Of a DNA stretch of 64,000 nucleotides, positions 1 to 64,000 are shown in pieces. Both the position numbers and the translations under genes were made by a program. This DNA comes from Stachybotrys elegans. Lineage: Eukaryota > Ascomycota > Sordariomycetes > Hypocreales > Stachybotryaceae. Numbering within the stretch: the first letter of the stretch is position 1; each line of letters starts with the position of its first letter. A model generated the notes under the pieces. The model worked only from the letters and a program-made list of their open reading frames with translations. It was not told where the DNA came from and did no database searches. Location: assembly GCA_020746835.1 (NCBI GenBank), contig JAGPNK010000005.1, positions 62,001 to 126,000 of the forward strand, written 5' to 3'.

Positions 1-186
1 TGAGCGGAGCATGGGACCTGATCTGGAATACGACTTGGAATACGACGACATAAGTTGCTATCTCGTCATGATAGCATGTATGATAGTATGGGGCGCTCGC
101 CAGACTACAAAATGCTCGTGACCCCAAATCTGATAGGACTATCTGACAACCGCTCAACCCTTCACACTTCATTCTAATCTTGCAGC

Positions 187-687
187 ATGTCTCACGTATC
201 GCCCGAGGTCGCTCTGGCCATTACACGCCAAAAGGCTCGCTACGCCCGGTACGCAGACACAAAGCAGTGGGATAAATGGGCTGACCTCGCCCTCCCGGAC
301 GCCACAATGGCCTACCTCCTCACCGACGGCAAACCCCTAGCCATGGGGCCCCAGCTCACCGTCTGGGACAGCAGCAAGGCCTCGGCGGCATTTTTCGAGA
401 AATTCTTCCGGAGCATGGAGTCGCTGCACAACATTGCGCCTGGAGATTTCGAGGCCGTCGCGCCGGACGAGGTCAAGGCCATTTTCGGCTTCGAGGACCA
501 GGTCTTGTCGGCGCATCTGCCGTGGTTGCTGGAGATCAGGGGTGGCGGGTATTACTATGAGACGTGGAAGCTGGTGGATGGGGAGTGGTATATAAAGGAG
601 TTGAGGATGAGGCGCACGTATCAGAAGGAGTCGCTGTTGGTTCAGGTTGGGGTTTGGGTGGCGAAGTTGCTTGACATTAGCATCTAA
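187..687 (+). CDS. SnoaL/NTF2-like fold protein
   Basis: A 166-residue intronless protein with the size and pattern of the SnoaL-like / NTF2-like cone fold (SnoaL_4 type). The N-terminal helices carry an R-Y-A-R-Y-A-D motif followed by W-x-x-W and a short loop, a pattern common in small polyketide cyclases, dehydratases and binding proteins. A conserved-looking H-N (about residue 81), then beta strands ending in a Y-Y-E-T-W-K and W-Y-I-K-E-L-R-M-R-R-T motif, which is the usual C-terminal strand of this fold. The substrate cannot be read. A pyrimidine-rich stretch ending in GCAG lies directly before the ATG, so an upstream non-coding or coding exon spliced onto this one is possible. No secondary-metabolite core enzyme is near it. 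The fold is fairly sure; the function is not known. Confidence 0.7.
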   Translation: MSHVSPEVALAITRQKARYARYADTKQWDKWADLALPDATMAYLLTDGKPLAMGPQLTVWDSSKASAAFFEKFFRSMESLHNIAPGDFEAVAPDEVKAIFGFEDQVLSAHLPWLLEIRGGGYYYETWKLVDGEWYIKELRMRRTYQKESLLVQVGVWVAKLLDISI

Positions 688-879
688 GATGGGAGACAAG
701 AAGAGAAGTATGGAATAGTGGCATGAGAAGTTAACTAGGAGCTATACCTGGACTACATTACACAGACAAAAGAAAAGGGTGATAACCAAACCAGATTTGG
801 CCCTCAAAGAACGTTGGGCCTGATGAAAAATACAACTACTCCACTCGTACGTAGAATTGCCTCGGAAATAGGCACGCGA

Positions 880-3795
880 CTAGGAAATCTCATTGATAGG
901 CAAGCTCCAGTCCTCAGGGAGCTTCCACTGTGTCTCCTTCTCACCACTTAGAGATGAAATATCTTCCAACTCGGACTGATTAGGACCATCATAGCCACCC
1001 AAGGAACCAGTGGCCTTTTGCAACAGCGATTTGTAAAAGGATTCCTCCTTGTCACCGTCGCCATTTTGGTGATTGTGATATGCCCACTTGAGCCTTCTGG
1101 CCTGGTCGTCCACAAGGCCACTCAAATGCTCCTGATCGTGCATGGAGTCGTTGCGGTCAATCTTTCCAACCTGCTCTAGCAAGTGGACATGGATATCTCT
1201 GGCTGCCCTATGGTTGCCGCAGGTATTATGGAAGCTTGCTCGCAGAGTCTCACATTCGACTGTCAGGCGATGGACCGAGCCGTAGACGTCGCGCAAGTTA
1301 TAGCAGATGCTCTCGAGCAGAACCAGAGCCGATGTCTGGTGACCAGCCGCGAACTTGACTTCGCAAAGACGACGGCCTGTGGCGACAGTGGTGGCGCCGG
1401 ACCAGTTGAGGCTCATACGTGTATCCCAGAGGCACTGGAGAATGCGCTCCAGCATGGTGAAGTTCTTCTGCTGACCCAAAAGACGAATGATGGCATTGAG
1501 TTGGTTAAATGGGATGGTGCTAAAGTCCATGTCCAAGTGACCGACCTTGAGAACCTCGACGAGAATCTCCGACGAGACAGTTTGAAGTTCAATGAAGATG
1601 ACATCCGTCACACCCTGGCGCCGTGAGAAGCATTCCGAAATTCGGAAAGCCAAAGTCACGGCTTTAGAGTGCTCCGTCTTTGTGAATTGGGTGAAGTATA
1701 TCTGAGACCACCGAAGGAATTGAAGAGTTACTCCGTAGTCTCGGGCCTTGGTGAAGACAGCGAGGCCAACATCCACCAAGCGTTCAAGTAGGGTAATGGA
1801 AACAGTCTTCTTGTGAATATTGGCGAGCGAGAGCTCGAACAGCTGCCACAAAGACTCGGTGCTGATAGAAGCTGGGACAAAGTCTTTGAATATCTCCCAG
1901 ATATCATTTCTCAACTGCCGCATTTCCGTATGTCGGCCCTTTTGATCGAGGTAGGCAACCAGTCGAGCACCAGCAGCGAGACGGACGTGGATGTCGCGCT
2001 TGCTTTGACGGACGGACACGGACCACGCTTCGTACAGGCACGTTTCCGTGTAGATGTCGCGGATGATTTCATCAAGCATCTTCTCACGCTCGTACCCGCA
2101 GAGAAGCTGCTCAAAGGAATGGATGAAGACAAAGCAGCGTCGGTCGAGCTGAGCAAGCTGGCCATGGCCAAAACCGCAGTGACCTTCCACGACTGTATGT
2201 TGGCCACCGAGGACTTGATCCTTGACATGCTGGATGAACTTGATCCCAATCTCGACAGACGAGAGCTCACGGTATAGCTTGGCCAGTGTGCGCGCCACGC
2301 CAAAGAGGATCACCTCGTTGCGCTCCTCGACCAAAAGACCCAGAATATACTCTTCGATGACCTTGATAGCAGCCGAAATACTTCCCTGGCGCTTCTGCTT
2401 GCGGTAGTACTCGATGATGCGAGTCAGCGCAACGATGACTTTTTCGTCTGAGTAACAGAGCTTCAACTTGAGGGAAGTGAAGGAATCGATGAGAAGCACC
2501 TCGGCACGATGGCTCATGTCTGGATGGCTCTCGAACAGTAGCGAAAGACGATACTTGGTGATCTCAATCAAAGCCATGAACTCTTCGCGGTGGCAGTCCT
2601 CAAAACCATGAAAGTCAATGTGGCCCAGCTCCTCGTAGATAGTGACAGCCTCAGTGTAGCGAACGCTGTCCAGCTCGAGGATCTTGGCGAACTCGATGCG
2701 AGCGCGGAGGTAAAGCAAATGCTTCGAGCCGAGCTCAATCAGGATCAGGGACTGGAACTCCTCCGCCAGAAGGATGCGCTCACTGAACTCTTCGTGCAGG
2801 CCGAGAACGATGAGATACTCTTGGTAAACCTCAAACCACTGTTCGTAGGAGATCTCGCAATCGTGACGATGCTTCTCCAGAGAGGTCCACAGAAAGCGGA
2901 ACCACTTCAAGGACTGGGCATGCTCCCCGTGAGAAGAAAGAGAGAGACAGACCTTGATGAGAATATCGAGGTAGGCCGGAGGGCAAGTCTCGAGACCAAA
3001 GTCCTCGAAGCCTTGTAAGAGGATGATCAATGCGTCAGTGGAGCAGGAATCCCCATCGCACCAGCGGACCAAGGTCTGCAGATAGAGCTCTGAACGTAGT
3101 TGGGAGAGTCTGATCATGATGACATCGAACCTGGACTCAAACTGCGTCACAATGGTTCTCTCGTTAAGCCCAGATCTGGAGATGCCAAAGGAAGCAGTGA
3201 CATCGACCACGATGTCCACAACCATGGCCAGAGCGGACTGGAAGATGTTATAGGTTCGGTGGTGGGAATGGTGATGCTCTCTATCCAACTTCTTGGACAT
3301 GCCGACAATCACAGCCATAGCCTCGTCCAACACGGTGAAGAATCTCTCCACGGCGAAAGAGTACTTTCCAGCGAGGCCTAGGAGAGTCTTGCAAGACGAC
3401 AAGACGAGTGCGGAGCTCTCATAGGTAGGCATCTCAATCATCTTCATCGACACCATGGCCTTATCGAAACCGACACCAAAGGACTCGGCCTTCTTGAGGA
3501 TCTTGTCGAGACGGCTTCCCTTGTCAGGCATATACCGCAACCTCTCGTTGGTGACCATGGTCAGAAAGTCCTTGGAGGTGACGGAGCGCTTGAAGTCAAA
3601 GCCGCAGCCCACAGACCGGGCATAGCGGTCTAGGGCGCGCTGCATGTGAGTGTCAAGCTCGATTGTGATGGCTGCGTTCTCGACATGGTCCCTGTCGTAC
3701 TTCCACAAGGCAGACGTGTCATAGAGCGCGCTGTTCTGGTGCTGGTGGGCCATGGAGAAGTTGTTTACTGTCTCGCGCTTGGAGATGACAGACAT
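880..3795 (-). CDS. Large helical-repeat (TPR-like) protein, function unknown
   Basis: A single 971-codon frame. Residues about 60-260 are an all-helical N-terminal region with conserved-looking segments around K-A-E-S-F-G and R-L-S-Q-L-R-S-E-L. The rest (about 280-930) is a long series of helical hairpins resembling degenerate TPR repeats; the last part (D-V-Y-G-S-V-H-R-L-T-V-E-C) is very like the TPR units of fungal NLR/STAND proteins, in which repeated G-x-x-H-P-x-T motifs are known. No P-loop or other catalytic motif is visible, so it would be a STAND-like protein without the NTPase, or simply a scaffold. The ATG at 3795 is preceded by TTTCTCAG, a possible splice acceptor, and a good donor (GTAAGTCC) lies near 4152 on the same strand, so a 5' exon upstream is likely. 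The reading frame is secure; family placement is weak. Confidence 0.65.
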   Translation of the reverse strand: MSVISKRETVNNFSMAHQHQNSALYDTSALWKYDRDHVENAAITIELDTHMQRALDRYARSVGCGFDFKRSVTSKDFLTMVTNERLRYMPDKGSRLDKILKKAESFGVGFDKAMVSMKMIEMPTYESSALVLSSCKTLLGLAGKYSFAVERFFTVLDEAMAVIVGMSKKLDREHHHSHHRTYNIFQSALAMVVDIVVDVTASFGISRSGLNERTIVTQFESRFDVIMIRLSQLRSELYLQTLVRWCDGDSCSTDALIILLQGFEDFGLETCPPAYLDILIKVCLSLSSHGEHAQSLKWFRFLWTSLEKHRHDCEISYEQWFEVYQEYLIVLGLHEEFSERILLAEEFQSLILIELGSKHLLYLRARIEFAKILELDSVRYTEAVTIYEELGHIDFHGFEDCHREEFMALIEITKYRLSLLFESHPDMSHRAEVLLIDSFTSLKLKLCYSDEKVIVALTRIIEYYRKQKRQGSISAAIKVIEEYILGLLVEERNEVILFGVARTLAKLYRELSSVEIGIKFIQHVKDQVLGGQHTVVEGHCGFGHGQLAQLDRRCFVFIHSFEQLLCGYEREKMLDEIIRDIYTETCLYEAWSVSVRQSKRDIHVRLAAGARLVAYLDQKGRHTEMRQLRNDIWEIFKDFVPASISTESLWQLFELSLANIHKKTVSITLLERLVDVGLAVFTKARDYGVTLQFLRWSQIYFTQFTKTEHSKAVTLAFRISECFSRRQGVTDVIFIELQTVSSEILVEVLKVGHLDMDFSTIPFNQLNAIIRLLGQQKNFTMLERILQCLWDTRMSLNWSGATTVATGRRLCEVKFAAGHQTSALVLLESICYNLRDVYGSVHRLTVECETLRASFHNTCGNHRAARDIHVHLLEQVGKIDRNDSMHDQEHLSGLVDDQARRLKWAYHNHQNGDGDKEESFYKSLLQKATGSLGGYDGPNQSELEDISSLSGEKETQWKLPEDWSLPINEIS

Positions 3796-5608
3796 GGCCT
3801 GAGAAACATGACGGTTGCTCGTTAGGCCTTGGGAGAAATCGCGACGAGAGAAGACGGTGGTCCCACTGATACCATTGTAAGATGCCTTGCGGAGCAGGCT
3901 CGGGCCATTCTCCTTGTCCAGAGCGAGTGTGTTCGTGTCGTGGTGAAGGATGGTCGCGTCTGGACTTCCATCTTCATCGGACAGGGCGGACTCCGATGGA
4001 ATGGGCTTCGTGTGGATGGAAGGGAGCCATGTTGTTTTTAGGTCAGCGGTAGCCGACTCGTGCTGGTTGACTGAACAGCTTTTACGTTAGCTATGCTCCT
4101 TATTGTGGGTGGTTCGTTTCCGTCTGTTAGAACACGCTGGACTTGGACTTACGTCTTGAGTAGCTGAGCATCTTGAGTGTTGGTAGATGGGATTATGAAT
4201 AGGGGAGGAAGACCATGTGTCGCATAAAGGGAATTGGGGAATCTTGGTCGCTGATGAGAGGATAAAATGTAGGAACAAGCCTCTGGAATGGAAGAAAATA
4301 GGTACGCGGAGGGTTAATGACGGCCGCCTCATTCAAGCAGCTGTGGGCGAGGGCAGTCGACTTCACATAGTCGACGGGGAGTGGCAAAGATGGGCATTGA
4401 CCTTTTAACCAGGGATGGGGATTGTCTAATCTCAGCTGAAAGATGAAAGTGGCTGGCGTTCGATCCAGGGAGACAGGAAGTCTAGACAGGTCTGAAGTGT
4501 TGAATGGAACGCTGAACCCTGACTAGGTCGCCATGGGTTGAGCAAATGAGGGCGCCCAGGAGGCGTGTCCAGAGGGCTGTATGGTTAATCACACCGCTGC
4601 ATCTGCCCAAGCTCATTGGAGGTGTGTATCCGAGATTAACCAACTAGGGGAATCAATTCGCCTAGTTTATTTATTCAGCCCATCGGTCTAGATCAAGTCC
4701 GACGGGTATTCCGTCTGACCCGAGACATGTCTTCTGTCGAGAATCAAGTCTAGGCTCGTGTCCGAGCAGGGAGACGCCAGTTGAGTAGAAAGGGCTGTCA
4801 GACCCCAGCTGAGATGGCCTGATCGGGCTTAAACAGGGCAGTATGGTGGCTGACTGAAAACTGCTCCGGGACTGGGATGCTAGACATGGTGGGGGAGTGT
4901 GAAAAGTCTAGGTAGTGGAGCCTTGCAGGCGGGTAGAGACAGCTGAATGTATCGGTACTTGCTGAAGCCAGCCCTAGATGTGGCTATCACTTTCGGACAG
5001 ATCCGTCGCTACAGGGCCGTAGTGCCAAGACTATTGATGCACCTCTTGTCACAAGCCACGGCATCGATGAGGTCTGGTTCGTCACGTCCATTCCAATATA
5101 TTGTGTTCCTAATTGGGGTTGAAGTTTCGTGTATGCACTATCGATGTACGTCTTACCGGCATATGTATTACACACCATCATTCGAGCAAGTAAGATTTGT
5201 TAGGCCTGTCCAATCGAATGACATTCCAACTTGGTGTGAAATACTACAGTAGTCACAGTTCAGCCCTTCATCTGATACTGTAAGGTTGAATATGCGGGTC
5301 ATGAGAGTGAGAGGAGAAACCTTCGGAGTTGTGAAAGGCGTTACTTCTCCGAAGGAGGACTTCACGTAGGAATTATCTTGCTAGCACCGGGGCTTACTCC
5401 ATGTTATCTGTTATACTATACTGGTAATCTTGAGAGATACAATGAGTAATGAAGAAGTCTCTAGATACATATCTCGATTCGAAGGGATACTAGTACTTCT
5501 TGACAAAAGAGCGCTATGTGTACGGATGTGGTGCTCAATTGACATGGCAGAGCGTAGTGAAATTCTAGCCGAAAGGTGGACGACAGGAATATATAAATTC
5601 TACCAAAA
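3796..5608. other. Intergenic region, no supportable gene
   Basis: About 1.8 kb without a convincing coding frame. The left part (3.8-4.4 kb) probably holds the promoter and a 5' leader with an intron for the minus-strand gene ending at 3795: a GTAAGTCC donor lies near 4152 and a possible acceptor near 4081 on the minus strand. The rest is ordinary non-coding sequence downstream of the giant gene at 5609. I see no RNA gene or repeat array. Confidence 0.5.
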
Positions 5609-8600
5609 TCATGGAGCTCGAAGCTTGAACAACTTACTATGGTCGTATACCACTTCCTTCAGATTCTTGTCATTCTGGTTGATCATAAAGCTCTTCAACG
5701 TCACCTTGACAGTGTACTCCTTGCCCTTCGGCACGTCCCACGGATACACATGGGCCATGGGCAGCAGGAAGCTAGCATCAGGTGTATCTTTGAGGTGAAC
5801 CCCCCATTTCGACCGGGGGACAATAGACATATACAGCAAGTTCGCGTCCAGGTCCCATTTCTGAATGAGCACGTTGTAGCGTAGGTTCGACAGCATAACC
5901 GGCTGGGGACCGTCCACGCCGTCGCTTCGAAGTAGAGCACGAGGAGTGATGTAGTTGTCGGGCGGGATGGGGTTTTTGACCTTGTCTGGGTCGCCGATCT
6001 TGATTTCCAGATCCCAGCGCATGATTCGCATGGGCCATGTGCTGGGAAGGGTCTTTGGGTCACGAAGGATGCTGAACACCAGGTCGATGGGACGATCATT
6101 GTTGCAGGGGATAAACCCGGCATCTTTTCCACCGATCGGAAAGACCCCAAAGGTGAATTCAGGCTGGGCGGTTGGTTGAATTGGGTCTTGGAGACTGGCG
6201 GTGATCCCGATACTGCTGTCCAAGTCTGGTGTTTCTCCAATCAAGGCATAACCATCTTCGGTATTCTTGATTCCAGCTGTGACGGGAGGTTCGAATTTGA
6301 ACGAAGTCGGCTCGGCGACCTCCAAGCGTGTCGCAGAGAATCTCCGTAGCTTTGAGACTGTGGAAGCATTTGGGAAGAGCTTCTTGGTCTGGAATTTCTC
6401 GGTGGGAAAGGGAGGTGGGTAGAATTGAAAGATCCGTGGTTCATGCAAGATCATCCACGAATCCAGCTCCTCACGAGTCGCCTCTTGCGGCAGCTTAGGC
6501 TTTTCAGCCGTCACGCTGAGCGTATAAATAGGCTCATTCAACTGCAGCGAGAAAACTGCAGACGTAGGGCATGGGGCCTTGTACTCTTCTGGCATTTGCT
6601 GCTTCAAGTTGTCGTGGGTGAATCGCGCATATTCCTCAATCCTCAAAGTGCGAGCGTCCCAGTCGAACAGCTTGTCTGTTGGGAGCGGGTTCTTTGGCAG
6701 ATCCAAAAGAACCTTCCTCTTCTCTGGATCAGACTCGGGAAGTGGTGCGTCGGCGCCTGTAGCATAGATTCGCTTGCATTGGAGCTTGACTTCTGTCTCG
6801 GTGAGCCCGAAAGCAGCGATGAAAGTCTGTTGGTGGGCAGGGAGAGTAAAGGTGATGCCGCTGAGATTGGGTGGCTCTCGATCCATCAGAACCAGCATCA
6901 TGTCCGGCCCAAGTCGTCGCTGCACAAGGATGGGAGCCTTTGGCTTAACTTTGTCCCAGTCTTCGTTGGAGTGTACGCTTTCCTTGCTAAATTCTGCCTT
7001 CACAGCAAGATCAGGGAATTGCACCAGGAGCTTGGATCGGAGTATAAAACCATAGGCTGGGTTCTGTTGGCAATAGTCGTCTATGGTTGGGTGTCTGAAG
7101 TACTGCGTAAGAGCAGCCTTCAACGAACTTCTGCAGTAATCTTCCTCGGGGCTAGAAGCCAGATGATTTGCAAGACTAAGAGCGCCATCGATGAGGGCGT
7201 CCATCCAGTTGAAGTCAACGTGAAAGAATCGCAGGGTTTCCTCTGGCACATATGTAGGGTCAGGAAGATAATAGTGCGCAGGAATACCAGACAGGTGTAA
7301 TCTGTCCAACACCCATTCCTGGATGACGGCGTAATCAGTGTTGCTCGGGATGGTATGGTAGTTGTAAGGGCCTTTCCCATCCGGTGTGTCGGCGTTGTCG
7401 AGCATATGAAACAGTGCATGCTCAGGCATCTGGGGGTAGATGTGTTCGGAGAGAAGGCTCATTAAGTCGTCACCCGGCCCTTGCTCTACGCAGGTGGCGG
7501 AGCTTCCCTGTTGAGTAGCGGATTGTGGTGGAAGCAGCGGATCACGTCTTCTCCACCGGTTCGTTGAAAAGGCCGTCCCCTTCTGATGGACGGTATCATT
7601 AATACCATTCAAAGCCTTGACGATGTCCACCATATCCGACTTCAGCTCCTTTTTGGGCGCATAGCTGATGTGAGGATTCTGATCCGAAAATACGGACAGT
7701 CGCGTCTTGACGGGTGAGGCACCATCCTCGGTCGAAAACAAAGGGGATCTCAGGGCTTCAACTTTCTTTTGCCTTTCCTTCTCTAGCGCTTCTCGATGAA
7801 CCAACATACGAAGCCTGGAGAGTGCTGCCGTGAAGGCCGGATCAGCCATGGCGAGGGTTTTCCCAAGCTGCCAGGCGGATGCGTAGGATATATCCATCAT
7901 TCCAAGATTTGGATCGAGGATCTGCAGGTCTGTCCCAAAGTTGGACTGGAAAGACACCTTCTCATGTAGTGGATAAGGAACGCGTGTGGGAGTTAGGGGA
8001 CCTCGATACATGGCAGCTGTTTGTTCTCCCGTGATGACGCGATGGCGGACGAGGTTGTACCCGTCTTTCTGCCTCTTGGTGACCAATTCCTCCACCGTAG
8101 GCTTGGAGGGAGCGTCCTTTGCCTTGGGGTTATTATCCTTGTCCATGTCGGTTCTCAGGACGGCCAGGCCCTTGCCTTCACTGCCTAGGTACTGCAACAT
8201 GCTAACAACATCTGGAGCACCAGGCGGCAAGGCGGTATATGTCCAGCTGAACAGACTTGTCATCAACACGTGCTTCTTGCCATTTATGACTCCAACATCT
8301 GTCCCGTCAATCCCTTGCAGGGAAACAAGGTGAGCCAAGACTGGCGTAGGAACCTGCACGTTGGTTGGGCCCAAGCGATGAGAAATAATGACGCTTAGTG
8401 TCTGCGTCCCCGCCAGTTTGGGGTCATGATCATTGTCAGCTACAATACCAGCTGACAAGGTCCCTTCCGTCGGGACAGTTCGAACGTGAGACATGAACCT
8501 ATACGGCTCAACATCAAACGTGGTGTGATTTGCCTTTGGAGGAAACAGTTTCTTGAACACATCTGTCTTGACAGGGATAAGGCTGGTCTTGGTCTTTGCT

Positions 8601-9232
8601 TGGATATCCGGAAGCAAGGGATCTGGAATGATGTTTACCAGCCCTTCGGCTTTGATGCCGCCAATTTGGTCAACCGTGACGTCCCAGCTTAGCGTTTCAT
8701 TGATACTCGCGCCGGCCGCAGAAAAGTAGTCTTTTCTGTCAGCTTCTTCGAGCTCCAACTCATCTGCTGAAAAGACTATGAGGGCAAACCACGGAATAGA
8801 GTTGTTTTTGTCTGTAGTCTGCTCGCTGACGCTTCTCACCCATGGAAGTTGGGCATCTCGAAGAACCATGTGCGGCAGCGTTCGGAAAGATGGCGCCACC
8901 TGGCCGCTGGCGGGAAACACGGACAAAACCACAGCAGCTTCTTGGTCGCTTGCATTGGTGGTCTCGCTGTCTCCGTTGCTGGCCGCTGAAAGGGCCCATT
9001 CAGGCGCGAGAACTTCAATCTTCCGTTTGGCAGGCTCTGCATTCTTGGGAGGATCCTTTGTCGGGGTCGTGATGGTCTGGTCAATAGCCAAGGAGTATTC
9101 TCCTGCCGGGAGAGAAGGGAGGTAGTAGGATGAGAATCTTGCTTCACCCGGAGCCAGAGCTGGCGATGTGCCACGGAGGAGATGTCTCTCGTGACGTAGA
9201 GTAATGTGGCGATAATGGCCTTGAAGCGACAT
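5609..9232 (-). CDS. Giant protein A of the island (1207 aa), bacterial-like, unknown function
   Basis: An intronless 1207-residue protein. The start at 9232 (context GTCAACATGTC) was chosen because it has A at -3 and is followed directly by a recognisable block; the frame is open to about 9400 but the extra 50 residues are AT-rich and look like leader. Blocks seen: R-F-S-S-Y-Y-L-P-S-L-P-A-G-E-Y (residues about 33-46), P-W-F-A-L-I-V-F-S-A-D-E-L-E, L-A-H-L-V-S-L-Q-G (about 299), F-F-H-V-D-F-N-W-M-D-A-L-I-D-G-A-L-S (about 680), G-F-I-L-R-S-K-L-L-V-Q-F-P-D-L-A-V-K-A (about 730) and R-R-L-G-P-D-M-M-L-V-L-M-D. From memory these blocks occur in very large uncharacterised bacterial proteins (G-F-L-L-R-S...W-P-G-L-x-V type). 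There is no signal peptide or membrane segment, so it is probably cytosolic. It diverges from giant protein B across a 975-bp gap. Function is unknown; the bacterial resemblance is recalled, not searched. Confidence 0.8.
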   Translation of the reverse strand: MSLQGHYRHITLRHERHLLRGTSPALAPGEARFSSYYLPSLPAGEYSLAIDQTITTPTKDPPKNAEPAKRKIEVLAPEWALSAASNGDSETTNASDQEAAVVLSVFPASGQVAPSFRTLPHMVLRDAQLPWVRSVSEQTTDKNNSIPWFALIVFSADELELEEADRKDYFSAAGASINETLSWDVTVDQIGGIKAEGLVNIIPDPLLPDIQAKTKTSLIPVKTDVFKKLFPPKANHTTFDVEPYRFMSHVRTVPTEGTLSAGIVADNDHDPKLAGTQTLSVIISHRLGPTNVQVPTPVLAHLVSLQGIDGTDVGVINGKKHVLMTSLFSWTYTALPPGAPDVVSMLQYLGSEGKGLAVLRTDMDKDNNPKAKDAPSKPTVEELVTKRQKDGYNLVRHRVITGEQTAAMYRGPLTPTRVPYPLHEKVSFQSNFGTDLQILDPNLGMMDISYASAWQLGKTLAMADPAFTAALSRLRMLVHREALEKERQKKVEALRSPLFSTEDGASPVKTRLSVFSDQNPHISYAPKKELKSDMVDIVKALNGINDTVHQKGTAFSTNRWRRRDPLLPPQSATQQGSSATCVEQGPGDDLMSLLSEHIYPQMPEHALFHMLDNADTPDGKGPYNYHTIPSNTDYAVIQEWVLDRLHLSGIPAHYYLPDPTYVPEETLRFFHVDFNWMDALIDGALSLANHLASSPEEDYCRSSLKAALTQYFRHPTIDDYCQQNPAYGFILRSKLLVQFPDLAVKAEFSKESVHSNEDWDKVKPKAPILVQRRLGPDMMLVLMDREPPNLSGITFTLPAHQQTFIAAFGLTETEVKLQCKRIYATGADAPLPESDPEKRKVLLDLPKNPLPTDKLFDWDARTLRIEEYARFTHDNLKQQMPEEYKAPCPTSAVFSLQLNEPIYTLSVTAEKPKLPQEATREELDSWMILHEPRIFQFYPPPFPTEKFQTKKLFPNASTVSKLRRFSATRLEVAEPTSFKFEPPVTAGIKNTEDGYALIGETPDLDSSIGITASLQDPIQPTAQPEFTFGVFPIGGKDAGFIPCNNDRPIDLVFSILRDPKTLPSTWPMRIMRWDLEIKIGDPDKVKNPIPPDNYITPRALLRSDGVDGPQPVMLSNLRYNVLIQKWDLDANLLYMSIVPRSKWGVHLKDTPDASFLLPMAHVYPWDVPKGKEYTVKVTLKSFMINQNDKNLKEVVYDHSKLFKLRAP

Positions 9233-10207
9233 GTTGACCGAATCTGTCTTAGACTCGAGCTGAATATGCTGGAAACCCGAGTAAAGATTGAATATGAATC
9301 GTTTTTCTTGAGAAAGACACCGCACCAACAATAGATTCGTGAAGATATGTAGCGTCCAATTGCCAAATTGGTGAGGCAGTTTGATCAACATAACTGACAC
9401 TAGATGTTGACGAGTTGGGTACTGGACTAGGCCTCAACTGAAAAGCAACACTTGCAATGGCGTCTTGGTAGTGAAAGGGTGCAGGCCAACCTCTTTGACA
9501 AACTGGGAGCTATCGGCGATGGCACACGTCCCAGCCAGCCACACACAACTAATGCCACGCCCTGCTGTTTTTGGTCCAGACCCTCGGCTTGGGGCAGCTA
9601 ATGCCACGCCCTGTGGATCGCCGTTTCCGAGCTGATCAACCCATGTTCTGGCCGTCAATAGTGAAATCTGCTTGACCAATAACCATCTGCATCGTATCTA
9701 ATACCTTCTATCGCTGAGACAGGTAAAAGATGGTGTGCAGCCCACAGGCGTTCGACAGCCACCAAGTCTGTTGTTGGTGATAACTTGCAGTATGGGCGTC
9801 CGAATGATCAATTGGGGTTTCAGCTGATGCACGCACTATTGATTTCTGACTTGCATGACCAAGGCCAGGGACTAGCTTCGCTTCCTCCGCGATGGAGCAA
9901 GCAGAGTCTATGTGTGAGCCATGATCCCTGTTGGAGCCGGAACCCAAAACCTGGGTCTAGGCTATCCGAAAAGGCCGTTGTACTTTGCCGTGCTTGCTGC
10001 GAGTGATTCTAGTCATACTCAGTACACATGCAGGTGGACAGCTCTAAGAGAATTCAAGAACATGATTTTGAGTGTCTCCCAATCTTCCTATTGATCTGAT
10101 AACAACTGTTCATTTGTTCACGAACCTTCCCGCTCAGCCATCACCAATTGACGGCCGCATTGTCCACGTAGTCATCAAGATTAAGCTGCCCGAGAGCTCG
10201 CTTCACC
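9233..10207. promoter_or_regulatory. Divergent promoter region between giant genes A and B
   Basis: The 975 bp between the divergent start codons at 9232 (minus) and 10208 (plus) must hold both promoters. It contains a 16-bp exact direct repeat, CTAATGCCACGCCCTG, at 9549-9564 and 9598-9613, spaced 49 bp start to start, roughly midway. Such a pair could be a regulator binding site shared by both genes, but nothing identifies the regulator. No convincing coding frame lies here. Confidence 0.5.
9549..9613. repeat. Two copies of a 16-bp direct repeat in the divergent promoter
   Basis: CTAATGCCACGCCCTG occurs at 9549-9564 and again at 9598-9613. The intervening 33 bp is unrelated. The position in a shared promoter suggests a cis element, but a chance short duplication cannot be excluded. 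Confidence 0.6.
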
Positions 10208-13200
10208 ATGTCGACAGACCAGAACGTACTTATTCCTATCAAACTGGATGCTTTCATCCTCAACGATCCTGTCTGTGACGGTGGTCCTCTGAAAGCCAAG
10301 ATCGCGCCAATCACGCAGCCAAACTACACTTTTCTGCGTCTTGACACCTCCTACCTTCAACCCGACATTAGCTACAATGTCGACCTCCACAGCGTCTCGG
10401 GCGCTGACGTGAACTCTCGTATAACGGACCTCGGAACTGGGAAACGTCGTGAGAACCGCCGAGGCGTATACCTCCATTGGACGATTCCGCGTATCTATCG
10501 AAGTGGCGTGGCCGATGCGGAGAAGGAGAATGCAGCGACGGAATCTTTGCCAAACTTTCCCGAGGCGCCCTCACGATGGCTCGTCGTGAGGCAGATTGAG
10601 GACATGAGCAAGGTCGAGCCCGCAGCGGCAAGATCGGCCTTGGAGCCTTTGACGGCCTGGGTTGTGGAGAGCGATCGATGTAGAACCATCGATGGCCCCA
10701 GAACCAGTACAGGACAGCACAAAGAGCCTATCAACATCTTGCCTGATGACACAGACTTGCAAGTAGATGTTGCTCCGTTTGTGGATGCCAATTCCACGAA
10801 TGCAGAGGGGAGTGTTATCGAGAAACAGGCCGAGATCTTCATTGGTGAAAAGATCTTGGCACCAGACTGGACGGAGACAGCAGTAGAAGGCCAGAAAGAT
10901 CCGAAGAAGAGAGTCGACATCCGTCTCATGGGATCCTCGAACGAGCTCTTCCCAGATTTCCAGCTTCATTGCTCCAACGTCTTTTCTATCATCGACAATT
11001 TTGGTTATGGGAAGGACAAGATGACAAACAAGCCTCTGTATGCCACAGCTGTTAAAGCGAGCTATTCAGTTATTGGGTGGAACTCGATGGCAGCCGATGA
11101 CATCGTCAAGCTTGGACTGGCAGACAAACAAACGAACACATACAAAACACGACAAGGTCGATTTAATGAGCTGAACATGCACATTAAAGGTTTCCAAGAC
11201 CAAGCTGATCCCATGGCGTCCTATCCCACAGAAATCGTGGATTGGTTCCGAAAAACGGATGGCAATCAGATCCCTACGAGAAGTGTCTGCCACGGGGCGA
11301 TGTATGGTGTCTCATGGGATCTGAACTCCGCCCCCAAGAATATTCTCGCGGACAGGTTCGCCAAGGTCCTAGCCGAAGCTCAACCAGTAGCTATCGGGAC
11401 AACGCCCATGGACGCCATCATGGCTTACGCAGGTGCCCACGAGGGTATCGAAGGAGGAGAGACAGGCAGGATCGAAGCAGCTTTGAAGCGTCTGGAGGCT
11501 ATTCTACTCAGTCGCGACGATGGCGTCGAGGCTCACATGCAAGCTACTGACTTTCTGTACAACTGGAACTACTCACGTCTTGACGGCGGAGATTGTTTCT
11601 TTGCCGCAGCGAGTGGTGACCAGACGAAGCCACAGCCGGGCCAGGATCCGAAAGAGAGGAAGAAGGAGACTTTGAAGCTCTCGCCCGAGAAACAAGCCAC
11701 GCTGTCTGAGCTCAACAAACAGACTCGATTGAGAGATGCGGCCAAGAGGCGACTGAAAGAACAGCAGTGGAATGCCTTCTCGCTATGGTGGCTCGTGGTA
11801 ACCAAGGCCAAGAAGAACGACGAGACTCGGCAGCGGGTGGAACAACTTGCCAAAAATATCAAGGCGTTGAAGAAATGCATTGATAGCAGCCAGGAGGAAA
11901 TTAACAGATTATTGTCCGGCATCAAGCCATCCGATGCCCTTCCACCGACATCGCCCGCTGACCCCAGCAAGGATGAGGTCAAAGACTTCGAGCCCGGAGT
12001 TTTGGATCCCTTCCAGCAGCAACGTGATCCAACACTACTCGTTGGTGGAATCCAATCGGGCTGGGAAGTAGATTACTTGCTCAAACTACTAGTGCGCCTG
12101 GACTGCCAAGTTGTGAAGCCGGCGGAAGGCGATAGCCCTCTCTGGAAGGCCTTTTTCGACAACTTTGTGGACAAGAAGCTGCCTGAATTTATGCGAGGTA
12201 CTGTCAAGGCACTTCTTCGAGAGTTTGTGACATTGAAAACACGCCACGAGGACGAGGATGATGGTCATCCTGAGCAGCCTAGCATGCTTCGAGAGCAAGG
12301 CCTAATGAATTCGGCTGACTTCAAGCCGTTTGGAGACGACTGGCACTTATACATCAACTCCGAGCCTGAGCGTCCAGCTCTGACCTCCGAGATCCCGCTC
12401 TACCATGACAGGCTTGGCCGATCCTACGACAACGTTGGTAACAAGGACTGTGGTGAGGGCAACGATAAGAGAGACGATCGCGTCCCTGGAGTCTGGAGAG
12501 ACTTGTGGAACGACACGCAGCCGTGGTTTCCACTTTTCCTCGAGTGGGAAGTCGAGTACTTCCATATCAAACACGATGATTGGGATCTCACAAAGTCCAA
12601 GTGCTGGGCAAATGAGGGAGCGAAGCTTCACTACAACATCCCCGAAGGAACCGACTTGGCGAAGACCTACTACAAAACCAAAGACAGACGCCCTTTTGCT
12701 GGTCGCGTCCTGATCCTGCCGCAGCCAGGTTTCACTCTGGAGACGAAGGTCACGCAGCTACTTCAGGATACACTGCCATCCGAGCTCGACAAGATCCTAG
12801 GGTGTGAAGAAAGGAAGTATCTGGTTGAGAACCTCAACAAACTCCAATTCTTGTCGTCGCCGTTGTCAGGGTTCAACAGCCACCTTCAGACGGTGGACCA
12901 AGGCAACCACGTCAAGCCGTCCCTCCGTGATCCCGGCAACGGATCCATCACATTTCTGCCTGAAGCTTATCGGGTCGACGCCGGGTTCAATGGTCCTGCC
13001 ATGGAACTTATGGGTCTCGAAACTGATGTTACCCCGTACGGTGCCATGAAGAAGCCAATTGATGGAGAAGATGGACCGGCCTCCTTCAAGCCAGTCTCTC
13101 ACGGCCAATTCAAGCTGACCAAAGTCAATGTGATTGACAAGTTTGGCCAGGTCATCAACCTTTTGGATACGAGGCCGACGCCTTATGAGCCAAAGCCAGA

Positions 13201-14923
13201 AGACATATCTAGAGCGTGGCCATGCCTCAGCGACTGGTATGCCCCTGGAGCCAAGCCGTCAAGTGCTGGCGGTGACACCAAGCCAATCAAGCTGGTTCCC
13301 AACACAGTCGAGGAGGCTCCCATTTCCAATGACGATAAGCATGAGGCCAAATGCGAATTTGCTCAGGTCCCACCTCAGATCAATCAGCCAGCACGTATAA
13401 ACGCCGCCTGGGTCATTCCTCGTGACCCTGTGAAGGAAAGCATCACAGGCGGCCTATTACCGCACGAATCTGGAGTTATCGGCGAGGATATCCCTACCTC
13501 ACCGCCCGATGCCTCTCCACCCCCTTTCTGGAGAGCAGCTAGTGAATGGGACTCCCCGATCTGGGGCTGGGTGGTGGTTAACTATGCCAATTATGGCCTC
13601 CAATTCTTCCTGCCTTCCGGCGTCTTCTATCGCGAAGTTCGCACGGGAGGCCCTGATGGTGCCATGGAATCTCCGGACTGGCTTCCGTTCACGAAGCCTG
13701 ACGACCCGGAAGATCGTGGAGGCGACGAGGACGGAGGTCCAAAGGCGAAGCAGCTTGCACGTCTCGTTGAGAAAATTGCTTCAAATTCTGGATATCTCAA
13801 GGCATTCATTGCCATGGTCAACTCTGCTACTGTATCCACGGGTACATCAGCACCAAGTGCCTACTCCGAGTTCAAGAGCGCTCTGATTGGCAAGCCATTG
13901 GCTTTGGTGAATATGGGCTTCTCTTTGGAGCTCTCGCAGCCGTCTCTGACCTCTCAGCTGGTCAAAGACGGTAAGGAGGAGAAGCAATTGTACAAGAACC
14001 CGGTCACAAAGACAACGCCTGGGCCGGGTTGCGAGAGGGACGACGTTTACGACGCGCAGTACTACCGCTTCCCTGTCCAATTCGGCGATGTCGAGCGTGG
14101 CTTTGATGGCCTGGTGTGCTACTTCAAGACCAAGCCAGCAGAACAACTTCAGATTGGCGATGCATTGGATTTAAACACCATGTACACGCACTTCGGCCCA
14201 GATGTGCCTTTCTTCCAGTCAGAACTTGCAAAAGTTACTCATCCCTCTGAAGTATGCATCGCAGGATCTGGAAACGAGGATGATCCGTACAACTATATCA
14301 CTACCATCGGACGCGACAACTATCCTAAGCTACCGCCTTATTACATTGACCCATTGGCCGATATCAAGCGGGGACTCAGTCTAAGCCCTACAGACTACGA
14401 GGACTTGACCAACGGCCAACTAGCGGTGTTTGGAGCCATCGTTGATCCTTTCTCCGCAGTTCATGCTTACTCGGGCGTGTTGCCTGTCAAGGAATTGGTC
14501 TTACCTGACTGGACGTGGCAAGGACCAATCCAGCAGATCTCTGCTTTCTTCCACGCAGGCCCGGTGCTAGTCACGTGGGATATTCCCAAGTTTGACCCGG
14601 GCAATCAGTTGACCCAGGGGAAATTGGTCCCCAAGATTGTGGACAAGAAGAAGGGCGAGCATGGAGTGGCTTTGCCGGGAGGGTCTTTGGGACAGTGGAC
14701 TTGGCTGCAGGCTTACATGGACGACGCTCAAGCAAGCAGGTCACCTGGGCAGAATGCATTACTGGGTGGAGGGGAGGAGGAACCGCCTGCTACAGAGCGA
14801 TTAGAAAAGTTCATGCCGGTTGCGGTGGACTTGGTGGACGACATGGCCCATCTGGAGAGGGGTCCGTATACGGCGTTGGAGGGCTACCTGCAGATGGCAT
14901 CTGGAGCGGTTCAGGAGAAGTAG
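10208..14923 (+). CDS. Giant protein B of the island (1571 aa), bacterial-like, unknown function
   Basis: An intronless 1571-residue protein starting at a CACCATGTCG context. The N-terminal part has R-G-V-Y-L-H-W-T-I-P (about residue 86) followed 30 residues later by P-S-R-W-L-V-V-R-Q. From memory, G-x-x-L-H-W-A-L-P-D plus N-R-W-L-V-x-R is a signature of large bacterial proteins of unknown role. Later come a charged coiled-coil-like helix (about 535-575), P-W-F-P-L-F-L-E-W-E-V-E (about 772), an L-S-S-P-L-S-G-F-N block (about 883), N-V-I-D-K-F-G-Q-V-I (about 974), and a C-terminal block rich in W and P (V-L-P-D-W-T-W-Q-G-P). No signal peptide, membrane helix or catalytic motif is evident, so it is probably a structural or scaffold protein. 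It shares the promoter gap with protein A and is followed on the same strand by the 522-aa gene and the MBL giant. The whole frame is open without introns, unusual for a 4.7-kb ascomycete gene. Confidence 0.8.
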   Translation: MSTDQNVLIPIKLDAFILNDPVCDGGPLKAKIAPITQPNYTFLRLDTSYLQPDISYNVDLHSVSGADVNSRITDLGTGKRRENRRGVYLHWTIPRIYRSGVADAEKENAATESLPNFPEAPSRWLVVRQIEDMSKVEPAAARSALEPLTAWVVESDRCRTIDGPRTSTGQHKEPINILPDDTDLQVDVAPFVDANSTNAEGSVIEKQAEIFIGEKILAPDWTETAVEGQKDPKKRVDIRLMGSSNELFPDFQLHCSNVFSIIDNFGYGKDKMTNKPLYATAVKASYSVIGWNSMAADDIVKLGLADKQTNTYKTRQGRFNELNMHIKGFQDQADPMASYPTEIVDWFRKTDGNQIPTRSVCHGAMYGVSWDLNSAPKNILADRFAKVLAEAQPVAIGTTPMDAIMAYAGAHEGIEGGETGRIEAALKRLEAILLSRDDGVEAHMQATDFLYNWNYSRLDGGDCFFAAASGDQTKPQPGQDPKERKKETLKLSPEKQATLSELNKQTRLRDAAKRRLKEQQWNAFSLWWLVVTKAKKNDETRQRVEQLAKNIKALKKCIDSSQEEINRLLSGIKPSDALPPTSPADPSKDEVKDFEPGVLDPFQQQRDPTLLVGGIQSGWEVDYLLKLLVRLDCQVVKPAEGDSPLWKAFFDNFVDKKLPEFMRGTVKALLREFVTLKTRHEDEDDGHPEQPSMLREQGLMNSADFKPFGDDWHLYINSEPERPALTSEIPLYHDRLGRSYDNVGNKDCGEGNDKRDDRVPGVWRDLWNDTQPWFPLFLEWEVEYFHIKHDDWDLTKSKCWANEGAKLHYNIPEGTDLAKTYYKTKDRRPFAGRVLILPQPGFTLETKVTQLLQDTLPSELDKILGCEERKYLVENLNKLQFLSSPLSGFNSHLQTVDQGNHVKPSLRDPGNGSITFLPEAYRVDAGFNGPAMELMGLETDVTPYGAMKKPIDGEDGPASFKPVSHGQFKLTKVNVIDKFGQVINLLDTRPTPYEPKPEDISRAWPCLSDWYAPGAKPSSAGGDTKPIKLVPNTVEEAPISNDDKHEAKCEFAQVPPQINQPARINAAWVIPRDPVKESITGGLLPHESGVIGEDIPTSPPDASPPPFWRAASEWDSPIWGWVVVNYANYGLQFFLPSGVFYREVRTGGPDGAMESPDWLPFTKPDDPEDRGGDEDGGPKAKQLARLVEKIASNSGYLKAFIAMVNSATVSTGTSAPSAYSEFKSALIGKPLALVNMGFSLELSQPSLTSQLVKDGKEEKQLYKNPVTKTTPGPGCERDDVYDAQYYRFPVQFGDVERGFDGLVCYFKTKPAEQLQIGDALDLNTMYTHFGPDVPFFQSELAKVTHPSEVCIAGSGNEDDPYNYITTIGRDNYPKLPPYYIDPLADIKRGLSLSPTDYEDLTNGQLAVFGAIVDPFSAVHAYSGVLPVKELVLPDWTWQGPIQQISAFFHAGPVLVTWDIPKFDPGNQLTQGKLVPKIVDKKKGEHGVALPGGSLGQWTWLQAYMDDAQASRSPGQNALLGGGEEEPPATERLEKFMPVAVDLVDDMAHLERGPYTALEGYLQMASGAVQEK

Positions 14924-15906
14924 GATCAGGACTAGCGCATTGTAATATCGATAGTTTCCATCATGGTATCTTTCAGCTGTCTTGCAATCGCAGTCTAGAC
15001 CCTCTTAGATGGTTGCCACCAACCTAAGACACAGAAAAGGCAAAATGCTTTACCACGTACCATTCATATGGATGACTAGGGGCCTGACATGGATCTTTCA
15101 GCCAATCCATGAAGCGAGTACCAGTACATTTGGTGGCGGGAGTAGGTAGCTCGGATAGGCGCTGTAGATATCGAATGTGGATGGCTGGAGATATTGCGTG
15201 ATAAGTGTGATGGATGCGATATGCTAACCCTCTCATCCTTATCGACTCTGCTTTTGCTGCAGTATCATTGCCTGCAAGTAAGATATTGACAATATTACGG
15301 CCGCTTCGGGACCGACGCATATTAGCGGTTTCGTGGCTGAACTGAATACGGCAACCCATGAGTGACAAGGTTCTAGATCTCTTACCCCAGGCCCGCTCTC
15401 CGGCCTCCAACTCCAGGCCAACCCCTCCATCTCAAGGGCGCCCCTCATGGTGGGTAGGTGTATGCAATCGAATGCATATGGCGATATCTTGCATTCTTGT
15501 GGGGGAAATGGTGCACCCCCCTCCATCACGCTGACTTTACCGAAAACATGGGGAGGAGGTAAGCAAATGCTGGGAGGGAGATGGTTTGTACAGTGCGGGG
15601 AAAGCTTCAGCTGAGTCCTTTGCGTCTTACATGGTCAGGGTTCAAGCGGCCAATTGCTTGGGTTCGGCCTATCCGTCGTCAGCCTCAACACCAGAAGCCT
15701 GGATTTCGCCCATCCGGCGTAGGGGGTAGAAGCTCTTCCATTGTGCAGTATCAATGAGAATTGCCAAGCCCCAGCACGGAACCAAGACCTAGTGGTTTTC
15801 TCTCGCCCACCTCCCTCATCATCAGTAGCTCACTCAATCTCTGCTAGGCAAGCTTTCCCGCGCATGCCTTGAAATTTATCCCTCCCAATTCATCTTACTT
15901 TACCTT
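14924..15906. other. Intergenic, promoter of the 522-aa gene
   Basis: About 980 bp with only short frames of unconvincing composition. The last 150 bp are pyrimidine-rich (CTCTCGCCCACCTCCCTC and similar) as in many fungal promoters and lead into the ATG at 15907. No RNA gene or repeat seen. Confidence 0.5.
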
Positions 15907-17650
15907 ATGTCCAGCCAAATAGCCACCAAAGAGCCCAACCAGTCAGCGCTTTTTCCGATCCACAAAGAAGCCCGACTGCAAGAGGCACCGCCCAAGCCCG
16001 AAGAGAAGCAAACATCCAAGCAACCAGACGAGAAAAAAGCCATCATGTCTGCGCAAGATGTGGCCTTCTCCGCTGTTCGCAATCCTGCCAACCGGAATCG
16101 TATCTTCATCTACCGTGTCGCGCCCCAGGATTGCACCTTGAGCTACGAGCAGCGCGCTATCCACAAGGGTGTCTCTGCCCCTCGTTGGAACAAGAATCCT
16201 GGTGATGGTACCGGGGTTCCCTCGACCTTGCTCCGCGCGGAGTCTAACATTGTTACCTTGGTCTTCGACGATGTGGTAAGATGTTTTCTAGGATACGGGT
16301 GATGGCCGTTCGACTGATGTGCTATAATGTAGGTACACATCTACGGAGTGTGCGCGTCGGGCAACCTCCTAAGTCTGCTCAGCCCTTTCGTCGAACCGAT
16401 TGAGCCCAGGGCCGAATGTTGGAAGGGCAAACTAGCTGGGTGTACCTTCGCAGAGCACGATGAGGAGCAGGCCTGGCTGATATACGAGACTAAAGACGGG
16501 TAAGTTCTCTCATCACTTTTGTATTGTTGATCACCCACTGATGGCTACGTCACTTATAGAGATGCCGACGATGCGCCGCCGAAGCTCATGTACTGCGACG
16601 TGACCACCCCCGAGACTCCAGACACTCCTTCGACCGCTGGCGACATCATGTCCAGTACATCTCTGAGTCTTGTCCACGATACTAGGCGCTGCTGGGTCAT
16701 TTATCAGAACAAGAGTGGCCAGCTCGTCGCATATAACGAGAAGGACCAGAAACGTAAGTTTTACTCTGCTAGTCCAATTGCTTCCGGAGGTACTGATCAC
16801 CCCACGCACAGCCAGCGTCATCAGCGCCGACACCTCCCATTTCGAGAGACAGACACCCATCGGAAGCTGCTTCATTCCAGCCAAGAACATTGACGCAACC
16901 CAAGTCCCTGGCTTCCGATGCGATGCTCTCGGTAGACTCATCGTCTACTGGGTCCGTTCATTCAACGGCAAGCCACGTCTGTATCGCTCTCATGCGGATC
17001 TTACGGAGAGGAGCTCCAGCGCTGATTTTAGCGAGCCTCGACAGGCCACTGACAATGGTGTCACCGTGGAGCCTTTGGCGCAGATCAGCGTGATTCCCAA
17101 CCCAGAAACGCAGAGCAACTACCTATTTATCGCAAAGCATGGTGGTGATAACATCTCAAGCGTTACTGACAAGTGGCTCACTAAGAATGAGTCTCTCCAG
17201 GGGCTTGACTTGGCCAGCTCGGAGCTGTTCAAGAGATGGCAGGCCAAAATCCTTGAAGAGGCCCTCCTGGGACGCCGACCTGAAAATGGTCATGGTGGAT
17301 ATCCAGATGGCAGGCTTCCCCACCACCATCATGGCCAGCCTCATCCTCACCTTATTCCCGGGTACTCTAATGGATACACCAATGGCTTGATGGACAAGGT
17401 AGGAGCCAAGATGATGGTAGAGGAGATCATGGAAGATGAGTTGATGGGGAGAAGTGAGAATGGAAGCAGAGACCTCCCTCTTGTCTGGAGGAACAAGGGA
17501 GATGCGACAAAGCCACAACTTCATTCTGGTGTCATTACTCGAACGGCTCGTTCGAAGTGGTCTGAGGCTGAGGTGCAAGTCATGATTCCTGCGGGATCTA
17601 CCATCATGGGAGACATCACGATTCAACTTAAGGTTCGGCCCACCGATTGA
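15907..17650 (+). CDS. 522-aa protein, possibly lectin-like beta-propeller
   Basis: Four exons: 15907-16275, 16333-16499, 16560-16753, 16812-17650, with clean GT-AG introns of 57, 60 and 58 nt and a total of 1569 nt. The protein has a charged, low-complexity N-terminus (about 1-45), then repeated short strand motifs (R-I-F-I-Y-R-V, V-H-I-Y-G-V, A-W-L-I-Y-E-T, K-L-M-Y-C-D-V, C-W-V-I-Y-Q-N, V-Y-W-V-R-S) spaced like blades of a beta-propeller, reminiscent of fungal fucose-specific lectins; this likeness is weak. Residues around 375-420 form a His/Gly/Tyr-rich linker, and the end (I-T-I-Q-L-K-V-R-P-T-D) looks like another strand. No signal peptide. It sits between two giant island genes on the same strand, so it may be a partner, for instance a binding subunit, though that is inference. 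Exon structure is firm; function is uncertain. Confidence 0.75.
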
Positions 17651-18635
17651 TTAATTTCTGCCAAGCGGTTGCGGTACGTCAAAGGCGAGTGATCTTCAGT
17701 ATACGATATCATAGTTTGTAGTGCTATTTTTGTTTTCTGAGAATACATGTTTGCTTCTTGAGAGAGCAATTCTGTAAAACTCCCTGCTAGAGAACGGTCA
17801 TTCGCTAGGGAGAATCATGAATGCCTGCATACAGAAGACACCTTCATCGGCCCACCAGAATAAAGGCAAAGCCTCCAGACTCCAGCTGTGATAGTGCCCT
17901 TCCTAACTCACTTCTGTTTCATAGATCTTACGGCTCCTAATGGGCTGTTCTGGTGTGCTGGGCAGTCTAATTGGTCCAACTTGTCTCCCATCCGATTCCA
18001 TGTGATCACAATTCCTTACCGTTCCAGTCAAAGCTCCGAGCGACCTGAATACTCATTTTCAATAGTCTGTGCGGCTGAGAATAATAGGTCAAGGGTCCAG
18101 AGGACCGGATAGTGGGAAAGAGTATCGCTTGAGCAAGGTAAGCTTATTTCTGCATGATGTACTTGTACTCGTACACCTCGTAAAAGACGGTTGATGGAGG
18201 GGGCGTGTGGAAATGGGCCCTTCAGTCAGCTAGCCACACTCGAAGACCGTAGGATGTAACCAGCTGCCACACTCGCGTATGGTACCAGTACCTCACATCC
18301 ACAATCAGTCCTGGCTTCTGGGGTGGCTGGGCGGTGGTTCCGGCCTCGACTGAAACGGAAAAGAATCGGGGGCTTCTACCCAAACAGTATCCTAGACCTC
18401 CTACATGAGTTCAGCGTGAAGCACGCACGAGCAGTTCTAGGACTGCATGGCCACCAACAGCTTCGAGAGAACTCTTGAATTTTCTTTCCGGTATCCTTAG
18501 CCCAACTGATTGACCTTTTTTTAAAAAAAAAATTTATTTTTTTAAATTTATTTTTTCCATCATCATCTGAAGAACGGTTATTCTCCAAATTGTCCACAGA
18601 CGCTATAGCCTACTGCCTTGTTACTGTTTCCCATC
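17651..18635. other. Intergenic, promoter of the MBL giant
   Basis: About 985 bp without a convincing gene. It contains an A/T homopolymer-rich tract at 18515-18556 close before the ATG at 18636. Nothing else recognisable. Confidence 0.5.
18515..18556. repeat. Poly(T)/poly(A) low-complexity tract
   Basis: Alternating long T and A runs that can fold on themselves, about 80 bp before the start codon of the MBL giant. Poly(dA:dT) tracts in fungal promoters exclude nucleosomes, so it may be a promoter element. It may equally be plain low complexity. Confidence 0.5.
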
Positions 18636-21600
18636 ATGCCCTCAACGGTGAAGGGCTTTCAAGTAGAGTCCTTCCACTTGAATGTGGGAGCAGGCGATGG
18701 AGCCATCCACTTGTTGACTTGCGATCCTGTTGCAAAAGACACTCGTCGGCTCATCGTGCAAGCCTACCTGGTAGATGGCGGCAAGTCAGCAATTTCGGCA
18801 ATGATTGATAGTCTCATCGAGCGGATCGAAACATATTACAACAGCCCGTACAAATACACGAATGGAGACAGCTATCTGAAATTTGACGGCTTCGTCATCA
18901 CGCATTGGGATCACGATCATTATGGCGGGCTCGAAGGGTGGCTTGTAGATCAGATAACGCAAGACACAAGCACGAAGCGATGGTACATCCCTAGAGCTCG
19001 CTACGATGCCAAGACATCAGCTGCACTGAGCTATGCCTACTCGCCAACTGCATGGCCTGCAAAGTCCAGATTTTCTGACAGCAATGGTTTCTTGTGTCGG
19101 GGACAGATGTTGAAGCTAGCAAAGGTGCGAACAGCACACGGTAATCTGCTTGGAAGGAACATATTTCGTCAGCACTCGGAGCCAAACAACTTGGCCAAGC
19201 CATTCACGGCAGAGAACCTGTCGGATTTCCTCAGCTATCCCTCTACAGGCAACCCTATCACTGGCAACCCCATAGAGGTACCAGATATCCCCGGCGACAT
19301 CGGCCTGGCAGTGGAAAATGGAATTGCCCTCCCGGCCATGTATTGCATTGCTGCTGAACGGAAAATAATCGGAGATTCTGTGACCAATTTTACGACTCCA
19401 ACCAATATGTCCAGTCTAGTCTTTATCATCGTGTGGAAGAAGCCGGATTTCCAGCACCGCGTCTCACACTATTTTGCCGGCGATGCCCATACCGCTCTGG
19501 AGAATGCAGTGGCCAGTTGGATAGGCGGAGCCTCGATAACCTCGATTAAGTTGAGCCATCATGGAGCTTCTACTTCGAATCCCCCGGAGAGTTACGCCAA
19601 ATTTGCGCCCAAGAACATCATCGTTTCTGCTGGGGGGCAATATGGTCATCCGAGTAAGTGAATACCAAGTCTTGACCACATGCGTATACATGTAGTTGCG
19701 GCAAAGAATTTATTGTCTACTCTCAAACTAACAGAAATCAGCGTGGCAGGTGGTAGTAGCCATATACCAGTGGTTCCTCTCTGCGCAAAACAGCAAAGGA
19801 GTATTGCGCAAGCCATTCTTGCCTTGCCAATGGCCATACTGGCTGGTAACGACCTACAAGGGCGGCAACAGATTCAGAAAGATCAACAGGGAAGACATCT
19901 TTGGTGGCAAGAAAGTGATCCAGGGGATAACAAGACGACGTGGAGCAAAGAAGACTGTTGGCCAGCTTTTCAGAAAAGTCAATCTTGATCGGAGCAGCAA
20001 AACCGTTCGAATCCGCCTCAAAAATCCATTTACTGCGTATTGGTCGAAGACAGACACCAATGGCAACGAGTTTATTGACATTGATATGTTCATGGATACT
20101 TGCCGCAATATCATGCCAGACATTTCGGCCATTAACACTTGGAAAGTCGGGGAAATTGGCACCATCACCTGCGAGACCGTATCGCTCGGCAAAAATACAA
20201 CCAAGAAAGAGACGGTGTATAAGATGCTTTGCTATGAGGTTTCCTCACGGCCAGATTCAGAGACGGACGGCGAGGCATGGGTTTACGGTCTCGATAAAGC
20301 GAACAAGTGGAAGAGCGCAGCCCTGGAGACAGAGTCTTGTCACTCGTCCTCTTCCTCTTCCAACAGTGACAGGGGAGGAGCCGGTTCAAATTCTCGAGCC
20401 CCGGTGATGGAACAAGATTTTCCTGTCAACTGCTCCACAGCTCTTCTGCTGACCAGAACTAGTGGACGAGTGGGCTATTACGATGAAAATGATGAGGACG
20501 ACACCGATGATGATGATGACGATTACCTCGACCCACCTGGAGCAGTCGATATGCACCCATACAAGGGCCTGGATCAGCCGCGAATTATTGATCTCACAGA
20601 TGGCGTCCCGGATTGGGACGAGATTAAGAAAAGCGACAAGAAAGGTCTAAGTGCTTCCAATCTAGAAGAAGCCACGGAGTCTCCCATGGGGCCTGAGGAG
20701 CAGGTGGATGACGACTGGGACGATCTTGATGATTCGTTATCACTGGCATCACTTGCGTCGCGTCGGGCAAGTTGGGCTAGCAAAGCTGAGGTCCATGCCC
20801 CTACCGAGGTACCTTGGCTACCCATTGTCTCTTTCCAGACGGTTCCTCCTGAGATTCGTGCCTTGGCCGCAAAAGTCTATCTTACTTGTCAAGACGAGAG
20901 AGATCCAAAAACTCCTGTCAAGGTCCCTGCAGGAAGCGAACCATGCGTGCTGCACCCGAAGAACACCCTTCATGGCTTCTTGAACACTCTGCACCTTCAG
21001 GGCATAGGACTTGCCAAAGTGCCTGATGACAAAAACACCACTCCCATCGATACTGAAGACGAGATTTTCCAATGGCTTGCGCGCTTCTCAGGTTGGGAAC
21101 CAGAAAGGACTCCAGTACCCCGCGGGTTCGCTTTTGGAATGCGTAAAGTTCCGGAATGGCCCATCAAGGATCTGGAAAAAACCAGGCTGAATTTTGAGAT
21201 GACAGTGCCGTATCTTACAGGGCCACATCTTCGCTTCAGCACAGACCAAGGGGCGAAGCTCACCTTTTCCCAAACAGACGAGACGGATGTCGGCCAGGTG
21301 AAGAGGGAGGTGACACCAGATGCGTTGGAAAAGCTGCTTGTGAGCCGCAGATCACTAGTGTTTGGGTTGGAGGACCTCACCACCCCATTGCAGACCACTC
21401 TGAGCCAGCTGGCTACCTTTATGAGGGTCGATATGCTCTCGAGCCCTCTGTTGAAGTTCTTGACGGGTGCTGTTGGCTTGACACTGGACACCAAAAAGGA
21501 CTTTCACAATGCTATCTGGTTCCGCCCCTCGATGGACTACGAGACCATTATGCGACTTCAGTTCCATATCGAGACCACTGGCTTCAATAACTGGCTACAT

Positions 21601-24600
21601 ACTCTGAGCCCTTCTCTCAATGTCGACACTCTACGGGTGATAGCACGGAAGAGCGCTCACTGGGTTTGGATGTCTCCCAACGACAAAATGGCCTTCAATT
21701 CCTCCCTCACTTTCCTCTGCCGAATGACCATCTCTCCCACTCTTCAGCTTGAGGGTGCTTTTGCATACTCCCAGGACTCTGTTTCCCTCACATTAACCCT
21801 CAATAATGCCGCTATCAAGAAGAATTCTTCCTCCATAGAAGCCATGTCTGGTCTCGATGGGGCGCTTGGAGATATCATGAAATGGCTTGCCGACAATTTC
21901 AAGGTATCGGGGAAAGAGGAGCTCGACAATGTCCTCGGTAAGGCAACAGACTCTTCCACGGGTGTCATGAGTAAAAGCAGCATAATTCCGAGACGAATCG
22001 AAATCCAGCTTGGACTGGATCCCGATGGCAAGATATCCGAAATCCAAGGCGTCAGCATCGACATTGAAGCTTGTCTGACCATTGGGAGGCCAGCCGCCGC
22101 CATAGCTGAAGAGATGCCAGCTGTCTTTCTCTTTACTCTTGGCTGTAGCGAGACCCTCGGACTTCATCTACGCGGAAGGCTGTGGTCGGTAATTCCCGAC
22201 ACGCCATTCACTCCCTACGACAGGGCGTTGCCCGAATTTGAGGAGTTCGAACATCTGAAACCCATGTCGCCCGTGGATCCCAAGAACCAGCTACGCACCA
22301 TTGATATTGCTCGCCTCCTTTCTGATAAAGAGGGTGAAGTGAAGAATTTCCCTGCTGGCATCCCGAATGAGATCTACCTCTGTGAGCTCCTTCTTTCGCA
22401 GAAAAAGGTGGCATTCTCTGGGGGTATACGGTGCTCCAAATCTCTCGCCGACAAGCCTGGTGGTGGCACCCCGTCACCACCAATACCACCCACCATCTCG
22501 TTGGAGAAGCTAGAAGTTGACGCTTCTTACACTTGGGGGACCAAAAACCCCAACGAAGCAGGGTTCCGGATGAGACTAGGTATATCTATCAGTCTCTACT
22601 TGGGCGGTGAGCTGGAGGCCATAGAGGATGACGAAAAGGACGAGGACGATCTCTATCCTACCTCGACCAAGCTCTTCGGTGAAGTTGCTTACGATCGCGG
22701 CAACTGGACCATTGAAGCTGCTGCGTATGATCTCTCCATCAAGAACCTTCTGCAATTTTGGGATCTCGATGACCGGGGTCCCATGTCTGACTTCCTCGGA
22801 GGAATCGACATTGACTTCATCACTCTCAAGTACGAATTCAACAACGGCAAGTCAGCGACCGGGGCACTGATTGACGATGGCAAGGATGTCAGAGCGCCAA
22901 GTCTGCTAAAGATCGATGGTCAATTCACCTTTGCCGATGTAGCCTCCCTGACGTTCAACTACACCAACGAAGGAGGCGAAGGGTGGGCTTTGACAGCTGG
23001 TCTTGGCCCATCAGAGAAGACCAAGGACAAAGCAACCATCGGCGGCTTGCTGTCCGGGTTCTTGGATACTGCAATGGTCAGCAGCCTTCCACAGGGCATT
23101 CGGGACGCTGCTATCCAGAATGCCGAAGGTAACCAGGCCTTGCGACTGCTGGTGGCTAAGAGACAAGGAGTCTCCGTTTTTGCTCTCCTGGTCCAGATTG
23201 AGAAGGTCAGTGTTTGGTTCATCCAACTTCGCCAGGGACCCAAGGGCACCGTGAAGAGAATCCTCAAGGCTGCTATCAGCAAAATCTCAGTGGACGTATC
23301 TGCCTTTCAGACCACCATCAACAGCCCCTGGGAAGAACTCTTCTTCATGTGGGTTCAAGACAAGACGGTTCCGAAACAGGGCGTTGATGCCTTGACAGGA
23401 ATCTCACAGAAGGAGTTTGCAGCTATGTCAGAGCTGATGAAGGATAAGCTGGGCGTGACAGACGAACAGCTTCTTCTTTTCAAGCCAGCTGCCAGCAAAA
23501 GCCCTGCTCCAACGGCCCAGGACCAGTTATATCGCAGAGCTCCTCCTGCTGGAGGTGATGACGAGGACAAGGACGCAAAGAAGGTCGTCATAGCTGCTGG
23601 AAGTCATTTGGTAATTGTGGCCAAGAAGGACGGAAAGCCAGGTGTCATCCTTGATTATTTGTTTGGGGCCAAGAAGAAGGCTGCTTCTGGGAAGATATAC
23701 GAATCTTCCAACGCCTTGGTTCCTTATGATGCGCCCCCCGCCAAAGGCAAGGGACCCGACGCCAGTGGCTCCGAGAAAGGTGTCAAGGCTCCCTACCAAG
23801 TCAAACTCGGCCCCTTGTCGGTTGGGAACATCGGTCTTTGGTTCAAGGAGGGTATGATCGGTGTGACGCTCGACGCTACCCTCCTCATGGGGACTCTGGG
23901 TCTGTCACTTCTTGGCTTCTCAATCGGAGTTCCATTTGGTGGAGAATACTCTCTGGCCAAGCCTCCACCTCCAAGTGCCATTGATTGGGGTCTTCAGGGC
24001 CTTATCATAGGCATGGACAAGCCACCTCTTACCATTGTGGGAGGGTTCTTGCGTGATACGTCTGACCCCAAGGTCGAAGTCATGTACACAGGTGGACTGA
24101 TTGTCGGCTTCAAGCCCTGGAGCTTCGAGGCCATGGGAGCTTACGCCACTGTCTACAAGACTCAGACTGCATCAGGGGAATGGATCACCACAATTGATAC
24201 CAAGCCTTTGAGCCAATTTTCTCTGCTTTCTCTCCAGGACGATATAGAGGACGCTCAGAGGAATGAGGTTGAAAAGATGGACGGCGAGAAGAGACCCACC
24301 TTCACCTTTTCCTTCATCTATGTCAAGATGCATGGGCCTCTCTTCTCTATCGCATTCGCGGATGTAGCCGGTCTCGTTGGAGGATTTGGCATCAATTCCG
24401 ACATCACTCTCCCCACCGTCGAGCAGGTCATCTCATTTCCCTTTGTGGCTGAGCGAGATTCGCAAGAGGAGTCCCCCGTGCAACGTATGCAGGATCTTAT
24501 GAGGGGATCTTGGTTCCGGCCAGCCGAAGGACTATACTGGGCCGCTGCGGGCGCACGGGTCACAGCTTTTCAGATGCTCGCTGCGAGTGTCGTGCTTGTC

Positions 24601-26403
24601 TTGCAATTCGGCAATGGAAACCTCCTATTTGGCATCTTTGGAGTGGCGACTTGTTGTGTCCCAGCTCTGGAAGCACCTGTCAAGTTTGCGCATGTCGAGC
24701 TGGGCATCGTGTGCACGTTTGACGTGGGCAGTGGTATCTTCAAGTTCGAAGCACAGCTATCCCCCCGGTCATTTGTGTTGGCTCCCCAGTGTCATCTGAC
24801 GGGCGGCATGGCTCTTTTTTCATGGTTCAAGGGTGATAAGAGAGACTCCGACTCCAAGAACCACATTTCAGCTGGGGATTGGGTTTTGACTATTGGAGGA
24901 TACCACAGGGCCTTCTTCCCGCCAAAGCAATACCCTAAGCCACCACGTCTGGGCATCAGCTGGTCATTGAGCACATGCCTGAGCGTCAAGGGAGAGGCAT
25001 ATTTTGCGATTACACCAAAGGTCTGTATGGGAGGTGGAAGAATTCGAGCGGCACTGAGCATAGGTCTTTTATATGCCTGGTTCGATGCTTTCATGGACTT
25101 CTTGATGAACTTTGACCCTTTCTACTTCCAGATGGCAGCTCGTGTGTCTGTCGGCGTACGATTCACACTGGACCTTTGGTTGGTGACTATCCGCATCAAC
25201 GTGGAGATCAGCGCGGGCTTGGACTTGATGGGTCCTCCCTTCGGAGGAGTTGTTCATGTCGACTTCTGGGTCTTTGGGTTCGACATCAAGTTCGGTGCTT
25301 CGCCTCCCCCACCACCTGCTATTGGTTTGGATCGTTTCTTCCAGATCGCCACGAAGGCGGGCTCACCATCTGGGTCCTCTTCCCGAGGACTTCTGATGGA
25401 GGGAGAAACTGGTGATGCACGATCTCGAGCGAAGCCGCAGCCTGATACCGCAGCGATTCTCCTCACCTGTGAGACGGGACTGTTGCCAGCCCTGCAAGAC
25501 ATCAAGGCTGCACCTTCACTGACAGAAGAGGGCAACCCAGAAGACGACAAATGGTACGTCAAGGGTGGTAACTTCTCTCTCAACGCGTCATTCCAAATAC
25601 CAGTCACTGCCGCTCGCCTCACCGAGAAGAGGATGCAAACAATAGGTGACGGAAAGAAGCAAGAAGAAACCAGATACGCCGATTGCGGGATCGAGGACCA
25701 GTACAAGAGTGTCTATGCCAAGCCGATGCAGCTCTATCAACCGCTCACCTCGGTCGTCGCCATTTCCGTAAAAGCACCAGAGCCTCGGAAGAAGAAGACG
25801 CAGGACGTCCATGTCCTGGAGAACTGGGGGGACCAAAAATGGAAACTCACAGCCCAGGTCAAGCCTGTGCAAAGCTCTATCTGGGGACGATATGACAGAA
25901 ACGAAGACCCGAGTCAAGTCAAGGGGCCTATCGAGGGGCTACTGAACGGCAAAGATGCAACCATGCAACTGGTCACGGGCATTAGCATTGTTCCTCCCAA
26001 CCCAGCCGTGGCTGGTGACCTGGTCAACAAGTTCAATGTGACCAAAGATCACAAAAGTTCTGTATTCAATCCCAAGGAGCCCGACTGGCCCTTGTTCATT
26101 GGTGTAACGAAGGATCAGGACACAGCTTGGGCACCAAAGGAGAGAGTCTCTTCAAAAGAGAGAAGCAAGGACTGGGACAAGGTGACGGAAGACTGGGGCA
26201 AGGTCGGAGACGCAACGACGTCGAAAGCAGTAGGTCTATGGGCCAAAAGAATGCGTTATGATGCGGAAAGTGTAGAAGGAGATCAGAAGGACGAGAAGCT
26301 CAAGGGAACTTTTGAGCCTTTGAGAGGAGTTGCACCAAAGAAGCTCTTGAAGAATTTCAAGCAGTTGGTGCCTGCGCTCCCATTAGTGGCTGTTGGGTAC
26401 TAA
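18636..26403 (+). CDS. 2559-aa protein: ComEC-type MBL hydrolase fused to DUF6603-like giant region
   Basis: Two exons, 18636-19653 and 19742-26403, joined by an 88-nt GTAAGT-CAG intron that restores Y-G-H-P-T-W-Q. The start is the first ATG in frame, MPSTVKG. Residues about 10-350 are a metallo-beta-lactamase fold: T-H-W-D-H-D-H-Y-G-G (about 88-97) gives the H-x-D-x-D-H metal motif, I-K-L-S-H-H-G-A-S-T-S (about 305) and the late Y-G-H-P are as in ComEC/Rec2-type MBL domains that act on nucleic acid or phosphodiesters. Then about 2200 residues follow: an acidic D/E run (about 586-600), many beta-rich blocks, and from about 1690 to 2190 a Gly/Phe-rich segment (G-L-V-G-G-F-G-I-N, F-D-P-F-Y-F-Q, D-L-M-G-P-P-F-G-G) that I match from memory to DUF6603. 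No signal peptide. The MBL catalytic residues look intact. Substrate and role are unknown; it lies in the same island as proteins A and B. Confidence 0.82.
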
Positions 26404-26870
26404 ATGGGAGTCTGATATGGAACACCTACCTCAAACCCAGCTCTCTTTTTTTTTCTTTTTTTTTTTGTCGGTGTACGCACGGGGTAGTTTATTGATTCTT
26501 CTAGTCTCTAAAAATAGTTTGTCTATTTATCTATGTATTTCTGGGCTTAAGCATCGTCTAGCTGACGGCATGCATGACCGCTCACAAGTTGATGCTTCAA
26601 AACACTACTGTATACCACCTCCACACAGGGCAGTTATGATTGGCACATCTTGATATTACAGGGAATAATGCAACTGTATAGCTAGGGATACTTAATATTA
26701 CTACTAAAAACAGTAGTAACACTAAGTACTTTTCTTCTTTTCACTTATTATTGGCTAATATCCTTATTAGTGATAATTATAGAGCCTTATCATACTTAAA
26801 GGGATAACATTGGTGATAGGGCATTTAAAATATGTGAATCTTTTTTCAAATAGGTAAAGAAGCCCTACAG
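26404..26870. other. Intergenic, AT-rich 3' region between convergent genes
   Basis: 467 bp between the end of the MBL giant and the end of the convergent hydrolase gene. Starts with a T-rich run (about 26446-26467) and is otherwise AT-rich. Holds the inverted repeat listed at 26698-26719. No coding frame. Confidence 0.5.
26698..26719. repeat. Small perfect inverted repeat
   Basis: TTACTACT and AGTAGTAA flank a 6-nt loop AAAAAC, giving an 8-bp stem. It lies between two convergent genes in AT-rich DNA. Could help 3' end formation or be a chance palindrome. Confidence 0.5.
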
Positions 26871-28070
26871 CTAAACCTTGCTAGAGTGTTTCCCTCGTTG
26901 GTAAATTTCGCGACGAAACACATCCTTCAGAGCAGTAATCTCGTTGCTCTGAACAGGCAGTGTTGCCTGCAAGGCTGTAAACCCACAAAGGTCATTGCTC
27001 CGATCAATGAACCAGGTGAAAGTCACACCGCCACCCCAGGTAAGTGTGTGCTTTCCATACCCACCCTCAGTATCCTCGAGCACCAACAACCCCCCAAGAC
27101 CCCAACCAACCTTCTTATCAGTACCCATACGAAGAAAGCTACCAACCGGCCCGACTGCAGTTTCGATTTGGGATGTCGATTCAGGGCTTAGATGGTTGCG
27201 GAACATATCCACCACAGTGCTAGGCTGGAGCAGTATACCGTCATTAGCCAACAGCGAATGCTGGATTTTGATGAAACCGCTGCCTTCGAGAAACAGACCA
27301 TGACCTCCAAAGTGGCCTTGGCCTATCTTTTGGACATCGGCATTACCTCCAAACACTGCCTTTCCTAAGCCTTCAGGGTCACTCGGGCTTAGATCGACAA
27401 GACGGGCGCGAAGCCTATCATCCTTGATAGGATAGAATTGAGAATCGCTGATTCCCAGTGGAACACAGATGCGGTTCTGTATAAATTCTCCCAGGGTAGA
27501 ACCTGTCACTCTCTCCACGATTCTACCGGCCCAATCTACCCCAGAACCATACATCCAACCGGTTCCTGGTTGGTAGCTGAGGGGCTGGTTGTACATTTCC
27601 TCAACAGTCAGAGTCTTGTCGCTTGGAACATTGAACTTTTGTTGCCATCTCCCGATGAGGGGGTTGGTAAAGTAGTAGGTGAGGCCAGCGCTGTGTGTAA
27701 GCAGCATCTCAAGGGTGATGGGGTGAGATGATGCTTCCAACAGTGGCTTGTCGTCTGCATCGGACCAGCCTGTGATGATTTGTCTTGACGCGAGCTCAGG
27801 GGCGATGGACGACAAGTCACCACTTAGGGTAAGAAGGCCATCCTCAACACACTGCAGCGCGGCGATGGTAGTAAGAAGCTTTGCCCCGGAGGCGATAAAG
27901 ATAATATCATCGAGTTGAAGGGGCGCTTTCTCTCCAGAAAGCAGAATTCGATGTCCCAGCGCCTTTTTGTAGCTAAAATCTCCACTGGCGTTGACGGCAC
28001 AGACAATGGCGCCAGTGATTGCACCTGCGTCAATCGCAGCCTCGTACCGGGCTTCAAGGTTATTGGACAT
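26871..28070 (-). CDS. Class C beta-lactamase / LovD-EstB type serine hydrolase or acyltransferase
   Basis: An intronless 399-residue protein from ATG 28070 (M-S-N-N-L-E-A-R-Y); the frame runs further upstream to 28217 but that part looks non-coding. It belongs to the serine beta-lactamase-like superfamily (PF00144). Visible residues: S-G-A-K (S-x-x-K nucleophile motif, about residue 62 within I-F-I-A-S-G-A-K-L), the Y-G-S tyrosine motif in W-M-Y-G-S-G-V-D-W (about 170), and a late T-W-G-G-G replacing the lactamase K-T-G. This pattern fits fungal transesterases of the LovD kind and EstB esterases; no signal peptide points to a cytosolic enzyme. It lies beside a damaged O-methyltransferase gene, so the two may be leftovers of a small metabolite locus. 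Substrate unknown. Confidence 0.85.
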   Translation of the reverse strand: MSNNLEARYEAAIDAGAITGAIVCAVNASGDFSYKKALGHRILLSGEKAPLQLDDIIFIASGAKLLTTIAALQCVEDGLLTLSGDLSSIAPELASRQIITGWSDADDKPLLEASSHPITLEMLLTHSAGLTYYFTNPLIGRWQQKFNVPSDKTLTVEEMYNQPLSYQPGTGWMYGSGVDWAGRIVERVTGSTLGEFIQNRICVPLGISDSQFYPIKDDRLRARLVDLSPSDPEGLGKAVFGGNADVQKIGQGHFGGHGLFLEGSGFIKIQHSLLANDGILLQPSTVVDMFRNHLSPESTSQIETAVGPVGSFLRMGTDKKVGWGLGGLLVLEDTEGGYGKHTLTWGGGVTFTWFIDRSNDLCGFTALQATLPVQSNEITALKDVFRREIYQRGKHSSKV

Positions 28071-28771
28071 GATAGAGGATGAAGGGTGCGAGAGTGCAGC
28101 AAGGTACTTGGTGCTATCAACAAAAAGCCTTTGGCGAAAAGGTCTAGAGTAGGTCCAGTAGGATGTGGGAGCCCTTCTGCAGTCAAGGAGTCGTCTGTGA
28201 ATTTGCCAGCAGAACATGACTCTTTAATAGCATACGCTTGAGGCGTAAATTTGCGAGAGGGAGACGGGGAGGGGGAGGGGGAGGGGGAGGGGAGCACTAT
28301 CGGTAGATGCCGTACCTCGCCAGCGCAAACCGGCAATGATTGCCCCTGCCGGGATATGTTGGTTCGGCCAAGGGGATGGCGCAATCGTCCTCTCTCACAG
28401 GTACTTTTGGGGCAGGGTGTGGTGTGACTGCTACTTATGATACAAGTTGGGGGCTCGTCAAAGGGAAAGTAGCTGATAAGTATCATTACTTGTTGGTCAG
28501 CCTGCATGATGGCTGAATGACACTGCACTTATCATCTATTAATAGAATCGCAGTGCTACCGTAACAACGGAAAGATAACAAAAACCATGGTCAGGTGCCA
28601 CCATTACTTGATGATTCGATCCACTGCTGAATTGAGCTATGGGATTGAATGCGACCCGAGCCTTAAAAGCAACGGCGTTGACCATTTCCACAAATAGACA
28701 CACCATATCCGACCCAGAAGGGTCTCAGGAATCGCCACCTCGCTAGCAAGTGTGTCTGTATTCCGACGATG
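28071..28771. other. Intergenic between hydrolase and O-methyltransferase remnant
   Basis: About 700 bp; the likely promoter of the hydrolase (start 28070). It carries the G-rich tract at 28256-28293. No coding sequence of its own recognised. Confidence 0.5.
28256..28293 (+). repeat. (GGGGAG)n G-rich tandem tract
   Basis: A run of GGGGAG-type units with several runs of four or five G, about 190 bp upstream of the hydrolase start. It could form a G-quadruplex on the plus strand. It is a simple repeat and may vary between strains. Confidence 0.7.
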
Positions 28772-30106
28772 CTACAGTGCCATAGTACAAGCGGAAGCCT
28801 CCCAGATTAGCTCTAGAATACCCAGTGCCGATCCTTTGGGCTCGACAACACGTGTGAGTGTAAACCTGGGATCAGCCTCCAGGAACATAGGCACACGTCT
28901 TGCAGGATGATTCTGACACCGGGCTTCAAGACGGGAATCAGTGCTCTGAGGATCTTATGACACGCATTGTCAGACAAGTTGTGAAGAACCCAGCGAAAGA
29001 AGTAGACGTCCGCTTCAACAGCCTGTGGCTGAAAGTAGTCATGGGCCATGAAATGGACTCTACCCTCGATCTCTTGTGGTATTCCGCATTGCGAATTCTC
29101 GACAACTGGAGCGATATCCTGAACAGTGATGCTAAGGTTGCTGAATCGCTTGGCTAGCTCCACTGCTATATGGCCCTGGGAACCGCCAATGTCAACGACA
29201 TGCGAATTTCCCAGAGAGGCCCAGTCGTAGTTATCGAGAAGATGGGAAACATTATACTCAGGCTTGATGGTGTAGACCTTCATGGCGTTGGCAAATAACA
29301 CAGCTCGTTCCGGTTCTTGCCCCAAGATAGCATAGATTGGGTCTGTAGTGCCGTTGGCGAGAGAAAATCCCTGCACTGTCGGGTCAGCTTTTTCGGGAAG
29401 CCCTATAAGGAGGTGTGGGTGACTTGCCGTCTCGCTCGGCTCAGATGAGTCTGGCCACTTCTCGATAGCATCGAGGGTCTATATTCTCTTGCTGTATGCC
29501 TCTTTCCCTTGTATACAACAAGTGCGACATTACCTTGACTGCTGCAGGCCACATCTCTTGAGTGCCACATTTCACCCAGTCATTCAAGATGCTATTCTGT
29601 AGTGCTTTGGACGTCTTTGTATGCGCAACCATGCCAGGCGTAGGCTCGTGGAATACCCTCATCGTCATCGCATGTCGAAGAACACGGCGGACGATCTGCT
29701 CAGGTAGTTTGATCTGTTTCCCAATGTCATGAAAAGACACTTGTCCGCCAGCTGGCACAATCTGAGCAATTTCATAGCGCGAAATAAACTGTAGACAGAT
29801 GTTGTTGTTATGCTGCTACCACGTCAGCTTGTGTTAATGCTAAGTTCGCGAAAGATTGTTCATTACACCACCGTGTTGATACAATAGCGTGAGAGGGTCG
29901 AGCAGTATGTCGTATAGCTCAGCTGCAGCATCAAGAACTACATCTCGAGCGTCACTGATCTCTTGAGGGAACGTTTCTGGGGCATCCTCCGCAAACGATG
30001 GTGAGGCAATACCCTGAGTTGTCAACGTTTTGTTGATTTCTGCGGCTGCTGTGCCAATGATGGCAGCAAGCTCTAGGATTCGAGGGACGGTAATATTCGA
30101 TGCCAT
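28772..30106 (-). pseudogene. O-methyltransferase gene with frameshifting internal deletion
   Basis: Exons on the minus strand: 30106-29867, 29812-29534, 29478-29428, 29370-28813, giving 375 residues. The first two introns are GT-AG; the third uses GC-AG (GCAAGT donor). This is the fungal AdoMet O-methyltransferase family (PF00891, sterigmatocystin/aflatoxin-type OMTs). Visible: N-terminal dimerisation helices, V-V-D-I-G-G-S-Q-G-H SAM-binding loop, F-R-W-V-L-H-N-L-S-D with the presumed catalytic His, and L-K-P-G-V-R-I-I-L-Q-D-V-C. Directly after Q-D-V-C the frame turns nonsense and stops at 28813. The family's usual C-terminal motif (E-A-D-P-R-F-T...V-V-E-P-K-G-S-A-L-G-I-L-E) is present from 28885 down in the next frame, ending at a stop at 28772. 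So a segment of several dozen residues that relatives have between these motifs is lost together with the frame. Probably inactive, unless the short protein is used. Confidence 0.75.
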
Positions 30107-30912
30107 CTTTTGTTCAACCAGTTGTTGGTCATTCGCGTAACTGGTCCCTCTTTTCAAAGCTGGATATAAACTCTAGCAACAAGTAAGGAAGCTAGCTATT
30201 GGAGTGACTGTCGAGGTACCGAATGCAAGGTTAGATTTTGGGGTTGCAAAGCGTTGGCGTGCCAGACCACACAAGGCGGCTTACCTGAAGGTTGAAGCGC
30301 GGGAATGGGTTCAGCATTCAAGGATGGACCACTGTCCGAACGTGACTGAGGCAGACGGTATTACGTGAGGCGTTGTCATTGGTACTTTTGTCCGATGCGT
30401 TAGCCGGAGAGTATATCTACTTACAGGGCCTAAGGTATGGAGGCTACTTGACCCTTGAGCGGCATTGATCCAGTAACACCGAGACCTGCCCCCAATCCTC
30501 TTGCCAATTCTTTCAAAAGTGGTAATTTCTGGGCCCCAATGTTACGCCAAAGGGTGAAAAGGCACCATTTTCGCTCCTAAACTCTGGGTAGTAGCCAGAG
30601 CCTTGTATTTCGCAGATCGTTTTCCAAATATAGATTATTTATTATGTATGATAACAAGTGGATGACAAGCACTGCACGGGTGCTTTGTGTCCCCCATTGC
30701 ACCAACACACCATATAGTTCGCATTCCTTCTTCATGTCCAACCCGCTGGGTTCTACGTTCTGCCTATAAATTGGCAATGAGGAGCTGGCTGGTCATAAAA
30801 AGTTATTTTAAAGCATAAACTCTACCCAGCCTTTCTGCGAGCTCGAATCCCGCATATTTTGTTGCTCGTGTCTCATTTTTGGCGTGCTGCTTACGGAAAG
30901 CCTGCACCAGCA
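30107..30912. other. Intergenic between divergent O-methyltransferase remnant and rhodopsin-like gene
   Basis: About 800 bp separating start codons at 30106 (minus) and 30913 (plus). Should hold both promoters. No repeat or gene recognised. Confidence 0.45.
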
Positions 30913-32176
30913 ATGGCGTCCCCAGGAATGGAGTTCCCCCCTCCCATTGACCGCGACAATCCGGGCCGCGGCCCTATGGTCGTGGGGGTGACCTGGGTAT
31001 TCACTGCAATGGCTATTATTGTTGTTGGGCTTCGCTTCATGATCCGCAAACAGCGGCGGGTTCCTTGGAGCTGGGATGATTGGATTATGTTGGCAGCCAC
31101 GGTACGTATAATTGAGGGGTTTGTCAAGTTGTTGCTAATAGTAAGTCTCTTCAAGGTAATCCAGACGGGTACCCAAATCCATACAAGCATAACGCTACGA
31201 TATGGTATGGGCAAACATGACTATAGTCTCTACCCAGATGAGATGCTAAATATTCTGAGGCATAACTGGGCCGGGGTTCCTGGTGGTACCCTTGTCTCCA
31301 TGTTAGCAAGAGTATCTATCACGATTCTGTTGATCCGTCTATTCCAATACGTATATGTATGGTTTAAGTGGTTTTTAATATTTTTTACCTCTGTCCAGTG
31401 TGTTTTGGGGATTGTATTCATCCCTGTCCCATACGTACAAGTCAGACCTGTTGAGGCTCTCTGGGACTTTACCATTCTGGATGCAGAGCGTTGGGATCCC
31501 AGAATTTGGCTATACATGGCATACACTTTTCAATGTGAGTATTTGCTAAAATAAAAAAACTGCACTGAAAAGTCTGCTAACATTCATCATCACAGCCCTC
31601 AGCACATTTTCGGACCTAACGTATGCCCTATTTCCAACCATATTTATCTGGAGGCTCAATATGCCTCTTCGTCAAAGGATCTCTCTCATATTCGTCATGG
31701 CACTGTCGTTGCTCACCATGACATTCTCTATCCTCAAGACGATTTGGATGTCATCCATTGCCGACGCCACCGTGGGCGAACCCGATGTGCAGTACTCAGC
31801 CAGTATACAACTGATCTGGGGCCTGCTAGAACAGTCCTTTGTGATCATCATGGGATGCATCCCAGTCATCCGCAGCGTGCTGAAGCTGGACTTGTCCAGT
31901 TTCAACCTGTACAAGCTTTACAAGAGCAGCAGACAGCAAACGTCTAAAAGATACAACGACGCAAGTGGCTATGAGAATATACATGCTGACTCAATCAAAC
32001 TCGGCCCTACTCCAATTTATAGAGAGTCGCACGATTCACGCCGGACGCCTGATCAACGCGATACGAGTGTGGAGGAGCTCATGGTAGGCAATAATGGCAA
32101 CAAGATGGAAATTCGCGGTGTTCAGCACACTCGTCTTACTATCATGGGGGGAGGCACTCAAGGAAGCCACCCCTAA
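30913..32176 (+). CDS. Fungal rhodopsin-domain (PTH11/SAT4-like) seven-helix membrane protein
   Basis: Three exons, 30913-31101, 31156-31534, 31596-32176, giving 382 residues. The first intron (54 nt, GTACGT...AAG) is a multiple of three and open, so retention would add 18 residues; I removed it because the product then reads W-D-D-W-I-M-L-A-A-T-V-I-Q-T-G as relatives do. The second is a GTGAGT-CACAG intron. The protein has the hallmarks of the fungal rhodopsin domain family (PF20684): D-D-W at the start of helix 2, Y-G-M-G-K-H, a R-L-F at the end of a helix, P-V-E-A-L-W-D, and S-T-F-S-D-L-T-Y-A-L-F-P before helix 6, then a polar cytoplasmic tail of about 90 residues. Located in membrane; ligand unknown. 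Some relatives sense host or surface cues in plant pathogens. There is no CFEM domain. Confidence 0.85.
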
Positions 32177-32795
32177 CAAGTTGGAAATGAAGAAGTTTCG
32201 CTTGGCTTTATGGACAAGAGTGTAGCAAGACCGGCAGATAAAGCCTCTTGAACCATAGACCGACATTAGGAGAATTGAACACGCCTCGGTCTGTTTGGTG
32301 GCAGCTTTACTTGAAATGCCGTCAATCTGATAACCGGGGCGGCATCATCTTGGATTGGCCCAACTTGCTTGTGGACACTGAAGCGGCGATAGCCTTGTTT
32401 CTTTGCGTTCGGGTGTTTCTATAAGTACCAGCTCCCTACCGCACAGTCACGGATTATGGGCTGCAACGGACTTGATCTTTGACCTCAATATAGTGGCCTA
32501 TACAATGGCCCGTTCTGTACGGAGTAGCGCCACAGAAAGCCTGTTCACTATGCTTATCACAAGGATAGTGGGTCGATAGAGGTAAAATGCATTTTCTAAT
32601 CTCGGTCTTCTCGCTTTCGGTCGGCCCACTGTATGACCCTTGTTGCAGACCCTTGGAGTCTGATGACTTATCCGGAAGTCTGGAACTCCGTCAACTGGCA
32701 AAAGGGGCGCATCTCGCCACTGTCAACAACAACAAACGCGTTAAACCGACTCCCCCATCGCACAACATAGTCCGTTGCAGGTTACGTAGCCCACC
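32177..32795. other. Intergenic, no supportable gene
   Basis: About 620 bp between tandem plus-strand genes. Short frames only; presumed terminator of the rhodopsin-like gene and promoter of the secreted protein gene. Confidence 0.45.
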
Positions 32796-33563
32796 ATGCG
32801 CTCCCGCCAGCAGCTGCGGCTGTCGCGTGCCGCGCTCGTCCTCTCCTTGGCAGCATGCGTCGTCAATGCGCAGTTCATATTCCCACCACCCTTGGAGCGG
32901 CCTCTAACCGACTACATGACCGGCGTGGCAACCTCGAGTCTCAACTTCTCTGACGGCGACAACATGTTCGGTGGCTGGTCGACGCCCGGAAACCTGAAGT
33001 CTTTTATGCTCTACCGCTGCGTGCACCCGGAGTCCTCGGACCCCATATACCCGTCCAACAGCTCCTTCAACTCGCGCTCCGGCCACCTTGCTGATGACGG
33101 CACCTGGGAGCAGATGCCCCTTTACGAAGAGTTTGACAACGCATTCGGCAATGGCTTCGACCCCGGCCGCAATCCAATCTGGTTCCATGGAGATTTTTTC
33201 GCGCCCAACGAAACCACCGGCAGTCTCTGTTGGTTTGAGTTGTATCCCGGACAAGATATGTTGTCGTATGAGAATGGCCCTGAGAGAATAGCCACGGTGC
33301 ATGGAGATGGCCCCTGGTACTTTGCGTCGGAGCCCTTCACTGTAAATCCTCGGCGACCTAGCGGCCTTACTGTTACTTGGAATGATGGGGGACCCGGGCC
33401 GAATATCCTGGGCAGCAACTCATCTGGTTTGAATGCCTTGGCTCATGAGTTTCCACAGTATTACAGCAGCAGAGGCACGGATGAAAGCAAGGGTTCAAGC
33501 ATTCAGTTCGCACCGAATGTTTTGAGTGTTGCGGCTTTTCTGGTTTGGCTCACAACAATGTGA
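32796..33563 (+). CDS. Secreted protein, probably GPI-anchored, unknown function
   Basis: A 255-residue intronless protein beginning at CCACCATGCGC. Residues 1-25 are a typical signal peptide (basic n-region, hydrophobic core, cut near V-N-A-Q). The mature part is rich in N, S, G, P, W with several N-x-S/T sites (N-F-S, N-S-S, N-E-T, N-S-S-G) and two cysteines. The last 15 residues are hydrophobic and follow a small-residue stretch (S-K-G-S-S), which is the layout of a GPI-anchor signal. I do not recognise the domain; it resembles hypothetical cell-surface proteins of filamentous ascomycetes. Localisation is well supported by sequence, function is not. Confidence 0.75.
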   Translation: MRSRQQLRLSRAALVLSLAACVVNAQFIFPPPLERPLTDYMTGVATSSLNFSDGDNMFGGWSTPGNLKSFMLYRCVHPESSDPIYPSNSSFNSRSGHLADDGTWEQMPLYEEFDNAFGNGFDPGRNPIWFHGDFFAPNETTGSLCWFELYPGQDMLSYENGPERIATVHGDGPWYFASEPFTVNPRRPSGLTVTWNDGGPGPNILGSNSSGLNALAHEFPQYYSSRGTDESKGSSIQFAPNVLSVAAFLVWLTTM

Positions 33564-33899
33564 GCGGGTGGTTAGCTAGCGATACCAATTACCATATTGA
33601 TTAAACTCGTTTCAAGCCCCCAATGCCTGCTCTGGAATGCATTTTATGGCCGTCAAATAATTCACTGGATCCCGGGCTTGCAAAACCTAGGAATGTGCAC
33701 TGTATAGGCCTTGATAAAGGCACTATTCAAATCCATAGAGGTAATGTGATAAAACATCATCTCTAATAGGCCCGGCGGTATTGGCCCTTAGGTGAGAAGG
33801 GCTATCAGCCAGAGCCATGTCCCGTACAGTATATTGCCTCTACTCAGCTTCGAAGCAGCTACTACCTTGCTCCAAAACTTCTCAGTCGACTCCGTTAAA
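33564..33899. other. Intergenic, no supportable gene
   Basis: 336 bp between the secreted protein gene and the small cysteine-containing protein gene. Presumed terminator and promoter; nothing specific seen. Confidence 0.4.
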
Positions 33900-34361
33900 A
33901 TGAAGTTTTCAATCTTTGCCCAGGCGGTGCTTGTCACCCCTGTCATTTCCGCGGCCGTTGCTCCCGCTACTGTCGAGACCTCTGAAGGCAAAGCCCCTAG
34001 GCTTCATTTTATTTTATGTTATTTTGTTTTTACTTTGAGGCTATCGAGTGCTAACCTCATCGTCTGCAGTTGACAAGCGCCAAAACTGCAAGTTGACCAT
34101 CTTTCCTTCTCCTGCAGCAAGGCTCGCTACCATACGACTGGGGCTGAGAATCCACAATGCTACTGGCTCGATGAGGAGTTTATTATCAACACAAGCCATG
34201 CTCAGGGCCCTGCTGGCTATGAGTAAGTACCATCAAAACTACGTGTGCGGACTTTGTTAATTCCTAACTCTGTGTTTCTTAGCGCATACTTGAGGGCGCA
34301 TCGAGACGCGGGCAACGCCTTCAATGTTGGAACTCGATGCGCGGTTGATCTACGTCTCTAG
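33900..34361 (+). pseudogene. Small secreted cysteine-containing protein gene with apparent frame break
   Basis: Start ATG at 33900 gives a signal peptide and a short pro-region. A probable GC-AG intron (33988-34069) joins to an exon that begins with a K-R dibasic site followed by Q-N-C, as in secreted proteins matured by a Kex2-type protease. After about 10 further codons that frame loses sense, whereas the next frame from about 34122 carries coherent text with a Cys-Tyr-Trp motif, runs to a GTAAGT donor at 34223, and continues after the acceptor at 34282 to an R-C motif and a stop at 34361. So a one-base shift seems to separate the two halves at about 34110-34122, or there is splicing I cannot resolve. 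The mature protein would be about 70 residues with three or so cysteines. Function unknown; a defence or toxin-like role is only a guess. Confidence 0.5.
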
Positions 34362-34664
34362 ATGTAGTAAGGGGTGCTCATGCTGCGGGTACCGGGGCAT
34401 TGCTGGAGCCCCTCAAACACGGCTTCTTTGTTGGGTATTGGTTGGGAGGGAGTATCTGCTTCGTCGGCTATGTCGGGATGCTATGATGGACAGAGCACTG
34501 TCTGCGGGTCCTTAAGCAATCGCGTATGCTCTTCTATATTGATATTGGGTAGAGAACAGAGTGTTGTCCTAAACTCATGCCTGAAAGCAAGCTCTGATGC
34601 CAAGTCCCTACAGCTTTGGAACCATATCAACTAGCCAGAGAAGAATGGACAATGGAGGGAAGAA
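34362..34664. other. Intergenic between convergent genes
   Basis: About 300 bp between the end of the small secreted protein gene and the end of the multidomain secreted protein gene. Short frames only. Confidence 0.4.
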
Positions 34665-37600
34665 TCAGGAGAATTTAGTGCCACATTCCCAAGCACGGCC
34701 AGGGCTGGTCAGGCAGACGTGTCCATCACCAACAAAATTGCTCGGATGGCCAAGGTAATTCGGATACGCCCATGCGTTATCTTCGGCGCACATCGCGGCA
34801 GCCCGGTTGACGAAAGACTGGAGGGTGGAGCGGGTTAAGCCTGTCAGGGCAACAAGTCAGCAGAGATTCTTTCCCCTGGAACCATAGTTTATCGGATCTA
34901 CTCACAGAAAGGGTCGGGGAAACCCTGATTAGTGGCCTGCTTGGCGAAAGACAGCTCACAGACGCCCGATGCTCCGATCTTGTACCAGTCAAGACCGTTG
35001 GCCCGGCCTTTCGAGTTGGAGCCAAAGGGAAAGTTGGAGTCGCTAGTACACACCCAGTCGCCGAGGCGGTTCAGCTGGCTGGCGATGGCGAGGCAGTCAG
35101 ACCGACACCGGGGCTGCTGCGGCGGCGGCGGCGGAGGGTCGGGGTTGGAGGGCGGCTTGTTTGGTAAGATGCATGGGCAGTCGAAGTGGGATGAGTCGCG
35201 GCAGCGGCCGAACTGCTGGCCGACATCGACACCCCGGCATCCGGAAAAGGAGCACGAGGTCAGCACGCCGCAGTACCCCGGCGTAGCTGTGTTGGCGTTG
35301 CACCTGCAGCCAGCGAACTTGTCGACGCAATGTCCCTGCCCGACGCCGTTAGCCACGCCGTTGCAACCTCCGGCCGAGCAAGCCTGTGGCGTTCCGCACG
35401 TGCGGTCGGTGGGCAAGCAGACACAGCCGTTGAAGTTGCCGAAGCAGCGGGCGACGCCGTCCCCATCCCAGCCGCCGTTGCATCCGTTGAGATCGCAGGA
35501 CAGGGGCTGGCCGCACGTGTTGGACGTGGGCCGGCAGCGGCAGCCGGCAAACTTGCCACGGCACCGAGCGACACCGTCTGCGCCATACCCGCCGGCGCAG
35601 CCTCCCGCGTCGCAGCTCTGCTGCTGGCCGCAGGTGTTGTCGGTGGCGAGGCAACGGCAGCCCGCAAACTTGGCCGTGCAGAAGGCAAGGCCCGAGCTGA
35701 GGTCGAAGGCGCCGGCGCAGCCTCCGGCATCGCAGCTCTGCGGGTCGCCGCATGTGTTCGCCGTCGCCGCGCACTGGCAGCCGGACCACCACCCGCGGCA
35801 GAAGGCCAGCCCGCTGTCGAGGTCGAAGGACCCGAAGCACTGGTTCTGGTCACAGCTTTGTGGCTGCCCGCAGGTTCCAGGCGTCGGAGAGCACACGCAG
35901 CCCTCGAAGGAGCCCTGGCAGCGGGCCACGCCGTTGGACAGGTCCCAGCCTCCCCGGCAATTGTTCCTGTCGCAGCTCTGCGGCGAGCCGCAGGTGTTGG
36001 TGGTCGAGAGGCAGCGACATCCCCTGAAGAAGTTGCTGCAGTAGGCGAGCCCGTCGTTGAGGTTGAACTGGCCGTCGCAGTGGTTCAAGTCGCAGCTCAG
36101 CATGGGCCCGCACGTCGTCGGCGTGGGATCGCACTCGCATCCGGCCCTGCCCTGCGTGCAGTAGGCCTTGCCGTCGGAGAGGTCGAAGGTTCCGGCACAG
36201 TTGGACGCGTCGCAGCTCCTGCGCGCACCGCACGTGTTGGTGGTCGGGGAGCAGCGGCAGCCCCTGAAGAAACCCTTGCAGGTGGCAAAGCCGTCGGCGT
36301 CAAAGGTGCCTGCACAGTTGTTCATGTCGCAGCTTTGCGGCGGGCCGCACGTCTCGCCGCTGGGCACGCAGGGACAGCCACGGAAAGCCCCCGTGCAGGC
36401 GGCCACGCCGGTGGCTAGGTCGAAGACGCCGTTGCAGCTCTGGTCCGAGCACGAGCGCTGCACATCACACGAGCTGGAGCAGCCGGGCGCGTCGCCGGGC
36501 TGGTCCTGATATAGGCTAAGCCGCCAGCCGGCTCCGCAGGCGTGAGCAGCATTGCCGGCACAGGGCACGTCGCAGTCGGCGAGCGGCGCATCGAGGCCCG
36601 CGGCTACGTCGTTGCCGCAGAAGCACTGGTTGCCATTCTCGAGGCCAAAGTACCTCCAGCCGCAGCACAGCGAGGCGCACCGGCTGGCTGTCATGTCAGC
36701 CTCTGCAAAGGACGCGCCAGAGAGGGTGCGCGTCTCGCTGTCCACGACGCACGACGTATTGGCCCAGCCGGGCACCTGCTCGGCCGGCGGAGGCGTTCGG
36801 CGGTAGACGGAGAGACGCCAGCCTCCGCCACACACAAAGTTGGCCTGGCCGGTACAAGGAATGCTACAGGTGGTCTGGTCAGCGGCGAGACGGGCCGGGT
36901 CGATATTGTCGCCGCAGTAGCACTCGCTACCGTTCTCGACGCCGAAGAAGCGGTATCCCGTGCACAGGGCGGCACAGGCGGCCGGCGTCATAGCCGTACT
37001 ACTGGCCGGCTCGGTGACGGCTAGCGTACGCTCCCAGTCGTCGGTATAGCAGCTGTCAAAGGACCAGCCGGGCACCTGCTGGATGGCGGCGATGGGCGCC
37101 TCGCGCTTCCACACGCTCAGCCGCCAGCCACCGCCGCAGACAGATGCCGGATCGGCTGCACACGCTATGTCACAGGTGGCCGGATCGGCGAGGAGGCTGT
37201 CGCTGAGAGGGCCGTTGGCGCACCAGCATTCGTTGGCGTTCTCGACGCCCATGTAGAGCCAGCCACCGGCTAAGCAGAAGTCGGCACATACCTGCAGCGT
37301 CATCGAGGCCGACATAAGGTTAGCGCCAGGCAGTGTACGGGTCGAGCTGTCTGTATAGCAGCTCTGGTAGGTCCAGCCGGAGGGCGTAGCAGCTGGGGGG
37401 GCCGAGGTTGTTGTGGTTGTTGTGGTTGTGGAGGAAGACGGGGTTGACGTTGTTATTGCTGTTGTAGCTATGGAGGAAGACCTGGAAGAAGTCGCTATGG
37501 TGGTAGCAAATGTAGTCGTCGTGTCTTCAGGGTCTTCAGGCGTGTCTTCCGTCGTGCCTCCCAGCGCCCATACGCCAACCTGCCCCTGACGGCCGCCACA

Positions 37601-40600
37601 GACGAAGCCCGAGTTGCCCGAGCACGGCGCGTTGCACTGAGCCTCGTCCTCGAACACACGCCGACTGTAGTCGATATGGTTGCCGCACACGCACGTGCCG
37701 CCGTTGACAACGCCAAAGTAGGGGTAGTCTTCGCAGAGGGCCGCGCACGACGCCGGTGTCATGGCGGCTAGTTCCTGGAAGTTCTCTCCCGGTCCCCCGC
37801 CGCTGTCGGTAAGGAGTATAGCTGCGGTGCTGCTGTCGAAGCAGCCTGCATACGTCCAGTTGCCGAGTTGCGGGTCCTGCTCGACCGGATGCGACCACAT
37901 TTCATATACAAGGAGCGCATCAGGACCGCCGCATAGCCAGCTTGCGCCCGTGCACTGCACGTCACAATTCTTGAGGCCTACCCACTGCGATTCGGGGTCG
38001 TCGTCCGGGTCCTCCGGCGTCATCTCATCAGCGCAGTAGCACTCGTTGCCATTCTTAAGGCCAAAGAATGCGTAACCGGCGCAGAATCCAGCACACTTCC
38101 ATGGGGTCATTGACGGTATCGGGGTAGAGTCGCCTCGCAGTAGGCCCAGCGGGTTATCCTGGTAGCAGCGATCCAGCAGATACCCGGACAGTTCCTGGAG
38201 GTTGTTTAACCGGCCCGTTAGTGAGTATAGCGATATCCGACCAGGGCCGCCGCACGGAGTCTGTGAGCCATCCTTGCAGGGTGTGTGGCACTCGTTCAGG
38301 GGGAACACGGCGGGACTCGGGAGCTGCAGTTTGTCGCCGCAGTAGCATTTCCTCTGTCGAATGCCAAACAGGACTGCGTCCCGCTGGCTGTAGCACTCCC
38401 TTGCGCATTCGTCTAGGCTGTCAAAGTCACCGGCGTGATACGAAAGCACCCGTACGCGGACATCATCGAACTTGTCCTCCAAACAGGCGAGGTATATGTA
38501 ATCGAAGACGTCTTGCGGCACCACGTACCCGGAGCAGGTCTGACCGGGGATGTCTAGGCGTGTGCCCGCATTGCGGACTACCCAGCGGTTATCTACCGTT
38601 GTCTCCCCCTCTCCTCTCGGCGGCTCCGCGTCGCCTAGCGTACAGGGCACGTAGTCGAAGGTACCTACGACCGGCATCTTGGCCGGGTCGTCGGGGGTGT
38701 AGGCGTACTCGGATGCCTCCTGGACCAAGGCCTTGACACGTGCCGTGTGGCCGCCTAGCGGCTGGTCAAACTTCAGCTTTGTCTGTAGGTCGGGCCTCGC
38801 TAACCAGGTACCGATAAGCCCAGCCAGTGCGGCCGATGAGAAGGACGTGCCTGCATGCGCCGAGTAGAAGCCGTCGAGGTCTAGCGCATGCTGGTCGTCG
38901 CCAGGCATATAAGCAGTTATAAGGCTATAAAACTTATTGGAGAAGTCGCACTCGTGGCCGCGCTCGTCTGATGCGCCGACCACGATGAGCGTGTTCTCTG
39001 CAATCATACCGGCATCCGCGTACCGTCGTGGTGAGTGAAAGAGACGTTGACTGTTCGGCGAGCCCTCATTACCAGCCGACGTCACTACCGTGATACCGTG
39101 GGAGTCGAAGAGGGGAAGCGCGTGGAACCACGGATCCGACTTTGGCCAGTCGGTTTCCGCGTCGAGCGACTCTGGGTTCGTGCGAGTTATGAGGGTATAA
39201 GCGCCCGAAAAGTTAACCACAGCATGCCGCTGGCGTTTATTCGATACCACGTCAGATAAGATCCACTGCAGCGCCTGGAATAGAAAGTGCGTCGGGTTGA
39301 CTTCTCCGTCAAATGTATCGAAATACTTGACGGGAATAATCATCCCGTCCCGCATAACGCCCACTCGCCGGCCCGCAGCTGTGCTGGCCATGTGGGTGCC
39401 GTGGCCATGAAGATCGCTTCGCCCGCTTCTCGTACCCCTAGGCTCGAACGTAGCGAAGATGCGGTCGGCGCCCGACTCCGGGTGCACAAACTCGTCGCCT
39501 GTAATCTCGGCTGGGGCAATGCCCGAGTCTAGGATGTAAACAAACGAGTCCGAACTGCTACTCGCCGTATAAGTATAGCCGGGATATTTCCAATACCTCG
39601 TGCCGACGAATTCCGGAGGCCTAGCAATATACTCTAGGTGCCACGTATCGATGCCGCGCTCGGGGTTAGTCTGTAGTTTGAGGGGGCCGTCCGACACCTG
39701 TCGGGAACTCATTTGGGCGTGGCCAGTTATGTTTGTCGTCTCCTCGCCCAGAGAGGACGGCGAGGAGGAGAATAAATGGCTACGGTTTATGTTCCGACCT
39801 AGGCTACTTCGCCTCTGGAGGCCGCTGGGACCCGACAGCGGCCCCGGTTCCGGCCCTAGTCCGGACGGCGGCGGCAATACCGTCGGCGGTTCAAACCGCT
39901 GCCGTGGCTCCCAGCTGACGCCCAGCACGCCCGGCGTGTTTAGATGGAGGTTATGGCCATCTAGGGCCGTTAGCCAGGTCGAGTAGCCGCGGAGATCGAT
40001 ACTGGGTAGCTCCCACCGCTGGGTCTGGCGTCCTCGCGGTGTCACGGGCGGCAGGTTGGCGATCATGGCCTCGAATTCCTGAGCCGGCCCATCATACATG
40101 ATCAAGACCGGGTAGAGGCGGTTCTGGCTGCGAGTTGATAGCTCGTTTTCGAGCGCCACCTTGGTCGCCTGATGGCCGCGCGACTTGGGGTGCCACATGC
40201 GGGAGGAGCCCGAAAAGCTATAGACGGGGTTATCGGCAAACCAGTCTGGCGGCGCGAACCCTTGATCGACAGCCTCCCGCATGCCGCAATAGATGATACG
40301 GCCCAGGTCCTCGCCCATGGTCGGATTCTCTTTGGCTCTCACCGCCTCGCACTCGGCGGGCGAGAGGTCGACTGGCGGCTCGTCATCGCCTACGTTGGGA
40401 GTCGAGTCGCCGCCAAAGTAGAGGAAAAACCAAGTGTCGTCATCCCGCTCAGGCGCGCTCTGGCCAGGCCTGCAGAACCGGTGGTCTTCGAAGCCGCCGT
40501 CGGCGTCTATGTAGCGGACATTCTCGTAGCCCTGAGCTGCGTTGGCAAGGTCGACGGCCTCGCGGATTATGTCGTTTAGTTCATCCACGAGATCGTTCAT

Positions 40601-41272
40601 ATCGCCGCGCAGCTCCTGGGTCAGCAAGCCGCTGTCCCTAAAACCGAAGCTATACTTATTACATTCGTTTGTACGAACATCGAAGAACTTCATATAGCCT
40701 ATCACATTGAGAAGAAAATGCCGGCTCCCATCGGCCTCCGCCACCGCGTTCGCAATCTGGCCGTAGACATCGGCCAGGTCTTGGGCGAGCGTCGTCATCC
40801 TGTCGCGTGCTGCCTTCTTCGCCTCCTCGCAGTCGTACCAGAAGGTATACAGGCATCCTACGAGGATTTTGACGAAGCCGATGTCGTTGCCGCCGATCGA
40901 GATGGTGGCGTAGTCCTGGTTGCCTGGAGAGTTCGACTTAAACTGGAATATCTGGCTCTGCTCGTTGTCGCCCGTCACGTCGGGGATCATGGCACCGGTG
41001 CAGGCCAGGAAATTGAATACATGAGATGTATTGGTCGTTAGAAGCGTTGATGCGTCGAGCTGGGCCGGGAACGAGCCCGTACCACGAGCACAATTCCCGC
41101 CGGAACCACCACCGGGCACATTGCTGGTGGTCCCGGCACCGACGCCAGCAGAGTATGAGTCCCCAAAGGCGGCCCACTGCTTGTCGACAAGTGGTGGGTC
41201 CTGGGCTTGAGAGTTGCTGGCCAGGAAGAAGGCACCGAGCCCGAGGTACAGGAGGAGAGAGGTGCAATGCAT
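34665..41272 (-). CDS. Secreted 2180-aa SGNH esterase + subtilisin + WSC + cysteine-repeat protein
   Basis: Two exons, 41272-34906 and 34840-34665, joined by a 65-nt GTGAGT-CAG intron that restores D-P-F-C-L; 2180 residues. The start M-H-C-T-S-L-L-L-Y-L opens a clear signal peptide. Domains in order: an SGNH/GDSL hydrolase with F-G-D-S-Y-S-A-G (Ser about 39), I-G-G-N-D (about 126-130) and H-P-K-S-R-G-H (about 361); a subtilisin-like S8 protease with L-D-S-G (Asp about 581), H-G-H-G-T-H (about 622), S-A-G-N-E-G (about 734) and G-T-S-F-S-S (Ser about 807), all catalytic residues present; three WSC domains (about 940-1237); a Thr/Ser-rich linker (about 1244-1294); three more WSC domains (about 1298-1584); eleven cysteine repeats of about 40 residues (about 1598-2035); a Pro-rich hinge; and a C-terminal module with six cysteines. 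It is extracellular. WSC and the repeats suggest glycan or wall binding; this is inference. I know no described protein with this order. Confidence 0.85.
35165..36480 (-). repeat. Eleven tandem coding repeats of about 120 bp (six-cysteine units)
   Basis: Within the multidomain secreted protein, eleven consecutive units follow the pattern S-C-D-x-x-x-C-x-G-x-x-D-x-x-x-G-x-A-x-C, then F-x-G-C-x-C-x-x-T-x-x-T-C-G. Each is 38-42 residues with six cysteines. The units differ from each other by many substitutions but keep the cysteines and glycines, so they are under selection rather than freshly duplicated. The last two are the most divergent. GC content here is high, which creates long open frames on the other strand. 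Confidence 0.85.
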
Positions 41273-42018
41273 GCCTGATGGATGGTGGGTTTCAGGCGGT
41301 CGGGGGTTGATCAGAATGACGGTGACCTTGGCTGGCCTGTGTGGGAGAGAGAGAATATGGCCTTCCTGATACAAGGAGACAGCATGCTTTATCATTTACA
41401 CCTCTCCTCCTGGCAAGGAAGGAGGGCGAGAAGGTGGTGAGTTTCTTCCATGTTGAATGTGGAATTTCCCATTCATGTGCCCCAGTGGGATACAGACTAG
41501 CGGCCTCGTCTCCATGTCGAAAATGGACATAAGAACCGAGACTTGTCTCCGCTTCTGTTTCTTTAGCAAAATCATGATGGGCTATGACTGACTAGAATCA
41601 CCAGGGGGTGCCTATTCTTGTCAGCCCTAAGCTGCCGACCCCAGCAGAGCGGGCTTGGACCTTCAGCTCTTCGTACCGGGTATGAAAAGCCTGCATTCTA
41701 TTGGGCTTAATAAATCTCTTCAAGAAATAACTAACATATCGAAACCCCTCCTTGGCTAGCAATTGTAGGCGTTGCTGTAGGCAATGAAATAAGCAGAGGT
41801 CGGCCGCTCGTCTCAGAGACTAGTTCTGGCGATAATTTGCGATATCAGCAACTACATATAGTTAGAATGATAAGCGGAGGTCGGCCGCCTAGGCAAAGAC
41901 AGTTTGACAATATTACCTATACTAAACTTCTTCAAACAATAAAGAACAACCTTACATTATTACTATATACAGTTCATAGGTGTAAAGCTTTGCCGTTTCT
42001 TTACCAGGTCAATGGGAT
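41273..42018. other. Upstream of multidomain gene: repeat debris
   Basis: Promoter of the multidomain secreted gene plus degenerate repeat material. Bases 41460-41515 match the dispersed element also seen near 45070 and 50985. A 17-bp near-exact direct repeat AAGC(A/G)GAGGTCGGCCGC occurs at 41791-41807 and 41872-41888. The sequence turns AT-rich towards 42000, as in transposon relics hit by repeat-induced point mutation. Confidence 0.5.
41460..41515. repeat. Dispersed degenerate repeat, copy 1
   Basis: Contains TTTCCCATTCATGTGCCCC followed by AGTGGGATACAGACTAG. Copy 3 near 50985 has TTTCCCGTTCATGTGCCCC then AATGGGATATAGACCAG. The differences are mostly C/T and G/A transitions. Confidence 0.65.
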
Positions 42019-42417
42019 ATGCGCCCACATAGACGGCTAAATCAAGCCGCTCAACACGCCAACCGGTCTCCTGACGATTTCCATGTCTCCCTGGACAGTC
42101 TAGAAGCTAGCTTTCCGCGCCGAGCGGAGGCAGAACGAGCACAGGCTTTCCTAGCGAAACTCACTGATGAGCTCCATGAACACATAACCGCTCATACCCC
42201 GGAACTGCCGCGTACCAGAAATGAAATGGTTGCGTTAGCCCAACAGTTCTGGGAGAGCAAGTTCAAGAGGAAGTCCTCAAACACCGCCCGCACTAACGCC
42301 CACGGCGGTGTCAATAAACCAGAATCAACCACAACAACCCAGGGGACTACCACCCAACCAAGAGGAGCTAGTAGGGGATGCCGAGGCGGCAAATCAACTT
42401 CCTCTACATCACCTTAA
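42019..42417 (+). mobile_element. LTR-retrotransposon gag-like relic
   Basis: A 132-residue open stretch that reads like the capsid part of fungal LTR-retrotransposon Gag proteins: a D-D-F-H-x-x-L-D-S-L-E-A-S-F-P block, then A-x-A-F-L-A-K-L-T-D-E-L, then P-R-T-R-N-E-M-V-A-L-A-Q-Q-F-W-E-S. After it the text becomes low-complexity (T/Q/P-rich). No protease, reverse transcriptase or integrase is visible nearby and no LTR pair could be drawn. Flanks are AT-rich. It is best seen as a dead fragment. Confidence 0.55.
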
Positions 42418-43118
42418 ACGCCTTTCGCCCCACAGCACGCGCAGCAGGTCAGCTCAGCCGTCCAGGGAGACTTACGGCGCTATAGTGAAGGTATCGTAAG
42501 ATTACCCCAACCTGACATGCGCTCTGGACCGGTGACCAATATTTGTGACTGCTCTTAGTAGTGCGGGTGGAAGGAATATTCATACTAGTGCATGGTAAAG
42601 CAGCCCGAACTGTTCGGTTGTTCCGCCCTAGGAGCTTCGATGTTCTAGACCCCTATCGACTTAAGTACTGCGCAACGTCCGGTGGTCTAGACTTGCATGA
42701 TCAGACGGCGCAGGAACAAATCTGGTGGGCTTCCCTACGTGGCACTTATATAAGCCTCGGCGGAAGGACGGTCATGGATAAAATCCAAAGTGCAGAGTTC
42801 CGCGATAGTGATAGTAGTATACAAACTATGCTTGAAGATCTGTGAACATGGGAGACGCCTTACGCTTTGCCAAACAGCAGCAACCACTCATCGAGAAAAG
42901 TCGCACCAACAACGGGAAAGAGCATCTCAGCTGACCTGAGAATAGATGTAGAGTATTGGCCAGTACACTGGTGAGTGCTGCTCAACGGAATAGAATTTGT
43001 CTGACTGAGCATACTGAGAATGAAACACGACATCTCCCCCTACTTCCTTATCCAAGAGGAGATCCGGTAGAGATAAAGATTGGCAGTAACCTCTACCCGG
43101 CTGCTGTGTAGGGGCTCG
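42418..43118. other. No supportable gene; possible continuation of retroelement debris
   Basis: About 700 bp following the gag-like fragment. An open stretch of about 94 codons at 42561-42845 shows no family I recognise. It could be decayed element sequence. Confidence 0.35.
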
Positions 43119-44051
43119 CTAACAGTACTGGTGCACAACAATAGTGTTCCAGATGCTCCTAAAGACCTGACCCTTGAGGGTGTCGTACCAGCCCCAGTCG
43201 TTGCCTGATTCCCAGCATCGGCTGCTGATGTCCTTATAATCACCAGCAATGTTGCCGCACCAGACATCAATTGGGTAAGAATTCTGCAACAAGGCAGTAG
43301 TTAGCAAGGGCTGAGTTCTTCGTAGTTTAATTGGCTGGGTATGTTTCTACTACTCACGTCGTTGCAGAGGAACATTCCGCACTGGTTGGAACAGCTAACT
43401 CGAGCGCAGGCGCGGGGACCAGCGGGCGCGCGGCAGTAGCCATTAAGCCTTCGCAGGTAGCGGTCTCCCTCTGCGCAGTTGGCGTTCGCATAGGGCACGG
43501 CTGTCCCGGCAACGTCGCAAATGATCTATGCAGAGGGAACAGAAGCACGCGTCAGCTCTCCAACTCAAGCTCTCATGATGACAAGACTGAAAGTTGGATG
43601 GATATCCATTGGATGCCAGACTTGAGCTGGGGCATGGCAGACTTACGTTGCGTTTGGAAAGCTCTCGCTTCTCGAGCTCCGCCGTCTTGGCTCGGTACTC
43701 GGGGAACTCCTGAGGGTTGTACTCAGGGTTGAGAACGAGCAGCTGCTCATAGATGGACTGATTCGTCAATGTCAGTAGGGACTCGAGACTTTTCAAGCCA
43801 GTATCTCTCTTGGCTCTTACCTTGGCATCACCTTTGAGCGTCACATTCGCGCCACCAACAAAGGCAGGACCGACAAACTCCATGGGTCCCCAATTCGTAA
43901 GAGGGTCGTTCTCGGGAGCAGCTTCAATAGCAGCCCCAGCCACCTGTTAGAGAGACACTGCGAGTTAGCGGTGCGTTGGGTCTTGACTTGAGGGGTTGAA
44001 TCATACAAGGCGGGCGAGGCAAAAGGCGGCGACAGTGGCAAACGTCTTCAT
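43119..44051 (-). CDS. Small secreted protein with dibasic sites, 203 aa
   Basis: Five exons, all with phase-0 GT-AG introns: 44051-44007, 43943-43821, 43757-43647, 43525-43358, 43283-43119, giving 203 residues. The ATG lies in GCCACCATGAAG. The first exon encodes a signal peptide (M-K-T-F-A-T-V-A-A-F-C-L-A), and cleavage would fall after V-A-G-A. A pro-like region ends with L-E-K-R-E-L-S-K-R-N, two Kex2-type dibasic sites. The C-terminal half has about ten cysteines (I-I-C-D, A-N-C-A, G-Y-C-R, A-C-A-R-V-S-C-S-N-Q-C-G-M-F-L-C-N-D, V-W-C-G, R-C-W-E, H-Q-Y-C at the end) and is Trp/Tyr-rich, consistent with a disulphide-stabilised extracellular protein. One exon per structural unit is neat. No known family; could be an effector-like protein. 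Confidence 0.75.
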
Positions 44052-44065
44052 GGTGGCGGTGGAGA

Positions 44066-44117
44066 TGCTTGAGGTGCTTGAGATGTTCGAGATGCTTTAG
44101 ATGCTTGAGATGCTCGG
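44066..44117. repeat. Imperfect GATGCTTGA tandem repeat
   Basis: About six imperfect copies of a 9-bp unit (GATGCTTGA, GGTGCTTGA, GATGTTCGA, GATGCTTTA) upstream of the start codon of the 203-aa secreted protein gene, presumably in its 5' leader. Confidence 0.6.
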
Positions 44118-45060
44118 GTACAGATCAAGAGTCGCTCCAGGAGAGTGCGGACTTGCTCAAATTTATACTTGAGATCTGGGAAGCCTCGGCCTTCACATCT
44201 GGCAGACTCGATCTTGACATCCGGCAAGACTCGGCCTTGCCATCTAGAAAGGCTTAGACTCATGGTTAGGTATCTGTTGAAAATTACGACCAGGTGATTG
44301 ATCCTTGATTGCCAATGCTACTAATGTATCATTCCATCCTACAGGATCACAACACCCCCATGAGCCACAAGGTCTGTATTCTACATTTGAGCGGATCTGA
44401 CTAATTTACAGATGTACCTTCCCAATCGCGACTACCATCGCGACTTCGGTACCAGGCCTAGCTGTATAGATGCCAGTCGAGAGCGTATTTTGGTGGAAAT
44501 GGCAAGACTTCTTCTGCTAGTAGTCCCAGGCTCTCAGTCAGAGCACTAAACCCCGCTGCCCAAACCCAGAAATGCCTACTCTATTACCACTGACACATTC
44601 CCCTTTACCGTACGAGGGGGCTCCTCAAAGTGGCTGATCTCTGTCACATTGGTTCGCAGGATCTGGAAATCCCACGTTGATACGTTCTTGGTTCAATCCT
44701 ACTCCTGAACCTCGAAGGTTGAAGATGAGTATTAACGGTGGCCTGTGAATTATGGGGTAAATTCCTATTCTTCTTTTTGCCGAGTCTTAATTCTCTGCCT
44801 AGTGCATTATTGAACAAATACCATCGTTCCCAAATAGCTCAGGAAGGGGGGGTGTTTACCTTTATGAGTCAGAAAGGTAGTTTCTTGGTTATGCTGAAGG
44901 ATTTATGCATGATAGCGTAGCGAGATAAATCAAACGCCATCCCCCTGACGGTGCCAGGGTGTAAAGGTTGTCGCGCTCTGCATAGCCTCCCCGCTGCTGG
45001 CATTATACAGCAGTACACTCTAGACTCTAGCTACGCACAAACTACAGCGTATATAGCTAT

Positions 45061-45320
45061 ATTGTGTGGGATTTGTTGATCCTGTGACACAATGGGATAG
45101 AGGCTAGTGACTTTGGAGAGGTTCTCTCCAAATAAAGAACCAAACCGATAGATGACAATTGGCAGAAAGATTAGATTGAGAAAGCGCAAGGCTTGCGGCT
45201 GTGCCCATAGTGATGTGAGGGCTTCCCCGACTACCGCATTGGTGAGAAGCTTCCGAGCCGATTCCGCTTTGGTGTATGATGCCGAGAATGCCTCTGTAGA
45301 AAGGGCTTCCACCGCAGGAA
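45061..45320. repeat. Dispersed degenerate repeat, copy 2
   Basis: CAATGGGATAGAGGCTAGTG and GATAGATGACAATTGG match copy 3 (CAATGGGATATAGACCAGTG and AATAGATAACAATTGG) in the same order and at similar spacing. Mutations are mainly transitions. Confidence 0.6.
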
Positions 45321-46041
45321 ACATGGCTGTATTGCCCAAGTATTTAGTACACTTAGAGATACTTCTATTCTAGCTGAAGCTGCTAGAAGATTGAAGTCAC
45401 AAGAGTACATATAAGTGGATTGGAAGACATTCCTACGCCAAGATCACCTTGGCACTATCAAGGGGATACATCCTACGTTGGTGGCTCACGCTGATGATGT
45501 ATGGTCGAGATGGAAAGACCCCTGATTTACGAAGTCAGACTTTGAGGGGGACGAGACAAATAAGCTTACTTGATTCGATCCACTTGACCGTATATCGTAT
45601 TGGCTTGCCAAAGCGCCAAATGGCCGGGGAGCTCGTGGGGCTGCATCTGCCGTATCTCGTATCGGGTCGAAATCGTGGGAAGTGGATGCGGAGTCCGGGG
45701 GATCATCACTGAAGCCAAGAGGTACTATTGTCAAGCGAGATCTGTGTCCTTTTTCCCATTTTCCCAGTCGATACAGCAACACAGCACATGACCACAACCA
45801 ACCCCGCGAAATAAACCCAACTTAGCCCCTTGTGACTAAGTCACCCATCTTATACAACCCACCTTATAACCAGGATCGCTCTAATCGTTACAGGAAGTGC
45901 TGTATTGCAGACCAATGAAGAGGGACAAGAAGCGGGTGACAAAAAATGAATCAATAAAAAAACAGGTACAACAAAAAGACGAAGGAAAAGAAAGAACGGA
46001 AAAGCAGAAACCAAGGACAGGATGATTGACACAGAACCAAA

Positions 46042-46896
46042 CTACTTCCCAGAGTTGATTGTGGGAAACACAGGTAGATTTCGTGTTCCCATAGCGTCCT
46101 GATAGGCTCGCTCAAGAAAACCAAGGAGAGCTCGCCTCATCAGTGACTTATCCTGGATGACGGTCATATAGCAATAGTCGCCACCCGCGGGGCCTTCTTG
46201 ATCTTCAAGATGCAGCAGCACCAGTGTGTCCCAGTCAAACAAGGCGATGTACTGAGTCTCGTAGGAGTTGGCGTAATGCACAGCTTGCCGAATAAGAGTG
46301 TTGGAGTTGCTTTTAAAAAGGCTCGCGTGTTTGGCAAGCTGCTTGCCAGGTGTATTTCTGCCTTCGTGCAGCTTGATTAGGTGGTTGCGGCGATCCTCAG
46401 GGCGTGCCCATGCCGCGTAAAATTCTTGAGGGCGTATGTCTCCAACGTATTTGTATTCGAGCACAGCAAAGAAACTTCGCTCCCCTGCCCTGTTATGGCA
46501 CATCCAGGCCTTGTCCGCCCTGGCTTTGGTATTGTCGTTGTAGACTTGATTGCGGGACCAGATGCCACCACCGGCGTGTCTTGCGCTCAAAGCCAGCTCT
46601 ACGGGGTTGATCAACTCCAAAGCCGCAGCGTTGTCGACATCAGCTTCGGCCGTGAGAACCCTTGTCGGCTCAAAGCAGGGAGCCTTCACAGCCGAGAGTT
46701 GGCTTTTGTGACTATGCAGGATAGGGTCCGCGTAGCCAAGCCAAAAGTCAACATTGACCATGTGACCCATCTTTGGAGGTTCCGCGTCGCGTGTAGAATT
46801 GCTTGACTGGGAGGCGTCCTTCGGTGCGCGCTGTGTGCGTATCGCGAAGGGGTTGATGGCAGTGTCGAAAGATTGGTGGACGGTGATTTGGCTCAT
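46042..46896 (-). CDS. Hypothetical 284-aa protein, possible PD-(D/E)XK nuclease-like fold
   Basis: Intronless. The start at 46896 (M-S-Q-I-T-V-H-Q-S-F) is preferred to the longer upstream frame because the extension is hydrophobic and unlike the rest. Residues 1-100 look disordered and then mixed. The C-terminal 160 residues hold R-A-D-K-A-W (Asp128), then F-A-V-L-E-Y-K-Y (Glu147, Lys149), then L-I-R-Q-A-V-H-Y-A (Gln about 209), followed by strands A-L-F-D-W-D-T-L-V-L-L-H-L. The D...E-x-K...Q order and spacing fits a PD-(D/E)XK nuclease-like core, as in many uncharacterised fungal proteins. This is a motif reading and may be wrong. It faces a kinase-like gene head to head about 1.1 kb away. 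Confidence 0.65.
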   Translation of the reverse strand: MSQITVHQSFDTAINPFAIRTQRAPKDASQSSNSTRDAEPPKMGHMVNVDFWLGYADPILHSHKSQLSAVKAPCFEPTRVLTAEADVDNAAALELINPVELALSARHAGGGIWSRNQVYNDNTKARADKAWMCHNRAGERSFFAVLEYKYVGDIRPQEFYAAWARPEDRRNHLIKLHEGRNTPGKQLAKHASLFKSNSNTLIRQAVHYANSYETQYIALFDWDTLVLLHLEDQEGPAGGDYCYMTVIQDKSLMRRALLGFLERAYQDAMGTRNLPVFPTINSGK

Positions 46897-47978
46897 GGCT
46901 AAGGATTGAGCTTTGTGTCTGGGAGTGGTATGTCTGGAAAATGAGATTGTACAGAATCGGAAAGTCAGGAGCTGGATGAGACTGAAGAGTGAGAACACAA
47001 TGCCACCTGATAATGGTGGTTGCGGAAGGTTTATATAGCTGAATGAAGCTGCTAAAGCAGGAGAAGCGCCAAGAGCCTTGTGACGAGTAGCCGTCGGCAC
47101 TGCCCTATAGCGAGCTTAGATTTGACGCTGGCCATGGCGGGGACTTGGGAGACAAGCACCAACACGCACGATCATGGACATCGATGTGTCCCCATGGCAG
47201 ACCTCTGGTGCTAGTAGAATGACCAAAATAATGGTTGACTCCGCAGTGTTGGTCGAGCATGAGATTCACCAGACAGGACAACTGGGCTGTGCGAGTGCAA
47301 GGAAGCAAGGCTTTCCATCAACCAGGGAATACACCAGGGGAATGGCCAATCATGAACGCTATTGAACCGCTGGGTTACGGGTGGCCGGAGGAGGCCGGCC
47401 AAAATACTTCAGGCAACAGTATCTTTGCTTGGGTCGAGAATGAAACAAGAGCCAACAGGGGAAATGATTGGATCTCTGGGCTGGGGAGTGCTCAGCTAGG
47501 AGCCGCGCGCGTTGGGGCAAGTGGTCAGATGGCCCAGGGTGAGGATCGTAGGCAAAGAGTAGTGAGGGATAAATATAGAAGGAAGGAAACACAACCAACA
47601 TCAAGCACCTTCAGTACTGTACTCAGTTTCACGCCTTTGTGTTGTTGTTGGTTGTTGGTTGAAAGCACAAAGTGAATGGATGCCGCTAAGTGGCCTCGGC
47701 ATGTGAAATGTGGGACTAGCGCCACCACTGCCCACCAACCACACAAAAGCACTGAGCGATAAGATAACATGCGGGCGGCTAAATGCCACTAACCTCGAGA
47801 ACTACAGGTCCCTCAGTTCCCTTCCTACAATCACACTTCACTCCACCTAGGTAGTCAGCCTCTACTTCTACACCATCGGGCTCCCAGGAAAACTAACAGA
47901 AGTTGATGTATGAGAGTATTGCGAGTTTCGCCTCAACGCCCAGTCTCGCCCTCATTCTTTGTCTGTCCCTCAGGCAAG
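46897..47978. other. Divergent intergenic region between PD-(D/E)XK-like and kinase-like genes
   Basis: About 1.08 kb between start codons at 46896 (minus) and 47979 (plus). Some short frames; no convincing gene. Likely shared promoter space. Confidence 0.45.
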
Positions 47979-49091
47979 ATGCCGGCGCCGTTCCCGTCTG
48001 AGAGCTTTGATGAGCCCGCTCGAGATCCTCGCAAGCCAGCTTTTCCCTACAATAGCGGGCTCAATCTTACCATCCGACGCCACATACCTCCTCAGCCATT
48101 CGGCGCCTGTGGTTACGAGAGAGATGCCCGACCTCGAAACTTGATCAAGTCAAAAGAAATCCAAGGCTTGACACACAGCGAGTTCTGTCTTCGTTACCCG
48201 CCCACTGAAACCCGTCCTCATCCTGACACTTCCACCCGCACTATACGCATCATCGACCAGTTGGCTTGCCGTGACGGCCGGGGCGTTCAAGTTGTCCGCT
48301 GCTCTCTAGAAGGTGGTAACAGAATCTACGTGGCAAAAATATACGACCCGCTATACTATACCTTCGGATGCGAGGGATGGGCCAAGCGCTCCGACGTCAC
48401 GCTGCTGGCGGATGAAGACTACAGTCGCGAGGCATCAGGCTACGAAGAGCTTCGCAAAGCAGGCGTTGATGGATCCCTTGTCCCTACGTATTATGGCTCC
48501 TGGACGTTCGAGGCCTCGCTTCTCAACACCAGAATCACACGCCAAGTTCGCCTCATCTTGGTCGAGTTTATTAAAGGGGAGAGCTTGATGTCCCTGTATC
48601 GCTCTTCACTGCCCTCATCTGCACCCAAGCGCCTCAACTCGGAGCAGAGGCTGAGGATCCTCGCGCGAGCCATGGAGGTTTATTCCAAAGTACACTTTTG
48701 CCAAGTCTCACACGGAGATTTTGCCCCCCGGAACGCGGTTCTGCGCGGACCAGACCTTGAAAACCCCGACATTGTTCTTATCGACTTGAACTCTTGCACG
48801 GTCCACACACGTCCCAAGAGTGTTTACAGACCCGTCGAGGCAAGGAGGCCTTTAAACCCTGCCTATCTCTTTTGGAGTGAACTCCCAGAAGGCTTTGAGT
48901 ATTGGTTTCCAGAACCACACTTCTCCAAGCCTGCCGTTTATAAGGGGTGGCTGAGATCCCAGTCGAGATGGTACGACCCTGCAAAGTTCGAGCAGCCAAC
49001 AAAGGAGAACAGGGAGAGTGAGAATTTCGACGAGCCAGTAGAATACTCAGATCCTATATCGGATGAGGAGAATCGATTGAAGTGTCAGTGA
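47979..49091 (+). CDS. Protein-kinase-like fold protein, 370 aa
   Basis: Intronless. Two possible starts: ATG 47910 (393 aa) or ATG 47979 (370 aa, M-P-A-P-F-P-S-E-S). The stretch between them ends CTGTCCCTCAG and could be an intron 3' end, so I use the second. A protein-kinase-like fold is shown by V-A-K-I-Y (Lys about 120), a hydrophobic V-E-F-I-K-G-E-S hinge, S-H-G-D-F-A-P-R-N (about 244-252; the H-G-D-x-x-x-x-N catalytic loop) and V-L-I-D-L-N-S (Asp about 269; the D-F-G equivalent). The H-G-D form occurs in fungal-specific and aminoglycoside-phosphotransferase-like kinases, so the substrate may be a protein or a small molecule. No glycine-rich loop is obvious. The partner gene lies divergently. 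Confidence 0.75.
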   Translation: MPAPFPSESFDEPARDPRKPAFPYNSGLNLTIRRHIPPQPFGACGYERDARPRNLIKSKEIQGLTHSEFCLRYPPTETRPHPDTSTRTIRIIDQLACRDGRGVQVVRCSLEGGNRIYVAKIYDPLYYTFGCEGWAKRSDVTLLADEDYSREASGYEELRKAGVDGSLVPTYYGSWTFEASLLNTRITRQVRLILVEFIKGESLMSLYRSSLPSSAPKRLNSEQRLRILARAMEVYSKVHFCQVSHGDFAPRNAVLRGPDLENPDIVLIDLNSCTVHTRPKSVYRPVEARRPLNPAYLFWSELPEGFEYWFPEPHFSKPAVYKGWLRSQSRWYDPAKFEQPTKENRESENFDEPVEYSDPISDEENRLKCQ

Positions 49092-51563
49092 GACATTGAG
49101 ACTGACGGGCTAAATAAGCTACCGCTTTTGGTCCTAGATTTACAGGGTGCCGGCACTCTGGTGATGTCTTATGTATCAGCAAGTAATGTATGGAATAGCA
49201 GAGGGATATTTGACTTCGATAAGGAGGACATTCCAAGGGGTGGGCAAATCGGAGTGGATGTATTAGTGACAGAGAGGTCAGGTTCTTTCAACAGCGCTCT
49301 ATGCAGGCGAAATGCTATATAATTTGGTTTTCGGTACGCCACAAAGTTGCAAAAAGCTTCACATCGGAATCCTCTCGCTTCGCACGATTCCATGTAGATA
49401 TGTACTGAATAAGCAAGCTGGTGATCAATGCACACCATCTATTATGTGAGGAGAGACAAATACTGTCCGTTCCTTGTGCTACCTTTATCTAACCCTAAAT
49501 AACAGTAACAATGAAGGACAAAAGCGACTTGATATGGGACCCTCACCCAAGAGGGCATTGTCGCATTGTCTTGTGTTTCGAACTGTGCAGAGCCGTAGCA
49601 GTACATGGCAGCACGGCGGTAACTACAACGTTCCAGTAGGAACTGTAGACTAATAGAAATGGCCGGATATGACGGGCATTCTTACTGTACCAGTAACCGC
49701 TATATGAGCTGTTGCAGCTTGGAGCAGGAGATCCATAGTCACAAGCTTCCTCCCATCAGCATCCTCAGGACAGTGCTTACCCACACTAAAGCCCACCCCT
49801 GCTCAAGCCCACTCTCTAGTTCGGGTTGCTGAGCCAGTTCTCCCTTGTGTCGCCTCCATTTGTGGATTTGGATAAGCCATTTCTGGCCCTTCATCCCTTG
49901 CTCCTTTTTCTAGGAATCGTCGTTTTTACTACCAGGCTGCCAGCTCCGGTGCTGTGGATGTCCTGAGCCAGTTTGGAGAGCTGGATACTGTGAAGTGCGA
50001 TCGATTGCCATGTCGGCTGATCACTCACGCCGTCCCTCTGTGCAGGCCGTATCTGCTTTGTCCTCGATTTGATTCATCCCGCAACCCATATGAAGGCGGA
50101 GAACAAGTCTTCCAGCTCGTTAGCTTTTAATAGCTCTCCAGCATTAGACTTAGCCTAAGGTCGGTGCCCTGCAAAAGGTTTTGCTCACCGAGAAAAAATA
50201 TACTCATGCTCTTTTACTTGTGGGCCTTATAGTTTGAGCCACATTCCACACCAGTTGCAACATTTTGCATCACATTCCTTTACCTGCCTTTGCTGATGTA
50301 TCAAACATATGATGATAAGTAGACTCAACATTTATTAGAGGAACTCATCCTGGGTTAAGGCCAGTATCTTGTTCATAATATGCCTGCTATTATATAATTA
50401 TTATCGTCCCATCTCAGCTGGCATCCCACAGTCACTTAACTTAGACATCAACAGGGAGCGGGAGCCTAGTAACTTCCACCTAACTTCCCATTTCTCGTCC
50501 AGTTAACTCAACATTTCAAGATCAGTGGATAGATGACTGGTCGTGAGATTTATATAAAAAGCACCATTGAATTAGTGCATAAGCGTACGGTAGTGTAGCG
50601 CGCAGCCTTTGAGTTCGTGATTCAATTGCCGGATACCATTAATTGTCGGCTGCCCCCTTTCAAAATCTACTGGCCAATAGGATGAGGCTCAGTATGGTTC
50701 TTTTTCCTTACATTCAAGCGGGTAGGGTTATATTTTATAGCAGGGGTAAATGCTCAACCCAAATCCCAATGTCCCTAATTCGCAGCTCCAACTGCATCTG
50801 AAAATCGGCATGAACATTCCAAAATCCATGACAGTAACATACATCAACTCAGAGATCCAACGTATCCTAGAGGAAATAGCAAATGGGTTATCTAATCCTT
50901 CTGCCACAGCTATTTCCATAAAACTCTAAGGTATGTGTAGTAATATGTGATGAAAGGTAAACGCCATGATATGTGTATAGGATTTCCCGTTCATGTGCCC
51001 CAATGGGATATAGACCAGTGACTTCAAGGAGGCCCCCTATAATAATAAAGACAATATTAGATCAATAGATAACAATTGGTTAGAAAATACACTCGATTAA
51101 TACAAGCTTGACACCTATGGCTACAGTGGATATCAAAGTTTTCCAGCCACTGCAATTGCCTAGAAGATGCCGCCGTGGCATCGGGCGCCTGAACATACAG
51201 GAAGGCTTCTGCGATGTGGTTTCGGCGAGTGATGCAGTCGGGCCTGATAACATACGATGAGGCTTTGGCGAGTGACGCAAAACGCCATGATATAGCCACA
51301 CTTGACCCTGAAGGTAGATGCCTCGAATTCAGTTCTTGCTTTTATTAGTGTAGTTAATTAATTTTCACTGTCCACATGATACCACTTGCTATATTGGGCT
51401 AGCGCAGACCTCTACGTAGTTTATTTATAGAGCTATTAGTAACATCAGAGTGAGGTCACTAGTCCACCTCGCCGCCCTGTTTAAGATAAATAGAGGTTGA
51501 CTGCATCTTAAACTATGATCGTAACAAGTATCTCATATTAGTTCTTTCTGAAATATATCAACC
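49092..51563. other. 2.4-kb gene-poor stretch with repeat debris
   Basis: No supportable gene. AT-rich in places. Holds dispersed repeat copy 3 (50985-51300). I looked for a tRNA near 50580-50640 but could not build the four arms. Ends in the promoter of the 626-aa membrane protein. Confidence 0.45.
50985..51300. repeat. Dispersed degenerate repeat, copy 3
   Basis: The fullest copy in part: it shares its first 55 bp with copy 1 (41460) and about 120 bp with copy 2 (45061). On the minus strand the shared part would encode a V-T-(S/G)-L-Y-P-I type end, so all three may be 3' remnants of one multicopy gene or element. Transition-rich differences fit repeat-induced point mutation. Confidence 0.6.
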
Positions 51564-53444
51564 ATGGAGTTCCACTATATTATTGCCTTTGCCGCCGCTG
51601 CCTCAGGTCAAATTGTAGACCTCGAATCATTCCCACCGGCACATCCTGAACTGAATGCCACCAAGAGCTGCCAAAACCGCACGCTGATGTTAAATACGAA
51701 AGCTAACAATGAGCTCGTTTTCTCAAGCTCGTTTCATCTTAGTATTGCTCTTACCGGCTCCCTACTCTTAATATTTTCTCTCCTATGGGTAAAGCAGCAC
51801 GGCTATACCTTAAGTGAGAGATGGTACTGTTCCACAGATGACATAATGTGGCTCATTATGGGGTTTATTGTTATCCCATGGTCAGTTATATTACCAATTT
51901 CTACACTGAAATGGGATAATTGTGAGGGAGTCTACCACCTTCAAACTCCCACAGGATGGCAAGGCTATCAGTTTTGGGCTAGAATGGCATTCGCGCCCTG
52001 GCTGCTAGACGGTGTTTTCCTGTGGTGGTTCATGGAGCGCTTTGTATTCTTTCTTTGTCGCGCAGGTAAAGGTCAGAACCCACGTCGTATCAACCCTAGC
52101 CTATTATTGAGTCCAAAAGAGCTAATATTCTTTCTAGCCAAACGACATAGGTGGCTAGAAATAACACTTGTCTTGGTCCCTACTGGAATTGCAGTGATCT
52201 GGGCGGCAGCCGGAGCCCTACACTCTCGACTTTTCCTTCTCGGCCTACTCACCATCGCTGGTTTTATTCTATTTATTGTGGTTTTATACAAATCATACGA
52301 CAATCCATGCTACGACACCGACAATTCTCACCGATACGCAATGGATGATATTAGAATCCCATTGCTATCCGCGGGGCAAACTGGATTAGCTCATGTCCTA
52401 CCATCAGTGAAACCATGGTATACATGCGATCCCACGTCCCCCTTCAGGCTTGTTGTCACTTACAGCCTCATTTGTGAGCAAATGATTCTAAATGACAATA
52501 AGGAATTCTTTGAGCCTGTGGACATTGACACAAATACATTGAGTTTGGAAAGCTGCAGAGCATCTATGAACAGAATAGTCACAGGCTTGATTTCGAAAAT
52601 TCCAGATGATGAAAAGAGACTTCGGCATCTTGCCTCTTGGCTATACCCAAGAGATCCGACGCCACGCCCAACATCGGATACGCATCGCTGCGAACAGCCA
52701 TCTTCCAGGCAAAAGAACTCTGGTCGTTCTATAACAGAAGGCTTCTCTTCTCTGATCGGAAGAGACATCCTCTTAGCCCTTCAAGTATGGGAGCAACTGG
52801 TTTTTGACCGTCGTTGGCAGTTGAGTTGTGGGAAATGTCAGGGCCCAAAACCGTGCGGCAAGTGTACAGACCTTCGCGAATTGGTTTGGACACTCCGTGA
52901 GCCAAAATATGCAGGAGCTCAAGCAACGAGTAGAGATCCAAGACCCCCAACCAGAGGCATACCAGACCCACTCATACCACTCGCCGGACTACAAGAAGCC
53001 GCTACAGAGGTGCATCGCATTCTCTATCCAGATGAAGATGAAGATAAAGAAAAAAACGAGCGTCCACAAATCGACATCTCGAATATCTTGGAGAATATGG
53101 ATCTGAGCCCACCCAGTCATTCTATAAGCGGAATTCAGGCCGATTCTCTATCTGATTACGCGGGCAAACTTTGGAAGAGTTGCTGGGCGGCGTATCCTAG
53201 CACACTTGGAGCTTTATATCTCTGGACCACAGTCTGGTACATAGATATGGGGAACCGAGGCTTTCACACTACACCGCTACTACCACAAGACGGAGAAACT
53301 TTCAATCTATGGCTGGATTATGTACCGGGTTATCTAACGTCATGGAGGATTCGATGGAGGTATGTCTGGCATAATAGCATCTTATGCCAGCTTATAATTA
53401 TGTTACCAACCCTTCTTAGTGGATTTATTTCGCTAGGTATCTAG
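51564..53444 (+). CDS. Multi-pass membrane protein, 626 aa, unknown function
   Basis: An intronless frame starting at AACCATGGAG. Hydrophobic segments: residues about 1-16 (signal-like), 57-75, 92-112, 134-158, 195-215, 222-243 and a C-terminal one at about 603-622, so roughly six or seven membrane passes. Between 250 and 590 lies a long soluble part with a C-G-K-C-x-x-P-K-P-C-G-K-C cysteine cluster (about 426-438) that could bind a metal, and an E/D/K-rich patch (about 490-500). I do not recognise the family; the pattern is like lineage-specific fungal membrane proteins. Codon use is more AT-rich than in the right-hand genes, in line with its repeat-rich surroundings. Confidence 0.7.
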   Translation: MEFHYIIAFAAAASGQIVDLESFPPAHPELNATKSCQNRTLMLNTKANNELVFSSSFHLSIALTGSLLLIFSLLWVKQHGYTLSERWYCSTDDIMWLIMGFIVIPWSVILPISTLKWDNCEGVYHLQTPTGWQGYQFWARMAFAPWLLDGVFLWWFMERFVFFLCRAGKGQNPRRINPSLLLSPKELIFFLAKRHRWLEITLVLVPTGIAVIWAAAGALHSRLFLLGLLTIAGFILFIVVLYKSYDNPCYDTDNSHRYAMDDIRIPLLSAGQTGLAHVLPSVKPWYTCDPTSPFRLVVTYSLICEQMILNDNKEFFEPVDIDTNTLSLESCRASMNRIVTGLISKIPDDEKRLRHLASWLYPRDPTPRPTSDTHRCEQPSSRQKNSGRSITEGFSSLIGRDILLALQVWEQLVFDRRWQLSCGKCQGPKPCGKCTDLRELVWTLREPKYAGAQATSRDPRPPTRGIPDPLIPLAGLQEAATEVHRILYPDEDEDKEKNERPQIDISNILENMDLSPPSHSISGIQADSLSDYAGKLWKSCWAAYPSTLGALYLWTTVWYIDMGNRGFHTTPLLPQDGETFNLWLDYVPGYLTSWRIRWRYVWHNSILCQLIIMLPTLLSGFISLGI

Positions 53445-53986
53445 TAGGCAAGTTATAGTTCTCTGCCTACATACTACCCCGGCGACAGCTCTATCCTCGT
53501 CATGACGACTGGTCCTAGTATATCTATTCTTCCCAAACCCCCTGAAGGTCTTGCATCACATCTAGGAAATCGCCCAACCCGGCTGTGAGCCAGATCCTGC
53601 TAAACCACGCTACACCGTACCTAACAATGCCTCATCGGCCACCAGCTTGCTTTACGGTCGGGTGAGAATAATGATGCATCTCGATCTGATGGATTGTCAT
53701 GCACAGTATAGCTCCGGCATTTACTGGTACATTCTACAGTACAACTCGAGGGAAATGGTATTCAATCCAAGTCACGACCAGGATTCCCCACATGTTTCGG
53801 GGCGCAATTTTGGAGGCCGAATTGGAGATGTCCCTCATCGGCACCAGATCTAGCCCCGATCTCTTTCTTGTTCTCGGAGCTCACTTTTTGACTCCGACAG
53901 CGACAAGAACTCACAATAAGACAATCGTTCTTCAAATCTACACCCTTTTCTCGTATGCACCTCGTAGAGTCACAGTCCCAGACAAC
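53445..53986. other. Promoter region of the CoA-transferase gene
   Basis: About 540 bp. No gene recognised. Marks the change from accessory to conserved gene content. Confidence 0.4.
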
Positions 53987-55953
53987 ATGAGGCCTTCCTT
54001 CCTATCAATCCGCTTCGCGACGGCCAAGTCGGCAGGGGTGCCGGCGTGGACGTGCCGCGTCTCCCTCAGCGCATTGGCGGCGCAGCGCTGCCGCCACTTC
54101 TCCTCCACCAGGTTCGTCCTGTCGGCGCCGGCGCCCAAGAGGGGAGGCAGCAAGCTGTACAGAGATGCGGACGCCGCCGTGGCCGACGTGCAGAGCGGCT
54201 CCGTGATTCTGAGTTCCGGGTTTGGTCTCTGCGGCGTGGCAGGTAAGAGCAGGACAGGCTGTTGTGCGCGAGTGAGTGTCGTAGCTGACTGTGTGTGGGA
54301 AAGATACGATTATTGCAGCAATTAACCGTCGAGGGTCCGAGTCGTTGCATTCGCTCACGGCCGTGTCCAATAACGCCGGCCAGGAGGGCAAGGGTGGTCT
54401 GGCGCTCCTAACAAGCAGCGGCCAGGTCAATCGCCTAATTCTGTCATACCTCGGAAACAACAAGGTGCTGGAGAAGAAGTACCTGACGGGCGAGATCGCC
54501 ATCGAGCTCTGCCCACAGGGAACGCTGGCGGAGCGCATCCGCGCAGGCGGCGCCGGCATCCCAGCCTTCTTCACACCCACAGCCGCACGTAAGCCTGCCT
54601 TGTCATCTTATAACACAAAATAAGCATTGGCTAACGAGTGTTTTTAAAAAGACACCTTTGTCCAGGACGGCAAGATCCCCGTGCGCCTCGACGCCTCGGG
54701 CGCCGTGATCGAGAGCGGCCGGAAGCGAGAGACGCGCGAGTTCAACGGCCGGACATTCCTCATGGAGACTGCGCTCACGGGCGACGTGGCCATCCTGCGC
54801 GCCTGGAAGGCCGACAAGCAGGGCAACTGCGTGTTCCGGTACACGACCAAGGCGTTTGGCCCCATCATGGCCCGGGCGGCCAAGCTCACGATTGTCGAGG
54901 CCGAGGAGATTGTCGAGGTGGGCGAGATTGACCCCAACGACGTGCACCTGCCGGGCATCTTTGTCGACCGCATCGTCCCCTCGACCGAGGAGAAGCGCAT
55001 TGAGATTCTCAAGACGAGGGTGGAGGGCGAGGGCGCGACGGCGGGCAAGGCGAGCGTCAGCGAGGCGGAGCAGAAGCGTCTTCGCATTGCGAGGAGGGCG
55101 GCCAAGGAGCTCAAGCATGGGTTCTACGTGAACCTGGGTGTTGGTATGTTTCCCCCGTCATTGTTATCCATAGTGGGACTTGGCTGACGGCGTTGAAGGT
55201 ATTCCCACTCTTGCTGCTTCGCTTCTCCCCGAGGACCGCAAGGTCTGGATCCAGTCCGAGAACGGTATCTTAGGCATGGGCAAGTACCCGACTGCCGAGG
55301 AGGTGGATGCGTAAGTCGAACCCCGTCTTTCCATGCTAGATGACGTTGCTGACCGGTCGGTAAAGCGACATTGTCAATGCCGGCAAGGAGACCGTCACAC
55401 TCGTCCCCGGGGCCTCCTGCTTCGACTCTACCGAGTCCTTTGGCATGATCCGCGGCGGCCACGTTGACGTCTCCATCCTCGGGGTAAGTCTTTGACCACG
55501 AACATCCTCCCACCTAACAACTAACGCTCCCCAGGCTCTCCAAGTCAGCGCCTCGGGCGACCTGGCCAACTACATGATCCCCGGCAAGGTCTTCAAGGGC
55601 ATGGGCGGCGCCATGGACCTCGTGGCCAACCCGGACAACACCAAGATTGTCGTGGCGACCGAGCACGTCGCCAAGGACGGCTCCTCCAAGATCCTGCAGG
55701 AGTGCACGCTGCCACTGACAGGCGCGCGCGTCGTCAGCACCATCATCACGGACCTCGTGAGTATCAGGCATTGCAATCAGAGGGAGAGAGCCTAATCTAA
55801 TATGTGTGACAACAGTGTGTGTTTGAGGTGGATCGTGCGAATGGCGGCTTGACGCTGACGGAGCTGGCGCCGGGCGTGACGGTCGAGGAGGTGAGGAGCA
55901 AGACGGATGCCGAGTTTGAAGTTGGCCTGGATGCGGGCAAGTCGTATGAGTAG
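53987..55953 (+). CDS. Succinyl-CoA:3-ketoacid CoA-transferase, mitochondrial
   Basis: Seven exons: 53987-54242, 54304-54588, 54652-55143, 55199-55310, 55366-55483, 55535-55756, 55816-55953, total 1623 nt, 540 residues. The enzyme moves CoA from succinyl-CoA to acetoacetate in mitochondrial ketone-body use; related fungal enzymes also act in acetate or propionate metabolism. Residues 1-45 are Arg/Ser-rich and fit a mitochondrial presequence. The alpha-like part ([16 protein letters not shown], then V-S-N-N-A-G) and the beta-like part ([16 protein letters not shown]) are fused as in eukaryotic SCOT. The catalytic Glu is in S-E-N-G-I-L-G. A Lys/Arg/Glu-rich linker of about 60 residues joins the halves. 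All introns are short GT-AG. The assignment is secure. Confidence 0.93.
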
Positions 55954-56187
55954 GTTTGATACCATAGATGGACAATGTGTAACAATTCATGATACAAATA
56001 AGTAAATGGCCAATCGCTCGCAACTCGACTGTGAAGATGGAAACAAATTTGTTTGTCACACTCGTCCTACACTTGTTTCCCGTCTTGCTCGGGTAGATAA
56101 TCTCGGACTGCGACTACACGAACTCAAGACTTGTATGCGGCCATGTCCAATTGCTGGGTATATACAACGCTACATCTACCTCTACAT
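55954..56187. terminator. Convergent 3' region
   Basis: 234 bp between the converging ends of the CoA-transferase and AhpD-like genes. AT-rich; must hold both polyadenylation regions. Confidence 0.4.
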
Positions 56188-57085
56188 CTATAGCTTCGAC
56201 TCCCGCCCCGGGGCAAAGTTGGAACCTCCCATGGTCTGGACGATGCTATCGACCGTCGTCAGAATCCACTCGCCGCCCTCGTCGCTCGCCAACCACCGCA
56301 GCGTCTCCTCGCTCTCGCCGTCCTTGTCGGCCCGCCACGACCCGTCCTCGACTCCCTTGCGCAGGCCAAAGACGTGCGAGAGCACCTGGGGCCCGACGCC
56401 CGTCTGCGCGCGCAGGCACGAGATGGCGACGAGCGACGTGTATATCCTCCCCACGCTGGCCAGCTGGCCCCTCTGCGGCGGATCGCTCAGCAGCCCGGCG
56501 TAGTTGTAGCTCAGGATGAACATGGGCAGGTCCGGGTGCGCGAGGGCCAGCTTGTCGTACAGCTTGTTCTCAAAGGGGCGGTAGACCGAGTCCCAGAGGC
56601 CGCGGCCGCGGGCGAGGATGTCCTGGACGTTTTCGGGCGTGGGCTCGCGCGTCGGCGCCGTGGCGAGCTTGGACGTGATGTCGGCGGGCAGCGAGGCGTG
56701 GAAGGCGTTGAGGCAGTTGATGGTGCGCGGGATGCCGTTGAAGCTGATGCACTTGAGGCCGACCTCGCGCATGAACTCGGCGGCTGCGACGCCATCGCCC
56801 AGGGCGTCGGGGGAGGATGCGACCTGATGCAGGAGGGGGAGCGAGTCGGGGGAGTTGAGGGAGAAGGTCGTCGCCGTCTACGGTCGACTGTCAGCAGAGC
56901 AGGTAACCGAGCATGTTTTAACGTACAGAGATGGCCAGCCAGGAGCGCACGCCGACATTGCGGCCGGCAGCGTCGCGCGCAATCCTGCCAAACAGCTCCT
57001 TGGCCTGGGTCGGCGCGGGCAGAGGCCCCGAGCGCGCAAACGGCGCATTGAGGAGCGCCTTGAGCGAGGCCGACAGCTTGGACAT
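56188..57085 (-). CDS. AhpD-like (carboxymuconolactone decarboxylase-fold) protein, 282 aa
   Basis: Two exons, 57085-56927 and 56877-56188, with a 49-nt GTACGT-TAG intron in phase 0. The start M-S-K-L-S-A-S-L-K-A-L-L is taken over a longer upstream frame. The protein is mostly helical. The block V-G-L-K-C-I-S-F-N-G-I-P-R-T-I-N (about residues 97-112) and the later G-R-I-Y-T-S-L-V-A-I-S-C-L-R-A-Q-T-G-V-G-P-Q-V-L-S-H-V-F-G (about 200-227) look like the two halves of the AhpD-like helical fold found in fungal hypothetical proteins. The single Cys there departs from the C-x-x-C of active AhpD, so peroxidase-type activity cannot be claimed. It converges on the CoA-transferase and diverges from the carrier gene by 330 bp. 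Confidence 0.72.
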
Positions 57086-57415
57086 GTTGGAGGCAGGTGT
57101 TGTGGGAGGGGGAAAGCGGGAGGAGGAGGATGGATGTGTTGAGTTTGAGAAATGACGAAACGAAGCGGAAGCCATTTCTTCGCCCCGACGCCCGGAGCCC
57201 AAAACTACAGGCCGAGGAAACCCGCGTCATGGCCTGACCCTGAAGATGCCCCGCAGCGCCCCGGACTTGGCGCCGGCGTGCATTTCTGGTGGCCGACGAC
57301 GGGATTGGATTCCCATAACAGATTTGATTTGAAGGAAAGCAAAACGACCTGCTTATTTTATTTTATTTTATTTTATTTTTCTTACTTGCAGAAAAGTATC
57401 TGCTAGGCGTTAGAC
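57086..57415. promoter_or_regulatory. Divergent promoter of AhpD-like and carrier genes
   Basis: 330 bp between start codons at 57085 (minus) and 57416 (plus). Holds a (TTTTA)n run at 57353-57380, close to the carrier start, followed by a CTTACTTGCAG sequence resembling a splice acceptor, so a 5' leader intron is possible. Confidence 0.5.
57353..57380 (+). repeat. (TTTTA)n pentanucleotide repeat
   Basis: About five perfect TTTTA units ahead of the carrier start codon. A simple repeat that may vary in length between strains. Confidence 0.75.
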
Positions 57416-58687
57416 ATGACTTCGGCGCCCAAGACAAAGGAGCCCTGGTGGTTGGGCGGTGCTTCAGCCAGTATGGCTGTTTGCTTCAGTACGAACAAAC
57501 TCTTGGGATATTTGTCGTCTTGTATTTGGCGTGCTGACGTTTGGCAGCCCATCCGCTTGACCAGACGAAATAGTACGGCGCTGATACCCAGATAAAGCTT
57601 CTGGTATGCTAACCTGGCCAGCCGCATGCAGGTCCTCAAGTCAAAAACCCCCATGCTGAAGCTCATGTCCAGCTTCGCAGCACGAGACGGTACTCTCCCT
57701 CCCTTCCTCCCTCTCTTTCATTCCATTCTGCTTACACCCCCAGGAATCCCTTCCCTCTGGGCCGGTCTCTCGGCCTCGGTCCTCCGCCAGTCCACCTACT
57801 CCAGCGCCCGCTTCGGCCTGCACACCGTCCTCGCGCAGCAGCTCCTCCACTACACGGGCGACCAGAAGCTCTCCATGGCTTCCAACATCGCGTGCGCCGG
57901 TCTCGCCGGTGGCATAGCAGGCGTCATTGGGAACCCGGCAGAGGTTGTCCTCGTGCGCATGTGCGCCGACGGTGCCAAGGCGCCGGCGCAGCGATTCGTC
58001 TACTCGAATGTCTTTGAGGCCTTGGTCCGCACCGGGCGTGACGAGGGTCTGCAGGCCTTTAGCAAGGGGTTGACGGCCAACATAGTCAGGAGCATCCTCA
58101 TGAGTAAGTCGGACTCTTTCAGATCGGGGCTGGGCTAACAATGGGTAGATGTCTCGCAGATCGCGACGTAAGTACACACCACCTCGGAGCAACTCCATAC
58201 TAAGATTTTCCAGCTATGCCACGACGAAGCAATACTTAATGGGTTCATTGGCCCTGGGAGACGATGTTCGCACACATGCCATCGCCTCCTTGGCCGCGGG
58301 AACCATGGCAACCACACTATGCGCACCCGCAGACGTCCTCAAGAGCCGATTGCAATCCAGTGCCGGAAAGGATGTAAGCTAGATAGTCCATCTATCGCCA
58401 CCTTCATCTTCCGCTGACATACGCCAGGGTCTATGGGGAGTGCTTCGCTCGGGAATTCGAGAAGAGGGCGCTCTGTTCCTGATGAAGGGATGGCTGCCAG
58501 CATGGCTAAGACTCACGTACGTGCCCCTAAGCACCCGAAGCACGCGCAAACTCCTATATTGACTATAAACAGACCTCATACTGTGCTCACCTTTGTTTTC
58601 ATGGAACAACTGCGGCGTTTGACCACGGTTGGGATCCCGTGGTTAAATGTAGATACGCCGAGTGTAACAAAGGAGACGCTGAGGTGA
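57416..58687 (+). CDS. DIC1: Mitochondrial carrier protein, dicarboxylate-carrier type
   Basis: Eight exons: 57416-57488, 57548-57572, 57622-57689, 57744-58103, 58149-58167, 58214-58373, 58428-58516, 58573-58687; 909 nt, 302 residues, the usual length of the family. The fifth exon is only 19 nt. Splicing gives W-W-L-G-G-A-S-A-S-M-A-V-C-F-T-H-P-L-D-Q-T-K at the start, the first carrier signature. The other two repeats carry N-P-A-E-V-V-L-V-R-M and A-P-A-D-V-L-K-S-R-L, so all three P-x-(D/E) motifs are present. The sequence order and the W-W-x-G-G start fit the dicarboxylate carrier of the inner membrane, which exchanges malate or succinate for phosphate; other carriers of the same subfamily are possible. 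It lies near the CoA-transferase that produces succinate, which may be chance. Confidence 0.88.
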
Positions 58688-58710
58688 CGAATGTAAAAAA
58701 CGTATGCCAA

Positions 58711-61261
58711 CTAGATACCAATATCAGGCCAGTACAGCCACTCAAAGTTGGTCATGTCCTCCCATGACAACCCACCAAACCCAGCCTCCAGGTCGTTGCC
58801 CGGCTGGTTGAGCACCTGCTGTATCTGAGCATCAGACATGGCCGAGAACTGAAATGTCTCGGGCCACAGCTCCTGATCCTCCGCTATCACAGGGTTGGGC
58901 GTCATGATTGGGTGCTGCTCATGCTGTACCGGGGAAGGACCGAAGCCCGTATCCATGGCCGTGTTTCGCAGGGCTTCGCCGTTGCTCACGGCACGTTTAA
59001 CAATTTGTTTGAGGTACTTGCCATACAAGACTGATAATCCATTCCTATGCTTTGTGATGCGTCCGATGCGGATGAGGACCGTCGCCGCTTCTTCAATCAG
59101 GTTGCGCACGCTGGGAGCGAGGATCGACTCTCCCGTCGTGTGGGCGCTGAGGGCGAGCGCGAAGCAGGCGGCAAAGGAAATCATGATGGCCGTGTTGTTG
59201 GGCATGGACTGGAGTTGCGATTCGCCCTGTATGGCCACCCTCATCACACTCAGCGCCGCCGACAGTCCAGCAGTATGGAAGAAGCGGCGGACCTCGAGAG
59301 GAGCGGTTGGGTGATTAATGACACCCCCGTAGATGCTCAAACGTGTGTGCGTGACAAGGATCTCGACATAGGGGGGAAGGCGTCCTTCTACCGATTGTCA
59401 GCAAACCCGCCTCCCACATGCAATGCTTGACGTACCCAAGCCTCGGCCGATGGAGCTTCCCCATTCAGTAAACCACTGCATGAAGAATCGTTCGATGGAG
59501 CCTTGGATACTGTAGCCCATTAGTCTTAGAAACACAAAGCACATAGCCTAACTTACGCTTGAGCCACCAAGGCACCATCGGTGGAAGGGTTTCGTGAGCC
59601 ATCACACAATGCACGTACAGTAGAAAACATCCCATCCTACGATTCGGTTAGCACCATTGGAGGAAAGTGTCGATGGTCTCACTAAATCTCTCCGGAGCAC
59701 GGCCATGGAAACAAGGGGCCCGTCTTGGGGGTCAGCAAGCTCAAACCGATGCCAATTGTCACACTCCTTGAGGAGACGGGTCACAGGGACGGAGAATGGG
59801 CGGCCTCGAGCGAGGGACATTCTGTTCTGGTCAGCAGGGAAACGGAGGAGGGAGGGAGGGAGGGAGGGAGGGAGGGAAAGGCGTACCCTCGCTCAAGCAC
59901 AAACAAGGAGATCCAGCAGCGCTCTCGATTCCTCAACAGCAGTCGACCTATGTCGGACCAAGGGTCCAGGTCGGGAAATCCGTCAATGGCGAGGGCGGCG
60001 CGAGGTTCCAGGTAATCGCCGCGATGAAAGCCTACTCTTGCGTTGGGTTCCATCATCTCGCCAAAGACAACCGACTTCTCGAGCGAGAGATCCGTCGCAA
60101 TCGTCGTCGCCATGGAGATGTAGGTGCACGATTCATCGTCGGTGCTCTGCTTTCCGGGGAACATCCAGGGGATGTTGACGAGAAAGGCCAGGACAATCTC
60201 GACCGACTTGTATCGGCCGTTGATGACTCGGTGGGCCAGATCCTTTTGGTGGTTGGACAGACGCTTGGACAGGGCTGCGCACGAGGGCATGAAGAGGGCC
60301 GACGCAGCCATGATGGAGGTCGCCAGGAAGGCTGAACGCGAGCGAGTAAAGTCGGCCGTGTACAGCCTGGGCTCCAACCCCCATCTGGTGTGGGCAAGGT
60401 TCTGGTAGAAGCTGCAGAATGTCAGCGCGGCCCTGGTTCGAGCGAGTTGGTCAAGCTTACAACGCAAAGAGTGAATCGGCTTCCTCTTCGGAGACGAGTC
60501 CAAGGGCCACGGGGTCCATGTCGTCCCCAATGTCGAGATTCACTCTCGCGGGGGCAAAGAAGGCCTGCAGATCCTCGATGCTGCCCTTGGCTCGGTCGGA
60601 GTTGGAGGGGGCGCGCATCGACTGAGGCGACTTGCCGTATCTCGAGCCGGGCGAGGGCTGGAGGTAGGAGGCGCGGGCGAGCAGCTGCAGCGGGTTCTCG
60701 GCATCGTCGACGGCGAGGCTGTCCGAGTTCCGGTGAACGAGGGAGGGCCTGGGCATGTGGTCGTGCGGAGTGTGTGCGCCAGTGCTGGTGAACCTGCCGT
60801 CGTCGTCGTCGGACGAGTCGGACGAGTCGGGCATGCCGTAGGAGCCGCTGTTCATCTGCGACCTGGGGGAGATGGACGTCGAGGCCGATCCGCGGTCATC
60901 GCTCAGGATCTGGCGCAGCTGGGCCAGGATCTGCTCATCCTCAAGGCTCTTGTTGGAACCGGAGCGCGCGCGCTTGACGGCCTGGTCGATCTGGAACAGG
61001 GCCTTGTCGAGACCTCGACGTTTACTGGAGGGAGAAGGGCGTCAGCAGGAGAGGCGGAGGGGGGGGGGGGATGCTTGGGGGAGGTATTTACTTTTTAATT
61101 CCTTTCTGCCTTCCAGGCTGGTACAGCAACCTCACACACTCGACATCGAGGCGGAGACACCTCCGGCATCGTTCCTGGTCGACATCGTACTCGCAGCGGA
61201 TCTTGGACCGCCGGCAGGACAAACATGCGGCTTGTTTTTGGCGCGGGCCAGTTTGTTCCAT
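58711..61261 (-). CDS. Zn2Cys6 transcription factor with fungal_trans domain
   Basis: Seven exons on the minus strand: 61261-61092, 61024-60461, 60411-59887, 59821-59683, 59636-59557, 59509-59436, 59387-58711; 2229 nt, 742 residues. The zinc cluster is at residues about 12-44: A-C-L-S-C-R-R-S-K-I-R-C-E-Y, then C-R-R-C and a final V-E-C, with six cysteines spaced C-x2-C-x6-C-x8-C-x2-C-x6-C. A basic linker follows (K-N-K-R-R-G-L). Residues about 75-240 are acidic and Ser-rich (D-S-S-D-S-S-D-D-D-D). The middle homology region covers about 245-560, with E-R-G-M-S-L-A-R-G-R-P-F typical of PF04082. It acts in the nucleus as a DNA-binding regulator; targets cannot be read. Intron 3 holds a long (CCCT)n run. 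Exon junctions were fixed by frame and family text. Confidence 0.88.
59847..59878 (+). repeat. (GGGA)n tetranucleotide repeat in an intron
   Basis: About seven GGGA units on the plus strand, i.e. CCCT on the transcribed side of the Zn2Cys6 gene, inside its third intron (59886-59822). It supplies an unusually long pyrimidine tract. Confidence 0.75.
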
Positions 61262-64000
61262 CTGCTGAAGGGTGTTTTCTGGTAAAGAGGTCAAGGGCGG
61301 ACTGCGCCAGGGCACTGCGGGAGCACTCGGGGCGTCCGGGTGGGAGGTTTGGGGGGGTTGAACGAGGCAAAACGTGCAAAAGGGCCTCCGCGCGGGCGGG
61401 CGGCGGGACGGGCAATAAAGATGGGGGTCCCTCGCGCCTTCCCTTGTTTTTGCTCTTACCGGGGGCCAGGTCGGTCGGCTCCCAGCTTGTGGACCGAGCG
61501 GCCAATCGGCAGCGCGGGCGTCATTGCGAGACCCACCTGCGACCTCGTGAGCCGGAGCAAATCGGACGCAATTGTCGGAGACGGATGGTCGTTATAGGTG
61601 GTTTGTGTGGTTATTTGGAGGCAGGAGGTGTAGGATAAAAACCTCATTGACATTGCGAACAGGCTGTGCTCCTCTGCTCCCCTTTCAACCACAACCCATC
61701 ACCACGGCCATCTTGGTCCAGCCAGGTAAACGCTTCACTAGCCTCGTCCCTCCTCACTGCCAAGTGCGGGGGATGGGGTCTTCGGAGTGCACTTCTGGGG
61801 TTTGGGGTACCAAGCAGGCCGCCAACACCGGGCTATTGGACACATCGCCCAAGTCTCTTATCGTGTATGGGGTTGTGGAGGAGGACAAGCTTTCATCAAA
61901 CGGAAAGTGGCCGAGAAATAAGCTCTCTCTTAGCAGTCACCAACACCATAACAAGCAGGTCTGCAGAAACAGCCATGACGTAGTACAAACCTGACCAATA
62001 GCACGTTGGCATCAAGATTTATCCGCAATTCTTCTCGGTATGTGAAGTCCCAAGGTCAACCCAATAACAGTACCAGATAAGCATGATGATGAGAAAAGGT
62101 ATACAGTCCAAGGTAGAAGCGCAAGTAAAAAGGGCTATGGAGCCAATGCAGTAGGGGAAATCACAACAAATCGCTAAGCTGCCCTACCATACAGGGTAGC
62201 CGACTGGCCGAGCCATACGGACCCAAGCCACAAGGACCAGAGCCCAGCTGCGTGGGTGGCTGCGGGTGCAGAGGTCTTCGTGGGTAGTGGGACCCAGGTA
62301 GCTGCTCGAAGGGTGGAGTAAGAGTCGATAAGAGGCGATGACAAGGAGCTACACTGAGTCAGCGCCAGATCAAGGGCAACGGCAGCATGCTACCTTGGAT
62401 GCCCATTGTCAATATAAAGACAAAATAATGCCGCCGACTATGCCATAGGCGATGGACGTGAGGTGCGGGCCGTTGCTAAACATGTCTGAAAAGGTAGTGG
62501 TCTAAGTCCATATGCTGAAAGCACAATGGGAAGAGGGCGTGGACGCCAAGGTAGGTACCAAAGGATGTCGGGGACAAGAGAACTACCCATCAACTGGGAC
62601 AGAGTCCAACGTCGAGTGCTAACTAAGTGTTCTGCACTTGCTGCTAAGTTGGGGATGCAGACCTGCAGTGCTGGAATTGCAACGTTGGTGGGTTACACGG
62701 CAGGCTTAGTGGTAACTATTGGCCAATACCCAAATTTAGTGAATGACGCCCAACAATCAACAAAAGGACAACTACAGAATGGTGCGGGTGCAGGGGTGGA
62801 GGCATGCAGGGTGGCTGCAGACACAGCCTCCAGCTAGCAATGCCAGGGCTGAAATACCACCCTGACTGCATTGATTGTGCGAGAAGCGCTAAAGTATCTC
62901 TGCGATGCAATGCTACTGCCGGGCGTATAGCAACGCACGAAAACGAAAACGGGGTTGATGCCTATTGTTGTCCATGTATGGCGTAGTGAGTCATAACGGG
63001 ATGTGGCATGATGATGACAGGCAGTACACAGCCTGGAACAGGGAAATGATAAGTTCAGAAAAGGGATTGGTTTATGACCCCCTATGCAATAAGTAATGTG
63101 CAACCAGCCTCAGTTAAGTACTTGTCTATCAAATGTAAACCTGTGGATCCGTCTCTGGTATGCGAGGAAGTAATAGTAAGAGAACCATCAGAAATTGCAA
63201 TGGAACAAGAGTACACTGTCGTATGTCGCGGATGATCATGGCAGCAAACGGAAACAAAGTCCCACCAAACGCGGACCGTGCCGATCCGATACCCGTACCC
63301 TAGCACTGACCTTGGTGGCCAATCCTGTCAACTCAAACTCCCTAATTAATTACTCCTTGCTCACGACTCTTGGCTGTCCAATGATCCGGTAGCTGCCTGC
63401 TGCATCTTTGCTGACAGTATGCCTGCAGGTCGCCGTTGTAGGCAAATTTAAGGCGGTCCTGTGCACCCTGCTGGGCGTCGAGCTCACTTCCCGCTGGCCA
63501 CCAAACACCTCCCCCCGTCCGTGTACCTTGAGTCATAGTCGTCCACTGATCTTTCTCCATCCATCGCGATCAATTAGCCTGATTATACCATCGTGCAGCT
63601 TGTGATATGCATGCGCATCCGTAACGAGGTCGGCCTGGTCTTTTCGCGAACCCAGCTTTAGGGACTCCTCAATTGTATGAGCAGAGCTTCTCATCTTTCC
63701 TTTGTCATTGTGACTTTGGTCGAATAATTCTGCTCCGACAGATAGAATAGAAGACGCAATAGGGCACAGTAGACATGGAGCTGAACACTTGCTGACATAC
63801 ACCTCTATGAAAAATGACCCCAAAATGGGCGTTACTACCTACTAGGTAGATATTACCATTCCCGGACCACGACGTTAGTCGACACCCCCGGCCTTGATGC
63901 GGCATGGCCCTGGAAGACACAGCCTGGCCAAAGTTCCCTTTACTACAGCAGGTGTAACGTTACTTCAGAACATCAACTCCGCCTGAGATCAGCTGCCTGC
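61262..64000. other. 2.7 kb without a supportable gene
   Basis: The first few hundred bases are the likely promoter and leader of the Zn2Cys6 gene. Beyond that only short frames of about 60-140 codons occur, with no family text, no signal peptide plus cysteine pattern and no splice-linked exons that I could join. A gene running out of the window at the right edge cannot be excluded. Confidence 0.45.

Follow-up and report, generated by a model that had tools for sequence, protein, structure and literature searches.

The 64,000-nt stretch of Stachybotrys elegans DNA analyzed here (the window) carries three very large genes side by side, and the question is whether they belong together, where the fungus obtained them, and what they do. 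The initial annotation proposed that a bacterial gene set had moved into a fungus and stayed clustered, with the proteins perhaps working as one large assembly. Our analysis indicates that three very large protein families without a described function belong to a single conserved unit, to which an exchangeable enzyme is often added, and that this system is common to bacteria and Ascomycota. In the library of papers searched, none mentions DUF6603 (PF20248), and none describes the operon with its enzyme slot. The Pfam name line for PF20248 gives no function.

Results

The open reading frames (ORFs) bear out a cluster of giant proteins of 1207, 1571, and 2559 residues together with one spliced gene. 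P1 (5609..9232, minus strand) and P2 (10208..14923, plus strand) are intronless and divergent, with an intergenic region at 9233..10207 according to the ORF coordinates, and P3 and P4 follow P2 in the same direction. P1 (1207 aa) is the homologue of gene 2 of a bacterial operon, and P2 (1571 aa) is the homologue of gene 3. The P1 frame is open over 5609-9391 on the minus strand (1260 aa); an internal ATG start gives the 1207 aa, the length of the listed homologues (P0124, 1207 aa; P0122, 1208 aa). Exon 1 of P4 (18636..19653, plus strand) encodes a ComEC-type metallo-beta-lactamase (MBL) domain, and its last codon is split by the gene's single intron (19654..19741, 88 nt). Only one of the three acceptor candidates tried preserves the open frame, and with it exon 2 (19742..26403) supplies the remainder of a 2559-aa protein in which the MBL is fused to DUF6603. 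The coding sequence of the giants does contain a single intron, as was noted initially, but it measures about 16.0 kb and not 15.2 kb. Between P2 and P4, a spliced gene, P3, is predicted at approximately 16045..17650 on the plus strand (about 476 aa), with predicted introns at 16276-16332, 16500-16559, and 16754-16811; three-intron models were the sole type tried, and the frame is open only after splicing. No family was found for P3, and none of the ORFs at the bacterial loci is related to it.

Both domains that had been suspected in the largest protein are present in P4. The Pfam profile places DUF6603 at 23797..25353 on the plus strand (E=1.8e-135; 452.8 bits against a curated cutoff of 27). 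In the bacterial operon, core gene 1 likewise scores far above this cutoff. The MBL lies under the Pfam cutoff (E 0.0011), but it matches the PADLOC model of LmuA at 5.7e-10, and its motifs THWDHDHYGG, HHGA, and GHPT correspond to all three ComEC-type patterns (HxDxDH, HHG[AS], and GHP[ST]). Among eight bacterial MBLs, the strict first pattern was seen in six, HHGS in all, and GHP in none, so that, judged by motifs, the ComEC-type set appears complete in the window protein and partial in the bacterial ones. A motif pattern that included GG matched only 6 of 121 fungal N-termini; it was too strict, and looser patterns were used for a recount. P1 of the window has no match in Pfam or NCBIfam, and P2 matches no Pfam family above cutoff.

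The relatives of these proteins are neither confined to fungi nor scattered in bacteria, outcomes that had been named at the start as arguments against a bacterial gene set. All three core genes, in the order DUF6603-P1-P2 and as one operon, occur in 65 of 68 bacterial genome loci from six phyla, and in 70 of 76 when plasmid loci are added. DUF6603 occurs in Gram-positive bacteria and fungi too. When P1 was used as the starting point in 150 Streptomycetaceae genomes, every strong P1 place (27/27) lay 0.5 to 1.9 kb downstream of DUF6603. The distribution of DUF6603 in this family is patchy (33 of the 150 genomes), and 13 of these 33 have no strong P1 match. Pairwise distances of DUF6603, P1, and P2 correlate with r values of 0.93 to 0.96 over 65 loci, a level reached in none of 500 permutations. 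DUF6603, P1, and P2 are therefore a constant core, inherited together across bacterial phyla and in the fungal cluster. At one locus (L093), a single ORF spans DUF6603 and the initial part of P1; together with the operon and the co-inheritance, this makes it plausible that the three proteins form one large assembly.

Sequence blocks, among them those quoted by the initial annotation, do recur in the bacterial proteins, although none is universal there. Among 70 bacterial P1 ORFs longer than 430 aa, LVSLxG is present in 18, W[YF]RGPL in 35, and L.[AST][GA].Y, a looser pattern, in 42; among 71 P2 ORFs longer than 900 aa, LHWxxP is present in 36 and RWL[VI] in 55. Across 431 further long ORFs from these loci, the respective counts are 1, 0, 40, 2, and 6. 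The 40 control hits show that the LPAGEY-like block is weak on its own.

Several unrelated enzymes are often found directly 5' of DUF6603. An MBL, an EEP nuclease, a lipase, or a DUF4135 protein is encoded upstream in 40 of the 68 bacterial genome loci, never two of them together, and 28 loci are without any of the four classes. In 37 of 42 loci (two of the 42 on plasmids), no more than 100 nt separate the enzyme gene from the start of DUF6603. On a tree of 39 bacterial rows, the enzyme class changed at least seven times, where three changes are the least possible. The MBL and EEP classes keep their metal-binding or catalytic motifs. The lipase class occurs in 18 loci (Pfam identified the one checked as Lipase_3), and its elbow, G.S.G, is retained in just 5 of 19 lipase-class ORFs, which suggests that many may be altered or inactive. 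An AMP-binding gene continues the lipase-type operon in 11 loci, and the one examined whole encodes a 2320-aa AMP-ligase/PKS protein. Such a continuation suits biosynthesis better than defense. Another locus, L023, has a PLD-like neighbor.

S. elegans carries a second, diverged cluster on contig C34 with the same P1/P2/MBL/DUF6603 layout and again with P1 and P2 divergent; no counterpart of P3 was seen there between P2 and the MBL ORF. This cluster is set among HET, PNP_UDP_1, and DUF7580 genes, and the neighbors of the window cluster that were scanned are not immune genes. Further pieces on contigs C28 and C24 look decayed. The sampled fungal copies group together in the DUF6603, P1, and P2 trees alike, so that entry into fungi seems to have been a single, old event. 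As these trees lack an outgroup, the direction from bacteria to fungi is taken from the far broader distribution in bacteria. Fungi thus probably acquired the cluster from bacteria, once and long ago, and it seems later to have moved as a unit, or to have been sorted, between fungi. The bacterial origin proposed at the outset is supported by these results, but the move was not a recent one into S. elegans, as the fungal copies form one group in all three trees. As Starship cargo, the cluster would be expected to share an element with a DUF3435 captain, but none of 41 DUF3435 matches is on contig C45, and on C34 a single such gene stands about 44 kb away from the second cluster.

Possible export was assessed with a simple N-terminal hydrophobicity rule (not SignalP) in loci below 56% GC. 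Signal-like starts were found in 1 of 48 DUF6603, 0 of 43 P1, and 0 of 35 enzyme ORFs, compared to 55 of 200 flanking ORFs; by this rule, the export signal of an outer-membrane beta-barrel is missing from all but one of the DUF6603 ORFs. P2 trips the rule in 24 of 47 bacterial and 17 of 118 fungal cases, and in the four bacterial P2 proteins listed the hydrophobic stretch is conserved and of the type LxxPxxTDxLLxG. A hydrophobic 19-mer is present in 25 of 118 fungal P4 proteins. The structure of a bacterial P1 was predicted with confidence (pLDDT 85.6), and the model has no match among PDB or viral folds. In the structure model, DUF6603 forms a long antiparallel beta meander with a loose resemblance to membrane barrels and usher proteins. 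ApoB100 is among its best Foldseek rows, but the rows listed have TM-scores below 0.3 and rmsd values of 19 to 43 Å, so no fold is assigned. The C-terminal strands of DUF6603 show an alternation of hydrophobic and polar residues (10 of 38 strands at p<=0.05), and this pattern is weak in the N-terminal half of the domain.

Discussion

The conserved unit is well supported, whereas its function is inferred. We read it as a scaffold in the cytosol whose enzyme can be exchanged, and a conflict or defense system is the role that we consider most likely for it. We tentatively favor, at somewhat short of an even chance, a modular system for defense or cell suicide in which a large complex gates the enzyme. 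DUF6603, P1, and P2 would build one complex in the cytosol that keeps the enzyme inactive and perceives an invader or damage. The enzyme would then be released or activated, and nucleic acid or lipid would be destroyed in the same cell, much as in other effector-swapping immune systems, with an unrelated core. Fungi would have taken up the system from bacteria a single time, maintained it as a cluster, and spread it among lineages. Besides the conserved core and the enzyme slot, the scarcity of signal-like starts, the patchy distribution in Streptomycetaceae, the position of the C34 cluster among HET, PNP_UDP_1, and DUF7580 genes, and the decayed look of the pieces on C28 and C24 speak for this reading. 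The MBL matches models of the defense nucleases LmuA, RTasMBL, and Avs1a. However, solved ComEC chains match too, and the similarity to LmuA and Avs1a may merely mean a ComEC-type MBL. PADLOC models matched none of the lipase, EEP, and DUF4135 proteins that were scanned, and no sensor domain was recognized. Against defense, the flanks of ten bacterial loci contain, among the genes listed and as judged by eye, ordinary metabolic and housekeeping genes. The 28 loci with none of the enzyme classes, the scarcity of the lipase elbow, the missing GHP of the bacterial MBLs, the scanned neighbors of the window cluster, and the 13 Streptomycetaceae in which DUF6603 has no strong P1 match also count against it. 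It is possible, but more doubtful, that the system is an undescribed class of innate-immune machine, with a giant DUF6603 beta-sheet core, two large proteins (one without a matched fold), and a slot for unrelated killing enzymes, which would be spread across bacterial phyla and taken over by fungi, where it would act as an immune cluster of bacterial type beside NLR/HET genes and move between species. If the conflict reading is true, it would add a route by which fungi gained bacterial conflict machinery.

Other explanations have to account for the same data. Mere co-location without joint function is strongly disfavored and very improbable, as fungi and the different bacterial phyla keep the same gene association and order and the distances mirror each other. 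A lipid-handling or biosynthetic machine, in which lipid bound by the DUF6603 sheet would be the substrate of the enzymes (lipase, PLD-like, and the EEP and MBL phosphodiesterases), is rather unlikely. The 18 lipase loci, 11 of them with an AMP-binding gene downstream, the AMP-ligase/PKS protein, the PLD-like neighbor, the ApoB100 row, and the strand alternation would all suit such a machine, but the Foldseek scores assign no fold, the alternation is weak in the N-terminal half, and the fungal MBL is closest to ComEC nucleases. DUF4135 is not known to be a lipid enzyme, which also counts against this explanation. It is unlikely, too, that DUF6603, P1, and P2 make up a released toxin particle, either a shell or a device inserting into membranes, which would carry an exchangeable toxic enzyme to competitors or prey after leaving the cell through lysis or some unknown route. 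Exchangeable enzymes mark toxin systems as well, the DUF6603 model loosely resembles membrane barrels and ushers, L073 has a phage-tail-collar gene between P2 and DUF6603, and baseplate-like genes are about 9 kb from the P. polymyxa locus. Against such a particle, only 1 of 126 DUF6603, P1, and enzyme ORFs has a signal-like start, no sheath or baseplate family was seen by eye among the recurrent neighbors, neither a pattern scan of viral contigs nor a tblastn search of phage records gave a match, and no immunity gene was recognized. The unit offers direct handles on the system that can be tested, namely binding, enzyme class, and knockout.

Among known systems, polymorphic toxins share a constant module with exchangeable enzymes. 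In these toxins the enzyme is a C-terminal tip (PMC3482391), whereas here it is a separate 5' gene, and neither an export signal nor an immunity gene was seen. The window MBL resembles the C-terminal MBL nuclease domain of ComEC, as treated in PMC8579336, in its HxDxDH, HHGA, and GHPT motifs and in a weak match to a solved ComEC (E 0.053); the L041 MBL matches ComEC chains at 1.8e-9. Unlike ComEC, the MBL here is fused to DUF6603 in fungi or encoded by a separate gene in bacteria, there is no ComEC channel, and the bacterial MBLs lack GHP as noted above. The system also resembles the modules with an MBL pro-nuclease in AVAST type 1, Lamassu, Hachiman, DRT, and canu; according to PMC12799240, such pro-nucleases can replace one another upstream of immune cores that differ. 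There, too, a ComEC-like MBL gene stands directly upstream of an unrelated core gene and can be swapped between systems, and the profiles of their LmuA, RTasMBL, and Avs1a are those that the MBL matches. At the level of sequence, Pfam found no protease after or with the MBL in the two proteins searched, the L041 DUF6603 protein (E<=5) and P4 exon 2 (E<=1), and PADLOC gave no match, and thus no known immune core (STAND, SMC-like, HamA/B, or RT), for P1 and P2 of the window and the L041 DUF6603 protein. The present system differs from these modules in its DUF6603/P1/P2 core and in a slot that also takes EEP, lipase, and DUF4135 enzymes.

Results

P1 (5609-9232, minus strand; 1207 aa from an internal start), P2 (10208-14923, plus strand; 1571 aa) and P4 (18636-19653 joined to 19742-26403, plus strand; 2559 aa) lie on a contig of 2,461,291 bases (C45, of which the window covers 62001-126000). 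The set of three giants proposed in the initial annotation is thereby confirmed; their coding sequence, about 16 kb, holds a single 88-nt intron. The P3 gene between P2 and P4 has an open frame only if spliced; its three-intron structure is a prediction of ours. Neither P1 nor P2 matched a Pfam family above the cut-off or any NCBIfam or PADLOC family. P4 starts with a ComEC-type metallo-beta-lactamase (MBL) domain (Pfam Lactamase_B, E of 0.0011, below the cut-off; LmuA, 5.7e-10; solved ComEC, 0.053), and DUF6603 follows further along the protein. Fusarium records name P1 "Tol" and the DUF6603 proteins "transcriptional activator srcap" (P0124, P0143, P0144, P0146, P0196, and P0235), names for which we found no support in the window proteins. 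Elsewhere in the window, a 2165-aa stop-to-stop frame (34898-41395, minus strand) has what we take, by eye, to be an SGNH-esterase-like start, then a subtilase-like part and many cysteine-rich repeats at the end.

In bacteria, tblastn against plasmids revealed tandem P1, P2, and DUF6603 genes in Streptomyces, Embleya, and Paenibacillus polymyxa, and a DUF6603 alignment, used in one scan of genome contigs, identified 68 loci across Actinomycetota, Bacillota, Bacteroidota, Pseudomonadota, Acidobacteriota, and Cyanobacteriota. With profiles built up from the window proteins, both P1 and P2 were located next to DUF6603 in 65 of the 68 genome loci and 5 of the 8 plasmid loci (70/76 overall). The misses are one locus with P1 and P2 and no DUF6603 (L027), two with DUF6603 and P2 (L051 and L086), and three with DUF6603 alone (L028, L029, and L097). 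L097, a 28-residue DUF6603 match, is probably spurious, and in L028 and L029 the ORF right after DUF6603 is the best, marginal P1 match (E of 4.5e-4 and 0.004). In the 70 loci, a single strand carries DUF6603, P1, and P2 in that order, except in L069 and L073, where P2 comes first; cyanobacterial L073 also has a phage-tail-collar/Gp10-type gene between P2 and DUF6603 (L073:7348-9378). In 42 of 71 loci the P1 matches fall in at least two ORFs, and a pair of genes encoding about 505 and 310 aa is a frequent arrangement. L093 has one ORF that contains DUF6603 together with the initial part of P1. Ig-like-looking or propeller proteins are encoded downstream of P2. Correlations between the pairwise distances of DUF6603, P1, and P2, taken across 65 loci, are 0.93, 0.93, and 0.96, values reached in none of 500 permutations, as expected for genes that are inherited together.

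Because these loci had been chosen by DUF6603, we also searched 150 genomes of the Streptomycetaceae, the family of S. klenkii, starting from P1. DUF6603 was present in 33 genomes and P1 (E ≤ 0.001) in 27, strongly in 20 of these. Each of the 27 strong P1 places (E < 1e-50; 14 other P1 rows are fragments or weak) has a DUF6603 place on its own strand, 554 to 1839 bases upstream of it. Against this, no strong P1 is present in 13 of the 33 DUF6603 genomes; in six of these a weak P1 row lies no more than 4 kb away, and seven lack one. Also against it, three genomes (G164, G131, and G034) have weak P1 rows that lack DUF6603 as a neighbor. S. klenkii itself (G001, the genome of L033) has five DUF6603 places, four of them followed by P1. 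The initial annotation had also stated that bacteria encode very large proteins with the same sequence blocks, often as neighbors; the 65 of 68 genome loci and the 27 strong P1 places bear it out as to the set of proteins, their relatives in bacteria, and the way these lie together.

The position directly upstream of DUF6603 holds different enzymes. Profiles grown from neighbors identified four classes there among the 76 loci: MBL (8), EEP nuclease (11), lipase (18), and DUF4135 (5). One class is present in 40 of the 68 genome loci and two in none; a search for hidden members in the 28 loci without any of the four classes found none. In 37 of the 42 cases, plasmid loci included, the enzyme gene is no more than 100 bases from the start of DUF6603. 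The Pfam names rest on representatives: Lactamase_B (L041), Lipase_3 (L052), DUF4135 (L054), and Exo_endo_phos (L043, with L088 and L095 below the cut-off). The bacterial MBLs have HHGS in 8/8, the strict HxDxDH pattern in 6/8, and GHP in 0/8; all 11 EEP members have GD.N and SDH, and G.S.G is present in only 5 of 19 lipase ORFs. On the DUF6603 tree described below, at least seven changes are needed for the enzyme classes of 39 bacterial rows, where the least possible is three. In fungi, HHG[AS] precedes DUF6603 in 43 of 121 proteins, among them 41 of the 50 in which over 1150 residues precede the domain, and is found in none of 45 proteins of 1500 to 1720 aa, which indicates an MBL-fused class and a class without MBL. 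Eleven lipase-class loci carry an AMP-binding family gene downstream of P2; a twelfth member (L092) is located elsewhere on the opposite strand. The one checked in full (L102:12750-19709) encodes a 2320-aa AMP-ligase/KS/AT/KR/ACP/TE protein, an AMP-ligase/PKS module, and is followed by a gene that we take to resemble an Asp/Asn hydroxylase. Collagen-like small proteins are encoded upstream in seven loci.

Database searches gave 409 P2, 34 P1, and 404 DUF6603 fungal proteins. Co-location used 91 of the best 120 P2 rows, all 34 P1 rows, and 84 of the best 120 DUF6603 rows, with contigs of equal size taken as one contig by proxy. Among the matches listed, 9 contigs have all three, 28 more have P2 and DUF6603, 4 (the window's own contig included) were scored P1 and P2, and 1 has P1 and DUF6603; 20 P1 rows have no partner. 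Several sets have adjacent locus tags (ACHAPT_008699/008700/008702 and Q9195_004528/004529/004531). In quick trees without an outgroup, one branch separates the fungal rows for DUF6603 (41 fungal, every third, and 71 bacterial rows; support, 99), P2 (32, every fourth, and 70; 100), and P1 (19, every second, and 67; 100). Species relationships are broken alike in all three proteins. For F. tricinctum, identity is higher with S. elegans than with F. proliferatum (P2, 86.1 versus 78.5%; P4, 73.9 versus 67.8%) or F. pseudocircinatum (P1, 81.8 versus 73.1%), and for F. lateritium it is higher with Cladophialophora than with F. tricinctum (P2, 70.3 versus 62.1%; P1, 66.8 versus 56.6%; P4, 62.4 versus 49.9%). 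Either passage of the whole cluster from fungus to fungus or deep paralogy followed by losses would explain this pattern.

S. elegans has a second cluster (C34:651930-679998; L014 and L016), with P1 on the plus strand and P2, an MBL ORF, and a DUF6603 ORF on the minus strand, the latter two probably one spliced gene. Order and relative orientation are identical to those of the window cluster, P1 and P2 pieces share 27 to 36% identity with it, and no P3 was seen. The C34 copy, among the long branches flagged in the trees, falls outside the other fungal rows for DUF6603, and the smallest supported set containing it is all fungi for P1 and P2. Within about 10 kb on either side are HET, PNP_UDP_1, and DUF7580 genes and a sub-threshold NPHP3_N match, the kind of surroundings in which allorecognition genes of fungi are located. 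The distance to a DUF3435 gene is about 44 kb. Two DUF6603 pieces (C28:88427-88785) and a P2 N-terminus piece with stops (C24:147516-147953) look decayed, which suggests birth and death of these clusters.

Discussion

DUF6603 and PF20248 were absent from the literature searched, to which the DUF6603/P1/P2 unit is therefore new, and its function we can only infer. A toxin particle or a lipid machine is possible. We favor, by analogy, a conflict system in which the core proteins (DUF6603, P1, and P2) would hold the enzyme and trigger it. Against a conflict system, no defense-island context is present among the flanks listed, neither the core nor the other enzymes tried had a PADLOC match, lipase-type operons have a biosynthetic neighbor (AMP-ligase/PKS), and the lipase elbow, by our own pattern, is missing from most lipase ORFs. 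The likeness to defense MBLs may also be one that any ComEC-type MBL shares.

The conflict system is favored because of the operon with its swappable enzyme and the MBL matches to immune pro-nucleases. ComEC-like MBL pro-nucleases are reported to sit directly upstream of unrelated immune cores (PMC12799240). The MBL found here matches the models of these pro-nucleases. An operon that combines three large and seemingly soluble proteins with one exchangeable enzyme resembles immune systems whose interchangeable effectors come from a limited pool.
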